Of a stretch of 64,000 bases of DNA, positions 1-64,000 are shown in pieces. Under the pieces are notes generated by a model, which was not told the origin of the DNA, did no database searches, and saw nothing but the letters and a program-made list of their open reading frames with translations. The translations under genes and the position numbers were made by a program. The stretch is from positions 33,595 to 97,594 of the forward strand of contig FN649757.1 in assembly GCA_000310025.1 (NCBI GenBank). Reading direction: 5' to 3'. How positions within the stretch are numbered: the first letter of the stretch is position 1; each line of letters starts with the position of its first letter. This stretch comes from Ectocarpus siliculosus (taxonomy: Eukaryota; Sar; Phaeophyceae; Ectocarpales; Ectocarpaceae).

Positions 1-3000
1 AAATATGCTACCTTGTCTTCCTGCGGACAGCAGTGGCAGATGAAGTCGTATAGGTCCAAAGGGGAAGCTACTCCGCCGCAGGTGTGTGGTCGGTTTTATC
101 GAAGATTCGTCTTGGAGGTCGTCGTCGAGACAGAGCATTGCCGACCGGAACGAAAGTGTGCCGATACAGTGTTGCTTACGTGCTTCACTGAGCTACCATA
201 GGACAAGGCAGTCCACCCGGCAGGCTGCATCTTTGGGCTGCACGGAAATGGGTGTTTGGCACGACAAGTGGCATTTACACCAATCTCCTTGCCGACACCA
301 CAACTTCCCGCTGCTTTCTCAGTCGTGCCCGCCCGCCCTCCTTGCTGACCCTTCAATCCCAGTTGAAGGAAGCTGCCACGGAGGTCGACCTATATCAATA
401 CGTCGCTCAGTCGTACAGAGCGTATGAGCAAATTCTCCACCAATTACCGAGCAAGCAAATCGCGACGACGTGCGAAAACCCATGCGACGCCGAGTCTGAT
501 CGCGGATCAGACAGTGGCCGCCGGTCCGACCACGTTTTTCTGCCTCGAGAGGTATCGGACGCCATTGGAACGTATTTGGAGAGCGTGCGTTGCCTCAGCT
601 TTGAGCCACTTGAAGAGGCGGTAGATCGGTGAGTCGAAACACGTGGTAAAAACGTGTTCGGGCATGTCGGCAGTCTTATGACATACGGGTGAGAAGATGC
701 GCATTTTACAATTCATATATGGCAGCAGAAGCCCTTGCGACGCGTACATCTTGATTTCGTTTTGGTTGTGGCATTTTCTTGGCCCTAATTCGACTTTTTG
801 TTCGCGCCTTTTCGACCTAAATGATGCAATACGGCTTTTTGCGGATGGATACACACACATGCTGAGACCATTGCCCGTGCAGCATCAAGCGCATGCTTCG
901 GTCGCGCTCATTGGCGAGAAGATGTTGGGGCACATCCGTAAAGACGCCAAAAGCTTGACAAGTCCAACCTTCTTCCGTAGACTACCATCCCTGTTTGACC
1001 TCATACTGCAGAGGGACGATTTCACACAAGATCCGCCAACCACCAGCAAACGTCGCCACAAGTTGGATGTGGGATGGGATGCCACCTCGTCTTGCGGGCT
1101 GGATGATCACCTAGTGCCAATTGCACATCGACAGGGTTTATTTGTCGTGTCATGTTAGGGGGAAAAAATATCACTATTCGCCGCACATTGGTTCTCGCGA
1201 AACGATCGTAGTTCCACCGCGCCCGCTAGTCATGTATCGTGAAACGATAACATTGCACCGTGTCACACGACTCAACTGCTGTCGCCTTTCCTCCCGTGAT
1301 TGACGTTTCATATTGTACGGTGTACCTTTCGGCGTGCTTTCCTCACCAAGACGATTTTCCGAGAATCAAAACCGACCGATGGAATCAATGAACTACAGCG
1401 TAGAAGACGCGCGCGCGGAAGGCCAGGAAGACCACTCGGCGAAACGCGACCGCTCCCTACGCTTATACGATGAAACCGCCCGCAAGCTTCCTTTCAAACA
1501 CAAACAGATCTACGTTTTCGCCAACACGGTAGTGTGATCCCGGTGTCCGTCCTGCCCCAGGGGCGGGAGGCAGCCATACCCTAGTCAACCGATATGAGGG
1601 TGTCACTGAGATGGATATCAGGGGGGACCCATGCCCCGACGGGCTGTCTGTCCTCCTTCTACTAGGTAACACCTTCACTACACCCGTTGATGAACTTCGC
1701 ACTCGTAATCGACCTGTATGCCTAAATCGGATGATGGGACTAATGTGCAGACCAAGCGTTCGTGGAGGTTTCGGCGGCCTGCTCATCAACCTGTGAGATG
1801 GGATATATGTTTTACGTGCAGATATTGTGTTTGGCTGGATCTACTGTTCCGATGTGCTGCATTTGTTAAAGGCTTCTGTGTTTAATATTGTCGGGCCATG
1901 AGGTGATCAGAGCAAGCCTGAGGCGACACACGGTCTTACAAGTTTTTCTTACTGTTCTGTGCCACAGTGTTTCGGTACTTTGGCACTGGCTATAACAACT
2001 GTGACCAGTGATGAATTTTGTTTCTGTTGATCAGAATGGAGTATCGAACGAGACTTCATCTTTTGACAGTACGTTTTGCCCTCGACCCCTTTTCTGGATT
2101 TCTGGACCCTCCAGAGGCCTTATCTTCACGAAGGCAGCACAGGGCGATCTGCATGCCGCCCTGGAAAGAATAGGCCGCTGCGTTGAGGTTTGCGAGCGAT
2201 ATCCTGGCTTGTGTCGCAGCACGGTGGGGTGAGTGGAGTTGTTGCGATGCAGAGGGAGGTGATATGTTGATTATATTTCCCCCGATCTGTTTCACAGATG
2301 GCGTGAGCGACTTCCGTACCCCGTTGGGATGGGTGTTGCAAGACGCTTCAAATATGCAGCTAAAGTGGGTAAAGATGTTCAGGCATAATCAAGTGTGGCG
2401 ATGGCGCGGTACTCCACAGCATGACATATTCACAAACAATTGTTCTAAGGTAATGAAAACGTTGGAGTGTTAATCTCCGCAAACACTTTTATTTTGTCGT
2501 GCTTGTTTTCTGCATGTTTGCGGTTATGATCAGGAGGTTGTCAACTGAGCCTCATTGATGCTACTGCTCGGCTGTTCCGCTTGAATCTACAACGTTTGCA
2601 AAGGTTGATGTGCGTATGGATAAGAAGAGTGTTGTGGTCGATGCATGTTCTGTTCTGCCAATGATCAACGCACCATGTTTGTTCTCTTTCGATTTTTGTG
2701 TCCAATTGCGTCTTGTGAGTTTTGGAATATCAGAAGCCGTTAGCGATGTCTGGTCACGACGTATAATGCCACTCTTTTTTGTTTGTGTCCCATGCTCGTC
2801 TGCTACAGCAGCAGCATCACCAGGACCCGCCGTGTTGCGTGATATCCTGCGCCTCCTGATATCTGTTTGGACATTTTTGCCTACAGTAGGTGATCAACCT
2901 GACGGAGAGCTCCCCTGCAGTAGGGGGCGTGAAAATACCATGTAATTGTCTATGACAGAGCGTACTCCTCTTCGATAAGTGTGTGGTGTCGTCTCCGGTT

Positions 3001-4383
3001 GATTGAGTGTATTGGATGGGTCAAGTCCTAATTCTACCCCCAGGGCACCAAGTAGGGTTCGGCCAAAACGCAACACCCGCCATTTCTCTGACATGCGAAG
3101 TTGGCGTGTTGCGGCCTTCTACACTGGCAGGGTGCCACGTCTGTGGTTTTGTTTCGTGCGGGACTTTGCTAACGAATCGGCTCACTCCATTCTTGTACTT
3201 TTCCTTTCTCCACCCTTCGAATAATCGTTCTGGCCGAGCATTTCTTGGAAATTTCTTTGCGTCACAAATGGTAGGCTTCCGCTTGGCCTGCTTCTCGGCC
3301 GTTTTTCTTTTCCTCGTGTATGGGGCTAGTGTGTGGCGGCGAGGATTTGTATCCCTTCGCCTAGTAGAGAAGAGGGGGACTGTATCTCGTGGTGTATCGA
3401 CAAGTATATGCTACAAATCGTCGTTGTCGAACCCCGTATGTGTTCCTCTGCCCCGTGCTACCCATGGTCCATGAAAGATGCCACCTGGCCCACATAGCGC
3501 TGGTATCTCTCGCAGCGGTTGGTGGGTCCAGAGCTCAAACGATGTATGACAGGCTGCGGGGGTCCTACAACTCGTGTCGCCCTGCTGGCTCGCGGCCCGT
3601 ACCCCCTTTGGAGGAGTGGGACCGAGTGGATGCCTTCTGCGACGATTCCTTTTGCAGGTATGCATGTTTGAAAGTATGAGACCCTTGCCGAGCATGCGAT
3701 ACAGAAACTTGGGCACATGGATGCCGGACAACGGGACTTACACAATGGTGCCTAACCGCAATATGGTGAGGACGATAGCGTGCGTTGGGCGATAGTTCGA
3801 AGGCGATATTCTTAACGTGGGCTTGGACGCACACGCGATGAACCCTGACGGCCCCTCCTTCCTGTCGACACCAAAACAACGATCAACCGTGCCACTCACT
3901 GATAGGGCGATGGACCTCGCTTCAGGCAAACTGAAGGCTCTCTCGGCACCACCCGTGGATAGCATTGACACCTGCGTGGAAGGGAAGGGCACGGACAGTG
4001 ACAAGGGCGAGACCATTTTCCAAGAAGGCTGGCAAACCCAGAGCGCCACGCTGCCAGCATCCAACATTCCCGAGAAGGTTATCAACACAGTTCCTGATTG
4101 GCCGACTGAGGGCGAGAGTGAATGTTGTGTCGGCTCCACTCAGGCGTCCGCATCACCGATTCCTTCTCCAGTATCCTCAGCCTAACCGCGGTGCGGTTTG
4201 AAGACGGACCTTCACTGCGACCACGTTGAAAGAAAGTTTGACAGCGTGGACATCGCTCCCGAGAGGTTGTCAAGGTTGCCAGGAATGCGTGACGGGGGCG
4301 GGGTCGTGGCAGATGCGGAGGAAGACGGCATTGGCGCAGAGAATTGGTTGGATGTGACGCATGGCATGTTAGATGCACTCTGA
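1..4383 (+). pseudogene. Gene A: 3' part of a Zn2Cys6-family regulator, with premature stop
   Basis: Six 3' exons of a paralogue of genes B, C and D; the 5' exons including the zinc cluster lie outside the window. Exons by comparison: <1-81 (exon 8), 363-628 (9), 1751-1792 (10), 2115-2228 (11), 3478-3657 (12), 3906-4383 (13). Every junction has GT/AG and the phases match the intact copies. Exon 9 reads LKEAATEVDLYQYVAQSYRA, exon 11 GLIFTKAAQGDLHAALERIG, exon 12 MYDRLRGSYNSCRPAGSRPV. In exon 13 a TAA at 4183-4185 lies where paralogue C has TAC; the same frame then stays open to the expected family stop at 4381-4383 and still encodes the conserved tail NWLDVTHGMLDAL. The product would therefore lose its last 66 residues. 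Intron 9 is swollen to 1122 nt (237-297 in the others). Either a recent pseudogene or a truncated protein without its C-terminal tail; a base-call error at one position is also possible. Confidence 0.75.
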
Positions 4384-4483
4384 ACCGAGTGACAACAACA
4401 TCCTGGCCGAAGCCAACTTGGCGTGCAAGCTCTGAGTAGCTCAAAGGGGATCAATACCGGGGGGGGGGGGGGGGGAGAGGGGG

Positions 4484-5117
4484 NNNNNNNNNNNNNNNNN
4501 NNNNNNNNNNNNNNNNNNNNNNNNNNNNNNNNNNNNNNNNNNNNNNNNNNNNNNNNNNNNNNNNNNNNNNNNNNNNNNNNNNNNNNNNNNNNNNNNNNNN
4601 NNNNNNNNNNNNNNNNNNNNNNNNNNNNNNNNNNNNNNNNNNNNNNNNNNNNNNNNNNNNNNNNNNNNNNNNNNNNNNNNNNNNNNNNNNNNNNNNNNNN
4701 NNNNNNNNNNNNNNNNNNNNNNNNNNNNNNNNNNNNNNNNNNNNNNNNNNNNNNNNNNNNNNNNNNNNNNNNNNNNNNNNNNNNNNNNNNNNNNNNNNNN
4801 NNNNNNNNNNNNNNNNNNNNNNNNNNNNNNNNNNNNNNNNNNNNNNNNNNNNNNNNNNNNNNNNNNNNNNNNNNNNNNNNNNNNNNNNNNNNNNNNNNNN
4901 NNNNNNNNNNNNNNNNNNNNNNNNNNNNNNNNNNNNNNNNNNNNNNNNNNNNNNNNNNNNNNNNNNNNNNNNNNNNNNNNNNNNNNNNNNNNNNNNNNNN
5001 NNNNNNNNNNNNNNNNNNNNNNNNNNNNNNNNNNNNNNNNNNNNNNNNNNNNNNNNNNNNNNNNNNNNNNNNNNNNNNNNNNNNNNNNNNNNNNNNNNNN
5101 NNNNNNNNNNNNNNNNN
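4484..5117. other. Assembly gap (634 N)
   Basis: A run of N preceded by a homopolymeric G tract (4459-4475) and GAGAGGGGG. The left flank still resembles the sequence downstream of gene B, while the right flank is already inside the copia gag region. The 5' LTR and the left insertion junction therefore must lie in, or be missing from, the gap. Confidence 0.99.
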
Positions 5118-5146
5118 GTACGGACAGTAGTGTCCAAGGCTTTGGC

Positions 5147-6014
5147 ATGTCCAGCATGTGGGTTGGGAGTAGTAGTCTTGCAGACTCAGGCTTGAACCTT
5201 CGTGCAATTGTTGTTTGTCGTTCCTCTGCTGGTGGTAGAGCCAGCGGCGGAACCGACGCCGGTTGGCATCCTGTAGATGCTACTGGCAGGACTGCGGGAG
5301 GTAAGGGCAGCAGTGCCCAAGTCCTTGGCATGTCCAGCGTGAGAGTTGGGAGTAGTAGTCTTCTAGACTCAGACTTGAACCCTCATGCATCTGCTGTAAA
5401 TCGTCCCTCTGCTGGTGCTGCAAGCTTTGGTTCGATTGGAACTGTTAGTGGGGCTTCGGGTAGTAGCCAGTCTTTCGGTTCGGGAATGGTTAGTGGGACT
5501 TTAGGTAGTCAGTCTTCCATTCCGGGAATGGTTAGTGGGGCTTTAGGTAGCCAGTCTTCCATTCCGCCCCCATCTACTCCATCGAGTGAGTGGTGGGGAT
5601 GTGTCGCCAGTGGAAACACATATATTCCTGGGGTCGGCATTAATAACACAGGAGAAAACTTGGGTAGGAGTCCTTTTCAAAGTTCCCAAAGCTTCTGTTT
5701 TTGACGGGACGGACGTGTCGTATCCGTCGTGGTCACAATTGTTTCTACTGAGTGCCCACAACAATAATCTGTATGAGGCTTTTGTTTCTGTGCAACATGT
5801 AGGGATTTCGATTGCAAGCATTGAATTCGATCTGACCCCCTGGGTAGAGAAAGGATACAACATACATGGGTGTGCTGTGCCAGACTGAGATATCAAGGTG
5901 GATTTTGTTCGACTGTTCGAATAAGAACTCTCTCAAAACCATGGCTAGGCATGCAGGTTTCCCCAGCAAGGCATTTCGAGTGTTGAAAGATCACTTTCTA
6001 CCCTTGAGCCAGAG
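5147..6014 (+). pseudogene. copia gag remnant
   Basis: The first part (5147-5670) is a Ser/Gly-rich leader with internal duplications: 5131-5207 recurs at 5314-5390, and a unit containing GGAATGGTTAGTGGG is repeated around 5483-5566. The frame then shifts near 5670 to one reading FDGTDVSYPSWSQLFLLSAH and again near 5880 to ILFDCSNKNSLKTMARHAG, followed by AFRVLKDHFLPLSQS. These are typical of copia Gag (retrotran_gag/UBN2-like), which packages the element RNA in cytoplasmic particles. No CCHC zinc knuckle follows, so the 3' end of gag is deleted. Confidence 0.7.
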
Positions 6015-6058
6015 CACTGTCTGGAACCTTGGAGTTGGTGTTTGTGACTGCTGATTTG

Positions 6059-7110
6059 AGTTTCTGTAGAGTTGGAGCATGTATTGTAATCTCCCAACTT
6101 GGGATATCACCTCTTTTCTCCCAGCGCAGATTGGTGGTGAGTCATGGAATTACCTTGCTTGGTGGTCCTGATGGTGTGATGACTGTTTTCGACGGACATA
6201 CTATTTTTCAGAGCTTCGATGGCATGCTAATTAAGACTGCGTATCGTCTTGAAGATGAATCTGTTGGTTCGGTGTTAACTGCCCTCACTCCTTCAAACCC
6301 CAAGCATGAATCTAAGATGGATGTGAACGAGTTTCGTAACATTTATGCTCATTCGCATGAGGGATTGCTTCGTACAACTGCAAAGCGACTAGGTATCGAG
6401 TTGACGGGTAAAATGCATGCTTGTACGGGATGTTCGATGTCGAAGGCATTCAAGAAAGGGATTGCTCATGAAACAAAACGCAGATCAGACAAAAAGTTGG
6501 GCAGAGTTTTTGTTGACCTGGGAGGGCGGAAGGACGTTGCGTCCGTAGGGGGTAAACATTACCCCATGATAGTGAAGGATGATTTCACAAGACGCACATG
6601 GATGTATTTCCTGAAAGTAAATCAGACGCTGCGAGTGCTTTCCGGAGTTTCCTTGCAAGTGTGCGTGCTGATGGTATCCCATCATTGGTTGAGATTGTTA
6701 GATCTGACAATGGGGGGGAGTTTTTCGGAGGAGAATTTGCGTCCGTGTGCAACGAGCTCTTGATTAAGCAAGAGTTCACCCCGGCTTACAGTCCCCAATA
6801 CAACGGTGTTGCAGAGCGTGGTTTGGGATTGATTGAGGCGGCGGCAATGGCTGCTCGTATTCAGGCAAAAGTTTTGTTTGGGCATGTGCAATTACCAAAG
6901 ACTGATAGACTATGGGCTGAGGCGATGCATTGGGCTTGCGAAGCAATTAACCACACAGCTTGTTCCGCTAACCCCGACAGTAAGTCACCGTATGAGATGT
7001 GGCATGGTGAAGCTAGTCATGCTAGACCGTATCCGTTTTTGAAACCGGCGTACTGTAGGTGGCAGCGTCCGTCTAAGCTGCTACCGAAGGGTGAGGCTTG
7101 CTTTTTATGT
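6059..7110 (+). pseudogene. copia integrase region, two frameshifts
   Basis: The pre-integrase zinc-binding region (FRNIYAHSHEGLLRTTAKRL, then ACTGC) is followed by the DDE core: VFVDLGG (first Asp), VRSDNGGEFFGGEF (second Asp), YSPQYNGVAERGLGLIE (Glu). The frame changes by one base near 6612 (after WMYFLK, continuing SKSDAASAF) and again in the T-run near 7107, after which FYVGPSRDHPRECHRVLT continues into the next frame. All catalytic residues are present but no single frame joins them. The protein normally inserts the element cDNA into chromosomes. Confidence 0.8.
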
Positions 7111-9445
7111 CGGTCCTTCGAGAGACCACCCGCGTGAATGTCATAGAGTACTTACGAGGGCTGGAACTATTCAGGAAACGAGGAATGTGACATGGGAAGC
7201 GTTGCCGTCACAACTCCCTCCACCGCAACCGTCTCTCTTGCCGATAGAAGTTGCAGAGCAGGGAGGGGAGGAACGTGACGACGATGTAGAAGCTGAGGTA
7301 TGGCCGCTTTTAGGAAGAGGAGTTCCCCACATTCTTTTGCGACGTGATATCTCTGGTGGAACAATCGATGAGGTTGGCAGTGTTGATGCAGGCAGTGTAG
7401 GTCAACCCCCCTCTATGCCATCTTCGCCCGCGATTAATTCCCCTAGTAGCGCAGCTCCCCCTGTGTCTTCTCCAGCAGACGAGTTCTTCGATGAGGGAGG
7501 GCAGGGAGGGCCGGAGACAGGGCAGACAGAATCGGCGGGTCCGGGAGGGCAGGAGGTAGAGTCGGAGAGTCAGGAAGGTTTGGATCAAGAGTTGGTTGAG
7601 CCGGGAGGGCAGGAGGTACAATCGGAGGCATTTCCCCCTGCTACGCACGTACCATCTAATCGTCGTGCGCGGCATGAGCTTGCTAGTTACAACACTGCTA
7701 TGAATGAGAATGTTGAAGTCAGAGAAGGCAGAACCCGTGCGCAAACTCGGGCAGTAAATCAGCAGAGCGTACCCGGCCTCATGGCCACTCTAGGACCCAT
7801 CTCCGCATCAGATATAATATTGGCACTCTTAGTCGAACAGAGAGCATCTGATGCAATGGAATTGCCGAAAGTACTAATTCAAGATGTAGAGTCAGAACCG
7901 GGTAGCTATCAAGAAGCCCGCCAATCAAAGTATTCCACGATTTGGGACGAAGCCATGTCTGTAGAATTTGAAGGCTTGTTAAGAGCAGGAACGTTTGCGT
8001 TAGCAGTAAAGGCTCCAATAGGCTGTAACGTGATAGATGCTAGATGGGTCTACAAATGGAAAGCAGATGAAACAAGTAAGATAGTGAAGGCCAAGGCTAG
8101 GCTTGTAGCGAAGGGCTTCAAGCAGAAGTATGGTGTGGATTATCTTGAGACTTTCTCGCCTACTGCAAATGCTGCATCGATTCGTTTGTTGGTAGCATTG
8201 GCGTGCAAGTATGATTTGGAATTTCTTCACTTTGACATTGAGCAAGCGTTTGTTCAGTCGGAATTGGATCACGAGGTGTTCATGAAGTTGCCTCCTGGCT
8301 GTGAGTCGATGACAGGAAAGGTAGTCCGTTTAGACAAGAGTTTGTATGGACTGAGACAGGCATCTAGAACATTTCACAAGAGACTTGTGTCGGACCTGAA
8401 GAGGATTGGTTTCGAACAGTCTCTGTCTGACCCCTGCGTTCTTCGTTTCATGATGGGAGACGAGGTGTTGGGTATGATTGCGATTCATGTGGATGACATT
8501 CTGTATGCAGGAATTGAGAGGCTTGCCAAGATGGTTGTGGAACCGCTAGGTGACTCTCTCCCCACGAAGAATTTGGGCGAGGTCAAGTTCTTTCTTGGTT
8601 GCGCATTCGTTCGCGACCGCGAGGCTGGTACGATTGAGATGTCTCAAGAGAGTTACATCAGGAGTGTTCTCGAGAGATTCAATGTTTGTCGCACCAGCTC
8701 GATCCCTGCTTCCCCTGCTAACGATTACAGGTCCGTGATGGAGGATGAGGGGGCAGGAGATGTGCCGTTCCGAGAGGTGGTGGGGAGCCTGATGTGGATC
8801 GCCAACCAGACAAGGCCCGACATCTCAAATGCTGTGCGGGCGGTGGCGAGGCACTCTCACGAGCCAAAGAAGAGCCACTGGAAGGCGGCCCAGAAGATTC
8901 TGAATTATCTTCTGGAGACGGCACATCTAACTTTGAAGTACAAGCAGGACACTATGGTAGACGTAGGCACGTTGGTGTACGTAGACGCAGACTTCGCCAG
9001 TAAGGCCACTGACCGTAGATCAGTTTCGGGAGCACTAGTTCTTGTAGCTGACTGTCTTGTTGCTTGGATTTCTAGGACGCAGAAATGTGTCACACTTTCA
9101 ACCACTGAAGCAGAGTATGTTGCGATGGGTGACGGTGTGAAAGAGGCTCTGTTTGTCAACGGAATGCTCGAGTTCTTGAGGCCTAGTGAGAAGCTTGGTA
9201 AGATCCAGGTACGCGAGGATAACGAGGGTGCAATTGCACTTGCTGAGAATCCACTTAGTTCGTGTAACAGTAAGCACATTGACGTGAGGCACCATTTTCT
9301 TCGGAATTTGACAGAAGAGGGAGTGTTGGAAATCAGTCATGTCGCTAGCGAAAGACAGCATGCGGACATCCTGACGAAGGCGCTGCCGAGAGATCTTTTT
9401 GAAGTTCATCGTAATTTTGCTCTAGGCTCGAGATCTGAGAAGTAG
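7091..9445 (+). CDS. copia reverse transcriptase-RNase H, 784-codon open frame
   Basis: A long open frame that is the 3' part of pol; the listed start is only the first ATG in frame, since translation normally comes from the upstream polyprotein. Residues about 30-290 are a Pro/Glu/Gly-rich linker with a repeated GGQEV(E/Q)SE motif. The RVT_2 domain spans about 290-540: FDIEQAFVQ near residue 380, YGLRQA near 420, and the catalytic HVDDIL near 465. RNase H (about 620-770) shows YVDADFAS, STTEAEY, EDNEGAIALAEN, HIDVRHHFLR and ADILTKALP. Catalytic residues look intact. The separation from integrase by a frameshift makes the whole element defective. Confidence 0.93.
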   Translation: MRLAFYVGPSRDHPRECHRVLTRAGTIQETRNVTWEALPSQLPPPQPSLLPIEVAEQGGEERDDDVEAEVWPLLGRGVPHILLRRDISGGTIDEVGSVDAGSVGQPPSMPSSPAINSPSSAAPPVSSPADEFFDEGGQGGPETGQTESAGPGGQEVESESQEGLDQELVEPGGQEVQSEAFPPATHVPSNRRARHELASYNTAMNENVEVREGRTRAQTRAVNQQSVPGLMATLGPISASDIILALLVEQRASDAMELPKVLIQDVESEPGSYQEARQSKYSTIWDEAMSVEFEGLLRAGTFALAVKAPIGCNVIDARWVYKWKADETSKIVKAKARLVAKGFKQKYGVDYLETFSPTANAASIRLLVALACKYDLEFLHFDIEQAFVQSELDHEVFMKLPPGCESMTGKVVRLDKSLYGLRQASRTFHKRLVSDLKRIGFEQSLSDPCVLRFMMGDEVLGMIAIHVDDILYAGIERLAKMVVEPLGDSLPTKNLGEVKFFLGCAFVRDREAGTIEMSQESYIRSVLERFNVCRTSSIPASPANDYRSVMEDEGAGDVPFREVVGSLMWIANQTRPDISNAVRAVARHSHEPKKSHWKAAQKILNYLLETAHLTLKYKQDTMVDVGTLVYVDADFASKATDRRSVSGALVLVADCLVAWISRTQKCVTLSTTEAEYVAMGDGVKEALFVNGMLEFLRPSEKLGKIQVREDNEGAIALAENPLSSCNSKHIDVRHHFLRNLTEEGVLEISHVASERQHADILTKALPRDLFEVHRNFALGSRSEK

Positions 9446-9527
9446 ATAGAGGTCTGAGTCGTGTTTTCAATTTTTGCTATTTCTGATATATATTTGGTCT
9501 GGTCGAGACAACAGCCCCAAGGGAGGG

Positions 9528-9859
9528 TGTTCGTGATTATTGCTGCTGTGTGTCGACAAGTAGCGCAGAACACTAACAGGAAGTTCAAATAACGGGACTG
9601 TCGTTTGGTAGGAATGTTTCTAGGAATGTTCTTCGTGGATGGTGTTCTCGGTATGTCGGATGGTTCATAGACCCGAGCGTGTTCTCGGTATGTCGGATAG
9701 TACATTGGTCCGAGTTCCATGTTTTGTGTGTTGGTCGAGCGACATGGCTGATGCTGCGGTGCTCGCGCACCCAGCTCACTCCACTCTGCTACCCTGTCTC
9801 TCGACCCAAGGTCTCATCAATACAACATATTTTCCCCAGAAGCCACGAGTTTACCAACA
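9528..9859 (+). repeat. Putative 3' LTR of the copia element
   Basis: It begins TGTTCGTG right after a purine tract (CCCCAAGGGAGGG) 83 bp past the pol stop and may end at AACA near 9859, giving TGTT...AACA ends. It contains a direct duplication of about 37 bp with GTGTTCTCGGTATGTCGGAT at about 9641 and 9679. The 5' LTR is not available for comparison, so the right end is a guess. Confidence 0.45.
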
Positions 9860-10003
9860 TACTTGTCTGTGTGATCTCGGCAAAATTTGTCGGCAGGTAG
9901 CACGCCCTATTGTTTTATTTGGTTGGTGCGTTTCGAGTTCCAGTCGACCAGAGCATCTACAGTTCTGCAAGTACATCGGTTCTCTACACCCGGTTATTCG
10001 TGG

Positions 10004-10262
10004 TGTTGAGAAGCACGATGACCACGAGACTACTACTCAGCGCTGACTGGTCGATACAAGCAGGTCATCGGCTTACTCTGCGAAGCCAGTTTCCTTAGGC
10101 TTTTTTCTTCCTCATAAATTCGGGCGCAAAGAAATTTATGCTCGAGGGGAGATTCGAATCCCGGATATTAGCTTTTTTGTTGAGAAGCACGACGATCACT
10201 AGACTACTAGTCAGTGCTGACTAATAGTCTAGTGGTCATCGTGCCTCCCAACAGGTGGCACG
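10004..10262. repeat. SINE-like units forming a palindrome
   Basis: GTTGAGAAGCACGATGACCA at 10004 recurs with changes at 10179, and an inverted copy follows. Positions 10187-10244 form a near-perfect 58-bp palindrome (arms 10187-10206 and 10225-10244 around TAGTCAGTGCTGACTA). On the minus strand TAGTCTAGTGATC and GGATTCGAATCTC (about 10150-10206) resemble tRNA A and B boxes, so this looks like two tRNA-derived SINE heads facing each other. Confidence 0.5.
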
Positions 10263-10657
10263 AGGCAGCCCACTAGTCAAATGAAGAGCTTGATGGGTGC
10301 CATGCAGGCAGGATAGACCTCAATTAGGTCTACGCATGTCGTTTCATGTGTTTGAATTCCTGCCAAGGCAGTCGGGCAAACATTCAGCTACATGTAGGCC
10401 AACCGACGGCGTACATAAAACATGCGGGCATGTGTTGGAGTCTGCATGTGAGGTCCAGGGGCGGCGGGAGAAACACACCTCGATAAACTAGACGGCCGAC
10501 GGCCCAATTTGAAAATCCTAGGCTCAGGTCGTAGCTTTGTTCCTTTACCGTAACACATCATGGATCATCTTCGGATCATCATCTCATCATGTCCGGGGAT
10601 ATATTCAATTTGGAACGTCTCGCGTATCTCTCCGGGCTGCTTCCAGTTGGACTCTGA

Positions 10658-10917
10658 CCAATAGGAGGGCAGCAGCGATTCGTTCACGAAATCACCGGCA
10701 TCACATCACCTCCCCGCGAAAAACTCCACGCAGCAGTCGCGCATACTACGCTGGGTGCCCATCGAGTGTCTCCTTATCTTTCTCTCTCTTCCTGTGCCTG
10801 CCCCCTTGCAAACGCAGAGGGGACGAGCTCTGTGCCGGGACAGAAACAGGAAACGCCTGACGTCCCACCGCACAAACATTGACTGGCCGTTACGAGAGCG
10901 AAACCACCCAACCATCC
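10658..10917 (+). promoter_or_regulatory. Conserved promoter region of gene B
   Basis: CCAATAGGAGG lies at 10658-10668, about 250 bp before the ATG, followed by GCAGCAG. The same block precedes genes C and D at similar distances. A pyrimidine-rich stretch (TCTTTCTCTCTCTTCCTGTG) and a segment around CTCTGTGC are also shared with C. A CCAAT-box role is inferred from the sequence and position; the transcription start was not located. Confidence 0.5.
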
Positions 10918-13900
10918 ATGGATACGTCAAGTACGATGCCAGTGTACTCCGGCAGGAACAACCGCGATGGCCGGCAAGGAACTCGTCCGCGGCCAACCCT
11001 GTTTGGAGTGCGGCGGAGCTGCTCAGAGTGTGGACGTACAAAGAAGCGTTGTGATGGTCAACTGCCTTGTGGGTAAGACCGAGATCAAGATTTGATGTGG
11101 GAATCGACGTGCTTGGCGCGAAAATGAGTTGCAAATGAGTTGCAAGCTGATACACAGCAATGACATGCTGTAACTACAGTAGTACCAACTACATTGCAAT
11201 CGCGTTTGTGAGGATGAAATTTCAGTGCAGCTGCGCAGCAGCAACGCTGCAACACTTGGAGGATATCGCACCAAACCAACACGGGAAGCCTAAAGTACCT
11301 TACATGATTTTCCAAGCTCCAACATACCGCATACAATATGTAGTTTAGACTACCACACCGAACAAAACGACTCTGTATAACGCAACCTCTGATGAGACAC
11401 ATGTCTCCCCGTTTTGAGTGTGCGGCTCAACTTTCTCACGGCATGTGGTGGAGGCAGAACATGAACTACAGTCGTATGCATAGGGCAGGGTAACGAGCAG
11501 CCGAGTACTTGGCGGTAGTCCTCTATCTCTGCGATGCTGTGCAAGACACGCTGCTTCCAAGCAACCACACACACGCGGAGAATTCAGCGGGCATATGCAT
11601 AGGTACGAATCCTCTGGTAAATATTCGAACGGATCTTCCAAGACTGATGGACCCGCTCCGCTGGAACAATGTCAAATGATGAGACGGCAGAGGAATACCC
11701 ACACAACACACCGCCGTGACAAGCAAGCTGTGTACTGTACAGCAGTACCGCCGAACGATCGCCACCTGAAAGCACTGCCGGCAAGGGTGTTCACGAACGA
11801 AACAATCGCTTACGTAAGCCCCCGCCGGACGGTGAACTCCGAAAAGCTTCCATGAAAATCACCAACAAGATTCGAGCCGTTCGGTGAGCGTTTGTGACCC
11901 TCGGAGGGTCGTGTTCTGTTCTTCAACACTCCATAACTCCATCTCATAGCGTTTCTACGGTACCCGTGACGAAGAGTTTGTAGGTATGTAGGCACATGTA
12001 GTGTAGGCACGATCAAGAGGGTGCACCGTAAGTGACACAAGACAGCAAAATCACAGAATAAAGCACGCCCCTAACACATCTCTCCAGGAAAGCACACTCG
12101 GGGTGTGTTTCTCGGACTCAGAAAAAAACGCCAATTCAATTACAATTAATTACTAGCCTAAAACACTTAATATATATGGGGTGTTTGATTTAATTAATTG
12201 TTTTTGGGTTTGGGGAGTACATATTGGCCAATCTATCACACCGGTGACACAAGATAGCACACCCCCTTCATGTACGCCGCAGTAAAAATCACACCCGTCG
12301 CCCCGGTGGTCTTGTGGGTAACCTCGCAGCCTGCTACGGGCCAGGTCATGGATTCGAGTCCCGACAGAGTGAGTTTGTTCTCGCTAATTAAATCCTGGTC
12401 TCCGTTGGAAGCTACGCGCTGCAAAGTGCGTTGTTAGAAAACTTGATCGACTTCACAATTCGCGACGGAAGGGATTGCTGTACCATTCTCGCGATAAAAA
12501 TGTCTCAGGCAGGAACCGCAGGAGGGGGTCCAACCCCCCCCTCCTATGTGACCCCGGTTGGGTCGTCTAGCTGGTGGAAGTGGAGAATAGGGGCCAGAGG
12601 GGCAGATGACAGAGTCCAATGATGGGAGAAAAAAAAAAAAATCACGGAGCCTCTCTATCACACCTGGTGGCTAGTGGCGGGTCGCACGAATGTGCACAGC
12701 CCGACGTCCAACACGCGAACAGAGGCACACAGCTACTGTAGTATGCACACAGACAAGGAAAACACGGGGGTGGAGGAGGTAGACAACCCCCTTTGAGACA
12801 TCCCAGAGACATCCCTGCTGGAAGTGACGTCGCTCAGACGGTGCCATCAACGTCTGCGCCGGCGCCTCCACGGGCGAAAACATCTTTTTTCTCGAACCAA
12901 CCCGCCGCCAAGCCAAACGATGAGACTGCATCAGCACCTGCCACCGCAATTGCTGCCGAAGCCCGCTCAACAGCGTCCGTCAAGGCCCGCACAATATATT
13001 CGGTTGAGGACCGGACAACAGAGTCTGCTGAGTCCCCCTTCATTTATCACACCTCTTCAAGGAATGGTGGAGCAGGAAAATATGTTATCATACCCCCTTT
13101 TTATCACCTCCTCCACTGATTGCGGGCTCCGTCAACGTGCACTTTATCATACCGGTCACATTAGTTTGCGCACCCATCCCAGGAAAGCACACCCGGTGAT
13201 AGGCGAATTTAACTCCAAAACCTTTTCACCAGGGTGTGCCTTCTTGTGTCACATGCGATATATGCAAGCGTGTGCACCCGCAGAATGTACTCCCGTTGAC
13301 AAAAGGCTGCTCCCCAAGGAAGGATGTTAGGCGTACTGCAGTAGAGGTCCCTGTTTAGTGCCGGTTGAATACAGTGCTGGTTTCACGTATGGTGTTGGTC
13401 AAATCTCAGCGCACAGCTAGAGCCCTCACCACGGTAGTGCCAGACCGGCGCTATTTTTGGATGCCCACTATAGTGCCGGTTCACGCACCCATACATCCCA
13501 TGGCCCCGAGAAGCATTTGTTCTGCCTTCAGCTGACTGAAACTGACGTACCCATCATTTTCGTTTTCCAGCCGGCTAGAGCGGTAATACTAACAAACACA
13601 CTAAGAGAGGGTCGCCAAAAAACAGTTGCAATATGCATATTGGCGATGAATGTGGTGGTGAAGAAAAAGAGGACGGTTAAAGCGCTCGGGAAGGAACCCG
13701 AGCAAAGCGGCAGCCTTGGCAGACACGTGCAACTTGCTACGTTCTGTTGCTACCGTTTTTGTCATTAATGCGGAGAGTAGCTTAGACGCCCCCGTGACGC
13801 CTCCTCACGACCCCGCAGATCTTGCCCTTTCGAAGAACTTTGTGTTATCAACCGAACCCTTGACACTAAATTATTTTCATTGGTCAGCCGGTTAGCGCGG

Positions 13901-16900
13901 TCAATGCCAGCTAAGACAACAAGCACTATAACAAACAAAAACGCACACACACGGGGTCGATTCTAATAAAAAGATAAACGACACGGGGTCCCAGGTCATG
14001 GGCTTGGGCAACACTATAATTTCCTGTTTCCACTAGGACTGACGGCGTCGATTGGTCGGTCAGTCGGTTAGCGCGATCGGTGATAATATTAACACATGCA
14101 CTCACACAATTCCCCCCGCTCTCGATACATCGAAGGAACGCAAGGAAAAGTGAGATTTTCCTTCCTTTTCACCATTATTTGGCACTAGTATGATTCACAA
14201 ACATCACTACGTCCGCCAAAAATGCATCGCGTGCTTGGATGAGTGTGTGTCTCCCTTTCACTATTGAGAAAAGTGCTATTGAGCTGGCCCGGAATGGTTT
14301 GATCCGTGTGGGGCCAGTGCTATCACTCTGAGGTGATACTTTGTGATAGTCAATGTGAAGGGTTACGCCAAACTCAGGCGACTAACTTGTCTGTCCCACC
14401 CAGGTCTATATTATATTCTTCGAAATCGACAGGGTAGGATTCACACGTAACGTGACAAGATCTGCCCACGCCGCCCATGCATACATTCTATTGGGATGTA
14501 ACCTTGTGACAGGTTGTATCCCTTGCAGTGGCCACTGTGTAGTAGCAGTGTACAGAGGCTAACAGAGTGACGGAAAAGAAAACTTGTGTTAGACCAGCCT
14601 AGATGGTGTGAATTGGGGCTAACTTGGCCGAAAGGTAAGGAAAGAGAAAGGGAGAGTCCTGATGCCAAGGGCTTTGATAGATGTAGGAAGAACGGAAAGA
14701 GTGGGAGAGTGAGAGAGTGAGGGGAGCGCGACGGGGGCGAGCCATCAATCCTTATCCCGGAAGAACGGCACATACATACGGGCTATTAGTCCAACCTGTA
14801 GCCACGTTACAAGACTATCTGTTAGGACAATGGTCCGATGTACACTTACTATGTTTAAAAGTTCCGTAGGTAGGTGTGCGCTATCCGATTACTGAATCGA
14901 CATTCCGAAGACTATTCCCGTAATGTGCTTGGGGGTACTCCTATCGTGTAGAACAGTACAAAATTATTCTGAATGGAATTGAGACCCCGGTTTACGGGAA
15001 CAAAATCTTGTCAATAAGTATTGATCTTGGCCAAGATCTGCTAGTTTCACGGTGTATGGGAGCAAAATCTTCCGATATAGCTTGGCCAAGGTTTCTCGAG
15101 GCCCGAAATCTGCCCTTTCGAACAAATCTTGACCCAAGATCTGTCGAAACGAGCCTTCCGACAAATCTTGAGGCGGCGTAACAAATCTTGCCTGGGTGCG
15201 GCGCGATCACCGAAGGTCAGTCAACCTAGAATCGTCCATAACGTCATGAAACCTGCACGTGACACACTCGCAAGGGTCTCTAACGCACCCTGGTGGCGCC
15301 GACAGTGAACGAAAATGCCCAAGGCGCGCGAAAAAAATGCGTATTTGCCCTGGCTAGTTTCACGTGCGTCATCACCAGTCTGTCGAGGGACCGTTCAAAG
15401 AGTACTTTATTGTGAAGTAGAAAAATAGAGGAGGAACGTTTTGCCAACACAGCTCTGTCGTGACGCTTCCATCTCTTCATCGAATCACCCCACACCCAAT
15501 CCCTTTGCACCCGAGCCAGATCCGTGAGTGCAGATGACAGCGCCGGTGGTTTGACCTCGGTACGCCTGCTACATAGTGAGATACATGCACGGGTGTCATC
15601 GGCTTCGGGTTGATGCACTTTCTTGTCAGTTGGACTGCAATGAAACAATTTTGTTTCTCCGCTTGACATGAGCTCGTGGGCAATGGCTTCAATTTTGCAC
15701 CCCAGGTAGGCGCCCATCGCTACTATCCACCCATAGTGCTGAAGCAATACAGCTGGGGGAGGGAAGCCCCTTCTACAACTGCGTCATGGTCACTTTTCGC
15801 CACACCTTGGCATGTTCTGTGGACCAAGTGGCCGTTGTGCCTTTATCAACTTCAAGCAGAAGAGAGGAACAACTCGCCGCTTTTTCAACATTCAACATAT
15901 TTCCCCCATAAATCGCGATACTGCAAATCTTGGGGAAGATAAATTGTGGGCACATCTTGGGTCAAATGCCAAGATTTTTTTGCAAGATTCTGATTCCATA
16001 AAGAAGGTCCAACAATGTCGGCCGCCTCTTGGGGGTCTACAAGCCCAGATGACATTCACACACGGACGCTCCGTCATTGGGTCCCAGATTGTGGCAGTTT
16101 GAAGCATTTGTGTTTTCAACCTCACTGAAGTATTTTCATTGGGTCAGGCCGTATACTAACGAAGTGCCAAGAATCACAATCAAATCGAGATCTGAGTGGT
16201 GGAATATCTGCAACCTCCTGACGACGCCCTTTGATTGATGGAAGTTCCTCTGTCTGGGAAGAAGTCCCCGGGGGATTTTCTTTATCAAAATCAAAATCAA
16301 AGAGGCAAGGAGTTCAAGACTTCGAAGGCTTGGAGCACCTGCCGCGAGGCCGCTGCAAAGCAAGTGTACGACACGACCTGCTGTACACCGCTCATAGAAG
16401 GCCAATCGGCACCCTACCACCGACAGCATGGCCGTTATTTGTAGCCAGAAGACTCTGCTAGCCGGCAAGCCAAAACCCGGGCCGGCTCATTGCGTGCTCG
16501 AGGAGGAAACGGCGATCGTAACAAGCGGTGAACGGACTGACGATCAGAACAAGACTGCGCGGCTTTTCGGGCTGTTCCGTGCAGGATAGGGTAGTTGCAA
16601 CCTTTTGTCTCCACACCCAAGGCATCTAACCTCCCGTCGCGTGGCATTGCTGACGCTGTTGCTTCCTCCTTCGAAGAGTTATCGCTGAAAAACTACACAG
16701 TGAGCAGACATTCGGCGCGAACTTGAACTAACCGCTCTCTGACGTGCATATTTTAGGGTAAACCAAACCTTTTTTTTCCTATACGCACGATAACCCACGG
16801 TAGCAGACTTTCGGCTTGAAAGATGGAGCAGAGAGTTACCTCCCGCCGCGTGGCGTTGCTGTTGCTGTTGCTGTTGCTGTTGCTTCCTCCTTCGGAACGT

Positions 16901-19900
16901 TATCGGTGGATAACCAAACCCGTGGCGGCCCAAGACACCGAACTTGAAGTGACCGCCCGCAACTGTTGGCATTTTTGCTTCAACACAACCTTTTTTCCGG
17001 CGCATTCGGCACCTTACGGCGCCAAACCTTGGCATTGCCCAATAGCCTATGCTACCAGCTCCTTCCGGATACCAATCTTGAGGAAACTCGTTAAATATTT
17101 GGCGAGATATCGGCTAACACCGCTTCTCTGCTGGCTCTTCCCCTGGCGCCAGGTCTTTTTGATTTTTTGCCTCATCTTTCTCCTATCCTCGTTAACATAC
17201 ACGATCCTCTTTTTTCCGTTTTCCACGATCACGCACATTGATTTTGAGATTGTCCACATTCAGATTTGATTTTTGGCATTTGATTCATACACGGCCTTAG
17301 CCGGTTAGAGCAGCAGCCTCAGCGAAAATGCCTCAGCACATAACCCGGGGATCTCCGGTACATGTCCCTGGCTCAGCTGAAACGCATCCGCATAAAACCT
17401 GGGGATCTCGGAGTAAATGTCCCCGCCCCCTCCCCCGGGATCCAGATTTTCGATTTGTGGGCTTGTGCGTGTGGAAAACAAATCCGCATTTACCCATCCT
17501 TGCTGCCGCTGGCACAAAAGGACAACCAATGGTGGCGGACACGATTACTGTAGATGGAGCAATCGGGTAGCGCGGTGTGGAAAATCGCACAACAGTCCCA
17601 GCAGTTACATAGCCAGCCCATTTCTCGTCATCTCACCCGGTCTCATTTTTGTCGGGTGTTTCGCTAGCCTGCTGTGGAGGTGGGGTCCTTGGTTCGCTTC
17701 CCTCGTCCCGTACGGGCATGTCCCTATACTGTCCGATGGAGCACAAAATCTCTCATGTTGAGCCTCATGTGGCTACTTCGTCAGCAGCGCCTCGATTTCG
17801 CTGTCAGCTGCTGCTGCTGCTGCGGCAACGACTCCCACATCCATCTTCACGGTTTCACCCATCATCGTCGTGAGACTTTCAACAGCGAGAAGAGCGCATC
17901 GTCAAGTCTTCATCTTGTTGTGTTGCCGGAGAGCTGGCACCAGGTCTGCCTAAAACTATGCTTTCAGATACTGACGGGATGGGCCACGGCGGGTGGGGTG
18001 AGTTTCTACGTATATACGAGACCAGCTGAGTGTCACCACCTCTGTTGCTCCTGTCTGGCAAAGCTGGCTTCAATGCGTTCGCCAGATCTTCGTTTTGTGT
18101 TCCGCCATTTCCTCGGGAGTAAGGTGTAAGCAACTCCTATGGTTCTTGGGGACAAAGGCCTGTGAAGCATAACCATCTGCTGTCTGAGCACGAATAAACC
18201 GATGTCGTGAAGAATGCTGACAGTAATTTTCTCCCTCCTCACAGTGCAGCGGACAGTAAATCGGTGCTCTGTAGACCTCGGTATGCGGGTCTCCCACACT
18301 TGCGGAACTTCTAATCATCTGCCCGGGAGTTGCCCATGGGCACAACATTCTGCCCATGGGCAGCCCATGGGCAGCCTACGTGCTGGCCACAAAAGTGTCC
18401 GTGGGAAATGCCCTTGGGCTACTATAGACCATGGGCAGCCCATGGCGGGCACTTCGTGGGCAGTTCATCCGTTGGCCATGGTTCATGGGCAGCCTATGGA
18501 CCGTCAATGAATGACTTTCATCCAGCACCAGGGTACCCCAAAACAAAAGGTTTATCTGCTTTGCCAGGGGAAGCACAACGGCGAAAAACGTGACCACAAA
18601 ACCTAAACCCAACCCCAAGCCCAAACGACCCGTGCCAGGTTGGCGTTGGTGGCGAAGTTCTAGGTTGATATGCCGGTGGCTAACTTCTAGGTTGATATGA
18701 CGGTGGCGAAGTACTAGGTTAAAGTGCCCGCGATGGGCAAAAGTGCCCACGGTGGGCACATCGTGGGCAGTTCATGAGCACTCCGCGGGCAGTCCTTGAA
18801 GTGCCCATGAGTGGTTTGCCAAACCTCCCAGTGGTGTGGGAGATTGGGTCTCCCACAATTTCTACAGTTTTGCACAACCGCCCATGGGACACCCATGGGC
18901 ATCCCGTGGGCACTTTGTTGCCCATTGGGCACCCATGGCTGGCCCATGGGCATGCTCATGGGCTCAGTGAGTGCCCTTCAACCGGAGCATTGTACTCCTA
19001 AACAATAGATTATCTGCTCTGGAACGGGCAGTGTAAAGACAGTAACCGGAACACTACCCCCCGAGCCCACGCGGTATGTGCTAGGTTGGCGCTGGTGGCG
19101 AAGTTCTAGGTTGACGTGCCCACGGTGGGCAGAAGTGCCCGCTGTGGGCCCTTCGTGGACAGTTCGTGATCACTCCATGGGCAGCCCTTGAAATGCCCTT
19201 GGGCGGTCAAACCTCCCAGTAGTGTGGGAGATTGGGGTATCCGGGCGGTCCATAATCAGGCGGAAATCAAACTTGGGTCGCGGATAAAGTTTTTTTTCCT
19301 CTTCGGATAAAGGCAAAAGTGGTCGCCCTTCGCGCTCCGCAGCTCATTATTAAACGGACTGAATTTGTCAGTCAGGTTCTTGGATTGTTGCCATCTAGTT
19401 TCATGTGAAATATGTGGTGTGGAGAACGCACCTGGTCAATCCTCTCTCGTGAGACGAAGAGAACGGATGATAGGATTGTGTGTGAGAGAGAGGGCAGCTG
19501 CCTCGATGTACTGGTACCCGGAGTCGGCGTGTCCTCTCGCTCTTGGACTGCAATCTGATGTAAAACCCAGGTTGTTCTTGTAGATCTCGAACGGTCATGG
19601 CACGTCAGTCTGGGAGTAAATCCAAGGTGACATTCATCATGCAGCCGCTTCGTGTAGCAGCAGCCACACCCACACAGGAATGCACTCCACGAAAGTGATA
19701 GGGCCACCGAGCATTATTGCGTGCCGAAGAAGTTTCAACGCGACAAGGGTGTGCATGGTCCCGATGGTATCGGCTTTCAAGCGGTAGATTGAATGGATAG
19801 GAAGCCATAATATGTTGATATCTCCAGCACCTGCCAAGCGCCAGCGACTCTCTTGCCTATTCTGCAGCTTCTTGCATTACTTTACCGGTATTTGTCTTTC

Positions 19901-22900
19901 AGACCTTCGGCACAACTACTGCTTTGCTGCTCTTTTGCCCTTGCGATACGTGTGTACGATTGCAGGCGCTGTGTGAAGTCAGGCAGCCAGTGCACCTACA
20001 ACAGGCGGCGGTGGCATCTCCCTCAACCACACCAGCAGGAACGACAGCCTCACCGACCTGATCACGATGGCAAGCACGGTAGAGAGGCCCTGCTGGAATC
20101 CACACCACCCGGCGTACGCGAAACGTCTTGCATATTGCCCATGAAGAGGTACCATTAACTGGGTGCAAACGGTGAACTGGTACCGTCTATGACGTTGATG
20201 CTTGCAGGCCCAACAAAAACACGGTGGTGCACTGATGCGTGACTCACGAAATCAGTGGGAAACGAAAACACGTGACTTTTGGGTGGAATAGCGGACCACT
20301 TCACCCCTGAGCATTGACGGAAAGCGCGTGTAGCTCCTAGCATAGTGCATAAATATAAGGGGACGCTGCTTTTGTTCATGTCAGTGTTCCGTATCCTGTT
20401 GCTACATACAGGGTCAGGTTGAGTGCATCTCCGGCGACTGGTCTCGTGGGAATGGAGGAGAACGCATTCCTGAGCGACTTCTTCGGCTGCGTCGGTTTTC
20501 TTCCCCTAACCACCAAGAGGTATTGCATGGGTAATAGTAAACAGTAGGAGGGGAACGCTGCTTGGTTCTGTGCTGCCACTCGTGTGCACGGCGGTGCGCG
20601 TCGTGAAACTTGCATGCAAACAGCACAGCGTTGTCGCTTGCTGGTAGTTTATCTCGCCTGCCTCACACAATCATCCCATACGTGGAACCTGTACGATGAC
20701 CTCGCTGTTCTGGCAGTCACATCCGCGAGACGATGGTGAAGATCATGAGATCCCCCGCCTCTCTTCAGCAGTCAGCGGTTGAGGCCGATTGCGACGACGA
20801 AAGATCTTACGATGCAATCGCACGAGGGGCGCATTGGATTCAGGCCTCGGAACGGAATCAGCTTCCTAGGGACCCGTCGACATGCACATTCTGGTGTGCA
20901 ATTGCTCTGGGGGCGCTCGCCGAGGGCAGTCCTATCCAGTCGGTAAGAAGGTGGCGGCGTTTCCCTCTACCGATGGTGGAGAAAACGCTTGTCGATTGCC
21001 GAAGGGTGCAATCAGTTGTCACTTATTCTGTGTGCCATTGGAAACACCAACTGGTGTATATTGCTTTCTTGGACAGTTATCACGTTTGTTGATGCTGCAG
21101 ACCTCTCCGTCTCATCGGCGATTTTCAAAAGGTGTACAAGTACTCTGAACTGGCACAAGAAGCTCTGGCTACGAGCGGTTCCGGTCCGGCAAACGTGGAG
21201 GTCGCAAAGTGAGTCACACTGGGCCAACAGATCACATGCTCCTGCCGTCAGCAAGCTTTTCGATTGGGCTGTGGGCGGCTCGTCGATCTAACTAAAGTCC
21301 TTGATCTGACGCTTTCGTTTGTGGGCAGGGTCGCACGGTTTGCCCCTTCACTAGAGAGTTGTGCTATTGGATGAACTCACGCCAATCAATCATCCTTCTG
21401 GCTTGTTTGTTCGTGTCCAGGGCATGGGTGATTCTGGCTTACCTGTGCTGCTTCATGGAAGACATGGTGAGCCATTGTCCCAGTCCCTGCCATTCATGTG
21501 GTTGTCCATCGCAGTTAACTCATGAAGTATCCGATTCCGTTTCTCTGTGTTGAGGCAGCCGGCGCGCATGGGCAATTGCAACTGGTTTTCGTCCACGACG
21601 TTCCTGGAACACGTTGGAAATGGTCTGCTCCCGCTGACATTCTATTGTTTTCTTCCTCCGACGTGCTTCCGTCTGACTGGTACGTTTGTCCTTAGGTGGG
21701 GTTTCAGGATTATTTGGCTCTTTCGGACGCCTTCGTGACGAGGTGTATTGAGCAAGGGTCCGCCGATATGCTTCCAGTGGTGAGGGGTTCAAATACAACA
21801 CCCGCCTAGGGTTTCGAAAGTGACCGAGACACGAAGAACAGCCTCATCTGTGGTGTTCTATGCCGGTTCGCGTGCGGTGGACTCATGCAGACGACGTCAG
21901 TCTCATTTTGCGGCCGAAGGCATGACGTGAACCCAGTTCCCCAGACAATACTTGCACGACGGCGTTTAGACAAAAGTCCAACTTCTTCTCTTCTCTCCTT
22001 ATGCTAGGATTGGATAATTCATTGTATGGCTGACTCCGATAGTATTCGACTTGTGCGTTTCTGCGCTTACCAGGGCTTCGCCGATATTGTTAAGCTCAAA
22101 TATGCCGCCCTCTCTTCCTGCGGACAGCAGTGGCAGATGAAGTCGTACAGGTCCAAAGAGCAAGCTACCCCGCCGCAGGTGTGTGGTTGGTTTCATCGCA
22201 GAGCCGTCTAGCAGTTCGTCCTCCAGCCAGGGCTTTGTTCACCGGAACGGATGTGTGACGATAGAGTATTGCTTACATTCTTCACTGAGCTACCGTCGGA
22301 CAAGGCAGTCCACCTGGCAGGCAGCGTCTTTTGTCTCCACAAAAATACGCCTTTAGGACGACAAGCGGCCTGTGCACCAATCTGAACTATCTCCCTGCCG
22401 ACATCACAATTTCTCGCTGCCTTTTGATTCGTGCCCGGCCGCCGTTCTTGCTGACCCTTCAATCCCAGTTGAATGAAGCTTTGACGGAGGTCGAGCTTTA
22501 TCAATATGTCGCTCAGTCGTACAGAGCGTATGAGCAAATTCTCCACGAAACAGTGACCAAGCAAAGCGCGACGGCGTGCGAAACTTCCTGCGAGGCCGCG
22601 CCTGATGGCAGATCAGATGGTGTCCGCGGGGCCGACCACGTTCTTCTGCCTCAGGAGGTGTCGGAAGCTATTGGAACGGTGTTCGAGAGTGTGAGTGGTC
22701 TCAGCTTTGAGCCGCTTGAACAGGCAGTAGATGGGTGAGTCGAATAATGCAACATAAACGTATTTGGGTATACCGACAATCTTTTGACATACGGTGAGAA
22801 AACATATGTCAACCGATATCAGGCAGTCACAAGAATGCTAAGGGCCCATTGGCGCTGCAATGGGCCGTTTCCTCGTTCTACTGGGCAACAACTTTCCATG

Positions 22901-25523
22901 TGCCCGTTGTTGTGTGTGTCACTCGTATCGACCTGCATGTCTAATTCGGACGCGGTGACTCTGGTGAGCAGACCAAGCGTTCGTGGGGGCATCGGCAGCC
23001 TTCTAATCAATGTGTAAGCTGGGATGCCTTCTACATGTGCTCATAGTTTTGTCCCAACACCATTTCCAAGGGTGCTGCAGATGGTCTTACCGGCTGTTTC
23101 ACTGTTTTTATGGTCGGGGGTTACTGCGGCCATGAAGGGGTTAAGGTTTGGCTGAGATGCGACGCAGCTTTACACAAAATTCGTTCCGATTCAGCGACAT
23201 AATGTTTTGGCACGGCACTGTTGCTGAAAGCTGTGGCCATTGATAGGGTTTTTTTGGTCGGCCAGAATGAATGCTGCATCCAACAACGTACCATTCAATA
23301 GGGCCAGTTGCCCTCGACCGCAAATTTTAATGAACCCTACAGATTCCTTATCTTTACGAAAGCAGCAAAGGGCGATCTCTATGCCACCCTGGAGAAGATA
23401 GCCCTCTGCGTTGAGGTTTTCGAGCGATATCCTGGCTTGTGTCGCAGCACGGTGGGGTAAGTGGCGCAAGCAAACACGATGCGTTGATGAGGTTTCCCCC
23501 GATCATTTTCCACAGAGCTTGAGCTCGTAGGCAGCTCGATGAAATGGGTATTGTTTGACGGTAAAAGTATGCAGTGACATCTCAGGTAAGAAGTTGTGTT
23601 CACGCATACCTTACGTTTGTGGCGATGGCACAGTAGTCCACAGCATGACACATCGTTTCCCTATGCTGGATAACGCATTTCGAGTATTCCGCTCCACCAA
23701 CCCTTTTCTGCTGTGCTTGTTGACTGCTCTTTTGTGGTTTATGATCACTCGTTTGCTATGCTGAGTCCCATTGATGCTACTATTTGGCTCTTCGCCTGGA
23801 ATACCTAGTGTGTGAAACGCTTGATGTGCGTATGGTTGAGAAGCCTATTTCGATCGATGCATGCTCGGTTCTGCCAATGACCAAAACATCATGTTTCTTC
23901 CCCCTCAATTTGTGTCCAGCTGGGGCTTCTGGGTTCTTGAATATTGACCTCTAGCTGATCGGGTCACGAGGTATCCAAACTTTCATTCTGTTGCGGTCCC
24001 ATCCTAGGGTCCGTCGTGTTGCTTGATGTCCTCAGACTCTGCAATCTGTATACACGAGGCAATGTGTCTAGTACTTAGTACCTGGTGGGTCATAAATCGG
24101 ACAGAGAGCTGCAATATCACGGCGTTATCAACATCAGAGCGCCTTACGTGTCGCGTGTTTTATGTCTCAAATTGATAGTAGTGGGTTTGACCAAAACACG
24201 ACACCCGATACTTCTCCTGAGATGCGAAGGTAGCGTGTTGCGGCCTCCTTCCACCAGTAGGGTACGGCGCTTATGGAATGTGACGTTGGTGACTTTGCCA
24301 ACGAATGGGATGTACTCCATTCAGTTACGCTTCCTTTCCCACCAAGCGTATGATCGTTTCGGACAAGTATTTCTTGGAAACGTAATGCTCACGAGTGGTT
24401 GTGTGCTTGCTCTTGGTGTCATTTGGGCCGATTACATTTTTGTGATATTGTGCTGGGCTTGTTTGTGGCGGCGCTGATTATTGTTTGCCGTGGCGAACAA
24501 AGAAGAGGGGGTGCCGCATGTCATGGTGTATCGAGCGATATATTCTACAAATTGCTGGTGTCGAATGCGCTTTGTTCCCCTCTGCCCCACGCTGCGGATG
24601 GTCCATAAAAGATGCCACCTGGCCCACATGGTGCTGGTAGCTCTCGCAGCGATTGGTGACTGCAGATCTCAAGGGATGTACGACAGGTTGCGGGGGTCCT
24701 ACAACTCGTGTCGTCCTTCCGGCTCACGGCCCGTACCCCCTTTGGAGGAGTGGCACGGTGTGGATGCCTTCTGCGACGATCTATACTGCAGGTAATTCCT
24801 CTGAAAGCATAGGACCCTCGCCAAATCATGCGGTACAGGCACTTGGTTATACGAATGTGGGGAAACGCGACATACTCTCAGTCTTGCTTCTGCATTGTAC
24901 CGCGATTTAGTTTGCGGTGCCTAAGCGACCATTGGAGGATCGCCAACATGTTCTTGCAGTCACTCACGACCAACCCTAACGGCACGTCCTCTCACTCGGC
25001 ACCGAACTCACCTTCGACCGCACCACTCGCTGGTAGGGCGAAGGACCTGGGTGCAAGAAAACTCAAGGCTTTCCGGGCACCACCCGGTGAGAGCATGGGC
25101 GCCTGCGTTGGAACGAGGGGCACGGAAAGTGACGAGGGCGAAACTGCTTTCCAAGGACACTGGGAGAACCAGAGCAGCACGTTATCAGCATGCAACATTG
25201 CTCAGAAGATTGTCGGCGGAGTTTTTGCTAGTTCAACTGGGGGGGAGCCCGAACGTCGTGAGGGCTCCGCTATGGTCTCGACAGCACCTTTTGCTTCTCC
25301 AGCATCCTCAAACAACCCTTGCCGCCTATTGACGACAGGGCTTTCCTTCGACCACGTCGAAAGCAAAATTGACAGCTTGGTCGTCGCTCCCGAGTCATTG
25401 TCAAGGCTTCGAGACAATAGTGAGGGGAGCGGGGAGGTGGAGGATACAGAAGAAGGCAACATTGGCGCAGGAGATTGGTTGGATGTGACCCATGCAATGT
25501 TAGATGCACTCGGAACCGACTGA
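10918..25523 (+). CDS. Gene B: Zn(2)-Cys(6) fungal-type transcription factor, 690 aa, 13 exons
   Basis: Exons: 10918-11072, 19966-20148, 20412-20519, 20717-20942, 21132-21208, 21421-21466, 21696-21779, 22074-22178, 22469-22734, 22972-23013, 23343-23456, 24612-24791, 25037-25523 (stop TGA). Total 2073 nt with no internal stop. The zinc cluster is C35-x2-C38-x6-C45-x5-C51-x2-C54-x6-C61, the canonical spacing, with a basic loop (GRTKKRC) and C-D-G after Cys3; such clusters hold two Zn and bind DNA in the nucleus. The start is chosen because ACCATCCATGGA is shared with gene D; an in-frame ATG at 10879 is an alternative. About residues 206-290 contain FWCAIALGALAEG and AWVILAYLCCFMEDM, helical and reminiscent of the fungal middle homology region or TPRs. 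The last residues, GDWLDVTHAMLDALGTD, are acidic-hydrophobic and may activate transcription. Intron 1 is 8.9 kb and full of repeats. Targets are unknown. Confidence 0.9.
12298..12390 (+). repeat. tRNA-derived SINE head, family 1
   Basis: CCCCGGTGGTCTTGTGGGTA followed about 40 bp later by GGATTCGAGTCCC resembles Pol III A and B boxes. The acceptor stem does not pair, so it is not a functional tRNA. The downstream AGTGAGTTTGTTCTCGCT matches the minus-strand unit at 61.6 kb (AGTGAGTTTTTCTCTCGCT). Confidence 0.5.
13835..13970 (+). repeat. SINE-like family 2 unit
   Basis: Contains CCTTGACA, then TTCATTGGTCAGCCGGTTAG and CGCGG. The same core occurs at 14050 (GGTCAGTCGGTTAGCGCG), in weaker form at 13569 and 17293, and on the minus strand at 63.48-63.53 kb. 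GGTTAGCGC resembles a tRNA A box, and a B-box-like GGGGTCGATTC follows at about 13952. Confidence 0.45.
14045..14125 (+). repeat. SINE-like family 2 unit
   Basis: ATTGGTCGGTCAGTCGGTTA then GCGCGATCGGTGATAATATT, followed by an ACACA-rich stretch, as in the unit at 13.87 kb. Confidence 0.4.
16630..17000. repeat. Local duplication with TTGCTG microsatellite
   Basis: A segment starting CCTCCCGTCGCGTGGCATTG at 16630 is repeated from 16840 (CCTCCCGCCGCGTGGCGTTG). The second copy has an expanded (TTGCTG)n tract at 16857-16882 before the shared GCTTCCTCCTTCG. The 148-codon open frame across it starts with a poly-leucine run produced by the microsatellite, so I do not treat it as a gene. Confidence 0.5.
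18321..19260. repeat. TGCCCATGGGCA-rich satellite, two duplicated units
   Basis: Many copies of the self-complementary GCCCATGGGC core at 18328-18495, 18725-18970 and 19115-19205, separated by two diverged copies of one spacer (about 18510-18720 and 18975-19110; shared TTATCTGCT and GGCGAAGTTCTAGGTTGA). GTGTGGGAGATTGGG recurs at 18835 and 19223. It lies inside intron 1 of gene B. Confidence 0.6.
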
Positions 25524-26078
25524 CGAGAGTATCCTCGCGGATGCCAACTTGGCTCGCGAACTCTGGGCATAGTGCTCGCTTGAGAATTGTGTGGTTTGAG
25601 CACTGCAATAGGCTATATATCAGTTCAGTGTAGTTCAATCTCGACTTCGGAGTACGAAATATGGTCATCACAGGAGCCTAACGATTGAGAACATGTGGCC
25701 ATTAATTTTTTTCTGCTCTGCAATACTTCTGTGTTTTTCGAGAATGAACGATGTCGGAAGGTTGTGCATAGGCGGGACGGTAGGTGATGGCGGAGAGCTC
25801 TCACCTAATTGCGAGCTCCTTCATGACAGATGTCCCGCGGTTTCCGTCGAGCATTGGGATTCTTCGTCCACACACGTAGAGGCGTGATGCTACTCCGGGG
25901 ATTTAGTTCCACCAAATAATTGATGTCGTGTTTTTGAGTCAAGTCATATGTACTACAGGGTAAGGTTTGACGTGCAATACCCTTGCTGTATGCGTACGAT
26001 GAAAAAAAATATCACAAAAACATATGGTCGTGTGCCCGCTCCCAACAAAAGAGAAACCCCGAAAAAAGTATTTAGGTG
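25524..26078. other. 3' flank of gene B, no gene seen
   Basis: The first 60 bases resemble the 3' flank of genes A and C (GCCAACTTGGC), so this is probably the 3' UTR of gene B. I see no clear poly(A) signal or open frame of note before the dispersed repeat starting near 26.08 kb. Confidence 0.4.
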
Positions 26079-26610
26079 GGTGTACTCATAGTCGTGCATG
26101 CCGTAGTCGTGCCGTCGTCGTTAGACCGTTGACCTCGCATCCCTATAAAGCCGGGACGGAGCACGCCGGGTTCTCACCGGACCAGGCTCTCACATCACCA
26201 AGCGCGAAGCGCCGTGAGGTATTTGGTGACTCGCGTGAAGGGTGCGCTGCATGCTGCTAAGGGTGTTCGGCATCTTGTGCTTACTTCCTTGCGTACGGAT
26301 GACACAGCTGTGGATGACTTAATTACTTTGTCTGGTGCTTTTCACTTTCATAGAAAGTTTTAAGCACTGTGTAACTGCCTCGAGTGCTGGATTAATTTTA
26401 CACAAGGCGGTGCGATTATCCCCTTTGCACGGAGTGAGGATTCTCGACCCCGCACAACAGAATCTACTCGACCACCATTCATGGTTACCGTCAAAAACCC
26501 CAGAGGCAAAACAAATAAGCGGAAATCTGGTGGTCGAGCTCCCGAAGTGATGGGCTTGTTACACAACATCGTTGCCAAGCGACCAAAACCCAACCCCGAT
26601 GACAGACATT
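26079..26610 (+). repeat. Dispersed repeat, + copy (partner at 38.09-38.62 kb, -)
   Basis: Resembles the minus strand of 38090-38620 over about 530 bp. The best-conserved part translates to RPLTSHPYKAGTEHAGFSPD (26132-26191); the few nucleotide differences from the partner within that stretch are synonymous. This suggests a fragment of a once-coding element, family unknown. Confidence 0.55.
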
Positions 26611-26780
26611 GGGGGGATGGTATGTTGAGGGGTGTGAATACCTGTGAAAAAGCCGGTGCCTGGGATATTGGCGGGTTATCGAGCCAGCACACGCAGAAAA
26701 TATTCAAGTATTGTGAGTAATGCCGTTATCGATTGTAAGGCCTCGGTCAATTCTGTGGGCACATACCGGCGGATTCTTGA

Positions 26781-27066
26781 GGGCCAAGCCTGTGGGTTTC
26801 AACCAAAGCTGTGGTTCTTGGCCAAATCACCGGTACCGTCATTTTCTCGATTACCAGCCACCACGCCGCAACTGCTGGTGTTGCCACAAGTCTCTGCCGC
26901 CCATTCTCGTCCTTTCTTCCCGTGCCTGCTTCGTTTCGTGCCGAGAGGCGCCGTGCTCTGTGCTGTGGTCAGGAAACACTAGGCACCTTTATAGGTTCAA
27001 TCGATTCCGTCCGGAGCCCCGAGCGACGTTCTTTGCACACTATACTGGTCGCTACGAGAGCAACCA
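26781..27066 (+). pseudogene. Decayed paralogue: promoter/5'-region remnant
   Basis: Shares GCCAAGCCTGTGGGTTTCAA with the gene C promoter (GCCGAGCCTGTTGGTTTCAA), then CGTGCTCTGTGCTGTGGTCA with the C 5' region, and GGTCGCTACGAGAGC with gene B just before its ATG. The zinc-cluster exon that should follow is absent. Confidence 0.45.
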
Positions 27067-27764
27067 TGCGAATACGACAACGGTCGTCAGGCTCGAAATT
27101 CTTGCTCTCTCAACGCCATCTTTCCCGCCGCGAATATGACTTCATCCTTCTGTGTTCTTCCCTTTCCTTCTTCCTCTTTCGTCACCCCAATGTAAAATTC
27201 CCCTCTAAGCGACCACCATTCTCCTTTTCGTCGGTGTTACTGAATTCCCAACAAATTGGCTGTGGTGATATGTGGGTGCGCAGTGCGCAGAAGGTGTAGG
27301 GCTCCGAGCTTGCAATTGACACAAATATCAGAATTGAGGTCCCGTCCTCACTAGTTTTGAAATGCCACATGAATGTCGGCAGTCCAATGTAAAGGTTTCG
27401 CCACTATAGAAGCTACTTTGTAATGTTGTCTACGATACCGACTTTGCCGCCCCACACTCATCATACAAGTAGATAAACTCTCCGTCTAACCTGCTGACAC
27501 TTCACCACGGGCGCACATAACTTCGTACTTGTATTCCAATTCGTTTAGAATTGGTTTCAGCTACGGAAAAACAAATACCATAACGGCATTTTTATTCAGC
27601 CACGACCACCAGACAGACGCTAACCAACGAAAACAATAAGAAAGAGAGGCTAGCACACTGGCGTAGTGGTGCTGTATACGTGATGTGTGACATGATTCAG
27701 AAGAAGAGGACTCCGCGCAACAAGAGAGAGACACGTACGTTCGGTCGCTCCATTCTTTTTCCGT

Positions 27765-28199
27765 TTGGATTTTGCGGAAGAAGACAAGAAGAAGAAGCAA
27801 GCCCGGATGGAGGATGGATGTGTTTTTGTCCTATTTATGGATGGATCTCAATATCATTACGCCGCCCAATCTTCCCTACACTCGCTCACGCCGACCCTGA
27901 TCTCTGCAATCACCGACAACGACCTCTTCCTCGTCAAACCAAACGCGGGCGACCGTAAAAACCGCGAAGACCGACGTAAGCTCCTCCGATCCAAAACGAA
28001 ACACGATCCCCCGCGCCGCCCAGACTACCTGCGCCGAAAAGCTCCAAAAGGTCGACGCTCTCACTCCGACCGTTCCGTTCGTGACGCCGTCGTTTCGTCA
28101 AGCCGTAACACACCAAACAAACTTCAACCCGTTCAAAGAATCAAAGGAAAGCGGACCCCGGATTGGAGGAAGCCCTTGCACGAGCAAGGCAATCAATAA
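27765..28199 (+). other. Unexplained 144-codon basic open frame
   Basis: Begins MDFAEEDKKKKQARMEDGCV and ends in a long Arg/Lys/Ser-rich stretch. I recognise no domain. It lies between genes B and C in DNA that otherwise contains only remnants. The N-terminal part (FVLFMDGSQYHYAAQSSLHS) reads like protein, but there is no paralogue here for comparison, so it may be chance. Confidence 0.15.
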
Positions 28200-29639
28200 T
28201 CGTATTCCGATGCTAAACTGTATCTTTGCGAGAGTTGCCCCTCCAAGCGCTCCGGACCGTATGTTTCGCAATTTTTTGTCGCGCTCGGACCCCTTGGCGG
28301 GATTTTTTTCCCCTCTCTCCCTCGGATGGTGTTTATCGTGAATACTGTCGATTGTTTACCACAATATTGTGCCATCGTTCTCTCTGCCGATTCGACAGGG
28401 TCCCGGCGTGATGGAGTGACTCATAAGGAGGGTATTTCGACGGACCATTCATAGTATGCCCAAGCGACTAAATGACTGAGTGAACGAATATTCCTGCGTC
28501 ACCAATGTTGATGAAGAAGGGCTTCATGTTGTTCATATTGGATGTGCCACGTCTGGCTTCATGCTATCGTGACGACGGGTGTGAAAATGGTTGACACGGT
28601 ATCTCCCAATCTTCGAGAGCATAAACGTAGCTCGAAAAAACCGTCCGTAAAACGTCACCTCGATTTCACTCCACTTTTTTCTCCGTACACATATTCGTTC
28701 ATCCTGCCTGATACTCCCCTTTGTTGAATATGATTTACTCTGGGCATAGATTGTTTTCTACGCTGGGGTGTATGCCCCTCTTTCTCGAAATTTCCCAAAT
28801 ATTTCTCATTACGACTAGTCGATTAACCCATATCAATAATATTGCGAGACCCTTAATATATGAGGGTAACCATCATGTTGCGGGTATACGAGTTATTAGG
28901 GTCAAGACAGTGGATAGTCCTTATGAATCGCCTTCACATAACCGTGTTCGCGCGAGTAGACCAGTGAATGTCGAATGAAACTTAATTGTCTGTCCATTGG
29001 TTTCGCTCACACTGCCGAATAGAGTAGCGCCGAAAGCTCTTGTGGGGAGCTTTCAGGTCCAAACAACAATTGCGTTGCTTCGGTGATGATAGTATATATG
29101 GGTTGGTTCAGTGTGATGGGTGACAAGTGGGACGATGCCTGCGAGGCTGGCAGTTATTTTTTTTTCCTTGCGTGGAGTAAAAAATATATATGTAGGTGCA
29201 AAGATAAATCATATGAACGGTTGAAGGAATTGAGCTCCAAGGAAACAGGCTTATGAAGTTTACTCTTATATTCTCGCCCATGAGATTATAGCCAGAATTT
29301 TCGATGGCCCAAGTCCCGCCATGAAACCCAATCCCGACTGCTTCAAGAAAAAACGATTCACTCCATATGAATTCATATGGAGGGTTCGCGGTGGCTGAAG
29401 ACCCGTTTAAAACCGCGTCCTCCCTCTCAAACACAGGTTTCGCTGGTTAGATCGCATCACCTGCATGAAGGCGTCGTCACCAAATATTTTTTTCACTTCC
29501 GGCTTCGACGTGGCTTTCTCGTCGAGGGGACTGATACGTATCGGATACCACAAAATCTGCATTCTGAGTCTGTACTTTGAGCACCCCAGTAACACGACAC
29601 TGTTGGAGAATTCGATGTGAATATTCCGCGAAACCAATA

Positions 29640-30212
29640 TCACAATCCGAGGTACAATGATACGAACCGGTGAACAATTGCAGCGCCATGGAAACGGGCG
29701 AGAAAATCTTCACTTTGATAACTCATAATGCCGTTCACAACAGACTCGTCGGATTCAGAGTCCATCTGTGACAGGAGAGGAAAGTAACACATGTCAACCC
29801 ACCTTGCGCTCCTCCGCAATCGTCCTTCTCCGAACACTATGCGCCTTCCGGAGCAGTTTCCGATCTGTACGCTCTCACCAACGGTGCTCCGCTGCGGCGT
29901 TCCCGTCGCTGACACAGTTCGGCGCGCTCGGGGACGGGATTTTGGCCGTACTTGCTTTGTTGTTGACATTGTGAGTCTCCCGCACACCCGTGGGCAAGGG
30001 AATCTACATACGTAGATCTGGAACAGAAAGGCGTCAGATTTCAAATTTGCTGGTATGATCCATGCCTGTGCTTGGCACCCGCACCTGAGACGGTATAGCC
30101 AGAGGGCAGCCATCAAAGGATCAGGCAGCTTGGACGCCCGTTCCTTGACCCTCATTAGAACACGGTGGTCAACGGCGATGCCATGCGTATCCCCGCACGG
30201 TATTGACGACAA
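29640..30212 (-). other. Unexplained 190-codon open frame, minus strand
   Basis: The longest open frame between genes B and C. A segment from about 29772 downwards (MDSESDESVVNGIMSYQSED) follows a plausible acceptor (CCTCTCCTGTCACAG), and further open stretches continue to 29.4 kb in other frames, so a spliced minus-strand gene is conceivable. No domain is recognised. Confidence 0.18.
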
Positions 30213-30960
30213 CCTGTCGTTGGGCCCTCACTACTCTGCGAGCGGCAGAGTACTGAGTGTCCGAGCTCCTCGTAGACACGCGTTTCGCCTCTGTTGCACC
30301 TATGTTGATACTTTCCCCGATATTTCTTTGGTGCGAGCACGTGGAGAGGGGGGTGGAGAGATGGGTAGCGATGTGGGTCTAGGAGGGGGCACGGACGAGG
30401 GTGCACGGAACAGGGGGCTTATACTTGCGTTTTGGTAGTCGGGAATATTCCAAGCATACTGACCTAGGTGCTGTGCGCTGGCCAAAGCGCTGCCCACCAT
30501 TAGCCATGTTCAAGTTGTCCATTCGAATTTGAATGTTCAGCGATGGAGAAAATCTTCTGGTCGGAATATGCAGCCGAGCCACCCGGCGCCCGAGCCACCC
30601 AGCGCCCTCGTTAGGCCGCCGAACGGAAATATTCACGCAGTGCCGTAAATACGTAACCGTATTCAAACGCCGCTGAAGTCATGCTGTGGCCACGTTCTTA
30701 TGCGATCCTCGGCAACCACACGTTGATTTCGGCACAATGCGGCTAGTGCGACAGCCGGGGGACAGAAAATGTTGCTTCGAATCATCTTGGTAGGTATCGC
30801 AAACATTATTTACGACACCGCTGTCGTAATTGGCATTACCGAAAAATATATCGTTGCATCTCTCTGCCGACCCTCCCACCTCTTGACCACTTCTTAATTT
30901 TTTGTCCATGTCCGCTCACCACGCTGGCGGACCCTGCGTCCCCAGTAGATTCCTACTTGC

Positions 30961-31193
30961 GACTGAGGGTGGGATGTGTCGATATGTCACTGACTGGTTC
31001 AGAGCTTTTGAGAAAGTTTCCCACCAACAGAGAGCAACCAGAGCGCGACGGCCGGCGAAAACCTATGCCAGGCATAGTCTAGATGAGACGCATTCCGTCC
31101 GTTTCCTGCAAAAAGAGGTGGCGGGTGCTATGAGGATGGTGCCGCACAGTGGGAAAGGTCTCGTCTTGGAGCCGCTTGAAAAAGCAATTTTGA
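30961..31193 (+). pseudogene. Decayed paralogue: exon 9 remnant
   Basis: ATEGGMCRYVTDWFRAFEKV aligns with exon 9 of genes A-D (ATEVELYQYVAQSFRAFEQT in C). The alignment then shifts frame near 31025 and resumes in DNA (GCGCGACGGCCGGCGAAAAC) to LEPLEKAI and a donor-like GTGAGTCGAAACACG. The neighbouring exons are missing. With the promoter piece at 26.8 kb it may mark a dead gene copy between B and C. Confidence 0.6.
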
Positions 31194-32034
31194 GTGAGTC
31201 GAAACACGCGTGGGCACGAGTTTATACACACTTCTTCGAAGATCAACAGCGACCTGCACCTGGAGACAGGGTGGTTGACCGTATCGTCGGATTTCGGGGC
31301 AACCGCCCCGTTACCCCGAGAAAACCTCACCTTTGTGCTCGGGAAAAAATGTACTATAAAGATCGTCATTGGACCATCTACAAGTATCGACGATACACTT
31401 GATTTGAGCGAATGAGAGACAGCAGCCCGCAGTTGTGGCACGGTCCGACGAGACCCCGTTTGTGAGGCTCGGCATAGGAGCGATATCCAGTGTTGATACT
31501 CGATGGGGCACAGGAGGTGCGACAAAAAAATCGATACCCTCGAGCCAAGTACACTGCAGCTGCATCCTCGGAAGTGATGTGCACTTGCGCACATGCCGAC
31601 GACTGACTGAAAAGACAGATAGTATCTATTACAATTCAAAGTTCCTGTGGGCTACAAATGGTCGCTGTATTGGTTTTAGAGTGGGGCTGATACTCGGGCT
31701 CTCCAGGGGTGCTCAAGCTCCTACATATGTAGTCTTCTACAGCAGAGGTTCAGACATGTGCGCTGGCTGCAAGCGACGTAAACAAAGAGCGTTTGCGAGA
31801 TTTGCACGGCTCAATGAATCACCTACAGCACATAGTCTAAAGCGTGCAGCGGCGGGGACTTACCTGCAGCATAGCAGCCAGCGCGCTTTTTGACAGGCTC
31901 CCATTCTCACACTCGTGCGCGGAACTGCTGTGTATATGTGGCTTGCCTGTGTGTAAGTCACAGTACAACAGCAGCACACGTTCACCAGGCATAAACGCCC
32001 ATAAAACGTTCCTTGCCGAGCCTGTTGGTTTCAA
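31194..32034. other. Gene-free stretch before the gene C promoter
   Basis: No exon of the family is found here. A short CAGCKRRK-like translation at 31759 recalls half a zinc cluster but lacks the remaining spacing. Confidence 0.4.
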
Positions 32035-32256
32035 CCAATAGGAGGAGTGCAGCAGCTGTTGTGCACGAAAAAATTCCGAAATTTCCCTCACCGCTTCAGC
32101 CGCCGCAAGACGCTAAATAGCAGTTCCTTAGGTCTCTGTCGCCCCAACTCTTGCTCTCTTCCTGTGCCCGCCCCCTTGAATGCGCAGAGAAGACGTGCTC
32201 TGTGCAGTGGCCAGAACCACGAAACACCTGAGAACTGGCCCACGAAACTGGTCGTG
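32035..32256 (+). promoter_or_regulatory. Conserved promoter region of gene C
   Basis: CCAATAGGAGG at 32035-32045, 222 bp before the chosen ATG, followed by AGTGCAGCAG. A downstream block (CTCTTCCTGTGCCCGCCCCC, then GTGCTCTGTGC) matches gene B and the decayed copy at 26.8-27.07 kb. This is probably promoter plus 5' UTR. Confidence 0.5.
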
Positions 32257-35200
32257 ATGAGAGAAACCAGTACGGTGCAACCCAACTCCGGCGGGAACAG
32301 CAGCTATGGTCGGCAAGGGCATGGAACTTGCTTGCGACCAACTCTTTTTGGAATGCGGAGGAGCTGCTCAGAGTGCGGACGGAAAAAGAAGAGGTGTGAT
32401 GGTCAACAGCCGTGCGGGTGAGACCGCTGTCCAGGGTGCAGCACCCCGTCCAAAAATGTCACGGTTGTTCACGGAGCGGTGTCTGGTACGAAGTAATGTA
32501 ACAGGCGTAGGGGCGGAGCGGGGCGGAGAGGGCCGGAGCGGAGCGGTTTAGCGTGAGATTTTCCAATGAAACAAAACCCGCTCCGCTCCGTGACGTGAGT
32601 AAGCAAACCGCTCCACTCCGTGAGAATTTTGTCGTCGGATAAACTGCTCCGCCCCGCTCCGTAAGGTTTCCCAATAATCCGTACGAGCGATATTTTCACG
32701 GAGCGGTCGGAGCTGCTCCGTCACATGCATACCCTAAGGTTGCGAGTCAGCGCACCCCCGTGCGGTGGTCTGGTGGTCTGTTGAACATGAACATTTTCAC
32801 CATTTAATTTGCATCGCACCCGTACGATGACTCCGGACCGTGCGATTGACCCCGTGCTGAAATCGAACTAAATCATTTGGTTTTGGTATTTAACGCACAC
32901 CCCTGTTCGATGACTCCAGTACAGAACGGGCCCGGCGACAAGACACGTCAAATTCGGGTAAAGCCTCAATTTCCTATTTTTTTGGGCAGAAACCCCAGCC
33001 GAAGTCGGCCAATTTTTTTATTCCTTGGAGCTGTCGCTGTTGCTGAACCCATTATTTTCACATTTCTGGCGAGGAAAACAACAACCCACCAAGCCTTCAT
33101 GGGTATTATACCGACAGCTCGGTGTAGCCAATGTTGGGGGTTGTGGCAGAACAGCAGTACTGCAGCAGCGGGTAGCGCAGCCCGCAGCGGCGCGGGGGCG
33201 CGGGGGGCTCCGCGAAAATAACCACTTTCGTCGCCCTCTACCAAATAATTACATGACATGAGCAAGGTACGGGGCGGGGGCATGGTGGCAGCAGCAACAG
33301 CAGTAGCAGCGGCACCTTTCTTATTGGACACGCTCCCCCAGCTACCCCTTGTTTCTTTTGTCTTGGGGGTATCGCACGATCATGTTTCTTATTGAGGCGT
33401 TTCTTATATTGTTGCCGAGATTGAGCTGTGTTTCTTAGCCCTTTTTTCTTATTCTTCGTTAACATCAGAGCTTTTTTCTTTTCACACCATTTTTCTTAAT
33501 ATTGGGGGGCCGTTCTGTATGTGCAGTCCTGAGTAAACCTGAAGACGATTATTATCAAGAATTATTAACGCACACCGGTATGCGGTATGTGGTACTCTAA
33601 AATACTTTCAGATGCACCCTCAGTTGAACTGCGGTTACAGGTTCCACGCAACGTACACATACACATGCACATCAGTCAACCACATGTTAGCCCGGTGGAT
33701 GCTATAGGTTTTCGAGAAGCACACACACAAAAAACAAAATGCGGCGAAATAAAACGCGACGAAATACGAAATCCCGTCGGCGGAAATACGCTGAAACCGT
33801 GCCAGCCAGGGATCAATGCGCCGAAGACAATGTTTTACCGTGACGAACCAACTACCCAACACCTCCTTCTACACCTTCTCAGCATTACATACAGAGAGAT
33901 GCACAAGATGGCTACCAAACTGTCCTGTTGAGCCTGTTACCCACAGAAGAGATATCGCTGTGTGCTGCTCGGGAAATCGTGGAAATACAGGTCGCCTTCG
34001 CTGACGCTATGGAATCATTCACTGCTACATTGATCTATCTTCGAGGGTTTTCTTTGATGGAGATGGATTCGTTGGGTCATATTAGGAAAAAAGAAAAAAA
34101 GAAATACAGGCAGAGCACCCATACATATAGGTCGTTTGTCGCCGTTGGGTTGGGTTGGGTTGGGTTGGGTTGGATAGGGTAGGGTTGGGTTGGGTCGGTC
34201 GGTCGGTGGGTGGGTCGATCGGGCGGCCTTGGGCCGCCTTCGTCGATCGCGCCGCCGTGGCCCCGTCGATCGTCGCCAGCGGTCGTCCTTGTTGGGAAAA
34301 TAGAAAAAAGAAAAACAGGCAGAGCACCCAAATGGGCAATTTTGTTGAAAGCCACGGAAGAACTTGCCACAATTATCTGTGTTTCAGAGGGGTAGAACCG
34401 CATCTCCCACCAATCACACGTCGATTTCGTAAGACATTTTGTAAGACAGAGACAGTTGATTGGCCGATGGGCACAACGCTCTCGGGAGAATCCCCGAAAT
34501 CCTCTTGCACAGCAGCACCACACACACCACGCAGACAACATACGAGACAACCAGCACAGCACCATACGGACTGCTGTAGGCCAAGAGAGGCGTTGGGTGT
34601 GACTCTTACAGCCGATTGCCTGCTGTCGGTCGCCAGCACAAGCGAGTGACGACGCAAGTCAATCTGCCGTCCGTCTGCATCATACTCAACCTACCGATCT
34701 TTGGAGCTTCAAACACAGACGCATCCCCAGAACAGAGCCAACCAGACGTACACACTGCTGTCGGCCAAGGCCGGCCAAAGGCACACATCATGGCTGGCGT
34801 CGGAAGCTATTTTTTTACCCCGAGGCCTGCTGCTGACAGCGTAAGCGAGATAACACCCGAGTGCACACCAGTCAAATCTTCTTCGTCTGCAGGCCGATCT
34901 TTGCTTCCACCACAGAAGCATTCCCTAAACAGAGACAAGTGAGACGTACACAACGCTGTACGCCGAGGGCCGCCAAATATACACATCGTAGCGCATCTGT
35001 ACGCATTACGCTAGCGCGACTCTGAAAGAAGACGGAGAGGCATCGGGGGCGATTTTTAGGGCTTGTTGCCCCCGCTGCTAGAAGCGAAAGCGATTAAAGC
35101 AAGTGAACACCCACCCTGCACGGCAGGAGCAACAGCAGCAGCATGTGATGATCATGCGAGCTAAACAGCGCTCTCAGTCATCCCCTGACTGGTGGTGTCC

Positions 35201-38200
35201 GGTGAGGTGTGAGCGTGTGCACTGGTGACCTCTATGGTGGCGTAGGCTCCATCCGTATCTATCTACGCTTGCTTTCATGTCTCTCTCGGCCCCTTCTTTT
35301 CGCGCTTCGCGCGAGAACATATATATATATTTTGGTTGGACCCCTATGCATGAGAGGTGAGCCGGAGAACAGGTAGCTTCCGCTGATGCAATGGATTCAT
35401 TGCTAGTCTATGTTAGAATCTTTACTATGGACAGAGATGGAGGTTTTGTGTGATATTAAAAAAGCATTAAACCACTTAATTTCCCACCATCGAGGTGTGC
35501 CTACAAGCGACGCACAATCGCTTGGCAATCATGTCGGAGTATCAAGTACGCGGGGTACCGCGATCTCAGGGGCTAGTGGTGGCGACCCTTCCCCTGCGGA
35601 CGCGGACGCGGTAAGTTTGGTTGAATGGACAATGTGTTTCATTTCCTTCATACCTTCACGTGCGGTGTGCGACGATGACCTACCCATACAGCAGAGCTAA
35701 CATGCGAGCACTGCCATGGTTGAAGGGGTGAAAGTTTCCCCGAAATCGCTGGCACTCAACTACCCTACTGCTGTAGGTTGCGAGTCTTCGCACCCCTGTG
35801 TGGTGACTCCGGACCCTGTGCGGAAAAGGAATTAAATCATTAAGCCATTATTTCCATCGCACCCCTGTGCGATGACTCCGGACCGTGCGGTAACTCGCAC
35901 CTTTACGGTATACAATCCATGGGCAACATCGCAATATCTGCCGTTACATATAGACCGCAGTACAGCCTCGTTTTTTCCAAGGAGTCACGGGTTTTGCACG
36001 GTGCGAGCCGTACTTCACAAGACATGATGTGTGTGCATGGGCTTCCGTATGGTCTACAGTCTACACCCACATAATAACATGAAAACAAACAACGTACAAA
36101 AACAAAACATGCATGAACATTTGATTTGACAGGACAAGCTGCCAAGAGGAGAGAAAGGGGGTTGGCAGGGACTCGCGAATATCCGTTGTTGGCAGGCAAT
36201 GACGCCCGACCATGTCGGCATGTGGCCATATGTTCCTCATATTCGAAGCCCGCTCTTACTTGTTGTTGTAAATGCCTTCGCATAAAAACCGCTCCGGTCT
36301 ACGGTTAGTACCTTCTAATGTCCGTACTGGTCCAACTGACGCGGACACCTTCCGTGGCCACAAGCCAACTACCCCGTGAGATGAACCAACGGCAGTTGGA
36401 CAATAGTCTTTGCTGCATGTCACACAATATGTTAGGGAACATTGCTTGCAGCTCTGTTGGGAAGGCTAAACCTGCAACTGTCTGAGCTGCTCGTGCGGGA
36501 GATGAAGTGGTGGTTGTGTTCGAATCTGACTGAGTGTACCAGGGACGTCTTGTCTGTATTTGGGCGTAGTGGTCCCTTGTAGAGAGTGGTGAACAACACA
36601 TGAGACGCCTGGTGTTACCCAACACCATCGTGGCGAGTTCAAAAACGAGAGAGGGCAAGCGGTTGAGGAATTGACGGCGGCTGTTTGGTATGTGTCGCAG
36701 GAACGAATGGGTCGAGGAGATATCCATAAGAGAAACGGTCCCTTCACCTGTGACTACATACAGACAACGCCTTCGGTTGTTTGGGCTACTCTGGCATCGC
36801 CGACGCGTACGGTGTGAATGGAGACCTCCACACACAACCCCCACCGGGCGGAAACATCAATTTTCAATGTATCAAACCCAACGTATTGCACGAAATCACA
36901 GGTAATCCATCAACTTGTACGGATATCCGAATGATTTCAGCGGTTTTTCTCACGGTGCACCGTCGTCAAGGCGTCGGTTTCGCGCGGTGCATGCAGCAGA
37001 GGAAATGAAACCGCTCCGTTAAAAAAATGTGCTACGGATCAACGGCTGCTCCGTTCCGCTCCGTGGTATGAAAAGAAAAAAACGGTTGCTTCGTGAGATA
37101 CTACTCCCCTCGGATTAACCTCTCTCCGTCCCGCTTCGTGAAAAGTTCGGAAAGGAAAAAAAAGCTCCGCCGGGCGGTTCTCCTCCGTGAACAACCCTGA
37201 AAAATATGAGAAGGTGCCCAATACCAATTTGTTTTTTTATTTGCACCTGCAGCTGCGACATTTACTTACATTTATTTTCCAAAGTTCCACAACACAGAGC
37301 CCGCGCAGCTGATGTGTTCATCGTATGCATATGCCACACCCACCGAAGATACCACACACCTAGCAAAAATGTAAAGAAGCCACATCAGTTGTGCAATAGC
37401 ACCGACCAATTGCGGCACAGGCGATATCACACCCCTTGCATGTTGAGCCGCAAATGTATATCCACGGAGCCCCCAGTCACACGTTGCAACCTTGCAACGG
37501 TTTGCACCGGTTGCTCCGGGTGTTGGGATAGGCCGCAACACCTATGGAGACGGACAATACCGCGGAGATTAACGAAGCACAAAACCCTGCTGAAAGCCTC
37601 GCCAGTGAGACTGCAGTGAGTTAGACTTCAGCAGCGGCGCCACGCCCAATGGCGTCGTTGTGTCATGTGTTTTCAGGGGGTCGCATCCCGCGGTGGAGGA
37701 AATTGTGGCCCCTGAGACGCCGTTAGCAACTATGCATAACTTGACACCGAGACGGAGGCCCACACAACAAGAGTTACTCCTCTGACTCCCGCAGCACCCG
37801 CTCTGTCGTCCCCCGCCGGTGCTGTTGAGGCCCGCACAGCATCTGCGCAGCACAATCTACTGCTGACACCCCCGCAGAAAACACCTTCTAGGCCTGGTAC
37901 CGCCCGTGCTGCTGAGCCCCGCACAACGCTTCCTGTAGGTTGGGTCCGTTGGACGCACTTTTCATCCCACAGGTGACATGGTGGCACCACATCTCTATAC
38001 ACACCCTTGTAGTGACACACCCTTTGGTAGGCTCGTGTAGGCCCACTTCATCCCACGGGTGACATGATCACACCTGATATTTTTCACACACAGCCCCATC
38101 GGTGTTTGCCATTGGGGTTGGATTTTCGGCGCTCGGTAACGACGTTGTAAAACGAGCCGATCACTTCGTGAGCTCGGCAACCAGGTTACCGCTTTTGTTT

Positions 38201-41200
38201 TGCCTCTGTTTGTTTTTGGGGGTACCATGAATGGTGGTCGAGTAGATTATGTTGTGCGGGGTCGAGCGCCCTCACTCGACGCAAGGGGGGTGATCGCACC
38301 ACGGTGTGTAGTATTGGTCAGGCACCCTCGCGACAGTTACACAGTGCTTCTTACTGTCTCTGGAAGTGAAAGCACCAGAAAAAATAATTAGGTCATACGC
38401 AGTTGTCATCCGTACGCAAGGAAGTAAGCACAAGATGCCGAACACCGTTAGCAGGATGCACTGCACCGTTCATGCGACTCGCCGAATACCTCACGGTGCT
38501 TCGCGCTTGGTAATGTGAGAGCCTGGTCCGGTGAGAACCCGGCATGCTCCGTCCCGGCTTTGTAGGGATGCGAGGTCAATGGTCTAACGACTACGGCATG
38601 CACGGCTATGAGTACACCCCCTTGTGGGGTGGAATCCTGGGAGTGCAGTTTAGCACGGGTCACACAAGGTTCCACCCACACACAGAATACCATACCCGTT
38701 TGAGTAAGCTTGTTTATCCTATTTTCTATGACTCGGGTGTGGTATCTTGTGTCACCTATGGTGGGCTATGTACGTAGACTAGACGTTTAGAAACCACACC
38801 GAACCAAAGCCAGAGAAAAAATAACGGGGAAAAGTATGACGTTTTACTCCACGTTTGCTAGGCGACTCAAGCTGCTCATGGCATGTGTGTTGTAGAGAAC
38901 GCAAACGCTATGAGGCTGCGATTGTCTCCAGGTTCGCGCTGCGGCTCAAGTTTCTTGTAGGATGTGTGGTGCCAACCTCTCTCGTAAGACAGGGATAGAT
39001 AATAAGGGTGCGAGAGATGAGGCAGTATGCTTGTCGCGGATTCGGCGAAGGTGTGGTCTACTCTAGGTTACAGTAGGTCTTCGAGGATTATATGAGGTGG
39101 AAATTGCCATGCAGCCACCTGTAGCAGCCCCTGACCCCATTAGCGATATGGGCCCGCCGAGCATTGTTGCGTGCTGAGCAAGACGTAACACGGCATATGC
39201 GTCCGTCGTATTGGCTTTCAAGGGTGCGATCAGGGGCGGCTATAATTTGATGATATCTTGCGCACGGGCCAAGCACCGGCGGCTCTCTTGCCTCTTACCT
39301 ACATATGATAGGGGGGCCCGCAGAGGTTTCTGCACGTGAGTTTCTTCTGGCTTAGCTCTTTGATATGACTGTCACTCACTCCTCCGGGGAGCATTGTAGC
39401 GTTATGCGTTTGTGTACGATGCAAATGAACATGAAGTGTGGCCCAGCCTAAGCGCCACCTGTGTTTGACTTCTGTTTGCAACCTTCCGACCCCCACGCTG
39501 AGATTTCGGCAGTACTGCATGTGACCGGAACGAAAAGAACGGATTCGTTCATAGAGGCGGAAGGCCGCTGATTTCGTAGGGTACAAGCCTACTCTTGTCA
39601 GGGCAGTACAATACTCCATGTGGAACGCCCTTCACATTGCCGTGTGTGACCAGACAAGCAAATGTTGAAGGCCGCGCCAAAACGCGAAATGTCGGATGTT
39701 TAAATACGTCGTCGATTGTTTTCCTCACGCTCCCGAAAAGGACTGCGGTTAGAGTGGCGCGAACGATCCCGTTAAGGACGTTCCTGTTAGGGCGTCTTTC
39801 ATGTTTCGGCTGATTTTGGGGCCTGCTGGGTTGCGGGTTGCCGAGCAGTTGACGCATGAAAGTCGGCCTATATAGGGAGGTGCGATTACTCCAACAACCC
39901 AATTACTCTCTAATGCTCAATACGCATCCATTGTGCTCCGTGCTACAAGTAGGTCAAACAGATGGCTCATGGCATCTGCTTGCGTCCAAAATGGAGGGGG
40001 CGTAGTGGGCTTAGTTCCGCGCCAACAATAACTGCTTCAAGTACGTACATACATCCGATACTCTCGACATTCAGGGTTACTCTGAGTTCTTCCGTTTCAG
40101 TCGACGAACTCCGGTCCGAAAACTCATGTGAAAAGTGAAGGATTCATTACCTTGCAACTACCGCTTTGGTACCCTTTTGCCCTCGCAAATTCTTGTACGA
40201 TCTTAGGCGCTGTGTGAAGTCACGCAGCCCATGCAAGTTCAGCAAACGGCGGTGGCATCTCCCCAAACCACCCCAGCAGGAAGGACGGCCTCAGCGACTT
40301 CATGGTGATGGCACGCACGGCAGAGAGCCTCTTCTCAAAGCTACACCACCCGGCGAATTCGCAACATCTGGCCTGTTGCCTATGAAGAGGTGCACTATAC
40401 TGAGTTCATGCGGTCAGTTGGCAATCCCTAAACCGTTTATGTTTGGGTTTAGAATCCAACGGACATGCAGACCGGACAAACGGTAGCACACAGACGTGCA
40501 ACGCGACTTGTAGGTTCTTGCATGAGTGCATTGAGCGTTTGGCAGCGTTAAACATTTTGAACTTTGGTCAGAAGACGGTGTGTCGTTCAAGGAGAAGTCT
40601 ACTACTGCTGGGTGGTATGTTCGAATTTTCCATCTTGTACCGGCAGCAACCAATGTTGAACTCCCTGACACCCATGTAAGTTCGGAACTAAACTGTTTAC
40701 ATTCGTAGGGAATCAAACACGTGCTTGTTCTTGCAGGGTGGTATAGACTAGCCGACAAGTTCACCTCCTTGGCGTTGATGGAGAGTTCCCGTGGCGTTGC
40801 CTATTTTTGGTACACGTTTGCACCTTTCTTTGTTCATGCCTTTGCCTCATGTCCTGTTGCTTCATACAGGTTCAGGTTGAGTGCATCTCCGGCGATTGGT
40901 CTGGTGGGAATGCAGGAGAACACCTTCCTTACCGACTTCTTCGGTTGCGTTGGGTTTCTCCCGCTGACCACCCAGAGGTATCGCATACATGCTACTTTGG
41001 ACAGCAGTACGCTACTTGCGGGAAGAAAAATCTGCTCATTTTACATACCGTTAACCAGTGTGTATATTGTCAATGTCGTTCATTCTGCATGCACATTGCA
41101 AAGCGTTATCGCTCGAGTATGCTGGTGGTGTTTGTCCTTCCTACCTTACTCCATGACCCTATACGCGGCACCTTTATGGTGTATTTTCTGTTTGACAGGC

Positions 41201-44200
41201 ACATTCGCGAGACAATGGTGAAGATGATGGCATCCCCGGCCTCTCGAAGACAGTCAGCGGCCGGGACCGACTGTGACGAGGCCCCGGAACTCAATCTTCT
41301 TATGGGCCCGTCGACCTGCATCTTCTGGTGTGCCGTTGCCCTGGGGGCGCTCGTGAGGGGCAGTCCACTCGAATCGGTGTGAAGGTGGCGTCGTTTCTCT
41401 CCCTCTATATGCGTTGGAGGTTACCCGTGTCGTTTCCGGAGAATGCAACCAGGTTTCGCCATTCACACATCAAACCGAATTGGTGTGCGGTGTTAACGTT
41501 GGTTTGCCATCGCAGTTTGTTCATGCCACAAACTTCCCTGCCTCGACTGCGGTCTGTAATAGGTGTCGAAGTATTCTGAACTGGCACAGAAAGCGCTGGC
41601 AACGAGCTACCCGGGACCCGCAGATCTGGAGGTCGGAAAGTGAGTTACAGGGATGGCGGATAACAAGATCCCGCTGGCAGTGAAATTTCGATCATTTGTA
41701 GGCGGCGCACGCTACACCCAAGCGCCCGTTCTGACGCTTTTGTTCTTGGCAGGGTCGTCGTGCTTATACGCTGACGACATGTTCGTGATTTCTCAACAAC
41801 TCGCGCAAGTTGCTCATCCTGTCTGCCGACAATGTCTGCTTGTGTGTTTCTGAGCAGGGCGTGGGCAATTCTGGCCTACCTGTACGGCTTCATGGGAAAC
41901 TTGGTGAGCTTTCGTCCCAGCCCCTGTCGTCCATGTGGTTGCGCATCACCGTTGATGCGTGTGAAGTACGTGCCTGTTTCTGTTCCTCTGTGCCGAGGCA
42001 ACCGGCGCACACAAACATATTTGCAAGTGGGCCTCTTCGCCGACGTGCTTGGTACACGTTAGAAACAGTCTGCTCCAGCTGACAATCGCTATATTTCGGT
42101 TCCTCCGACGTGCTTCTGTTCTACTGATATTTCCGTCCTTAGGTTCTGTTTCAGGGGTATCTGGCTCTTTCGGACTCGTTCTTGACAAGTTCTATTGAGC
42201 AAGGGTCCGCCGATGTGCTTCCGGTGGTGAGGAGTTCGTTTGCACCCGCCTATTGTAGGGTGCTTACGGTGACCGGGGTACAAAGAGCATGGATCCTCCT
42301 CTCGTGTCTGTACTGAAATGCGTGTGGATGACGCATGCTGACCACGACAGCCTTATATTGCGGTCTAAGACATGGCGTGAACCCAGTCCCTCAAGGAGTG
42401 CGGGCAAGGAACGGCATTCAACGACGCCGGATGTCCTTGTCTCATGTCACGTTTTTATTTGGGAAACTATGTGTGCCGCTGTGGTTGGTGTGTGTCCTTT
42501 GCGGCCGTGTGCTGACCAGGGGTTCGCCGAGATTGTCAAGCACAAAGATATCGCCAACTCGTCCTGCGGACAGTGGGAGAAGAAGTCGTTTTGCGCCCAA
42601 GAGCAAGCTACTCCGCAGGTGTGTGGTCGGTTGCTTCGCAGACCAGTCTGGCAATAGTTCCTTCAGCCAGAGTGCGCGGCCCGGGACTGATGCGTGCCGA
42701 CAGAGTGTTGCACACGTGCCTCGAATATCTACCGTAGGGCAAGGTTGTCCGCCGGGCCGCATCTATGCTCTCCACTGAAATACCACAACAAAGTGGCATG
42801 TATTGAAATCATTTTGTTTTTTCTGCCAACATCGCAACCTCTCTTGCCCTTTCGTCAACGCCCGCTCGCCAATCTTGCTGACCCCGTAATTCCAGTTGAA
42901 GGAAGCTGCCACGGAAGTCGAGTTATATCAATATGTCGCTCAGTCATTCAGAGCATTTGAGCAAACTGTCCACGTAACAGCGAGCATCAATAGCGCGACG
43001 GCGGGCGATCACCTATGCCAGGCCGCGTCTGATGGCAGGTCAGACACACTCCTCCAGTCCGACCACGTTCTTCTACCTGGGGAGGTAGCGAACGCTATGG
43101 GGACGGTGTCAGCAAGTGGGAACTTTCTCGACTTTGAGCCGCTTGAAGAAGCAGTAGATCGGTGAGTCGAAAGGCTACGAACTTGTTTGAGCACACGCGT
43201 AATCTTATGACAAACGGGTTTGGAGATGTGTATCAACCGATATCAGGGTGCCACGAAGATGGGAATACAGCTTCCACCGAATCAGGGCCCCGCGATGGTG
43301 GATATGAGCAGGCACGTAGACCGTTCGTTGCCTGGGCGTTCAGGCCGTATTTCCTCCTGAACGAACTGGCTAACACCTTCCCACACACCCGCTGTCGCAC
43401 ATCTCACCTGCAATCGGCATGTGTTCCTCCTGGGATGCGGCGATTCTGGTGTGAGCAGACCAAGCGTTCGTGGGGGCATCGGCAGCCTCCAAGTTAACTC
43501 GTGAGAGAGGATGGGTTCTAGGTGTCTAGATGCCCCTTACTCCACTTCTTGATATCGATGCGTTTGTTGTTGACGAATTTCTCGTGTCTTGCATGGTAGG
43601 GGTTGGGGTGACGATCATGTGATCAAGGCAAATCTTAAATGCCAACCGGTCTTGCAAAATTGTGTTCGGATTCAACGCCACATTGGTTGGGCACTTTGGC
43701 GCTGCCGATGAAAACTATGGCCAGTACATGCTTGGAATGTTCTGTTCGCCCAGAATGTCGTGTCCGACTAGTGGTCATTAAACAACAGCACCTTGCGCCC
43801 TCGACCCTTTTCCCGTAATTTCCGAACCCTACAGAACACTTGTCTTCAAGAAGGCAGCAAAGGGCGATGTTCATGGCGCCCTGAAGAGAGTAGGCCGCTG
43901 TGTCCAGATTTTCGAGCGTTACCCTGGCTTGTGTCGCAGCATGATCGGGTGAGTAACGTTAGTGCCTTGCAGAGGTGACGTGATGAAGGGCTTTCCCCCG
44001 ATCATATTTCACAAATGGCGTGAGCTACGTCCGTAGCCCGTTGAAAAGGGTATTGCCTGCTCACCAAATCTTTCTTAAGTATCTGAATCTCGTTCATGCC
44101 ATCATCAAGTTTGTGGCAATGGCAAGGTACTCCACAGCGTGACATAGAGGTAGGGAAGTTAGCTCAAGAGCCTTGCGTCCTCGCAGTGGCCGCTCACAGC

Positions 44201-46970
44201 GAAGCGGCGGAAATAAGGCTTACTCTCATATCGACACGATCACTTATCGAGCGCGGCTGGCGCCGCATAGGGCGCTGTTCGGCGTCCCTCTTCGAGGAGC
44301 CCACGGGACGTCCTCTGCCCGCAATGCGCCGCCGCCGAGAGTTCCGGGCGCGCAGCGCCGGACGAGCTGCCCGTGTCGTCGAAACCGCTCCTAACCACGT
44401 GTTCGCAACCTCTGACCTCTTCCGGCGAGACTGTCAAGAAACAGCTATACCATTGGGGACTGAACCTTCTACATCGGTGTATTTTTGGGAACTTGAAGTC
44501 ATCAGAGAACTCGGAACTCGGCATATACCTAGCTAACCAAGCCTACACATGTCTACTTGTTGTGTACTTTTTCGAAATGGTACATGAGCGCTGGCCTACA
44601 CCATCGTGTGGTGGGGACTGCTGTGTAACACTGCTATCTTGCAATATGCGTGCGACCAAGTGGGTAAAATCTCTCCCAAAAAGGCGAAGAAAGGGGCAAC
44701 TTGCCGGATGTTCGGAGAATTCACTGTGCCTCTCGGAACTCGGAACATCTCTCTTCTTATTATGTGTGTGTGAGCCATGGCAAAGGTACCAGCCAAAGTT
44801 GCACACGGACAGGCTCGCACAGATAGGCACACATGGTCAGGATGTCGTGTTAATGTGTGCGCCCGGGTTCGAAGCTCGCAATAGGTTAAAAGAGAATATT
44901 TAATGATAGGACACCAGCGCCTTCTTCCGACTTCGAAGCTGCATCTTTGTTATTTTCCGCTGTACACCGCCTCAACCACCGTCCGTCCCACTTGGCACTG
45001 CGTTTGAAGCCTGCAACTGCTACCTGACTTTTGCCGTTTCGTACGCACACCCACTCAAACGCAGGGTGTGGGGGGGGGGGTAGCCCGCTCGCGTTCGCCG
45101 CCCTTGCATCAACGAAAGTGTTTCTTCGCTCCTTCCGTGGATAACACCTTTGGAGTGTTCAGCTCGACCAACCCTTGTGTGCGGTTTATCATCGTGAGAT
45201 TGTTTTGTTGAGCCCCAGTGATGCTACTATTCGGCTCTTCTACTTGAATAGTGTGCACGAATTCTTGATTGGAGTATGGCCGTCCGATCTATTCGGTCGA
45301 CGCATGGTCTGTTATGCTATTGATCGAAGCACGACGTTTATCTCTCTCAACTCGTATCCACTTGTGGGGCTCCTATACATATATTCTTGAATATAGGCCG
45401 CTACCTGATCACTGGCCTCGACGTATACTCACTTTGATTATGTTTCTTTCCCACACTAGTCTTCTTCAGCACTAGTATCGCTAGGGCACGTCTTGTTCCC
45501 TGATGGCCTACGCCACACAATCTGAATGGAAGAGGCGCTCTTGCCTGGTAGGTGATGAATCAGGCAGAGAGTTCCCCTGCAGTAGGGGGGCACGCGAATA
45601 TAATACAATAGCATATATTGACGAATTTTCTTTCTGCATAGTACTACCCGTGCCTGGAGGGCATGAAGTAGGGCTCGGCGAAAACGCGTCACCCGACCCT
45701 GTCCGGTTTCGCTGAGATACGAAGACAGCGTGTTGAGGCCTCCTTACACTACGTTAATTGCATGTGTTGTTTGTGACTTTGCTTAAGGACGGGCTACACT
45801 TGATTTGTTTGTTTTGCCATTCCCTAACCACCCTGCGTACTAACATTGTTGACTAATATTTGCTGGAATCTCGTTGTTTCTCGAGTAGGAGACTTCCGCC
45901 GTGGTCTAATTCTGTGTCATGATCATTCTTGCGACACATCGGGCTATGTGTGACGGCGAAGATTCGCTTGTTTGCATTCAGCGACTAGGGAAGAGGAGGC
46001 GTGGATGTATGTCATGGGCTACCGAGAGTATGTGCTACACATCGTCAATGTCGAATGCCCTGTGTTTACCTCTGCCCCCCGCGTTCCATGAAAGATGCCA
46101 CCTGGCACATATGATGCTGGTATCTCTAGCAGCGATTGGTGACCCCAGAGCTCAGGCGATGTACGACAGGTTGCGGGAGTCCTACAATTCGTGTCGCCCT
46201 TCTGGCTCGCGGCTCGTACCCCCTTTGGAGGAGTGGCACGGAGTGGTTGCCTTCTGCGACGATGTCTATTGCAGGTATGTATCTTCCAAAGCATGAATCA
46301 TCGCCGATCATGCGGTACAGACACTAAAGCGGTTCTTACACAATCTTGCCTAAGGGCATTACGGTGAGGATGATTTCGTGCGTTTGACGATAGTTTGAAG
46401 ATGATTTTCTAACACGCGACAAAACGTGATGGCGCCTCCTCTCCCTCGGCACGAAACGCACTTCCAACCGCACCATTCACCGGTAGGGCGATCGACCTCT
46501 TTGCCCACAAGCTCAAGGCTTTCTCGGCGCCACCCGTTAACAGCATCGACGCCCCCGTGGAAACGGAGGGCGCGGATGCGGACAGAGCCAAGGGCGAGAC
46601 CGCTCACGAAGGTCAATGGGAGATCCAGAGTGACACGTTGTCAGCATATATCGTTTCTGAGAATATTATGGGCGCAGTTCCGGTTTGGCCAACCGAGGGT
46701 GGACATGAGGGCTGTATGCGCCCCACTCTGGCGTCGACAGAACGTAGTGCTTCTTCAGTATCCTCACACTACCAATGGCACCGTTTGAAGGAAGAGCTTC
46801 ACTCGGACGGCATTGAAAACAAGGCTGACAACGTGGTCATCGCTCCCGAGTGGTTGTCAACGTTGCCAGGAATAAGTGACGGGGGCGGGGTGGAGGAGGA
46901 TACGGAGGACGATAGCATTGGCGCAGAGGATTGGCTGGATGTGACCTATTCCATGTTAGATGCACTTTGA
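32257..46970 (+). CDS. Gene C: Zn(2)-Cys(6) fungal-type transcription factor, 673 aa, 13 exons
   Basis: Exons: 32257-32417, 40207-40389, 40870-40977, 41199-41376, 41563-41639, 41858-41903, 42143-42226, 42520-42618, 42896-43161, 43459-43500, 43835-43948, 46095-46274, 46487-46970 (TGA). Total 2022 nt, in frame throughout. Zinc cluster C37-C40-C47-C53-C56-C63 with the basic loop GRKKKRC. The start is the ATG at 32257, at the same place relative to the cluster as in B; the frame stays open upstream, so the N-terminus is less certain than the rest. Exon 4 is shortest here (178 nt), lacking about 13-16 codons of the variable linker before PSTCIFWCAVALGALVRG. Its donor, GTGTGA, is the weakest of the set. 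Intron 1 is 7.8 kb; intron 11 is 2.1 kb because of a roughly 1-kb insertion. The C-terminus EDWLDVTYSMLDAL keeps the family tail. Predicted nuclear DNA-binding regulator. Confidence 0.89.
32505..32725. repeat. GAGCGG/CCGCTC-rich array
   Basis: Repeated GGAGCGG and CCGCTCCGTGA blocks in both orientations (GGGCGGAGAGGGCCGGAGCG, CGCTCCGTGACGTGAG). The same vocabulary recurs at 36.99-37.19 kb in the same intron. Confidence 0.55.
32740..32920. repeat. Repeat with GATGACTCCGGACCGTGCG, copy 1
   Basis: GGTTGCGAGTCAGCGCACCC, then GATGACTCCGGACCGTGCGA and a TAAATCATT block. The same order occurs at 35.77-35.90 kb. Confidence 0.5.
34141..34215 (+). repeat. (TTGGG)n pentanucleotide tract followed by (GGTC)n
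   Basis: About nine degenerate TTGGG units, then GGTCGGTCGGTCGGTGGGTG. It is flanked by a short duplication containing CAGGCAGAGCACCCA at 34110 and 34315. G-rich, but not a clean telomere repeat. Confidence 0.6.
35770..35905. repeat. Repeat with GATGACTCCGGACCGTGCG, copy 2
   Basis: GGTTGCGAGTCTTCGCACCC, TTAAATCATT, then CGCACCCCTGTGCGATGACT. Same order of blocks as at 32.74-32.92 kb. Confidence 0.5.
36990..37195. repeat. GAGCGG/CCGCTC-rich array, second copy
   Basis: CCGCTCCGTT, GCTCCGTTCCGCTCCGTGG and CGTCCCGCTTCGTGAAAAG in a 200-bp stretch, related to 32.5-32.7 kb. Confidence 0.45.
38090..38620 (-). repeat. Dispersed repeat, - copy (partner at 26.08-26.61 kb, +)
   Basis: Inverted counterpart of the 26.08-kb repeat, lying in intron 1 of gene C. 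It preserves the same RPLTSHPYKAGTEHAGFSPD frame on the minus strand. A TGTGTCACC-ended motif (38744-38763) lies 130 bp beyond it and may mark the edge of a larger element. Confidence 0.55.
44147..45135. repeat. About 1-kb insertion in intron 11 of gene C
   Basis: Intron 11 of A, B and C is alignable (TACTCCACAGC...TGACATA before; GGATAAC and CTCGACCAACCC after), but C has about 990 extra GC-rich bases here, which explains its 2.1-kb intron. A B-box-like GGGTTCGAAGCTC lies at about 44866. Element type unknown; the 146-codon frame starting at 44096 crosses the left junction and is probably spurious. Confidence 0.45.
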
Positions 46971-48877
46971 ACGGAGTGACACGAGCGTCCTCGCGGAAGC
47001 CACCTTGGCTTGCAATCTCTGGGTTGGGAAGAAACCGGTGGTTCGTTTTCATCTCTCGAATTTGTGGTTGAGTATTGCTACAACCGTAGTTCCATCTTCA
47101 TACAAGCCTTTGGAGTACGGTAGGACGAACTTTCAACAGAGGAGCCAGAATGTTCAGAAAATGTCACGGTTCCATTCATGTTGGCTGCTCCAAGCCTCTG
47201 CGCTTTCGGCGAAGGCTACCAAGTAGAGACGCCGTCACGGTGACATGACTTTCATGCTACGGCAACACGCAAGATATGGTCTGTCAAGTAGCCCCCTCTC
47301 GGTTTTTCGAAGCGTGAAGAAGCCCCGTCACAATACGTTGTCTACTTTCGGCAACCGGTTGGGTCTAGGCTTTGGGTGTTGGCGATCCTTTTTGCGCTCG
47401 GTTGCATACACCACTATAAGGTATACGTTGGACGGCAACAATCGCAGCTTCTACAAGGATCAGTCACGTCGAGCTAGGCATTCACGGGCCTCACGGGCCG
47501 ATAGATCCACGTTGCGTGCAATAAACGCAGGATGATTCGTATCATGGGGGCAGCGCCCAGAATTGTGTGGAGTGTCCCAATACAGTGTCCAAACGCAAAG
47601 GGCGCGTGCGTAACCAACAATATTTCTTTAGTGCTTGTTTCGGGATAGCGCTGACTGAAACCCCAAGATGCAGTTAGGGGAATAGACATTGTAGGTCTAC
47701 ATATATATATATACTATTTGTATCAACGAAGACCACATCGTCGGTGTCGGGACCTGAAAAATTCATTAACTGCGACAGATTTATACCTGCCAAATCCTCT
47801 TCTGCACTGTTGTAGACCAAACCAAGCAACACGTTGAGAATGCTCCAATGGCGGCAAGCTTCCTCCACAGCGACACGGTCCCTTCACAGATGTTTTTTTG
47901 TGTACTGTAGTAAGGATGCGAGAGAACGCGTGGGGGTGCGATCGATTTTTTAATGATTACGTTCGTGTCATATTTTGTCGCACGGGGATGCGATATCATC
48001 ACCGGTACGTGATATATCACCGAACCCCGTGCGATAATCGAGCTACATAAATCGTGTCGAGACCCTGAGCTTTTGTCGCACTGGGGGTGCGATAGCCCCG
48101 ATACGTGCTATTCTGAGTAAACGATAAAACTCTAATATCGCAGCAGGTATGTATGCCGTTTTCATCTTTACTGACTTTGTGTTTTCAACCCACGCCGTCG
48201 TGCGAAACCCAACATGTCACAGCCGTACTGCAGGACACACACTGCTGCCATACGAACTAAGGAACTGGAGCCTAAAAAGAAACTCAAAATCCAAGAACTT
48301 GAGCACCACATATGTGGGCTCGGCTAGGAACAACTCTACGCTACAACCAACAGACTATATCGGCCATTTTTGTAGCATGATCCCACAGGGTAGGAAGTGA
48401 AAAGCCTCGGCCAAAAACTACAGTAGAGGTTCTTAAGTGCGGGCGTGTTCTGTATTCTGTACAACACCTTTCACAAGGAAGCTCCGCGGTTCCCCTCGCG
48501 CAGGGAGCGCCGTGGAACTACTCGGTCGGGGCACTCGGTATCACCGGTGATGTCGCACGCCCCCCGTGCGATACCATCGATCCCCGTGGGATAATCGAAA
48601 TGAACACGTTCTTTGTTTTTGGGGTCGGTAATTTACGTGCGATATCACCAACCCATGCATTCTCTCTACTCGCATCCTTCGGATGCATATACAGCAGTAC
48701 TGTATGCATAGTCTAACATGGGCATGCCACAGCCTGCGTATGTCACAGCCTGCATGCACGACGAGCAGGTACAGCAGCAGCAGTGCAGCAGGAGAAAGAA
48801 TATGCATACGTCCTACCATTACATTCGGAATGGTCCTCAGATCCGTCCCCGTCCACAAGCAGTACTGTCGGTTTAAG
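46971..48877. other. Intergenic region between genes C and D
   Basis: It starts with the 3' flank conserved among copies (AGCCACCTTGGCTTGCAA). An (AT)n tract is at 47698-47714. Between 47.92-48.12 and 48.54-48.60 kb, GGGGTGCGAT / CCCCGTGCGATA motifs recur in both orientations. No gene is seen. Confidence 0.5.
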
Positions 48878-49124
48878 CCAATAGGAGGCGCAGCAGGTAT
48901 TGTCCGCCGCCAACTCTCCGAATCCCCGCCGATTTACCGCGTAAAGACCACGTGCACGCGCCGTTTCTCGCGCTGCCTCTTTCGCGCTACTCCTATTTTC
49001 CTGTACCTCCCCGCCTCTTTGTTGCATGTGCAAAAGCAAACGCTCCTTACCGTGAGTAGGATCACGAAGCACCACAGGAGTACAGCCGTACATGTTGTAG
49101 TCTTGTGCTGCTGTAGTACCATCC
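48878..49124 (+). promoter_or_regulatory. Conserved promoter region of gene D
   Basis: CCAATAGGAGG at 48878-48888, 247 bp before the ATG, followed by CGCAGCAG. The DNA between is more diverged from B and C than the CCAAT block, so the block itself stands out as conserved. Confidence 0.48.
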
Positions 49125-52100
49125 ATGGACACTGCAAGTGCGCTGCGGTTGAAAGGGAACGACAACGATGGTGAAAAGGGAACTTGCTTGCGGCCAACCC
49201 TGCCCGGAATGCGGAGGAGCTGCACGGAATGCGGACGGAAGAAGAAGCGGTGTGATGGCCAACAACCTTGTAGGTGGGACCAGTCACGGTGTGGGGACAC
49301 GGATTGTGTGTATACTGCTGTACCATCGAAGGGCACCAAGCGGTCTCGATTCAACACTTGTTGGCAGCTCTGACATGACGGAGGGTTGACTTCGTGGTAC
49401 ATTTTGCATGGCTGCGGTATCCTACTGTTCACGACGCGACGAGATCCATGACCCGACGGGATTCATGACCCGACGGGATCAACAATGTACTTCGAAGTAC
49501 CTTTGAGGGACGTCTTGAGGCTCCCCCTTTGTCGTCGTCATGGTCGACACACACACACACACACACACAACTTGAAGAACTCTAATTCCGCCGAGCAGCC
49601 CACACCATCTTCGTGACCAGTCTTCCAAACAACGAAACAGCGTTTCGTACACGTCATTGTTCTGCATAGCATACGTGATGCGTGCCGCCGCGAGTTGAAG
49701 AGGTGAACGCACGTAATTTCATGTTCACCAGAGAGACAGAGAGAGAGAAAGAGAAAGACAGAGAGAAAGAAAGACAGATTCCACCGCAATTTGCAAAGTG
49801 CCCTTACTCGGGGAGAGTTCAACTGCAACCTGCTACTACAAAGAAGACTTATGCATGCGAGGTTGGACCACCGGCGCGACCGGCTCGAGCGACAACGTAG
49901 ACGCCAGAAGACCAAAACCAAGGGTGTGGAAAAAGAGTGTGGCCGACGGAGGAGAATACCGCTCAACAAATGAGCGCAGTGGCTGTGTTGATAGATAGAC
50001 AGGCTGTTCCCTCGAGGCCATCATTCGCTGGCGGCATGGGAAGGGAAGGTGTGCGGAATATTGCAACAGCAGTACAGTGCGGCTTGTTTTTTCGGCAGGA
50101 GCGCTTATCAAGCCACAACCATGTTTTGCATGTTGTGACGATGTGTCTTCCGCAGCCACTTGACACAGACAATTCCAGTTGTTGATGTCATTTGAGAATG
50201 CGGCTTGAGACTATTGACGATGAGCCTCCGTTGTATCCGTGGAACGGTCCGAAGAACACCGCGTATGTCTGAACATAAATCTCCAGAGTTTGCAAGCTGT
50301 ACTTACAGAGAGTGGTGCTTCCCGCAACTCGCGTATTGATCCAGAAGCCTGAGGTAGAAGCTTCTGTGCCGCCACAACGAGGGGCCGGGTCAAACCTAGA
50401 GAAACGTAGGTTCGGGTCACCGATCCCCCAGCTTCAGGGCGGGGTTTTTCAGGGTGCAGCACTCTCTCCATACGCGGGGCTACAGCTTGACAACTTCTGC
50501 CGGTTTGATTTCCAGCACAAAAAAAGAACCGGGAGAGAGGGGGAGGGAGCATAGTCAGAGTAAGCGCAACTCAGTACGATGTAGATGAGCGGATAGGTAG
50601 GCACACAAGGGCCACACACACGCCTTTCATTTCCGCAGTACTCGGCATGCATGCCGAGAATAGCGAGTGGATGTGGACGGAGTTTTGCCTTCGGTGTGTA
50701 AGGCACCATCAGCCGGGCCGGATGATGTAATATTCTCGTCGACATTGGTTCGCACAGCCTGCTACATGTAGGCAAATATCATCTGAAACCGCAAGAAAAT
50801 AAAGACGGATAGTTGTTGACATCGTGATGCACACAGCGCCTGGAAAGGTAAAGGGTCATGGCATCTGTTTGCGTCGAGAAAGCAGGGACCCTTTGGGTGT
50901 GAGTCCCAATGGAACCGCTGCTGCTCGGACACTCCAAGGAAAAATATGAGTTCTGCAAAAATGAAAAAGGCTGGCTAATCAAAGGGAGCAGCTCACAAGA
51001 AGTTTCGAACTTGAGCTTGACATTTTTGAAACCTAGAAGAGAGGGGCCAACAGTACCGCGGCATTCTTCGTACTCCACAGTAGTAGTCTTCTCTTGAACC
51101 AGCTGTCTTGCTCTGCTTGCTGTTGTTGCAGCTCGAGTAGCACCATCTTCGGTAGGGTCCCGAAGAACATGGAAGCCACAGGCAGTGTGACCAGTTTTGC
51201 GCCGTTCCCTCGAAGTCCACGACCGTTCGTCCTCATAGGTCATGGGTTTATTACTCGATCGACGCGGCAGCCCATGATAACTTCTTTGGTATATGTGTCT
51301 CGCTCAAATTTACGGTGCGAACACTTGCTGTGCGACCCTTTCACCCTTGCGATGCTTTCATTTCTTGCGCTAGGCGCTGTGTGGGATCAGGCGGCCAGTG
51401 CGCTTACATCATGCGGCGGTGGCATCTCCCCAAACCACACCAGCAGCAGCACCAGTCTCAGCGACCTGATCGTGATGGGGCGCACGGTCGAGAGGTCCTC
51501 CTGCAATCAGCACAACCCGGAGCACTCGTGACATGTGGCATGTTGCCGTTGAAGAGGTACGTTTGATTAGTATCCCCCTTTGCCAGGTCTAGGCGTCTAG
51601 ACCACTCGCCGGCCTCAATGTAAGCCCTGCCGGCTCACTAAAACTCCTGCTTTTCCCACAATCACATCAGAACACAGCTATGGACTTGCAAGCACGCGGG
51701 CTAGAAGGGTGGCAACAGCTCGGGTACCTCATGTAGCTACATACATTACGATCAATCAATGATTATTCTAAATGCCTGAAGACTCGCAAGGGCAAAGCAA
51801 AGAACAGGAGCACGCCCACTAACGGCCACCGACAACCCATGCGCATAGACAGGCATCGCTAGCTCTGGGTTCATTCGTCGTTGTATGGGGTGTTGGATGT
51901 GTTGCAATATGAACGGTATTTTTTTTTTTTTGCATGAATACTGCTGCAGGGTCCTCAATATATACGGTGCGCCCACTGTGTTTCGCAGTTTCTGTTTTTG
52001 CTGGACTACCTGGTACACACCTTGACAATCTCTATGATATCTGTAGGAAAGCAAGCACCTGATTGTTGGGATCCTTAGCCGACCACACCGCCCCGTCGCC

Positions 52101-55100
52101 GTTGACGGAGAGTGTCCATGACGTCCTTGCGTACAGTACTTCGTTGCGCGTGTTCATCGTGCCGCACTTCATATTCTGTTGCTATGCAGGTTCAGGTTGA
52201 CTGCGTCTCCGGCGACTGGCCTGGTGGGAATGCAGGAGAACGCTTTCCTCAGCGACTTCTTTGGCTGCGTTGGTTTCGTGCCGCTCACCTCCCACAGGTA
52301 TGGAATGCAGTGACAAATGCCACACATTTAGCGAGGAGAGCTGCTTGCTGTGGACGCCGCAACTTCGCAGTTTGCTGAAGTGACTGATGCTTCGTATACA
52401 TGAAGCGGTGCTGGGGTAGGGTTTGAGTGTTGTTGTTTCCCCTGCCACCCGAAGACCATCGTCCTACCCGTCGCTGACCGGTCGCAATTTGCTGTGTTGT
52501 GGTTGATTTGGCCAGTCATATTCGCGAGACGATGGTGAAGATCATGGCATCTCCTGCCCCTTTGCAGCAGTCAGCCATTGGGGGCGCCTTTGGCGGGGTC
52601 GGTTCTATGGTTCGGGCGCGATGTTGGAACAAGGCCTCGGAAAAACCTCAACTTCCTATGGACCCGTCAACTTGCACTTTCTGGTGTGCTATTGCTCTGG
52701 GCGCACTTGCGAAGGGCTGTCCTGTCGAGTCGGTAAGACTTTTTCTGCGTTCTGGCCTGAGAGCGGTCCCCCTGCATGTTGAAGGCACGACTGGTGAGTA
52801 GTACTGCGATGGTTTATCTTGGCTTACTCATTCGACAGCCCTCCATGCCTCACTGGTGGTTCGTGACAGGTGGCAAAGTACCGTCATCTGGCCCACGAAG
52901 CGCTGACAAAGAGCTATCCGAGTTCCGCAGACGCCGAGGTGGCCACGTGAGGCAGTCGGGGATAGGCTCCGCCAAGGCCACTGCTGCCCTTGACTTATTG
53001 CCACTGTTCTTAGCCTGCACGCCTGCTGTGTGGCGTTCCATCTTGGCTCTCTGTAGATCAAAACGCACGGCTTGATGTTCCCGTTCTGGGCGGTCTCTCC
53101 TAGCCTCGTGCTTCGATAACCATGAACGTGTCCACCCTCCCTGCTTGTTCTTTTCTGTTCAGGGCATGGGCAATGCTGGCCTACGTGTACGGGTTCATGG
53201 GAGACTTGGTAAGCCGTTCCCCATGACCCTACTGTTCATTCGGATGCGTTTCGCGGTTGAGAATGTTGGCTCGTGAGTTCTCTCGTGTCAAAGCAGTCGA
53301 AGAGCGTCAACAATGCAGGTGGCAACCGTTCAAACACGTGGCTTCCAACAGCTTGCTTGTGGCACCTTAGACATTGTCTGCTCCAGTTTCTATCTCTGTG
53401 TTTGGTTTCCTCCGAATCGTTTCCGGTTGACTGTTTTGTGTGTTCTACAGGCAAAGTTCCAAGAGTACCTGGCCCTTTCGGAGTCTTTTTTGAAAAGTGC
53501 TACCGCGAAACGGTGCACGGACACTCTTCCATTGGTGAGAAGTATGTTTGCACCCGGGTTGGGCTCTGAAAGTGGCCGGGGTACGAAGAGCTTGCCCCCT
53601 CTACGCATGCCTCTGCTGTTACCGTGGATTGCATGAGATCCCACACTTCCGTCGACAATTTTCATAACTGAACAATTCTGCAGCAAACAGCGACGGTGCC
53701 GAAAGCAGCAGCGTTGGAATTGTCTCGTCGTGAACTTTCCGAAACCGCATCATTTGCGTTTTGGCGGTTTCCGTGGAGTTCTAGAGCTGTGACAATAACC
53801 GGTCTGGTTGTGTGTATCTTATGCAACCTACGGCACAAGTACGGCCTATCCATGCGACGACCTGACCACTACTGGCTCGTTTGTCGGTCTACGCAAAGCG
53901 TGAACTCCGTGCTCCAACAAAGGTACCTACTCATACAAACGATATTGAACCATCCCCGATCCATTTATTCGCTATGATTTGATTCATTTCCTAGCTATGA
54001 TTTGGGTAGCGGTAGCTGATATCGTTGACACCTGGGCATACATGCCATGCGGCCGCGCTCTGACCAGGGCTTCGCGGAGGTTGTCCTGCCTGTAAAGATC
54101 CCCAACGCCTCCTGCGGGCAGTGGGAGACGAAGTCGCTTGACGCCGAAGAGCGCGTTCCTCCGCAGGTGGGTTGGGTGGGTGGGTTGTATCGAGTCATCT
54201 GGCAAGTATTTGAACCGGAGCTGATTGAAAGGGAAAGATGTGCACCGGGAGGGCCTTGCGTACGTGCTTGTGCGCTGGACCCGGAAAAGGCGGTGACTTT
54301 GCGATGAATTGAGGTTAATATTGACCACGCAATGTCGCAAATGGAAACCGATCGTCAAATTTTGTTTTCATGACCTACTGTTCGTGCTTTCCGCTGGCCC
54401 TGCCATCCCAGTTGGCCGACGTTGCCGCCGAGGGCGAGCTATATAAATACATCGCTCAATCGTTTAAAGCGTTCGAGCAAGCTTTCCAACAGAAAGCTTA
54501 TAAGCAGAGCGCGAGGGATGTCGAAACCCCAGGCGAAACCGAAGGTCATGGCGAATCAGACAGAAATCGCCGGCGCCCAAGCGCTCTTCTGCCTGGCGAG
54601 ATTTCGGAAGCTATGGGGACAGTGTTCGGAGATCGGAATCTTCTTGTCTTCGAGCCTCTTGAAGAAGCAGTTGATCGGTGAGGCGAATGATATGACGCAG
54701 ATGCCTGTGAACGTAGGAAACATGTAGTAGCAGCAGGACGGTTAGTATCGACCGATATCAGGGTGGCCCGAGGGGTGATATCAGGAGCCATCGAGGCCCG
54801 ACCGGCTTGGCCTTGGCTTTACGGAATTGATTTGCGCTTTCAACTGGCTCTCATCGTCCCATACGACCATTGATGTGTGTCTCACCGCAACCGGCTTCCT
54901 TGTGTAAATGGGATGCAATCACTCTGGCGACCAGACCAAGCATTCGCGGGGGAATCGGCAGTCTTCTCATCAATGGGTAAGCTGGGCATGTTTTCGAGAG
55001 TTGAACTTCAGCAATACCATGATTTGCATGGGGATCATGATCGTTCGAGCCGATGTTTGTGGCTGCTCTTTGGTGCTGGCCGCGGCGGTATCATGATTTA

Positions 55101-57379
55101 ATGGTGGACATAAGAATTGTATACCCAGGAATTGAGATGCCACCTGGTCTACCATAAGCACGTTTCAATTCAGCGTGGCAGTTGCTCAACACTTTGGCAA
55201 CTGCATATTATCACTGTGGCAAATACGTACGCTCGACAGCTTCTCTTGGTGAAGAGTGTATCCCAAGTCTCTTACCTAACGGAAATTCCTCACGCTATGA
55301 TGTTCCGCCCTTGGCCTTTGTCCTGGCAAATCTCGAATCCGTCAGTACCCTTGTCTTCGAAAAGGCAGCAAAGGGGGATCGTCGGGCCACCCTGGAGAGA
55401 ATAGGCCGCTGCGTGGAGGTTTTTGAGCTATATCCTGGAATGTGCCGCTGCACGATAAGGTGAGTTGCCTGTGCGCCCCATGGTGCTTGCAAAGACGGTG
55501 TGTGAACGTTTTTCATCTGTTTTGTATATCCCCCGGTTGCCGTTAACAAGCGACGTGAGCTACGTTGGCTATGCCTTACGAGAGAACCCGATGAAACGCG
55601 ATAATTGTGTGTCTCTGCCTGAGGCTATTTTGTTTCCTGATAGCCAGTTTCGAGTTATCCTCTGGCAGCTGTAGAACGTATTCCCGACGTGTTCTTCAGG
55701 ATACGTCGACGTTTGTAGCAGTGTGTTGTCCGTGTCACGTAACGATCCCCTAAGTTCTGCGTGAATTAGGAATGCATGACCGGATTTTGGCAGGCCTTTC
55801 AAAGATTGCCCCGGAAGTTGCAAGCGATACTACCTGTGACAGAGTGTACTGAATTTGCGTGTCGTGGGTTTTCCGTTTATTTTGGTTCAATGCGTAACTC
55901 TGGTTTGCCTCCAGGGCGCGGGGTAGGGTTGGCCCGGTCGGTAAAACACAGACCTGACTACCCGCCTTAGCTGCATTGTCTTGCGAGGATATATTGTTGT
56001 TCAGGTCTCCTGTGTGTAGTAGTGATACTTCAACAATGCCTCTTGTCCAACCTTCCATTTGAGAAAGGGATGTCTTTTTTTTTTATTGTTTGCTTAGCGT
56101 TTGGCCTTGCACTCCTGTTTCTTGTTTGTTTGGACATTATCCTTCCGAAATGTATTCCTTCGCATGTGGTAGAAGTAGTCTGGGTCGGGGTTGATTGTAG
56201 TTGTCTTTGCCTTAGTTGGGGCTTTTCTCGTGACCATGGAACGGTTTTCTTGGCCTCCGACGAGCAGGGAAAATGAGATTCTGGGACACAACATAGAACG
56301 GGTATCGAAATGAAGCCAACAGCACGACGCGTTTACAGGAGTCGCGACTGTTTTAGTTAGGGTTGGTAGAGGGCAGCCATCATGGTGCACCGACGGAGCC
56401 ATTTGTGCTACGAAGTGACCTCTTGAATGCCGGTTTTCCCATCTGCCCCCCACCACCGGTGTATTCATGAAAGCCACCATAAGGCACACATAATGCTGGT
56501 ATGTCTGGCAGCGATTGGCGACTCCAGCGCTCGGGCGATGTACGACAGGTTGCGTGGGTCCTACAACTCCTTCCGCCCTGCCGGCTCTCTGCCCGTACCC
56601 CCCTTGGAGGAGTGGCAAGGAGTGGGTGCCTTCTGCGACGATTTCTATTGCAGGTATGTGTGTTCGAGAACGTTGAAAACCGTGCTGATCATATCTCTGG
56701 GAAGAAACAGAACGACGGCAGAAACGTCGTGTACTGCTGTGAATGCGGGAGACATCGTAACTTCTGCACAGCTCTCCTAGCGTTGTTTCGATTTAGTTTC
56801 GTCCCAACTATTTTCTTAACATGATCTTGGAGTTGTGCCCTGGAGCACGTGGTCGACCCGTGCCGTGTGATTAGTGTCCGGTACCCGTTACTTCTATCAC
56901 AATGCAACCTTCGACCGTTCCACGCACTTGATAGGGCGATGGAGGGCCTCGTTGCAAGCGACCTAATGAAGGCCTTCTCGGCGCCGTGCGTAGACGGCTT
57001 CGACGTCTGCGTTGGGGCGAAGGGCACGGGAAGTGACAAATTGTCAACATGCGACAATCCTGAGGAAAACATCGGCACAGTTCCTGTCCGGCCATCTGAG
57101 GGCGGGGGTGGATCGGGCTCCACTCTGGCGTCGACAATGATACCGGTTGCGCCTCCTGCATCCTCACACCATGCATGGTGCCATTTGAAGGCAGAATTTC
57201 ACTCGGATCAGATTGAAAGCAGCGTTGCCCTCATGACCATGGCTGACGAGTCACTTCCGAGACTACCGCAACTGAGTGAGGGCAGCGGTTTGTTGGAGGA
57301 CAATGAGGACCGCAGCATCTTCGCCGATGATTGGTTGGATGCTACCCATGCCATGTTGGATACAGTTTCAACAGTGTGA
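49125..57379 (+). CDS. Gene D: Zn(2)-Cys(6) fungal-type transcription factor, 669 aa, 13 exons
   Basis: Exons: 49125-49273, 51374-51556, 52190-52297, 52516-52732, 52870-52946, 53163-53208, 53451-53534, 54068-54166, 54412-54677, 54935-54976, 55346-55459, 56474-56653, 56935-57379 (TGA). Total 2010 nt, no internal stop. Zinc cluster C33-C36-C43-C49-C52-C59; the PCRRC around Cys4/Cys5 is the form most like fungal clusters. The ATG sits in ACCATCCATGGA, shared with B. Residues about 200-290 (FWCAIALGALAKG, KYRHLAHEALTKSYPSSADA, AWAMLAYVYGFMGDL, KFQEYLALSESFLK) form a TPR-like helical run; exons 11-12 (TLVFEKAAKGDRRATLERIG, AHIMLVCLAAIGDSSARAMY) give a second. The tail is DDWLDATHAMLDTVSTV. This is the most compact gene (8.3 kb, intron 1 only 2.1 kb), so it may show the ancestral structure. 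A MITE-like element lies in intron 7. Confidence 0.9.
49546..49570. repeat. (AC)n microsatellite
   Basis: About 12 AC units in intron 1 of gene D, ending at CAACTTG. Confidence 0.9.
53622..53833. mobile_element. Diverged MITE-like element in intron 7 of gene D
   Basis: Ends are inverted: CCGTGGATTGCATGAGATC on the left and, read on the minus strand, CCGTAGGTTGCATAAGATAC on the right. The inside (GCAGCAGCGTTGGAATTGTC, then TCGTCGTGAACTTTCCGAAA) matches the core of the 62.7-kb element (GCGGCGTTGGAACCGTCTCG). A TA precedes the left end; the right flank is CA. Confidence 0.5.
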
Positions 57380-57785
57380 TGAGACCGTTCTCAAGGAAGC
57401 CAACTTGGCTGGCAAAACTCGGGGTTGGAAATATGACGGAGGGGCTCGTTCCTCTCTCAAATGTGTGGTTGAGTCTGGCTATAGGTTGCGACACTTCCGT
57501 TTGGTCGCGGTTCAACCTTTCGAGTAGGAAGGGCTGTCACAAGGTACGAGTGTTTTATTGGTTTGCACTTTCCTTTATCTTGACTTAACTGTTTTTCGCA
57601 ATCATTTTCTGTTGAGGGGTTAGAATGTAGAGAACGTCACGCCGACAAAGTTTCGCTACAATCGAAAACAAACCCGAAGAGGACTACCTTCCTCGTGCAC
57701 CCCCAAAAGTGCTTCCTGGAGGGCGCTACACGTTGCCGGCTTACGTTGGGTAGCGTGTAGTAAAGGATGTGTCCACCGCAGTCAG

Positions 57786-57860
57786 TCTCCACGGTGGTTT
57801 AGTGGAAACCTCGAAACCGCTGGCAAAGTCGAGTTCGAATCCCTCAATGGGGAAAAAGGA
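57786..57860 (+). repeat. tRNA-derived SINE head, family 1
   Basis: CCACGGTGGTTTAGTGGAAA, then GAGTTCGAATCCCTC about 40 bp further on: an A-box/B-box arrangement like the units at 12.3 and 61.6 kb. No paired acceptor stem was found. Confidence 0.45.
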
Positions 57861-58832
57861 CAACTTTGCGGGTGGAAGAAAGCCAACAATGCTGAAAAGG
57901 CTCTCGTGGGTACCAAACTTCGACGTCATTATTTAGCACCGTCTACGAGGGAAAGGGACGGCTGGACTGGACCCTTCTCGTGATAGAAAACAGTTCGACT
58001 GTGGGTATATCTCGAATGGGTAGTCTTTCTGTGTGTGTTTTAATTATTCCTTAATTAAAATCGAGCAAGTACCGCAGGAGGAAGGCGGGGCACGAAAAAC
58101 CTGAAACGAAGAGAAAGAAGACCCGGTGTTTTTACCCCCTCCTGTGTGACCCTTGATGGTTGTAGTTATGTTGTTGTTGTTGTTGTTGTTGTCTTCATTC
58201 ACATTATTAAGTTGTACAAAAAAAACAGCCAGGAAATAATTCCTAAAGAGGGTAAGACGAAAAAAATGGCAGTGCAGTCGTTAGTCGTTCGCGGTGTTGC
58301 TTGCTTCGCATGTTTCATTTTGTGGTTGTTGTCGTAGGCTACTGATTTGCTCGGCTGCTATTATTAGAAAACATAGTCTCCACACACAGAAAGACTACCC
58401 ATTCGAGATAACACCATAGTCGAACGGGATGTGTTGAAGTCTTCACAGCAGTGAATGGAGGGAAACCGGCTGGGTACTGGGCTTATTTCCCGTCGTAGTC
58501 GTGCGAGATCCGCTGAGGTGTGGAATGCCGGCGTTGTTGCAGGCAGCACTCACGATCATGGTAGGCGAAAGACCTACTATCTATATTATACCTTTTGTCT
58601 ACCTCTCCTTTCAGGCGCTTGGATACTCGTAATAGTATGCAGGTATGATACAACAACAGAACAACAACAGCAGAGCGCCTCTCTCTACAGAATGTATTGT
58701 ACGTATCGCGAGGAGTAGTCTCGTTTCTGATTTGCTTCACATTATGTATGTTTGGGATGGGAGAGATGTTCGCCCGCGGGTCGCGCACATTTTGCTCGTA
58801 TGCTACAATAGTATGTAGCATATTTTGCTGGT

Positions 58833-58934
58833 AACGACTTGGTCGTACGTGCAACGACTTGGTCGTACGTGCAACGACTTGGTCGAACGTGCAACGACTT
58901 GATCGAACGTGCAACGACTTTTGGTCGAACGTGC
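58833..58934. repeat. 20-bp tandem repeat, five units
   Basis: Unit AACGACTTGGTCGTACGTGC; five consecutive copies, the last with two extra bases. Later units replace GTACGT by GAACGT. Confidence 0.85.
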
Positions 58935-59801
58935 ACACAAACGTGCAATTTATTAGAGTTATTTACAACTCGATTCATGGACCTGCGGGACTTTTTTGGG
59001 CCTTTCGCTGCTTCGTACATTTATGGTGGAAAGCTCACGATTCATGCATTTTTGCCCCAAAGTTCCCTGCAATATAAAAACTCGATTCATCCACTTTTCT
59101 GGCTCTTCCACTGGTGGTTTGTGATGCTCATGAATGAATCGTTGGCCGCTGCGTTGGCCGCTGCTCCGCCGGCATCCGCTGCACCGTCGGCATTCATGTT
59201 GAGGGTTTTCCGGCCAATCACCCAGCCGAAGCCCACCCCAGCCGAAGCCCACCCCTGACCTTTACCTAACACACACGCGATGACCTCTACGGCAGATCGC
59301 CCCTTCGTCTCACAGGAGCAGCTAGCTGCAGTGTGCACTCTTATTTGCTTCTTGCTGCTGCTGCTGCTGAAGTTGTACTCCAATACGTCATCACCACCGT
59401 GCTCATCCAATCTCCCGATGAAACTTCCCCGCAATTTCTTGCCTACCTTGCCACACTGTACGATTCAATCCCGCGCCACAAAGCCCAGATTTCCTTCGTT
59501 CAATGCTACACTTTCATCCACTGCTGTATTTTCCGTTTTGTTGTCTAGTTCTCTCTTAATTTGCGGTCCGTTTGGACGGACCAACGGTGAACTTTCGTTG
59601 GAACGGGCTATTAAATCCCCGTCAGTTCTCCGCCTGATGCTGACCGGCGAACAGTCTCCTTTTCGCAGGTTCAAACAGAAGAAGAAGAAGAGTCCTGCTT
59701 GTTGTGCATGCCAGCGTGTTGCAGGTTCATTCACAGGTGCACACACGGAGCAGTTGCGCAGCGTCGCGGTCTGAAGACACGGCACCCCGATCCACGTAAT
59801 A

Positions 59802-59932
59802 ATGCTGTTGAACAATGGGAACGACCACGTTCGAAAGGCGACATGCTCGCGGCCGGGGCTGTTGGGAATGCGGAGGAGTTGCTCAGAATGTGGACGGAAA
59901 AAGAAGAGCTGCGATGGTCATCAGCCTTGCGG
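59802..59932 (+). CDS. Gene E: first exon of another Zn2Cys6 paralogue (rest beyond window)
   Basis: A 131-nt exon: ATG, 43 codons, then the split GG codon and donor GTAAGATCC, like gene B. It encodes LGMRRSCSECGRKKKSCDGH and PCG, the first four cysteines (C27, C30, C37, C43) of the zinc cluster with correct spacing. The residue just before Cys3, R in the other copies, is S here. No exon 2 is visible in the remaining 4 kb, but intron 1 reaches 7.8-8.9 kb in B and C, so the gene may simply continue past position 64000. The CCAATAGGAGG promoter block found upstream of B, C and D is not recognisable here, so a promoterless or dead copy cannot be excluded. Confidence 0.6.
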
Positions 59933-62339
59933 GTAAGATCCGCCTACAGTAATCTACATACAGTAAGAATTAGTAGACTACGCGGTTGGTTGTACCTGCA
60001 TCGATCGGCGCAGTACCATGCGTTTGGAAACGATACAGAGTGGTAGATAATAGTACAGTCCACCCTTGGTCCACCGTACAAGTATACCGCATCAGTCACC
60101 AGATGGTTGTTAGGGTAGACTAGGTCTTGACGAAGAAATCAGATCTCGAAATCACATTTCGATATAGTCTAAGAATAAAAGAGGCGGATCTTGTAGTCTA
60201 CCCAAATCCTTACAGAAATGGCCTGTGTGGGCTGGATCGCCTTTTGGGGACACCTTTTGTCCCCATCTTTTTCACCTGCTTTACCTCGCGAAGAATGGCA
60301 TGATAGTCTCCTCCTGTGCACTACTCGACCAGGGGGGTGCCAGGGTACACAGGGACGACTCTAGTCTAGTATGGATGCTTTGTAGTGGAGGAGTATGAGG
60401 GTAATGAACAGGTCGAATCGCGGGGCGACCAGGCCGGGTTCAACAGCGAAGTTGCGCCGCGTCTGTCTACCCTTGGGTGGAAAGCGCTACTAGGGGCAAG
60501 CGCGGAAGAAGTACCTAGCACACCGTTGATAGGAGGCACCGAGCAACCTAGGGCTTGAGCTAGAAGGTCTCGCTTTCCCTCTAGAGAAATATCTTGAAAA
60601 CCTCCTTATCGTGCCCCGTTTACCATGCTCCCGCCAGTATAGCCAAGAGAACGGCTCAATCAAGTGGGAAGGCAGCTTTGCACTTGCACCCACCGATGGA
60701 ACTGCTGTCTGCACCATCCAAATCAGCAGGCGTCATTCGCTCTTTTTCTTGCATTTCAGAAATTTCGCAAGAACGCCGAATTTTCTGTGCGTGGTAAGGG
60801 GATCTGCAAAATGAAAATTCATCTCTGCAGTCCACCGCAAACAACCCGAGAGGAGGTCCGCCGCTTGCCGACTGCCAGGTTACTGTTGTGCCGTACTGTT
60901 ATGACGTGGCCACACCACATGGGTGGGGAGCTATCGTTCCGAGAAGCACACACCAACGCGTACATGGCCTCTGTGCGGTACTGACACGATATATCTATGC
61001 ATGCATGTGATGTTGACCACTCCTATAGAGCCGGACGGAGTGTTTGCCGGGTATGCCTGTATTTGTGCCCAGTGACTAGAAAGTCTCGTTGATGGCTTGT
61101 ATTAGATCCGCAGGACAAACGCACGACAGACCGAGAAGAAAAGAGAGTGCCCCACACAGGCTGACGCAGCATGGGGGCACCGCAGAATCATCCAAGTCTA
61201 CCACAACAGGTACCACAGCAGGTCCCTTTATCTACGGAACACAGAACCGTCCTCAGACCCTTCCTACATATATATGCACACACACGAACACCCACCCTGG
61301 ATCATTTACGCTAGTAATTAACCACCACCGTGTGTTACTCATTGTCCTTTTTTTTTTGTCTTCACTTCAAATCAGCGCTCACAGCACTACATACAGTAGT
61401 GCCGTTTGCTCCAACCCGTGGTCACACAGAAGAGCCCCTCTCTATACCCTCCCCTCCTGCGGTACTTTGCCTTCGATTTTTAATGCGAGAAGAAGAGTTC
61501 AGCGCTCTCTTCCCTCTGTGTACACACGAACTAGCGCTATCCACTAGGCCAGAAGCGGAAGCGAGAGAAAAACTCACTTTGCAAGAAAAGCTCGCTTACG
61601 CCGGAATTCGAACCCCTGGCCTGACCTACCTCTAGAAGGTTTCGAGGATACAAACTAGACCACCGGGGCGACCGGATAGCCCTACTTGGACACTACCGAA
61701 AAATCAAACAGAAAAAAAGGCGTTGCAAGGAAAAACCCGGCCTCCGAGCCAAAAACCCTCGCAATAGTTCCACGACTGACTACCAAAATAAAATATCGTT
61801 GTCATCTCAACTACTCCAATTCCCTACAAACGAAGGCCAAATACAGCGCTACGTTGGCATTTGAACTACTCAAATTCCCCTACATGGTGACATACTAAGC
61901 GGACCAACCTACATCGATCGATAATTCGGATGATCATCTCAACACTTTCAGGGAATAACAAACATAAATATACCAACGTTACAGCTGTGTGTGCTCTCCC
62001 GTGACATCTGGCCTACAATTCGAACAACAAGGAACGACGTTGATACGGTCCAAACACGGTAGCGACTGTTGAGGGGAGGCCGTCAGAGAAATGCACGTTC
62101 CCTAACATCGGGTAAACGACACAATGGATGCCCTCCCATATTGTGCGACTGCACATAAAAAACTCAAATTGCTACCAGTATTCTCTGCTGTACAGGTACC
62201 AACCGGATTGATTGTCGGTCTCAGCGGGGGTCTTCTCTCCATTGCCAAGCAGACTCCGGCTCCTCCCACCCAAAACCCCTGCTGCTGCTCGCCACCCTGG
62301 TAAGCGCGCCGACTACAACGACAACTGCCCACGCTGCCC
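59933..62339. other. Presumed intron 1 of gene E, first part
   Basis: No exon 2 with GCGCTGTGTG and CGGCGGTGGCATCTCC, the blocks conserved in B, C and D, is present. The minus-strand SINE lies at 61.6 kb. Otherwise I see nothing definite. Confidence 0.45.
61570..61680 (-). repeat. tRNA-derived SINE, family 1, minus strand
   Basis: Read on the minus strand: CCCCGGTGGTCTAGTTTGTA, then GGGGTTCGAATTCCGGC, then a body with AGTGAGTTTTTCTCTCGCT. The head and body both match the 12.3-kb unit, which supports a dispersed SINE rather than a tRNA gene. Confidence 0.5.
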
Positions 62340-63320
62340 CCCCTATACATCTGGAAGTACGTTGGCGGAGATCTGTGATGACTGTGCAGCTCCCCCCTTC
62401 ATCTATCAGGAGAACCGCCCAACCGAAAAGCCCGGCGCTGCCCCCCTTCATCTGGAGGCGCGGAGGTGAAGAAAATGCTGCCCTCCCCTACATCTGAAGA
62501 GCGGTGACCTGCGTTGCCCCCCCTACATCTGGAGGCAGGCGTGCCGGTGAAGAAAAGTTGCTCTCCCCTACATCTGGAGAGCGTACACCCGCGCCGCCCC
62601 CCCTACATCTGGGGGCGCGCCGGTGAAGAAAAGTTGCCCTCCCCTACATCTGGAGAGCGTGGACCGCGCCGCCCCCCCTACATCTGGGGGCTCGCTGGTG
62701 AAGACCTGCTGCCCTCCCGTATACCGTATATGACACAAGATAACACACCCCCTGGGCCGATTTTCAAAGCTCGATTTCTCAACAGCAGGAAGAGTCACAG
62801 CGCCGAAAACGGCGGCGTTGGAACCGTCTCGTCGAGAGGTTTTCGAAAATGTATTGTTTCGTTTATGCATCCTCTTCGTCGTGGAGTAATCGAGCTTTGA
62901 AAATCGGTCCAGGGGGTGTGTTATCTTGTGTCATATACGGTATCTGGAGAGCGTTGACCCGCATCGCCCCCCCTACATCTGGGGGCGCGCTGGTGAAAAA
63001 CTGCTGCCCTCCCCTACATCTGGAGAGCGTTGGCCCGTGCTGCATATGGAGGTGCACGGGTAAGGAACTACTGCCCCCCACGTCTGGGGTGCGTCATCTG
63101 GCACTGCCCCTCCCTACATCTGGAGGACCTATACTGATGCCCTCCTCCCATTTTTCTGGAGAGAACACCTATGAGATATTTGCGCTACCCCCCCTACATC
63201 TGGGGGTGTGTGCTAGTACCCTCCCCTACATCTGGAGAGCACACCTACGAGAATTTGCGCTACCCCCCCTTCGACTGGGGGTGCGTCTCAGTGTCAGGAC
63301 CTTCCCCTACAGCTGGAAAG
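62340..63320. repeat. Minisatellite of CCCCTACATCTGG units
   Basis: At least a dozen copies of (C)nTACATCTGG(A/G)G, alternating between CCCCCCTACATCTGGGGGCG and CCCTCCCCTACATCTGGAG, with GGTGAAGAAAAGTTGC spacers, giving a higher-order unit of about 75 bp in the middle. It is interrupted by the MITE at 62724-62940. Confidence 0.8.
62724..62940. mobile_element. Palindromic MITE with long inverted ends and TA flanks
   Basis: Left end CCGTATATGACACAAGATAA, right end its reverse complement. The inverted match continues about 54 bp on each side (through CACACCCCCTGG and CGATTTTCAAAGCTCGATT) with a single mismatch. TA borders both ends, the target duplication typical of Tc1/mariner-type elements. 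The core of about 110 bp is shared with the 53.6-kb element. Too short to encode a transposase. Confidence 0.8.
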
Positions 63321-63439
63321 CACAATTTTAACCCTTTTGAGTCTTCAGGCGTTCTCACTGATCATTGATTGATCATTTGGAAATGCTGGTGTAGTGGCAA
63401 ATCGTGGAGTTGCCGCCCTGCAGCCCTTCGCGCCGTGTA

Positions 63440-63530
63440 TTGGCAAGTCCATAGGTAGGTGTGTCTAGATTATTAGCACCCGCGCTAACCGGCTGACCAA
63501 TGAAGAGACTTCAGTGACAGCGGGTAATGT
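63440..63530 (-). repeat. SINE-like family 2 unit, minus strand
   Basis: On the minus strand it reads CTTCATTGGTCAGCCGGTTA then GCGCGG, preceded by CCTTGACATTA. It matches the unit at 13.84-13.97 kb over both blocks, about 50 kb away. Confidence 0.45.
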
Positions 63531-63599
63531 CAAGGTCTCGGGAATGGGAATGGGGCCAATCAATGCCAAATCATGAATCTCTCAATGTATGTACATGAA

Positions 63600-63640
63600 C
63601 GCGTGTGTGCATACAGTACATACATACATACATATGTGTT
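63600..63640. repeat. (CATA)n microsatellite
   Basis: Tetranucleotide ACAT/CATA repeats at about 63612-63632. The remainder to 64000 contains only short ACT/AAC triplet tracts near 63830-63850 and no gene. Confidence 0.7.
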
Positions 63641-64000
63641 CTTTCGCAGCACCACACATACACTCGCCCGAACGTAGGAAGCCACTGCTGCAAAGAGCAG
63701 AGGACAGCCAAAGGGAGGGGTATTGCAGTCCCTGCCGAAGCCCAGATATCGAGGATATCGTGGTTCCCAACAATTTGAAAATCGTTCCGAAGATCCAGCA
63801 GTCATTGTGTCAACAGCTACAACGAACGCTACAACAACACTACTACTACTGCTGTAGACGAGTAAAACATATCAGCAACACATCCACACTCGTAGCGCCA
63901 CACATACCACCCTCGCCCGAACCTAGGAAACCACGAGGTACAGGTGTGTGCTGGTGGATGTGCTTGTTGTTGGAAAAACACAGGAGCTCTAGAGAGTTGG

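Follow-up and report, generated by a model that had tools for sequence, protein, structure and literature searches.

The window, by which we mean the whole 64,000-nucleotide stretch of Ectocarpus siliculosus DNA analysed here, carries a tandem array of Zn2Cys6-type genes that very probably belongs to a large brown-alga family encoding transcription factors, expanded in tandem and kept by selection, with some copies decaying. Judging by sequence, we take its members to be putative transcription factors that arise and are lost by birth and death. The first-pass annotation had reported at least five paralogues, and these are present in the window; the family itself is far larger, with at least 41 strong loci in the genome (189 Mb), counted by exon 12 matches, 27 of them on the 932-kb contig of the window.

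Gene models of the array

Genes B, C and D are complete and lie head-to-tail, confirming the tandem array of Zn2Cys6-type paralogues proposed earlier (Table 1). Each is predicted to have 13 exons, with a GT donor and an AG acceptor at every intron, a single terminal stop and intron phases identical among the three genes. As had been claimed, the exons sum to multiples of three in all three genes (2073, 2022 and 2010 nt), and equal lengths are seen for nine of the internal ones: exons 2, 3, 5, 6 and 7 measure 183, 108, 77, 46 and 84 nt and exons 9, 10, 11 and 12 measure 266, 42, 114 and 180 nt, with length differences confined to exons 1, 4, 8 and 13. The description of the introns as kilobase-sized holds for intron 1 (2.1-8.9 kb) and intron 11 (1.0-2.1 kb) but not for the remaining introns, which span 137-633 nt. 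The predicted proteins comprise 669-690 residues and share 57-64% pairwise identity. As a chance control, the identical modelling procedure was run on the 10 strand-segments for which there are no gene models. Together these yielded one candidate exon, whereas the main segment yielded 274 on its gene strand.

Table 1. Positions of genes, remnants and upstream elements in the window
Feature	Position	Strand	Details
Gene A, 3' part	1-4383	+	exon 8 end 1-81; exon 9 363-628; exon 10 1751-1792; exon 11 2115-2228; exon 12 3478-3657; exon 13 3906-4383
CCAAT-box element upstream of B	10658-10668	+	shares only the CCAATAGGAGG half of the 26-base block
Gene B	10918-25523	+	13 exons; 690 aa; Zn_clus E 4.1e-8
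Gene B, exons 1-7	10918-11072, 19966-20148, 20412-20519, 20717-20942, 21132-21208, 21421-21466, 21696-21779	+
Gene B, exons 8-13	22074-22178, 22469-22734, 22972-23013, 23343-23456, 24612-24791, 25037-25523	+
Decayed copy, 5'-flank remnant	26890-26988	+	73% to C 32132-32229
Decayed copy, exon 9 remnant	30961-31204	+	65-70% DNA identity to B and C
CCAAT-box element upstream of C	32022-32047	+	CCAATAGGA at 32035
Gene C	32257-46970	+	13 exons; 673 aa; Zn_clus E 7.5e-7
Gene C, exons 1-7	32257-32417, 40207-40389, 40870-40977, 41199-41376, 41563-41639, 41858-41903, 42143-42226	+
Gene C, exons 8-13	42520-42618, 42896-43161, 43459-43500, 43835-43948, 46095-46274, 46487-46970	+
CCAAT-box element upstream of D	48865-48890	+	CCAATAGGA at 48878
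Gene D	49125-57379	+	13 exons; 669 aa; Zn_clus E 2.4e-6
Gene D, exons 1-7	49125-49273, 51374-51556, 52190-52297, 52516-52732, 52870-52946, 53163-53208, 53451-53534	+
Gene D, exons 8-13	54068-54166, 54412-54677, 54935-54976, 55346-55459, 56474-56653, 56935-57379	+
Gene E, exon 1	59802-59932	+	carries the first four zinc cysteines

A zinc cluster split by an intron

A Zn_clus check on the joined exon 1-exon 2 peptides had been set beforehand as the refuting test, and a match was found for all three genes. In this profile scan, which took in B, C and D only among the family members, Zn_clus (Pfam PF00172) scored 33.6, 29.6 and 28.0 bits, respectively, against a cut-off of 21, and the cysteine spacing is 2-6-5-2-6 in each. 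The six cysteine columns are invariant in an alignment of 19 members (columns filled in at least 15), and the cysteines are retained in every zinc exon tabulated. Also invariant in the family alignment is a lysine of the first loop (K44 in C numbering), which we take, by its position, to be the counterpart of the DNA-contacting lysine 18 of Gal4. A profile built from B, C and D matched seven PDB chains with E values of 1 or less, and the top four of these are zinc domains of Pho7 and Put3.

Intron 1 splits the cluster, with four cysteines in exon 1 and two in exon 2; a Zn(II)2Cys6 cluster would be assembled over the intron from these parts and would bind CGG-type DNA through the invariant lysine. 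Searching the whole genome in six frames with Zn_clus at E up to 0.001 identified 12 places, none of which coincides with the strong exon-1 matches of the family, because the cysteines are divided between the two exons.

Family organization and upstream elements

Twenty of the 41 loci were modelled, the four of the window among them, with B, C and D as references. Exons 3, 6, 7, 10 and 12 have a single length in all 19 of 19 models, a result biased towards uniformity by the procedure, which limited the length search to preset ranges and ranked candidates on their similarity to the three references. Many array neighbours cluster with one another in the tree, and the family probably grew by tandem duplication with inversion and dispersal.

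A CCAAT-box element is enriched upstream of family genes, although only some members have retained it. Compared with the whole 26-base block, the region upstream of B matches at 15 of 26 positions, which is not above shuffles. Pairs of CGG were also counted in 21 upstream regions over 48 type-and-spacing classes, the best being the direct repeat with spacing 7 (18 versus a mean of 6.9, a count reached in 0 of 200 shuffles); as the paralogues are related and the 48 classes uncorrected, autoregulation through these pairs is suggestive and is not claimed.

Partial genes and decaying copies

Gene A, noted as partial in the first-pass annotation, is a fourth gene of which the window includes the 3' part; the window edge alone truncates it, and its exons 1-12 were traced at C32:27130-37251. 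Its last exon contains an in-frame TAA at window positions 4183-4185, ahead of the conserved C-terminal motif. The block at 2559-2699 that A has in common with B was at first a candidate exon and was set aside; the models give no exon there. Gene E has only its first exon in the window, as claimed. An N run of 10.5 kb starts directly past the end of the window, downstream of this exon, and a candidate for the second exon of E lies past an N run, at C32:114434. The decayed copy is likewise borne out, by exon 9 and 5'-flank remnants between B and C.

The decayed copy and the stop in A would also fit an array in which most duplicates are decaying, have little function and arose as a side effect of unequal crossing-over, as would the single degenerate locus among the 20 modelled, the last exon not found at C32:167861 and one recent pair with a dN/dS as high as 0.73. 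We consider this improbable, since 11-13 exons are kept at 19 of the 20 modelled loci, exon-12 matches are free of stops in 48 of 48 cases, dN/dS over exons 1-12 ranges from 0.39 to 0.73 in nine pairs with the lowest values in exon 3, the exon 1 zinc part and exon 10, and the promoter element is retained in part of the family. In the reading that we prefer, the family is maintained by purifying selection and some copies decay.

Selection along the gene and the protein body

Pooled dN/dS comes to 0.12 for exon 3, compared with 0.75-0.78 for exons 13 and 9. An arms-race pattern, with the DNA-contact region diversifying between paralogues, was not found, the zinc parts of exons 1 and 2 being at 0.21 and 0.40 versus 0.78 in exon 9. 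Residues 21-61 of exon 2, directly after the cluster, are fast (dN/dS 0.78). Zn2Cys6 clusters are commonly, although not universally, followed by a coiled-coil dimerisation element. The zinc half of exon 2 shows 40% residue differences over all pairs, a level at least as high as in exons 5, 11 and 12, and binding specificity may therefore differ among members.

In B, C and D the cluster is followed by a basic stretch, then the body and then an acidic tail ending close to a WLD motif. This motif, WLD[VA], lies near the C-terminus in all 13 of the 13 modelled exon 13s and could serve to recruit a co-activator. Exon 13 is missing from 6 of the 19 models: four of these lie at the edge of the DNA examined, one is gene A, which has the stop, and the last is C32:167861, which showed no WLD within 2.5 kb downstream of exon 12.

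A Fungal_trans domain (PF04082) in the body, the search for which had been proposed in the first-pass annotation, was not found by sequence. The profile scan of B, C and D gave no match with E of 1 or less, and eight bodies gave none at E up to 5, a setting at which HMMER filters discard most matches above about 0.1. A search of the genome also gave none but carries no weight, as its controls were equally silent. Apart from weak TPR matches (TPR_8 in two of eight bodies and TPR_12 in one of eight), the profile scan identified no known domain in the body; with E at 0.1 in D and other best values of 0.14-0.16, TPR is not claimed. The PDB profile search gave no credible match for the body, its single hit to a capsular polysaccharide enzyme structure (E 0.6) being judged chance. 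The body might act in recognition of a partner or ligand.

A body lacking a known regulatory domain could also mean that the zinc cluster was kept while the role of DNA-binding regulator was lost, leaving the cluster structural or RNA/protein-binding. A divergent group on contig C11 points the same way, as it has exon 12-like sequence and no strict zinc motif in the 10 kb examined, although its first exons may lie outside that interval. Nevertheless, this loss is unlikely, given that the exon 1 zinc part is among the most constrained stretches, the basic residues and the invariant lysine are retained, and the acidic tail carries its motif in every modelled exon 13.

Relation to known factors

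Stramenopile transcription factors were reportedly surveyed by Rayko et al. in 2010. Among the matches listed from open-licence PubMed Central, no published account of the array, of the splitting of the zinc cluster or of the body was found. Like fungal Gal4-type (PF00172) factors, the algal proteins have the C-x2-C-x6-C-x5-C-x2-C-x6-C arrangement with basic residues in the first loop, and an N-terminal cluster, a long body and an acidic C-terminal tail. However, they differ in having no Fungal_trans match, a cluster split by an intron of 2.1-8.9 kb in B, C and D, 13 exons, a tandem array and a non-fungal host. The KRAB-type C2H2 arrays of animals consist of tandem zinc-finger regulators under birth and death, and the algal family resembles them in the multiplication of regulators in tandem; the fold is unrelated, and in the algal family exon 9 and the tail change faster than the zinc part.

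The view that Zn2Cys6 factors are mainly fungal needs qualification, since excerpts of two papers already place them in algae, including Ectocarpus (PMC4827209, PMC3879662). The excerpted text lists 'fungal TRF' or Zn-clus factors in algae at 0-27 per species and names two Ectocarpus members that rank with the most strongly expressed transcription factors of gametes (PMC4827209, PMC3879662). The DNA-binding domain is the same in these factors of photosynthetic stramenopiles, whereas no clustered family, gene structure or body is given in those excerpts (PMC4827209, PMC3879662). Recent transfer from a fungus followed by multiplication would account for a fungal-type zinc domain whose best matches are fungal domains, but is very improbable: the 12 introns at fixed phases and members with identities down to 39% indicate an old family, the body is without a Fungal_trans match, and comparable factors are known from other algae, as excerpted from PMC4827209.

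Provided that the models are correct, the related regulator loci number at least 41, and they can be set beside published brown-alga transcription-factor counts. Excerpts report that three brown algae have 257-299 genes for transcription factors, of which Myb forms the largest family at 70-79 and no Zn2Cys6 class is named in the excerpted text (PMC6418280), and that Ectocarpus species 7 has 325 transcription-associated proteins (PMC12629598); in both cases the species may differ from that of the window. A slower DNA reader joined to a faster body offers a testable case of a non-fungal eukaryote expanding the Zn2Cys6 domain. It is possible, though rather doubtful, that the family forms a regulator class of the lineage's own, in which a better-conserved Zn2Cys6 reader is coupled to a new, diversifying body, the array serves as a sensor bank and annotation has a blind spot for it. 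Such a bank would connect chemical, microbial or self-recognition signals to overlapping sets of CGG-type target genes; the family could then count as one of the genome's larger families of transcription factors and would be hard to see in annotations because an intron splits the zinc cluster. Families with split clusters can be overlooked wherever a gene model loses exon 1.

Host of the array

A pattern scan of viral_contigs produced 36 matches, none of which is a relative. The non-fungal, brown-alga source suggested in the first-pass annotation is supported by EsV-1-7 repeats in the genome, a family whose expansion in brown algae is described in the excerpt of PMC7457493. Out of 880 candidates in the genome, 150 were scored and all 150 passed the EsV_1_7_cys cut-off. 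Contigs C11 and C30 carry EsV-1-7 repeats together with members of the Zn2Cys6 family, which argues against contamination.

Gene structure and zinc cluster

Comparison of the window (C32:33595-97594, in a 189.5-Mb genome of 492 contigs, denoted C plus a number) with itself revealed blocks recurring head to tail on the + strand, which agrees with the arrangement proposed in the first-pass annotation. Alignment of these blocks provided splice sites and models for genes B, C and D, confirming in detail the proposed 13 exons with nine internal exons of matched length; intron phases are also the same, the coding lengths are 2073, 2022 and 2010 nt, respectively, and the proteins are 57-64% identical. 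The kilobase introns also suggested there are limited to introns 1 and 11, whereas the others in B, C and D span 137-633 nt.

The joined exon 1-exon 2 peptide matched Zn_clus (PF00172) in all three proteins, as the assignment to Zn2Cys6 factors had implied, with scores above the curated cut-off (E 4.1e-8 for B, 7.5e-7 for C and 2.4e-6 for D). The cysteines follow the pattern C-x2-C-x6-C-x5-C-x2-C-x6-C, and the intron comes after the fourth of them, so that neither exon by itself holds the full cluster. Searching a B/C/D profile against solved structures identified seven chains at E up to 1, headed by Pho7 (E 1.3e-4) and Put3 (E 1.1e-3). The 67 invariant columns in the alignment of modelled members include the six cysteines and a lysine at what we take to be the position of Gal4 K18.

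A genome-wide search for Zn_clus in all six frames identified 12 places, none overlapping family exon-1 matches better than E 0.03. Four (on C17, C347, C21 and C26) overlap weak exon-1 matches of E 0.03-0.53 and are taken to be other Zn_clus genes.

Known relatives

The earlier description of Zn2Cys6 factors as known mainly from fungi needs correction to the extent that they are not new outside that group: 'Fungal TRF' genes are reported from haptophytes, Nannochloropsis and Phaeodactylum (PMC4827209), and two from Ectocarpus are among the transcription factors most highly expressed in gametes (PMC3879662); the domain's presence in stramenopiles is therefore already known. Among the matches listed in the open-licence literature, no published report of the array, the 13-exon split-cluster structure or the body (the region after the cluster and basic stretch) was found. 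For another family, EsV_1_7_cys, all 150 scored genome matches (of 880 candidates) passed the cut-off; PMC7457493 reports EsV-1-7 expansion in brown algae. Contigs C11 and C30 bear both EsV_1_7_cys matches and Zn2Cys6-family members. These results support a brown-alga host, as the first-pass annotation had inferred.

Family size and evolution

An exon-12 query gave 48 matches across the genome, all of them free of stops over the aligned part. We refer to the 41 at E 4.2e-12 or better as strong loci; they are distributed over C32 (27, from 23 to 673 kb), C34 (six), C11 (three), C16 (two), and C30, C116 and C3 (one each), and the seven weaker matches all lie on C11. Matches on C32 are oriented + as far as 277 kb, changing thereafter. 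The exon-1 query returned 52 hits at E up to 1, and those with the poorest scores are probably not family members; the exon-2 query returned 30. With whole protein C as query there were 374 candidates, and 66 of these were scored.

Twenty of the strong loci, including A-D, were covered by the window and 27 stretches outside it, and splice-aware modelling, for which B, C and D served as reference genes, recovered 11-13 exons at 19 of them (13 in nine, including B, C and D; 12 in nine; 11 in one). Exon 13 is missing from six models, namely four at the edge of the analysed DNA, gene A, which has a stop, and C32:167861, where modelling found no last exon. Exon 1 is missing from three, two of them adjoining N runs, and exon 2 from one. 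Exons 3, 6, 7, 10 and 12 each have a single length in all 19 models, a uniformity that is constrained, though not imposed, by the ranges the modeller searched. Applied to ten strand-segments that carry no gene models, the same modelling yielded one candidate exon altogether.

In a midpoint-rooted tree of these 19 members, with nine of 16 inner branches well supported, many array neighbours clustered (C32:18-45k; C32:114-168k; the C34 genes); the C32:315-359k genes grouped with C11 and gene C with a C16 gene. Such groupings fit tandem duplication together with dispersal.

Selection and the body

Over exons 1-12, dN/dS ranged from 0.39 to 0.73 in nine close pairs. Values pooled from seven disjoint pairs (of which exon 1 was usable in five, exon 4 in six and exon 13 in three) never exceeded 1. 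In exons 1 and 2 they were 0.21 for the 28 residues that close exon 1, 0.40 for the 20 that open exon 2 and 0.78 for the remainder of exon 2; later exons gave 0.12 (exon 3), 0.24 (exon 10), 0.41 (exon 12), 0.62 (exon 8), 0.78 (exon 9) and 0.75 (exon 13). The post-cluster stretch, exon 9 and the tail are therefore fast-changing, whereas exon 1 is conserved in its zinc part, as are portions of the body. Across all pairs, 40% of residues differ in the zinc half of exon 2, similar to exons 5, 11 and 12, which counts against a fixed DNA reader.

All 13 modelled exon 13s contain the motif WLD[VA] inside the fast-changing tail; in gene A a stop precedes its position, and the 2.5 kb following exon 12 at C32:167861 showed no such motif. 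The motif may be likened to acidic activation motifs, for example that of VP16. Eight bodies scanned against Pfam matched no family apart from a weak TPR (E 0.14-0.16; in the scan of B, C and D, E 0.1 in D), and comparison of the body with solved structures gave no credible match.

Promoter element

A 26-base block bearing an inverted CCAAT box precedes C and D, and nine upstream regions out of 21, counting that of C itself, agree with this block more closely than the best of 50 shuffles. The region upstream of B gave no block match above shuffles, having only the CCAATAGGAGG half in common. Within the window the + strand carries three copies of CCAATWGGA and the opposite strand none (Table). 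Eleven occurrences were found in 284,659 bases, window included, seven of them in the regions preceding the 21 modelled first exons, which make up 5% of this DNA, and the other four elsewhere; eight of the 21 regions hold the pattern, one C34 site being common to two divergent genes. The computed probability of this enrichment, 2.8e-7, overstates the case because the pattern was picked from the same data and the paralogues are related. CGG direct repeats of spacing 7 numbered 18 in the 21 upstream regions versus 6.9 in shuffles, this being one of 48 classes, uncorrected.

Table. Promoter sites, further loci and other features of the window
Feature	Location	Strand	Observation
CCAATWGGA, gene B	260 nt upstream of start codon	+	
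CCAATWGGA, gene C	222 nt upstream of start codon	+	
CCAATWGGA, gene D	247 nt upstream of start codon	+	
Family locus	C32:209364-215098		Four exons only in splice-aware modelling; looks decayed
Zn_clus match	C32:151417-151503	-	Separate, one exon, close to array; absent from family's exon-1 matches
Exon-12 match pair	C32:557762-557938; C32:635331-635507	same	Equal score and query identity, 78 kb apart; may reflect a large duplication of recent date or a repeat in the assembly
Exon 12-like places (stretch L028)	C11:231501-241500		Two, 36-42% identity; no strict zinc motif in this 10-kb stretch (first exons may fall outside it); possibly a second family with the body in common
First-exon pairs	C16:2383354-2384676; C34:179134-179800	head-to-head	Short intergenic stretch in common, with one CCAAT element in that on C34
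N run	window 4484-5117		634 N immediately 3' of gene A; long ORFs spanning it rejected as artefacts
Copia-type reverse transcriptase	window 7043-9445	+	800 aa open frame (RVT_2, E 1.2e-50) between A and B
Inverted copies	window 26078-26608; 38103-38619		83% alike, mobile-element-like; first adjoins decayed copy, second inside C intron 1
Tandem repeat	window 62441-62718		75-80 nt unit; related repeats up to 63324
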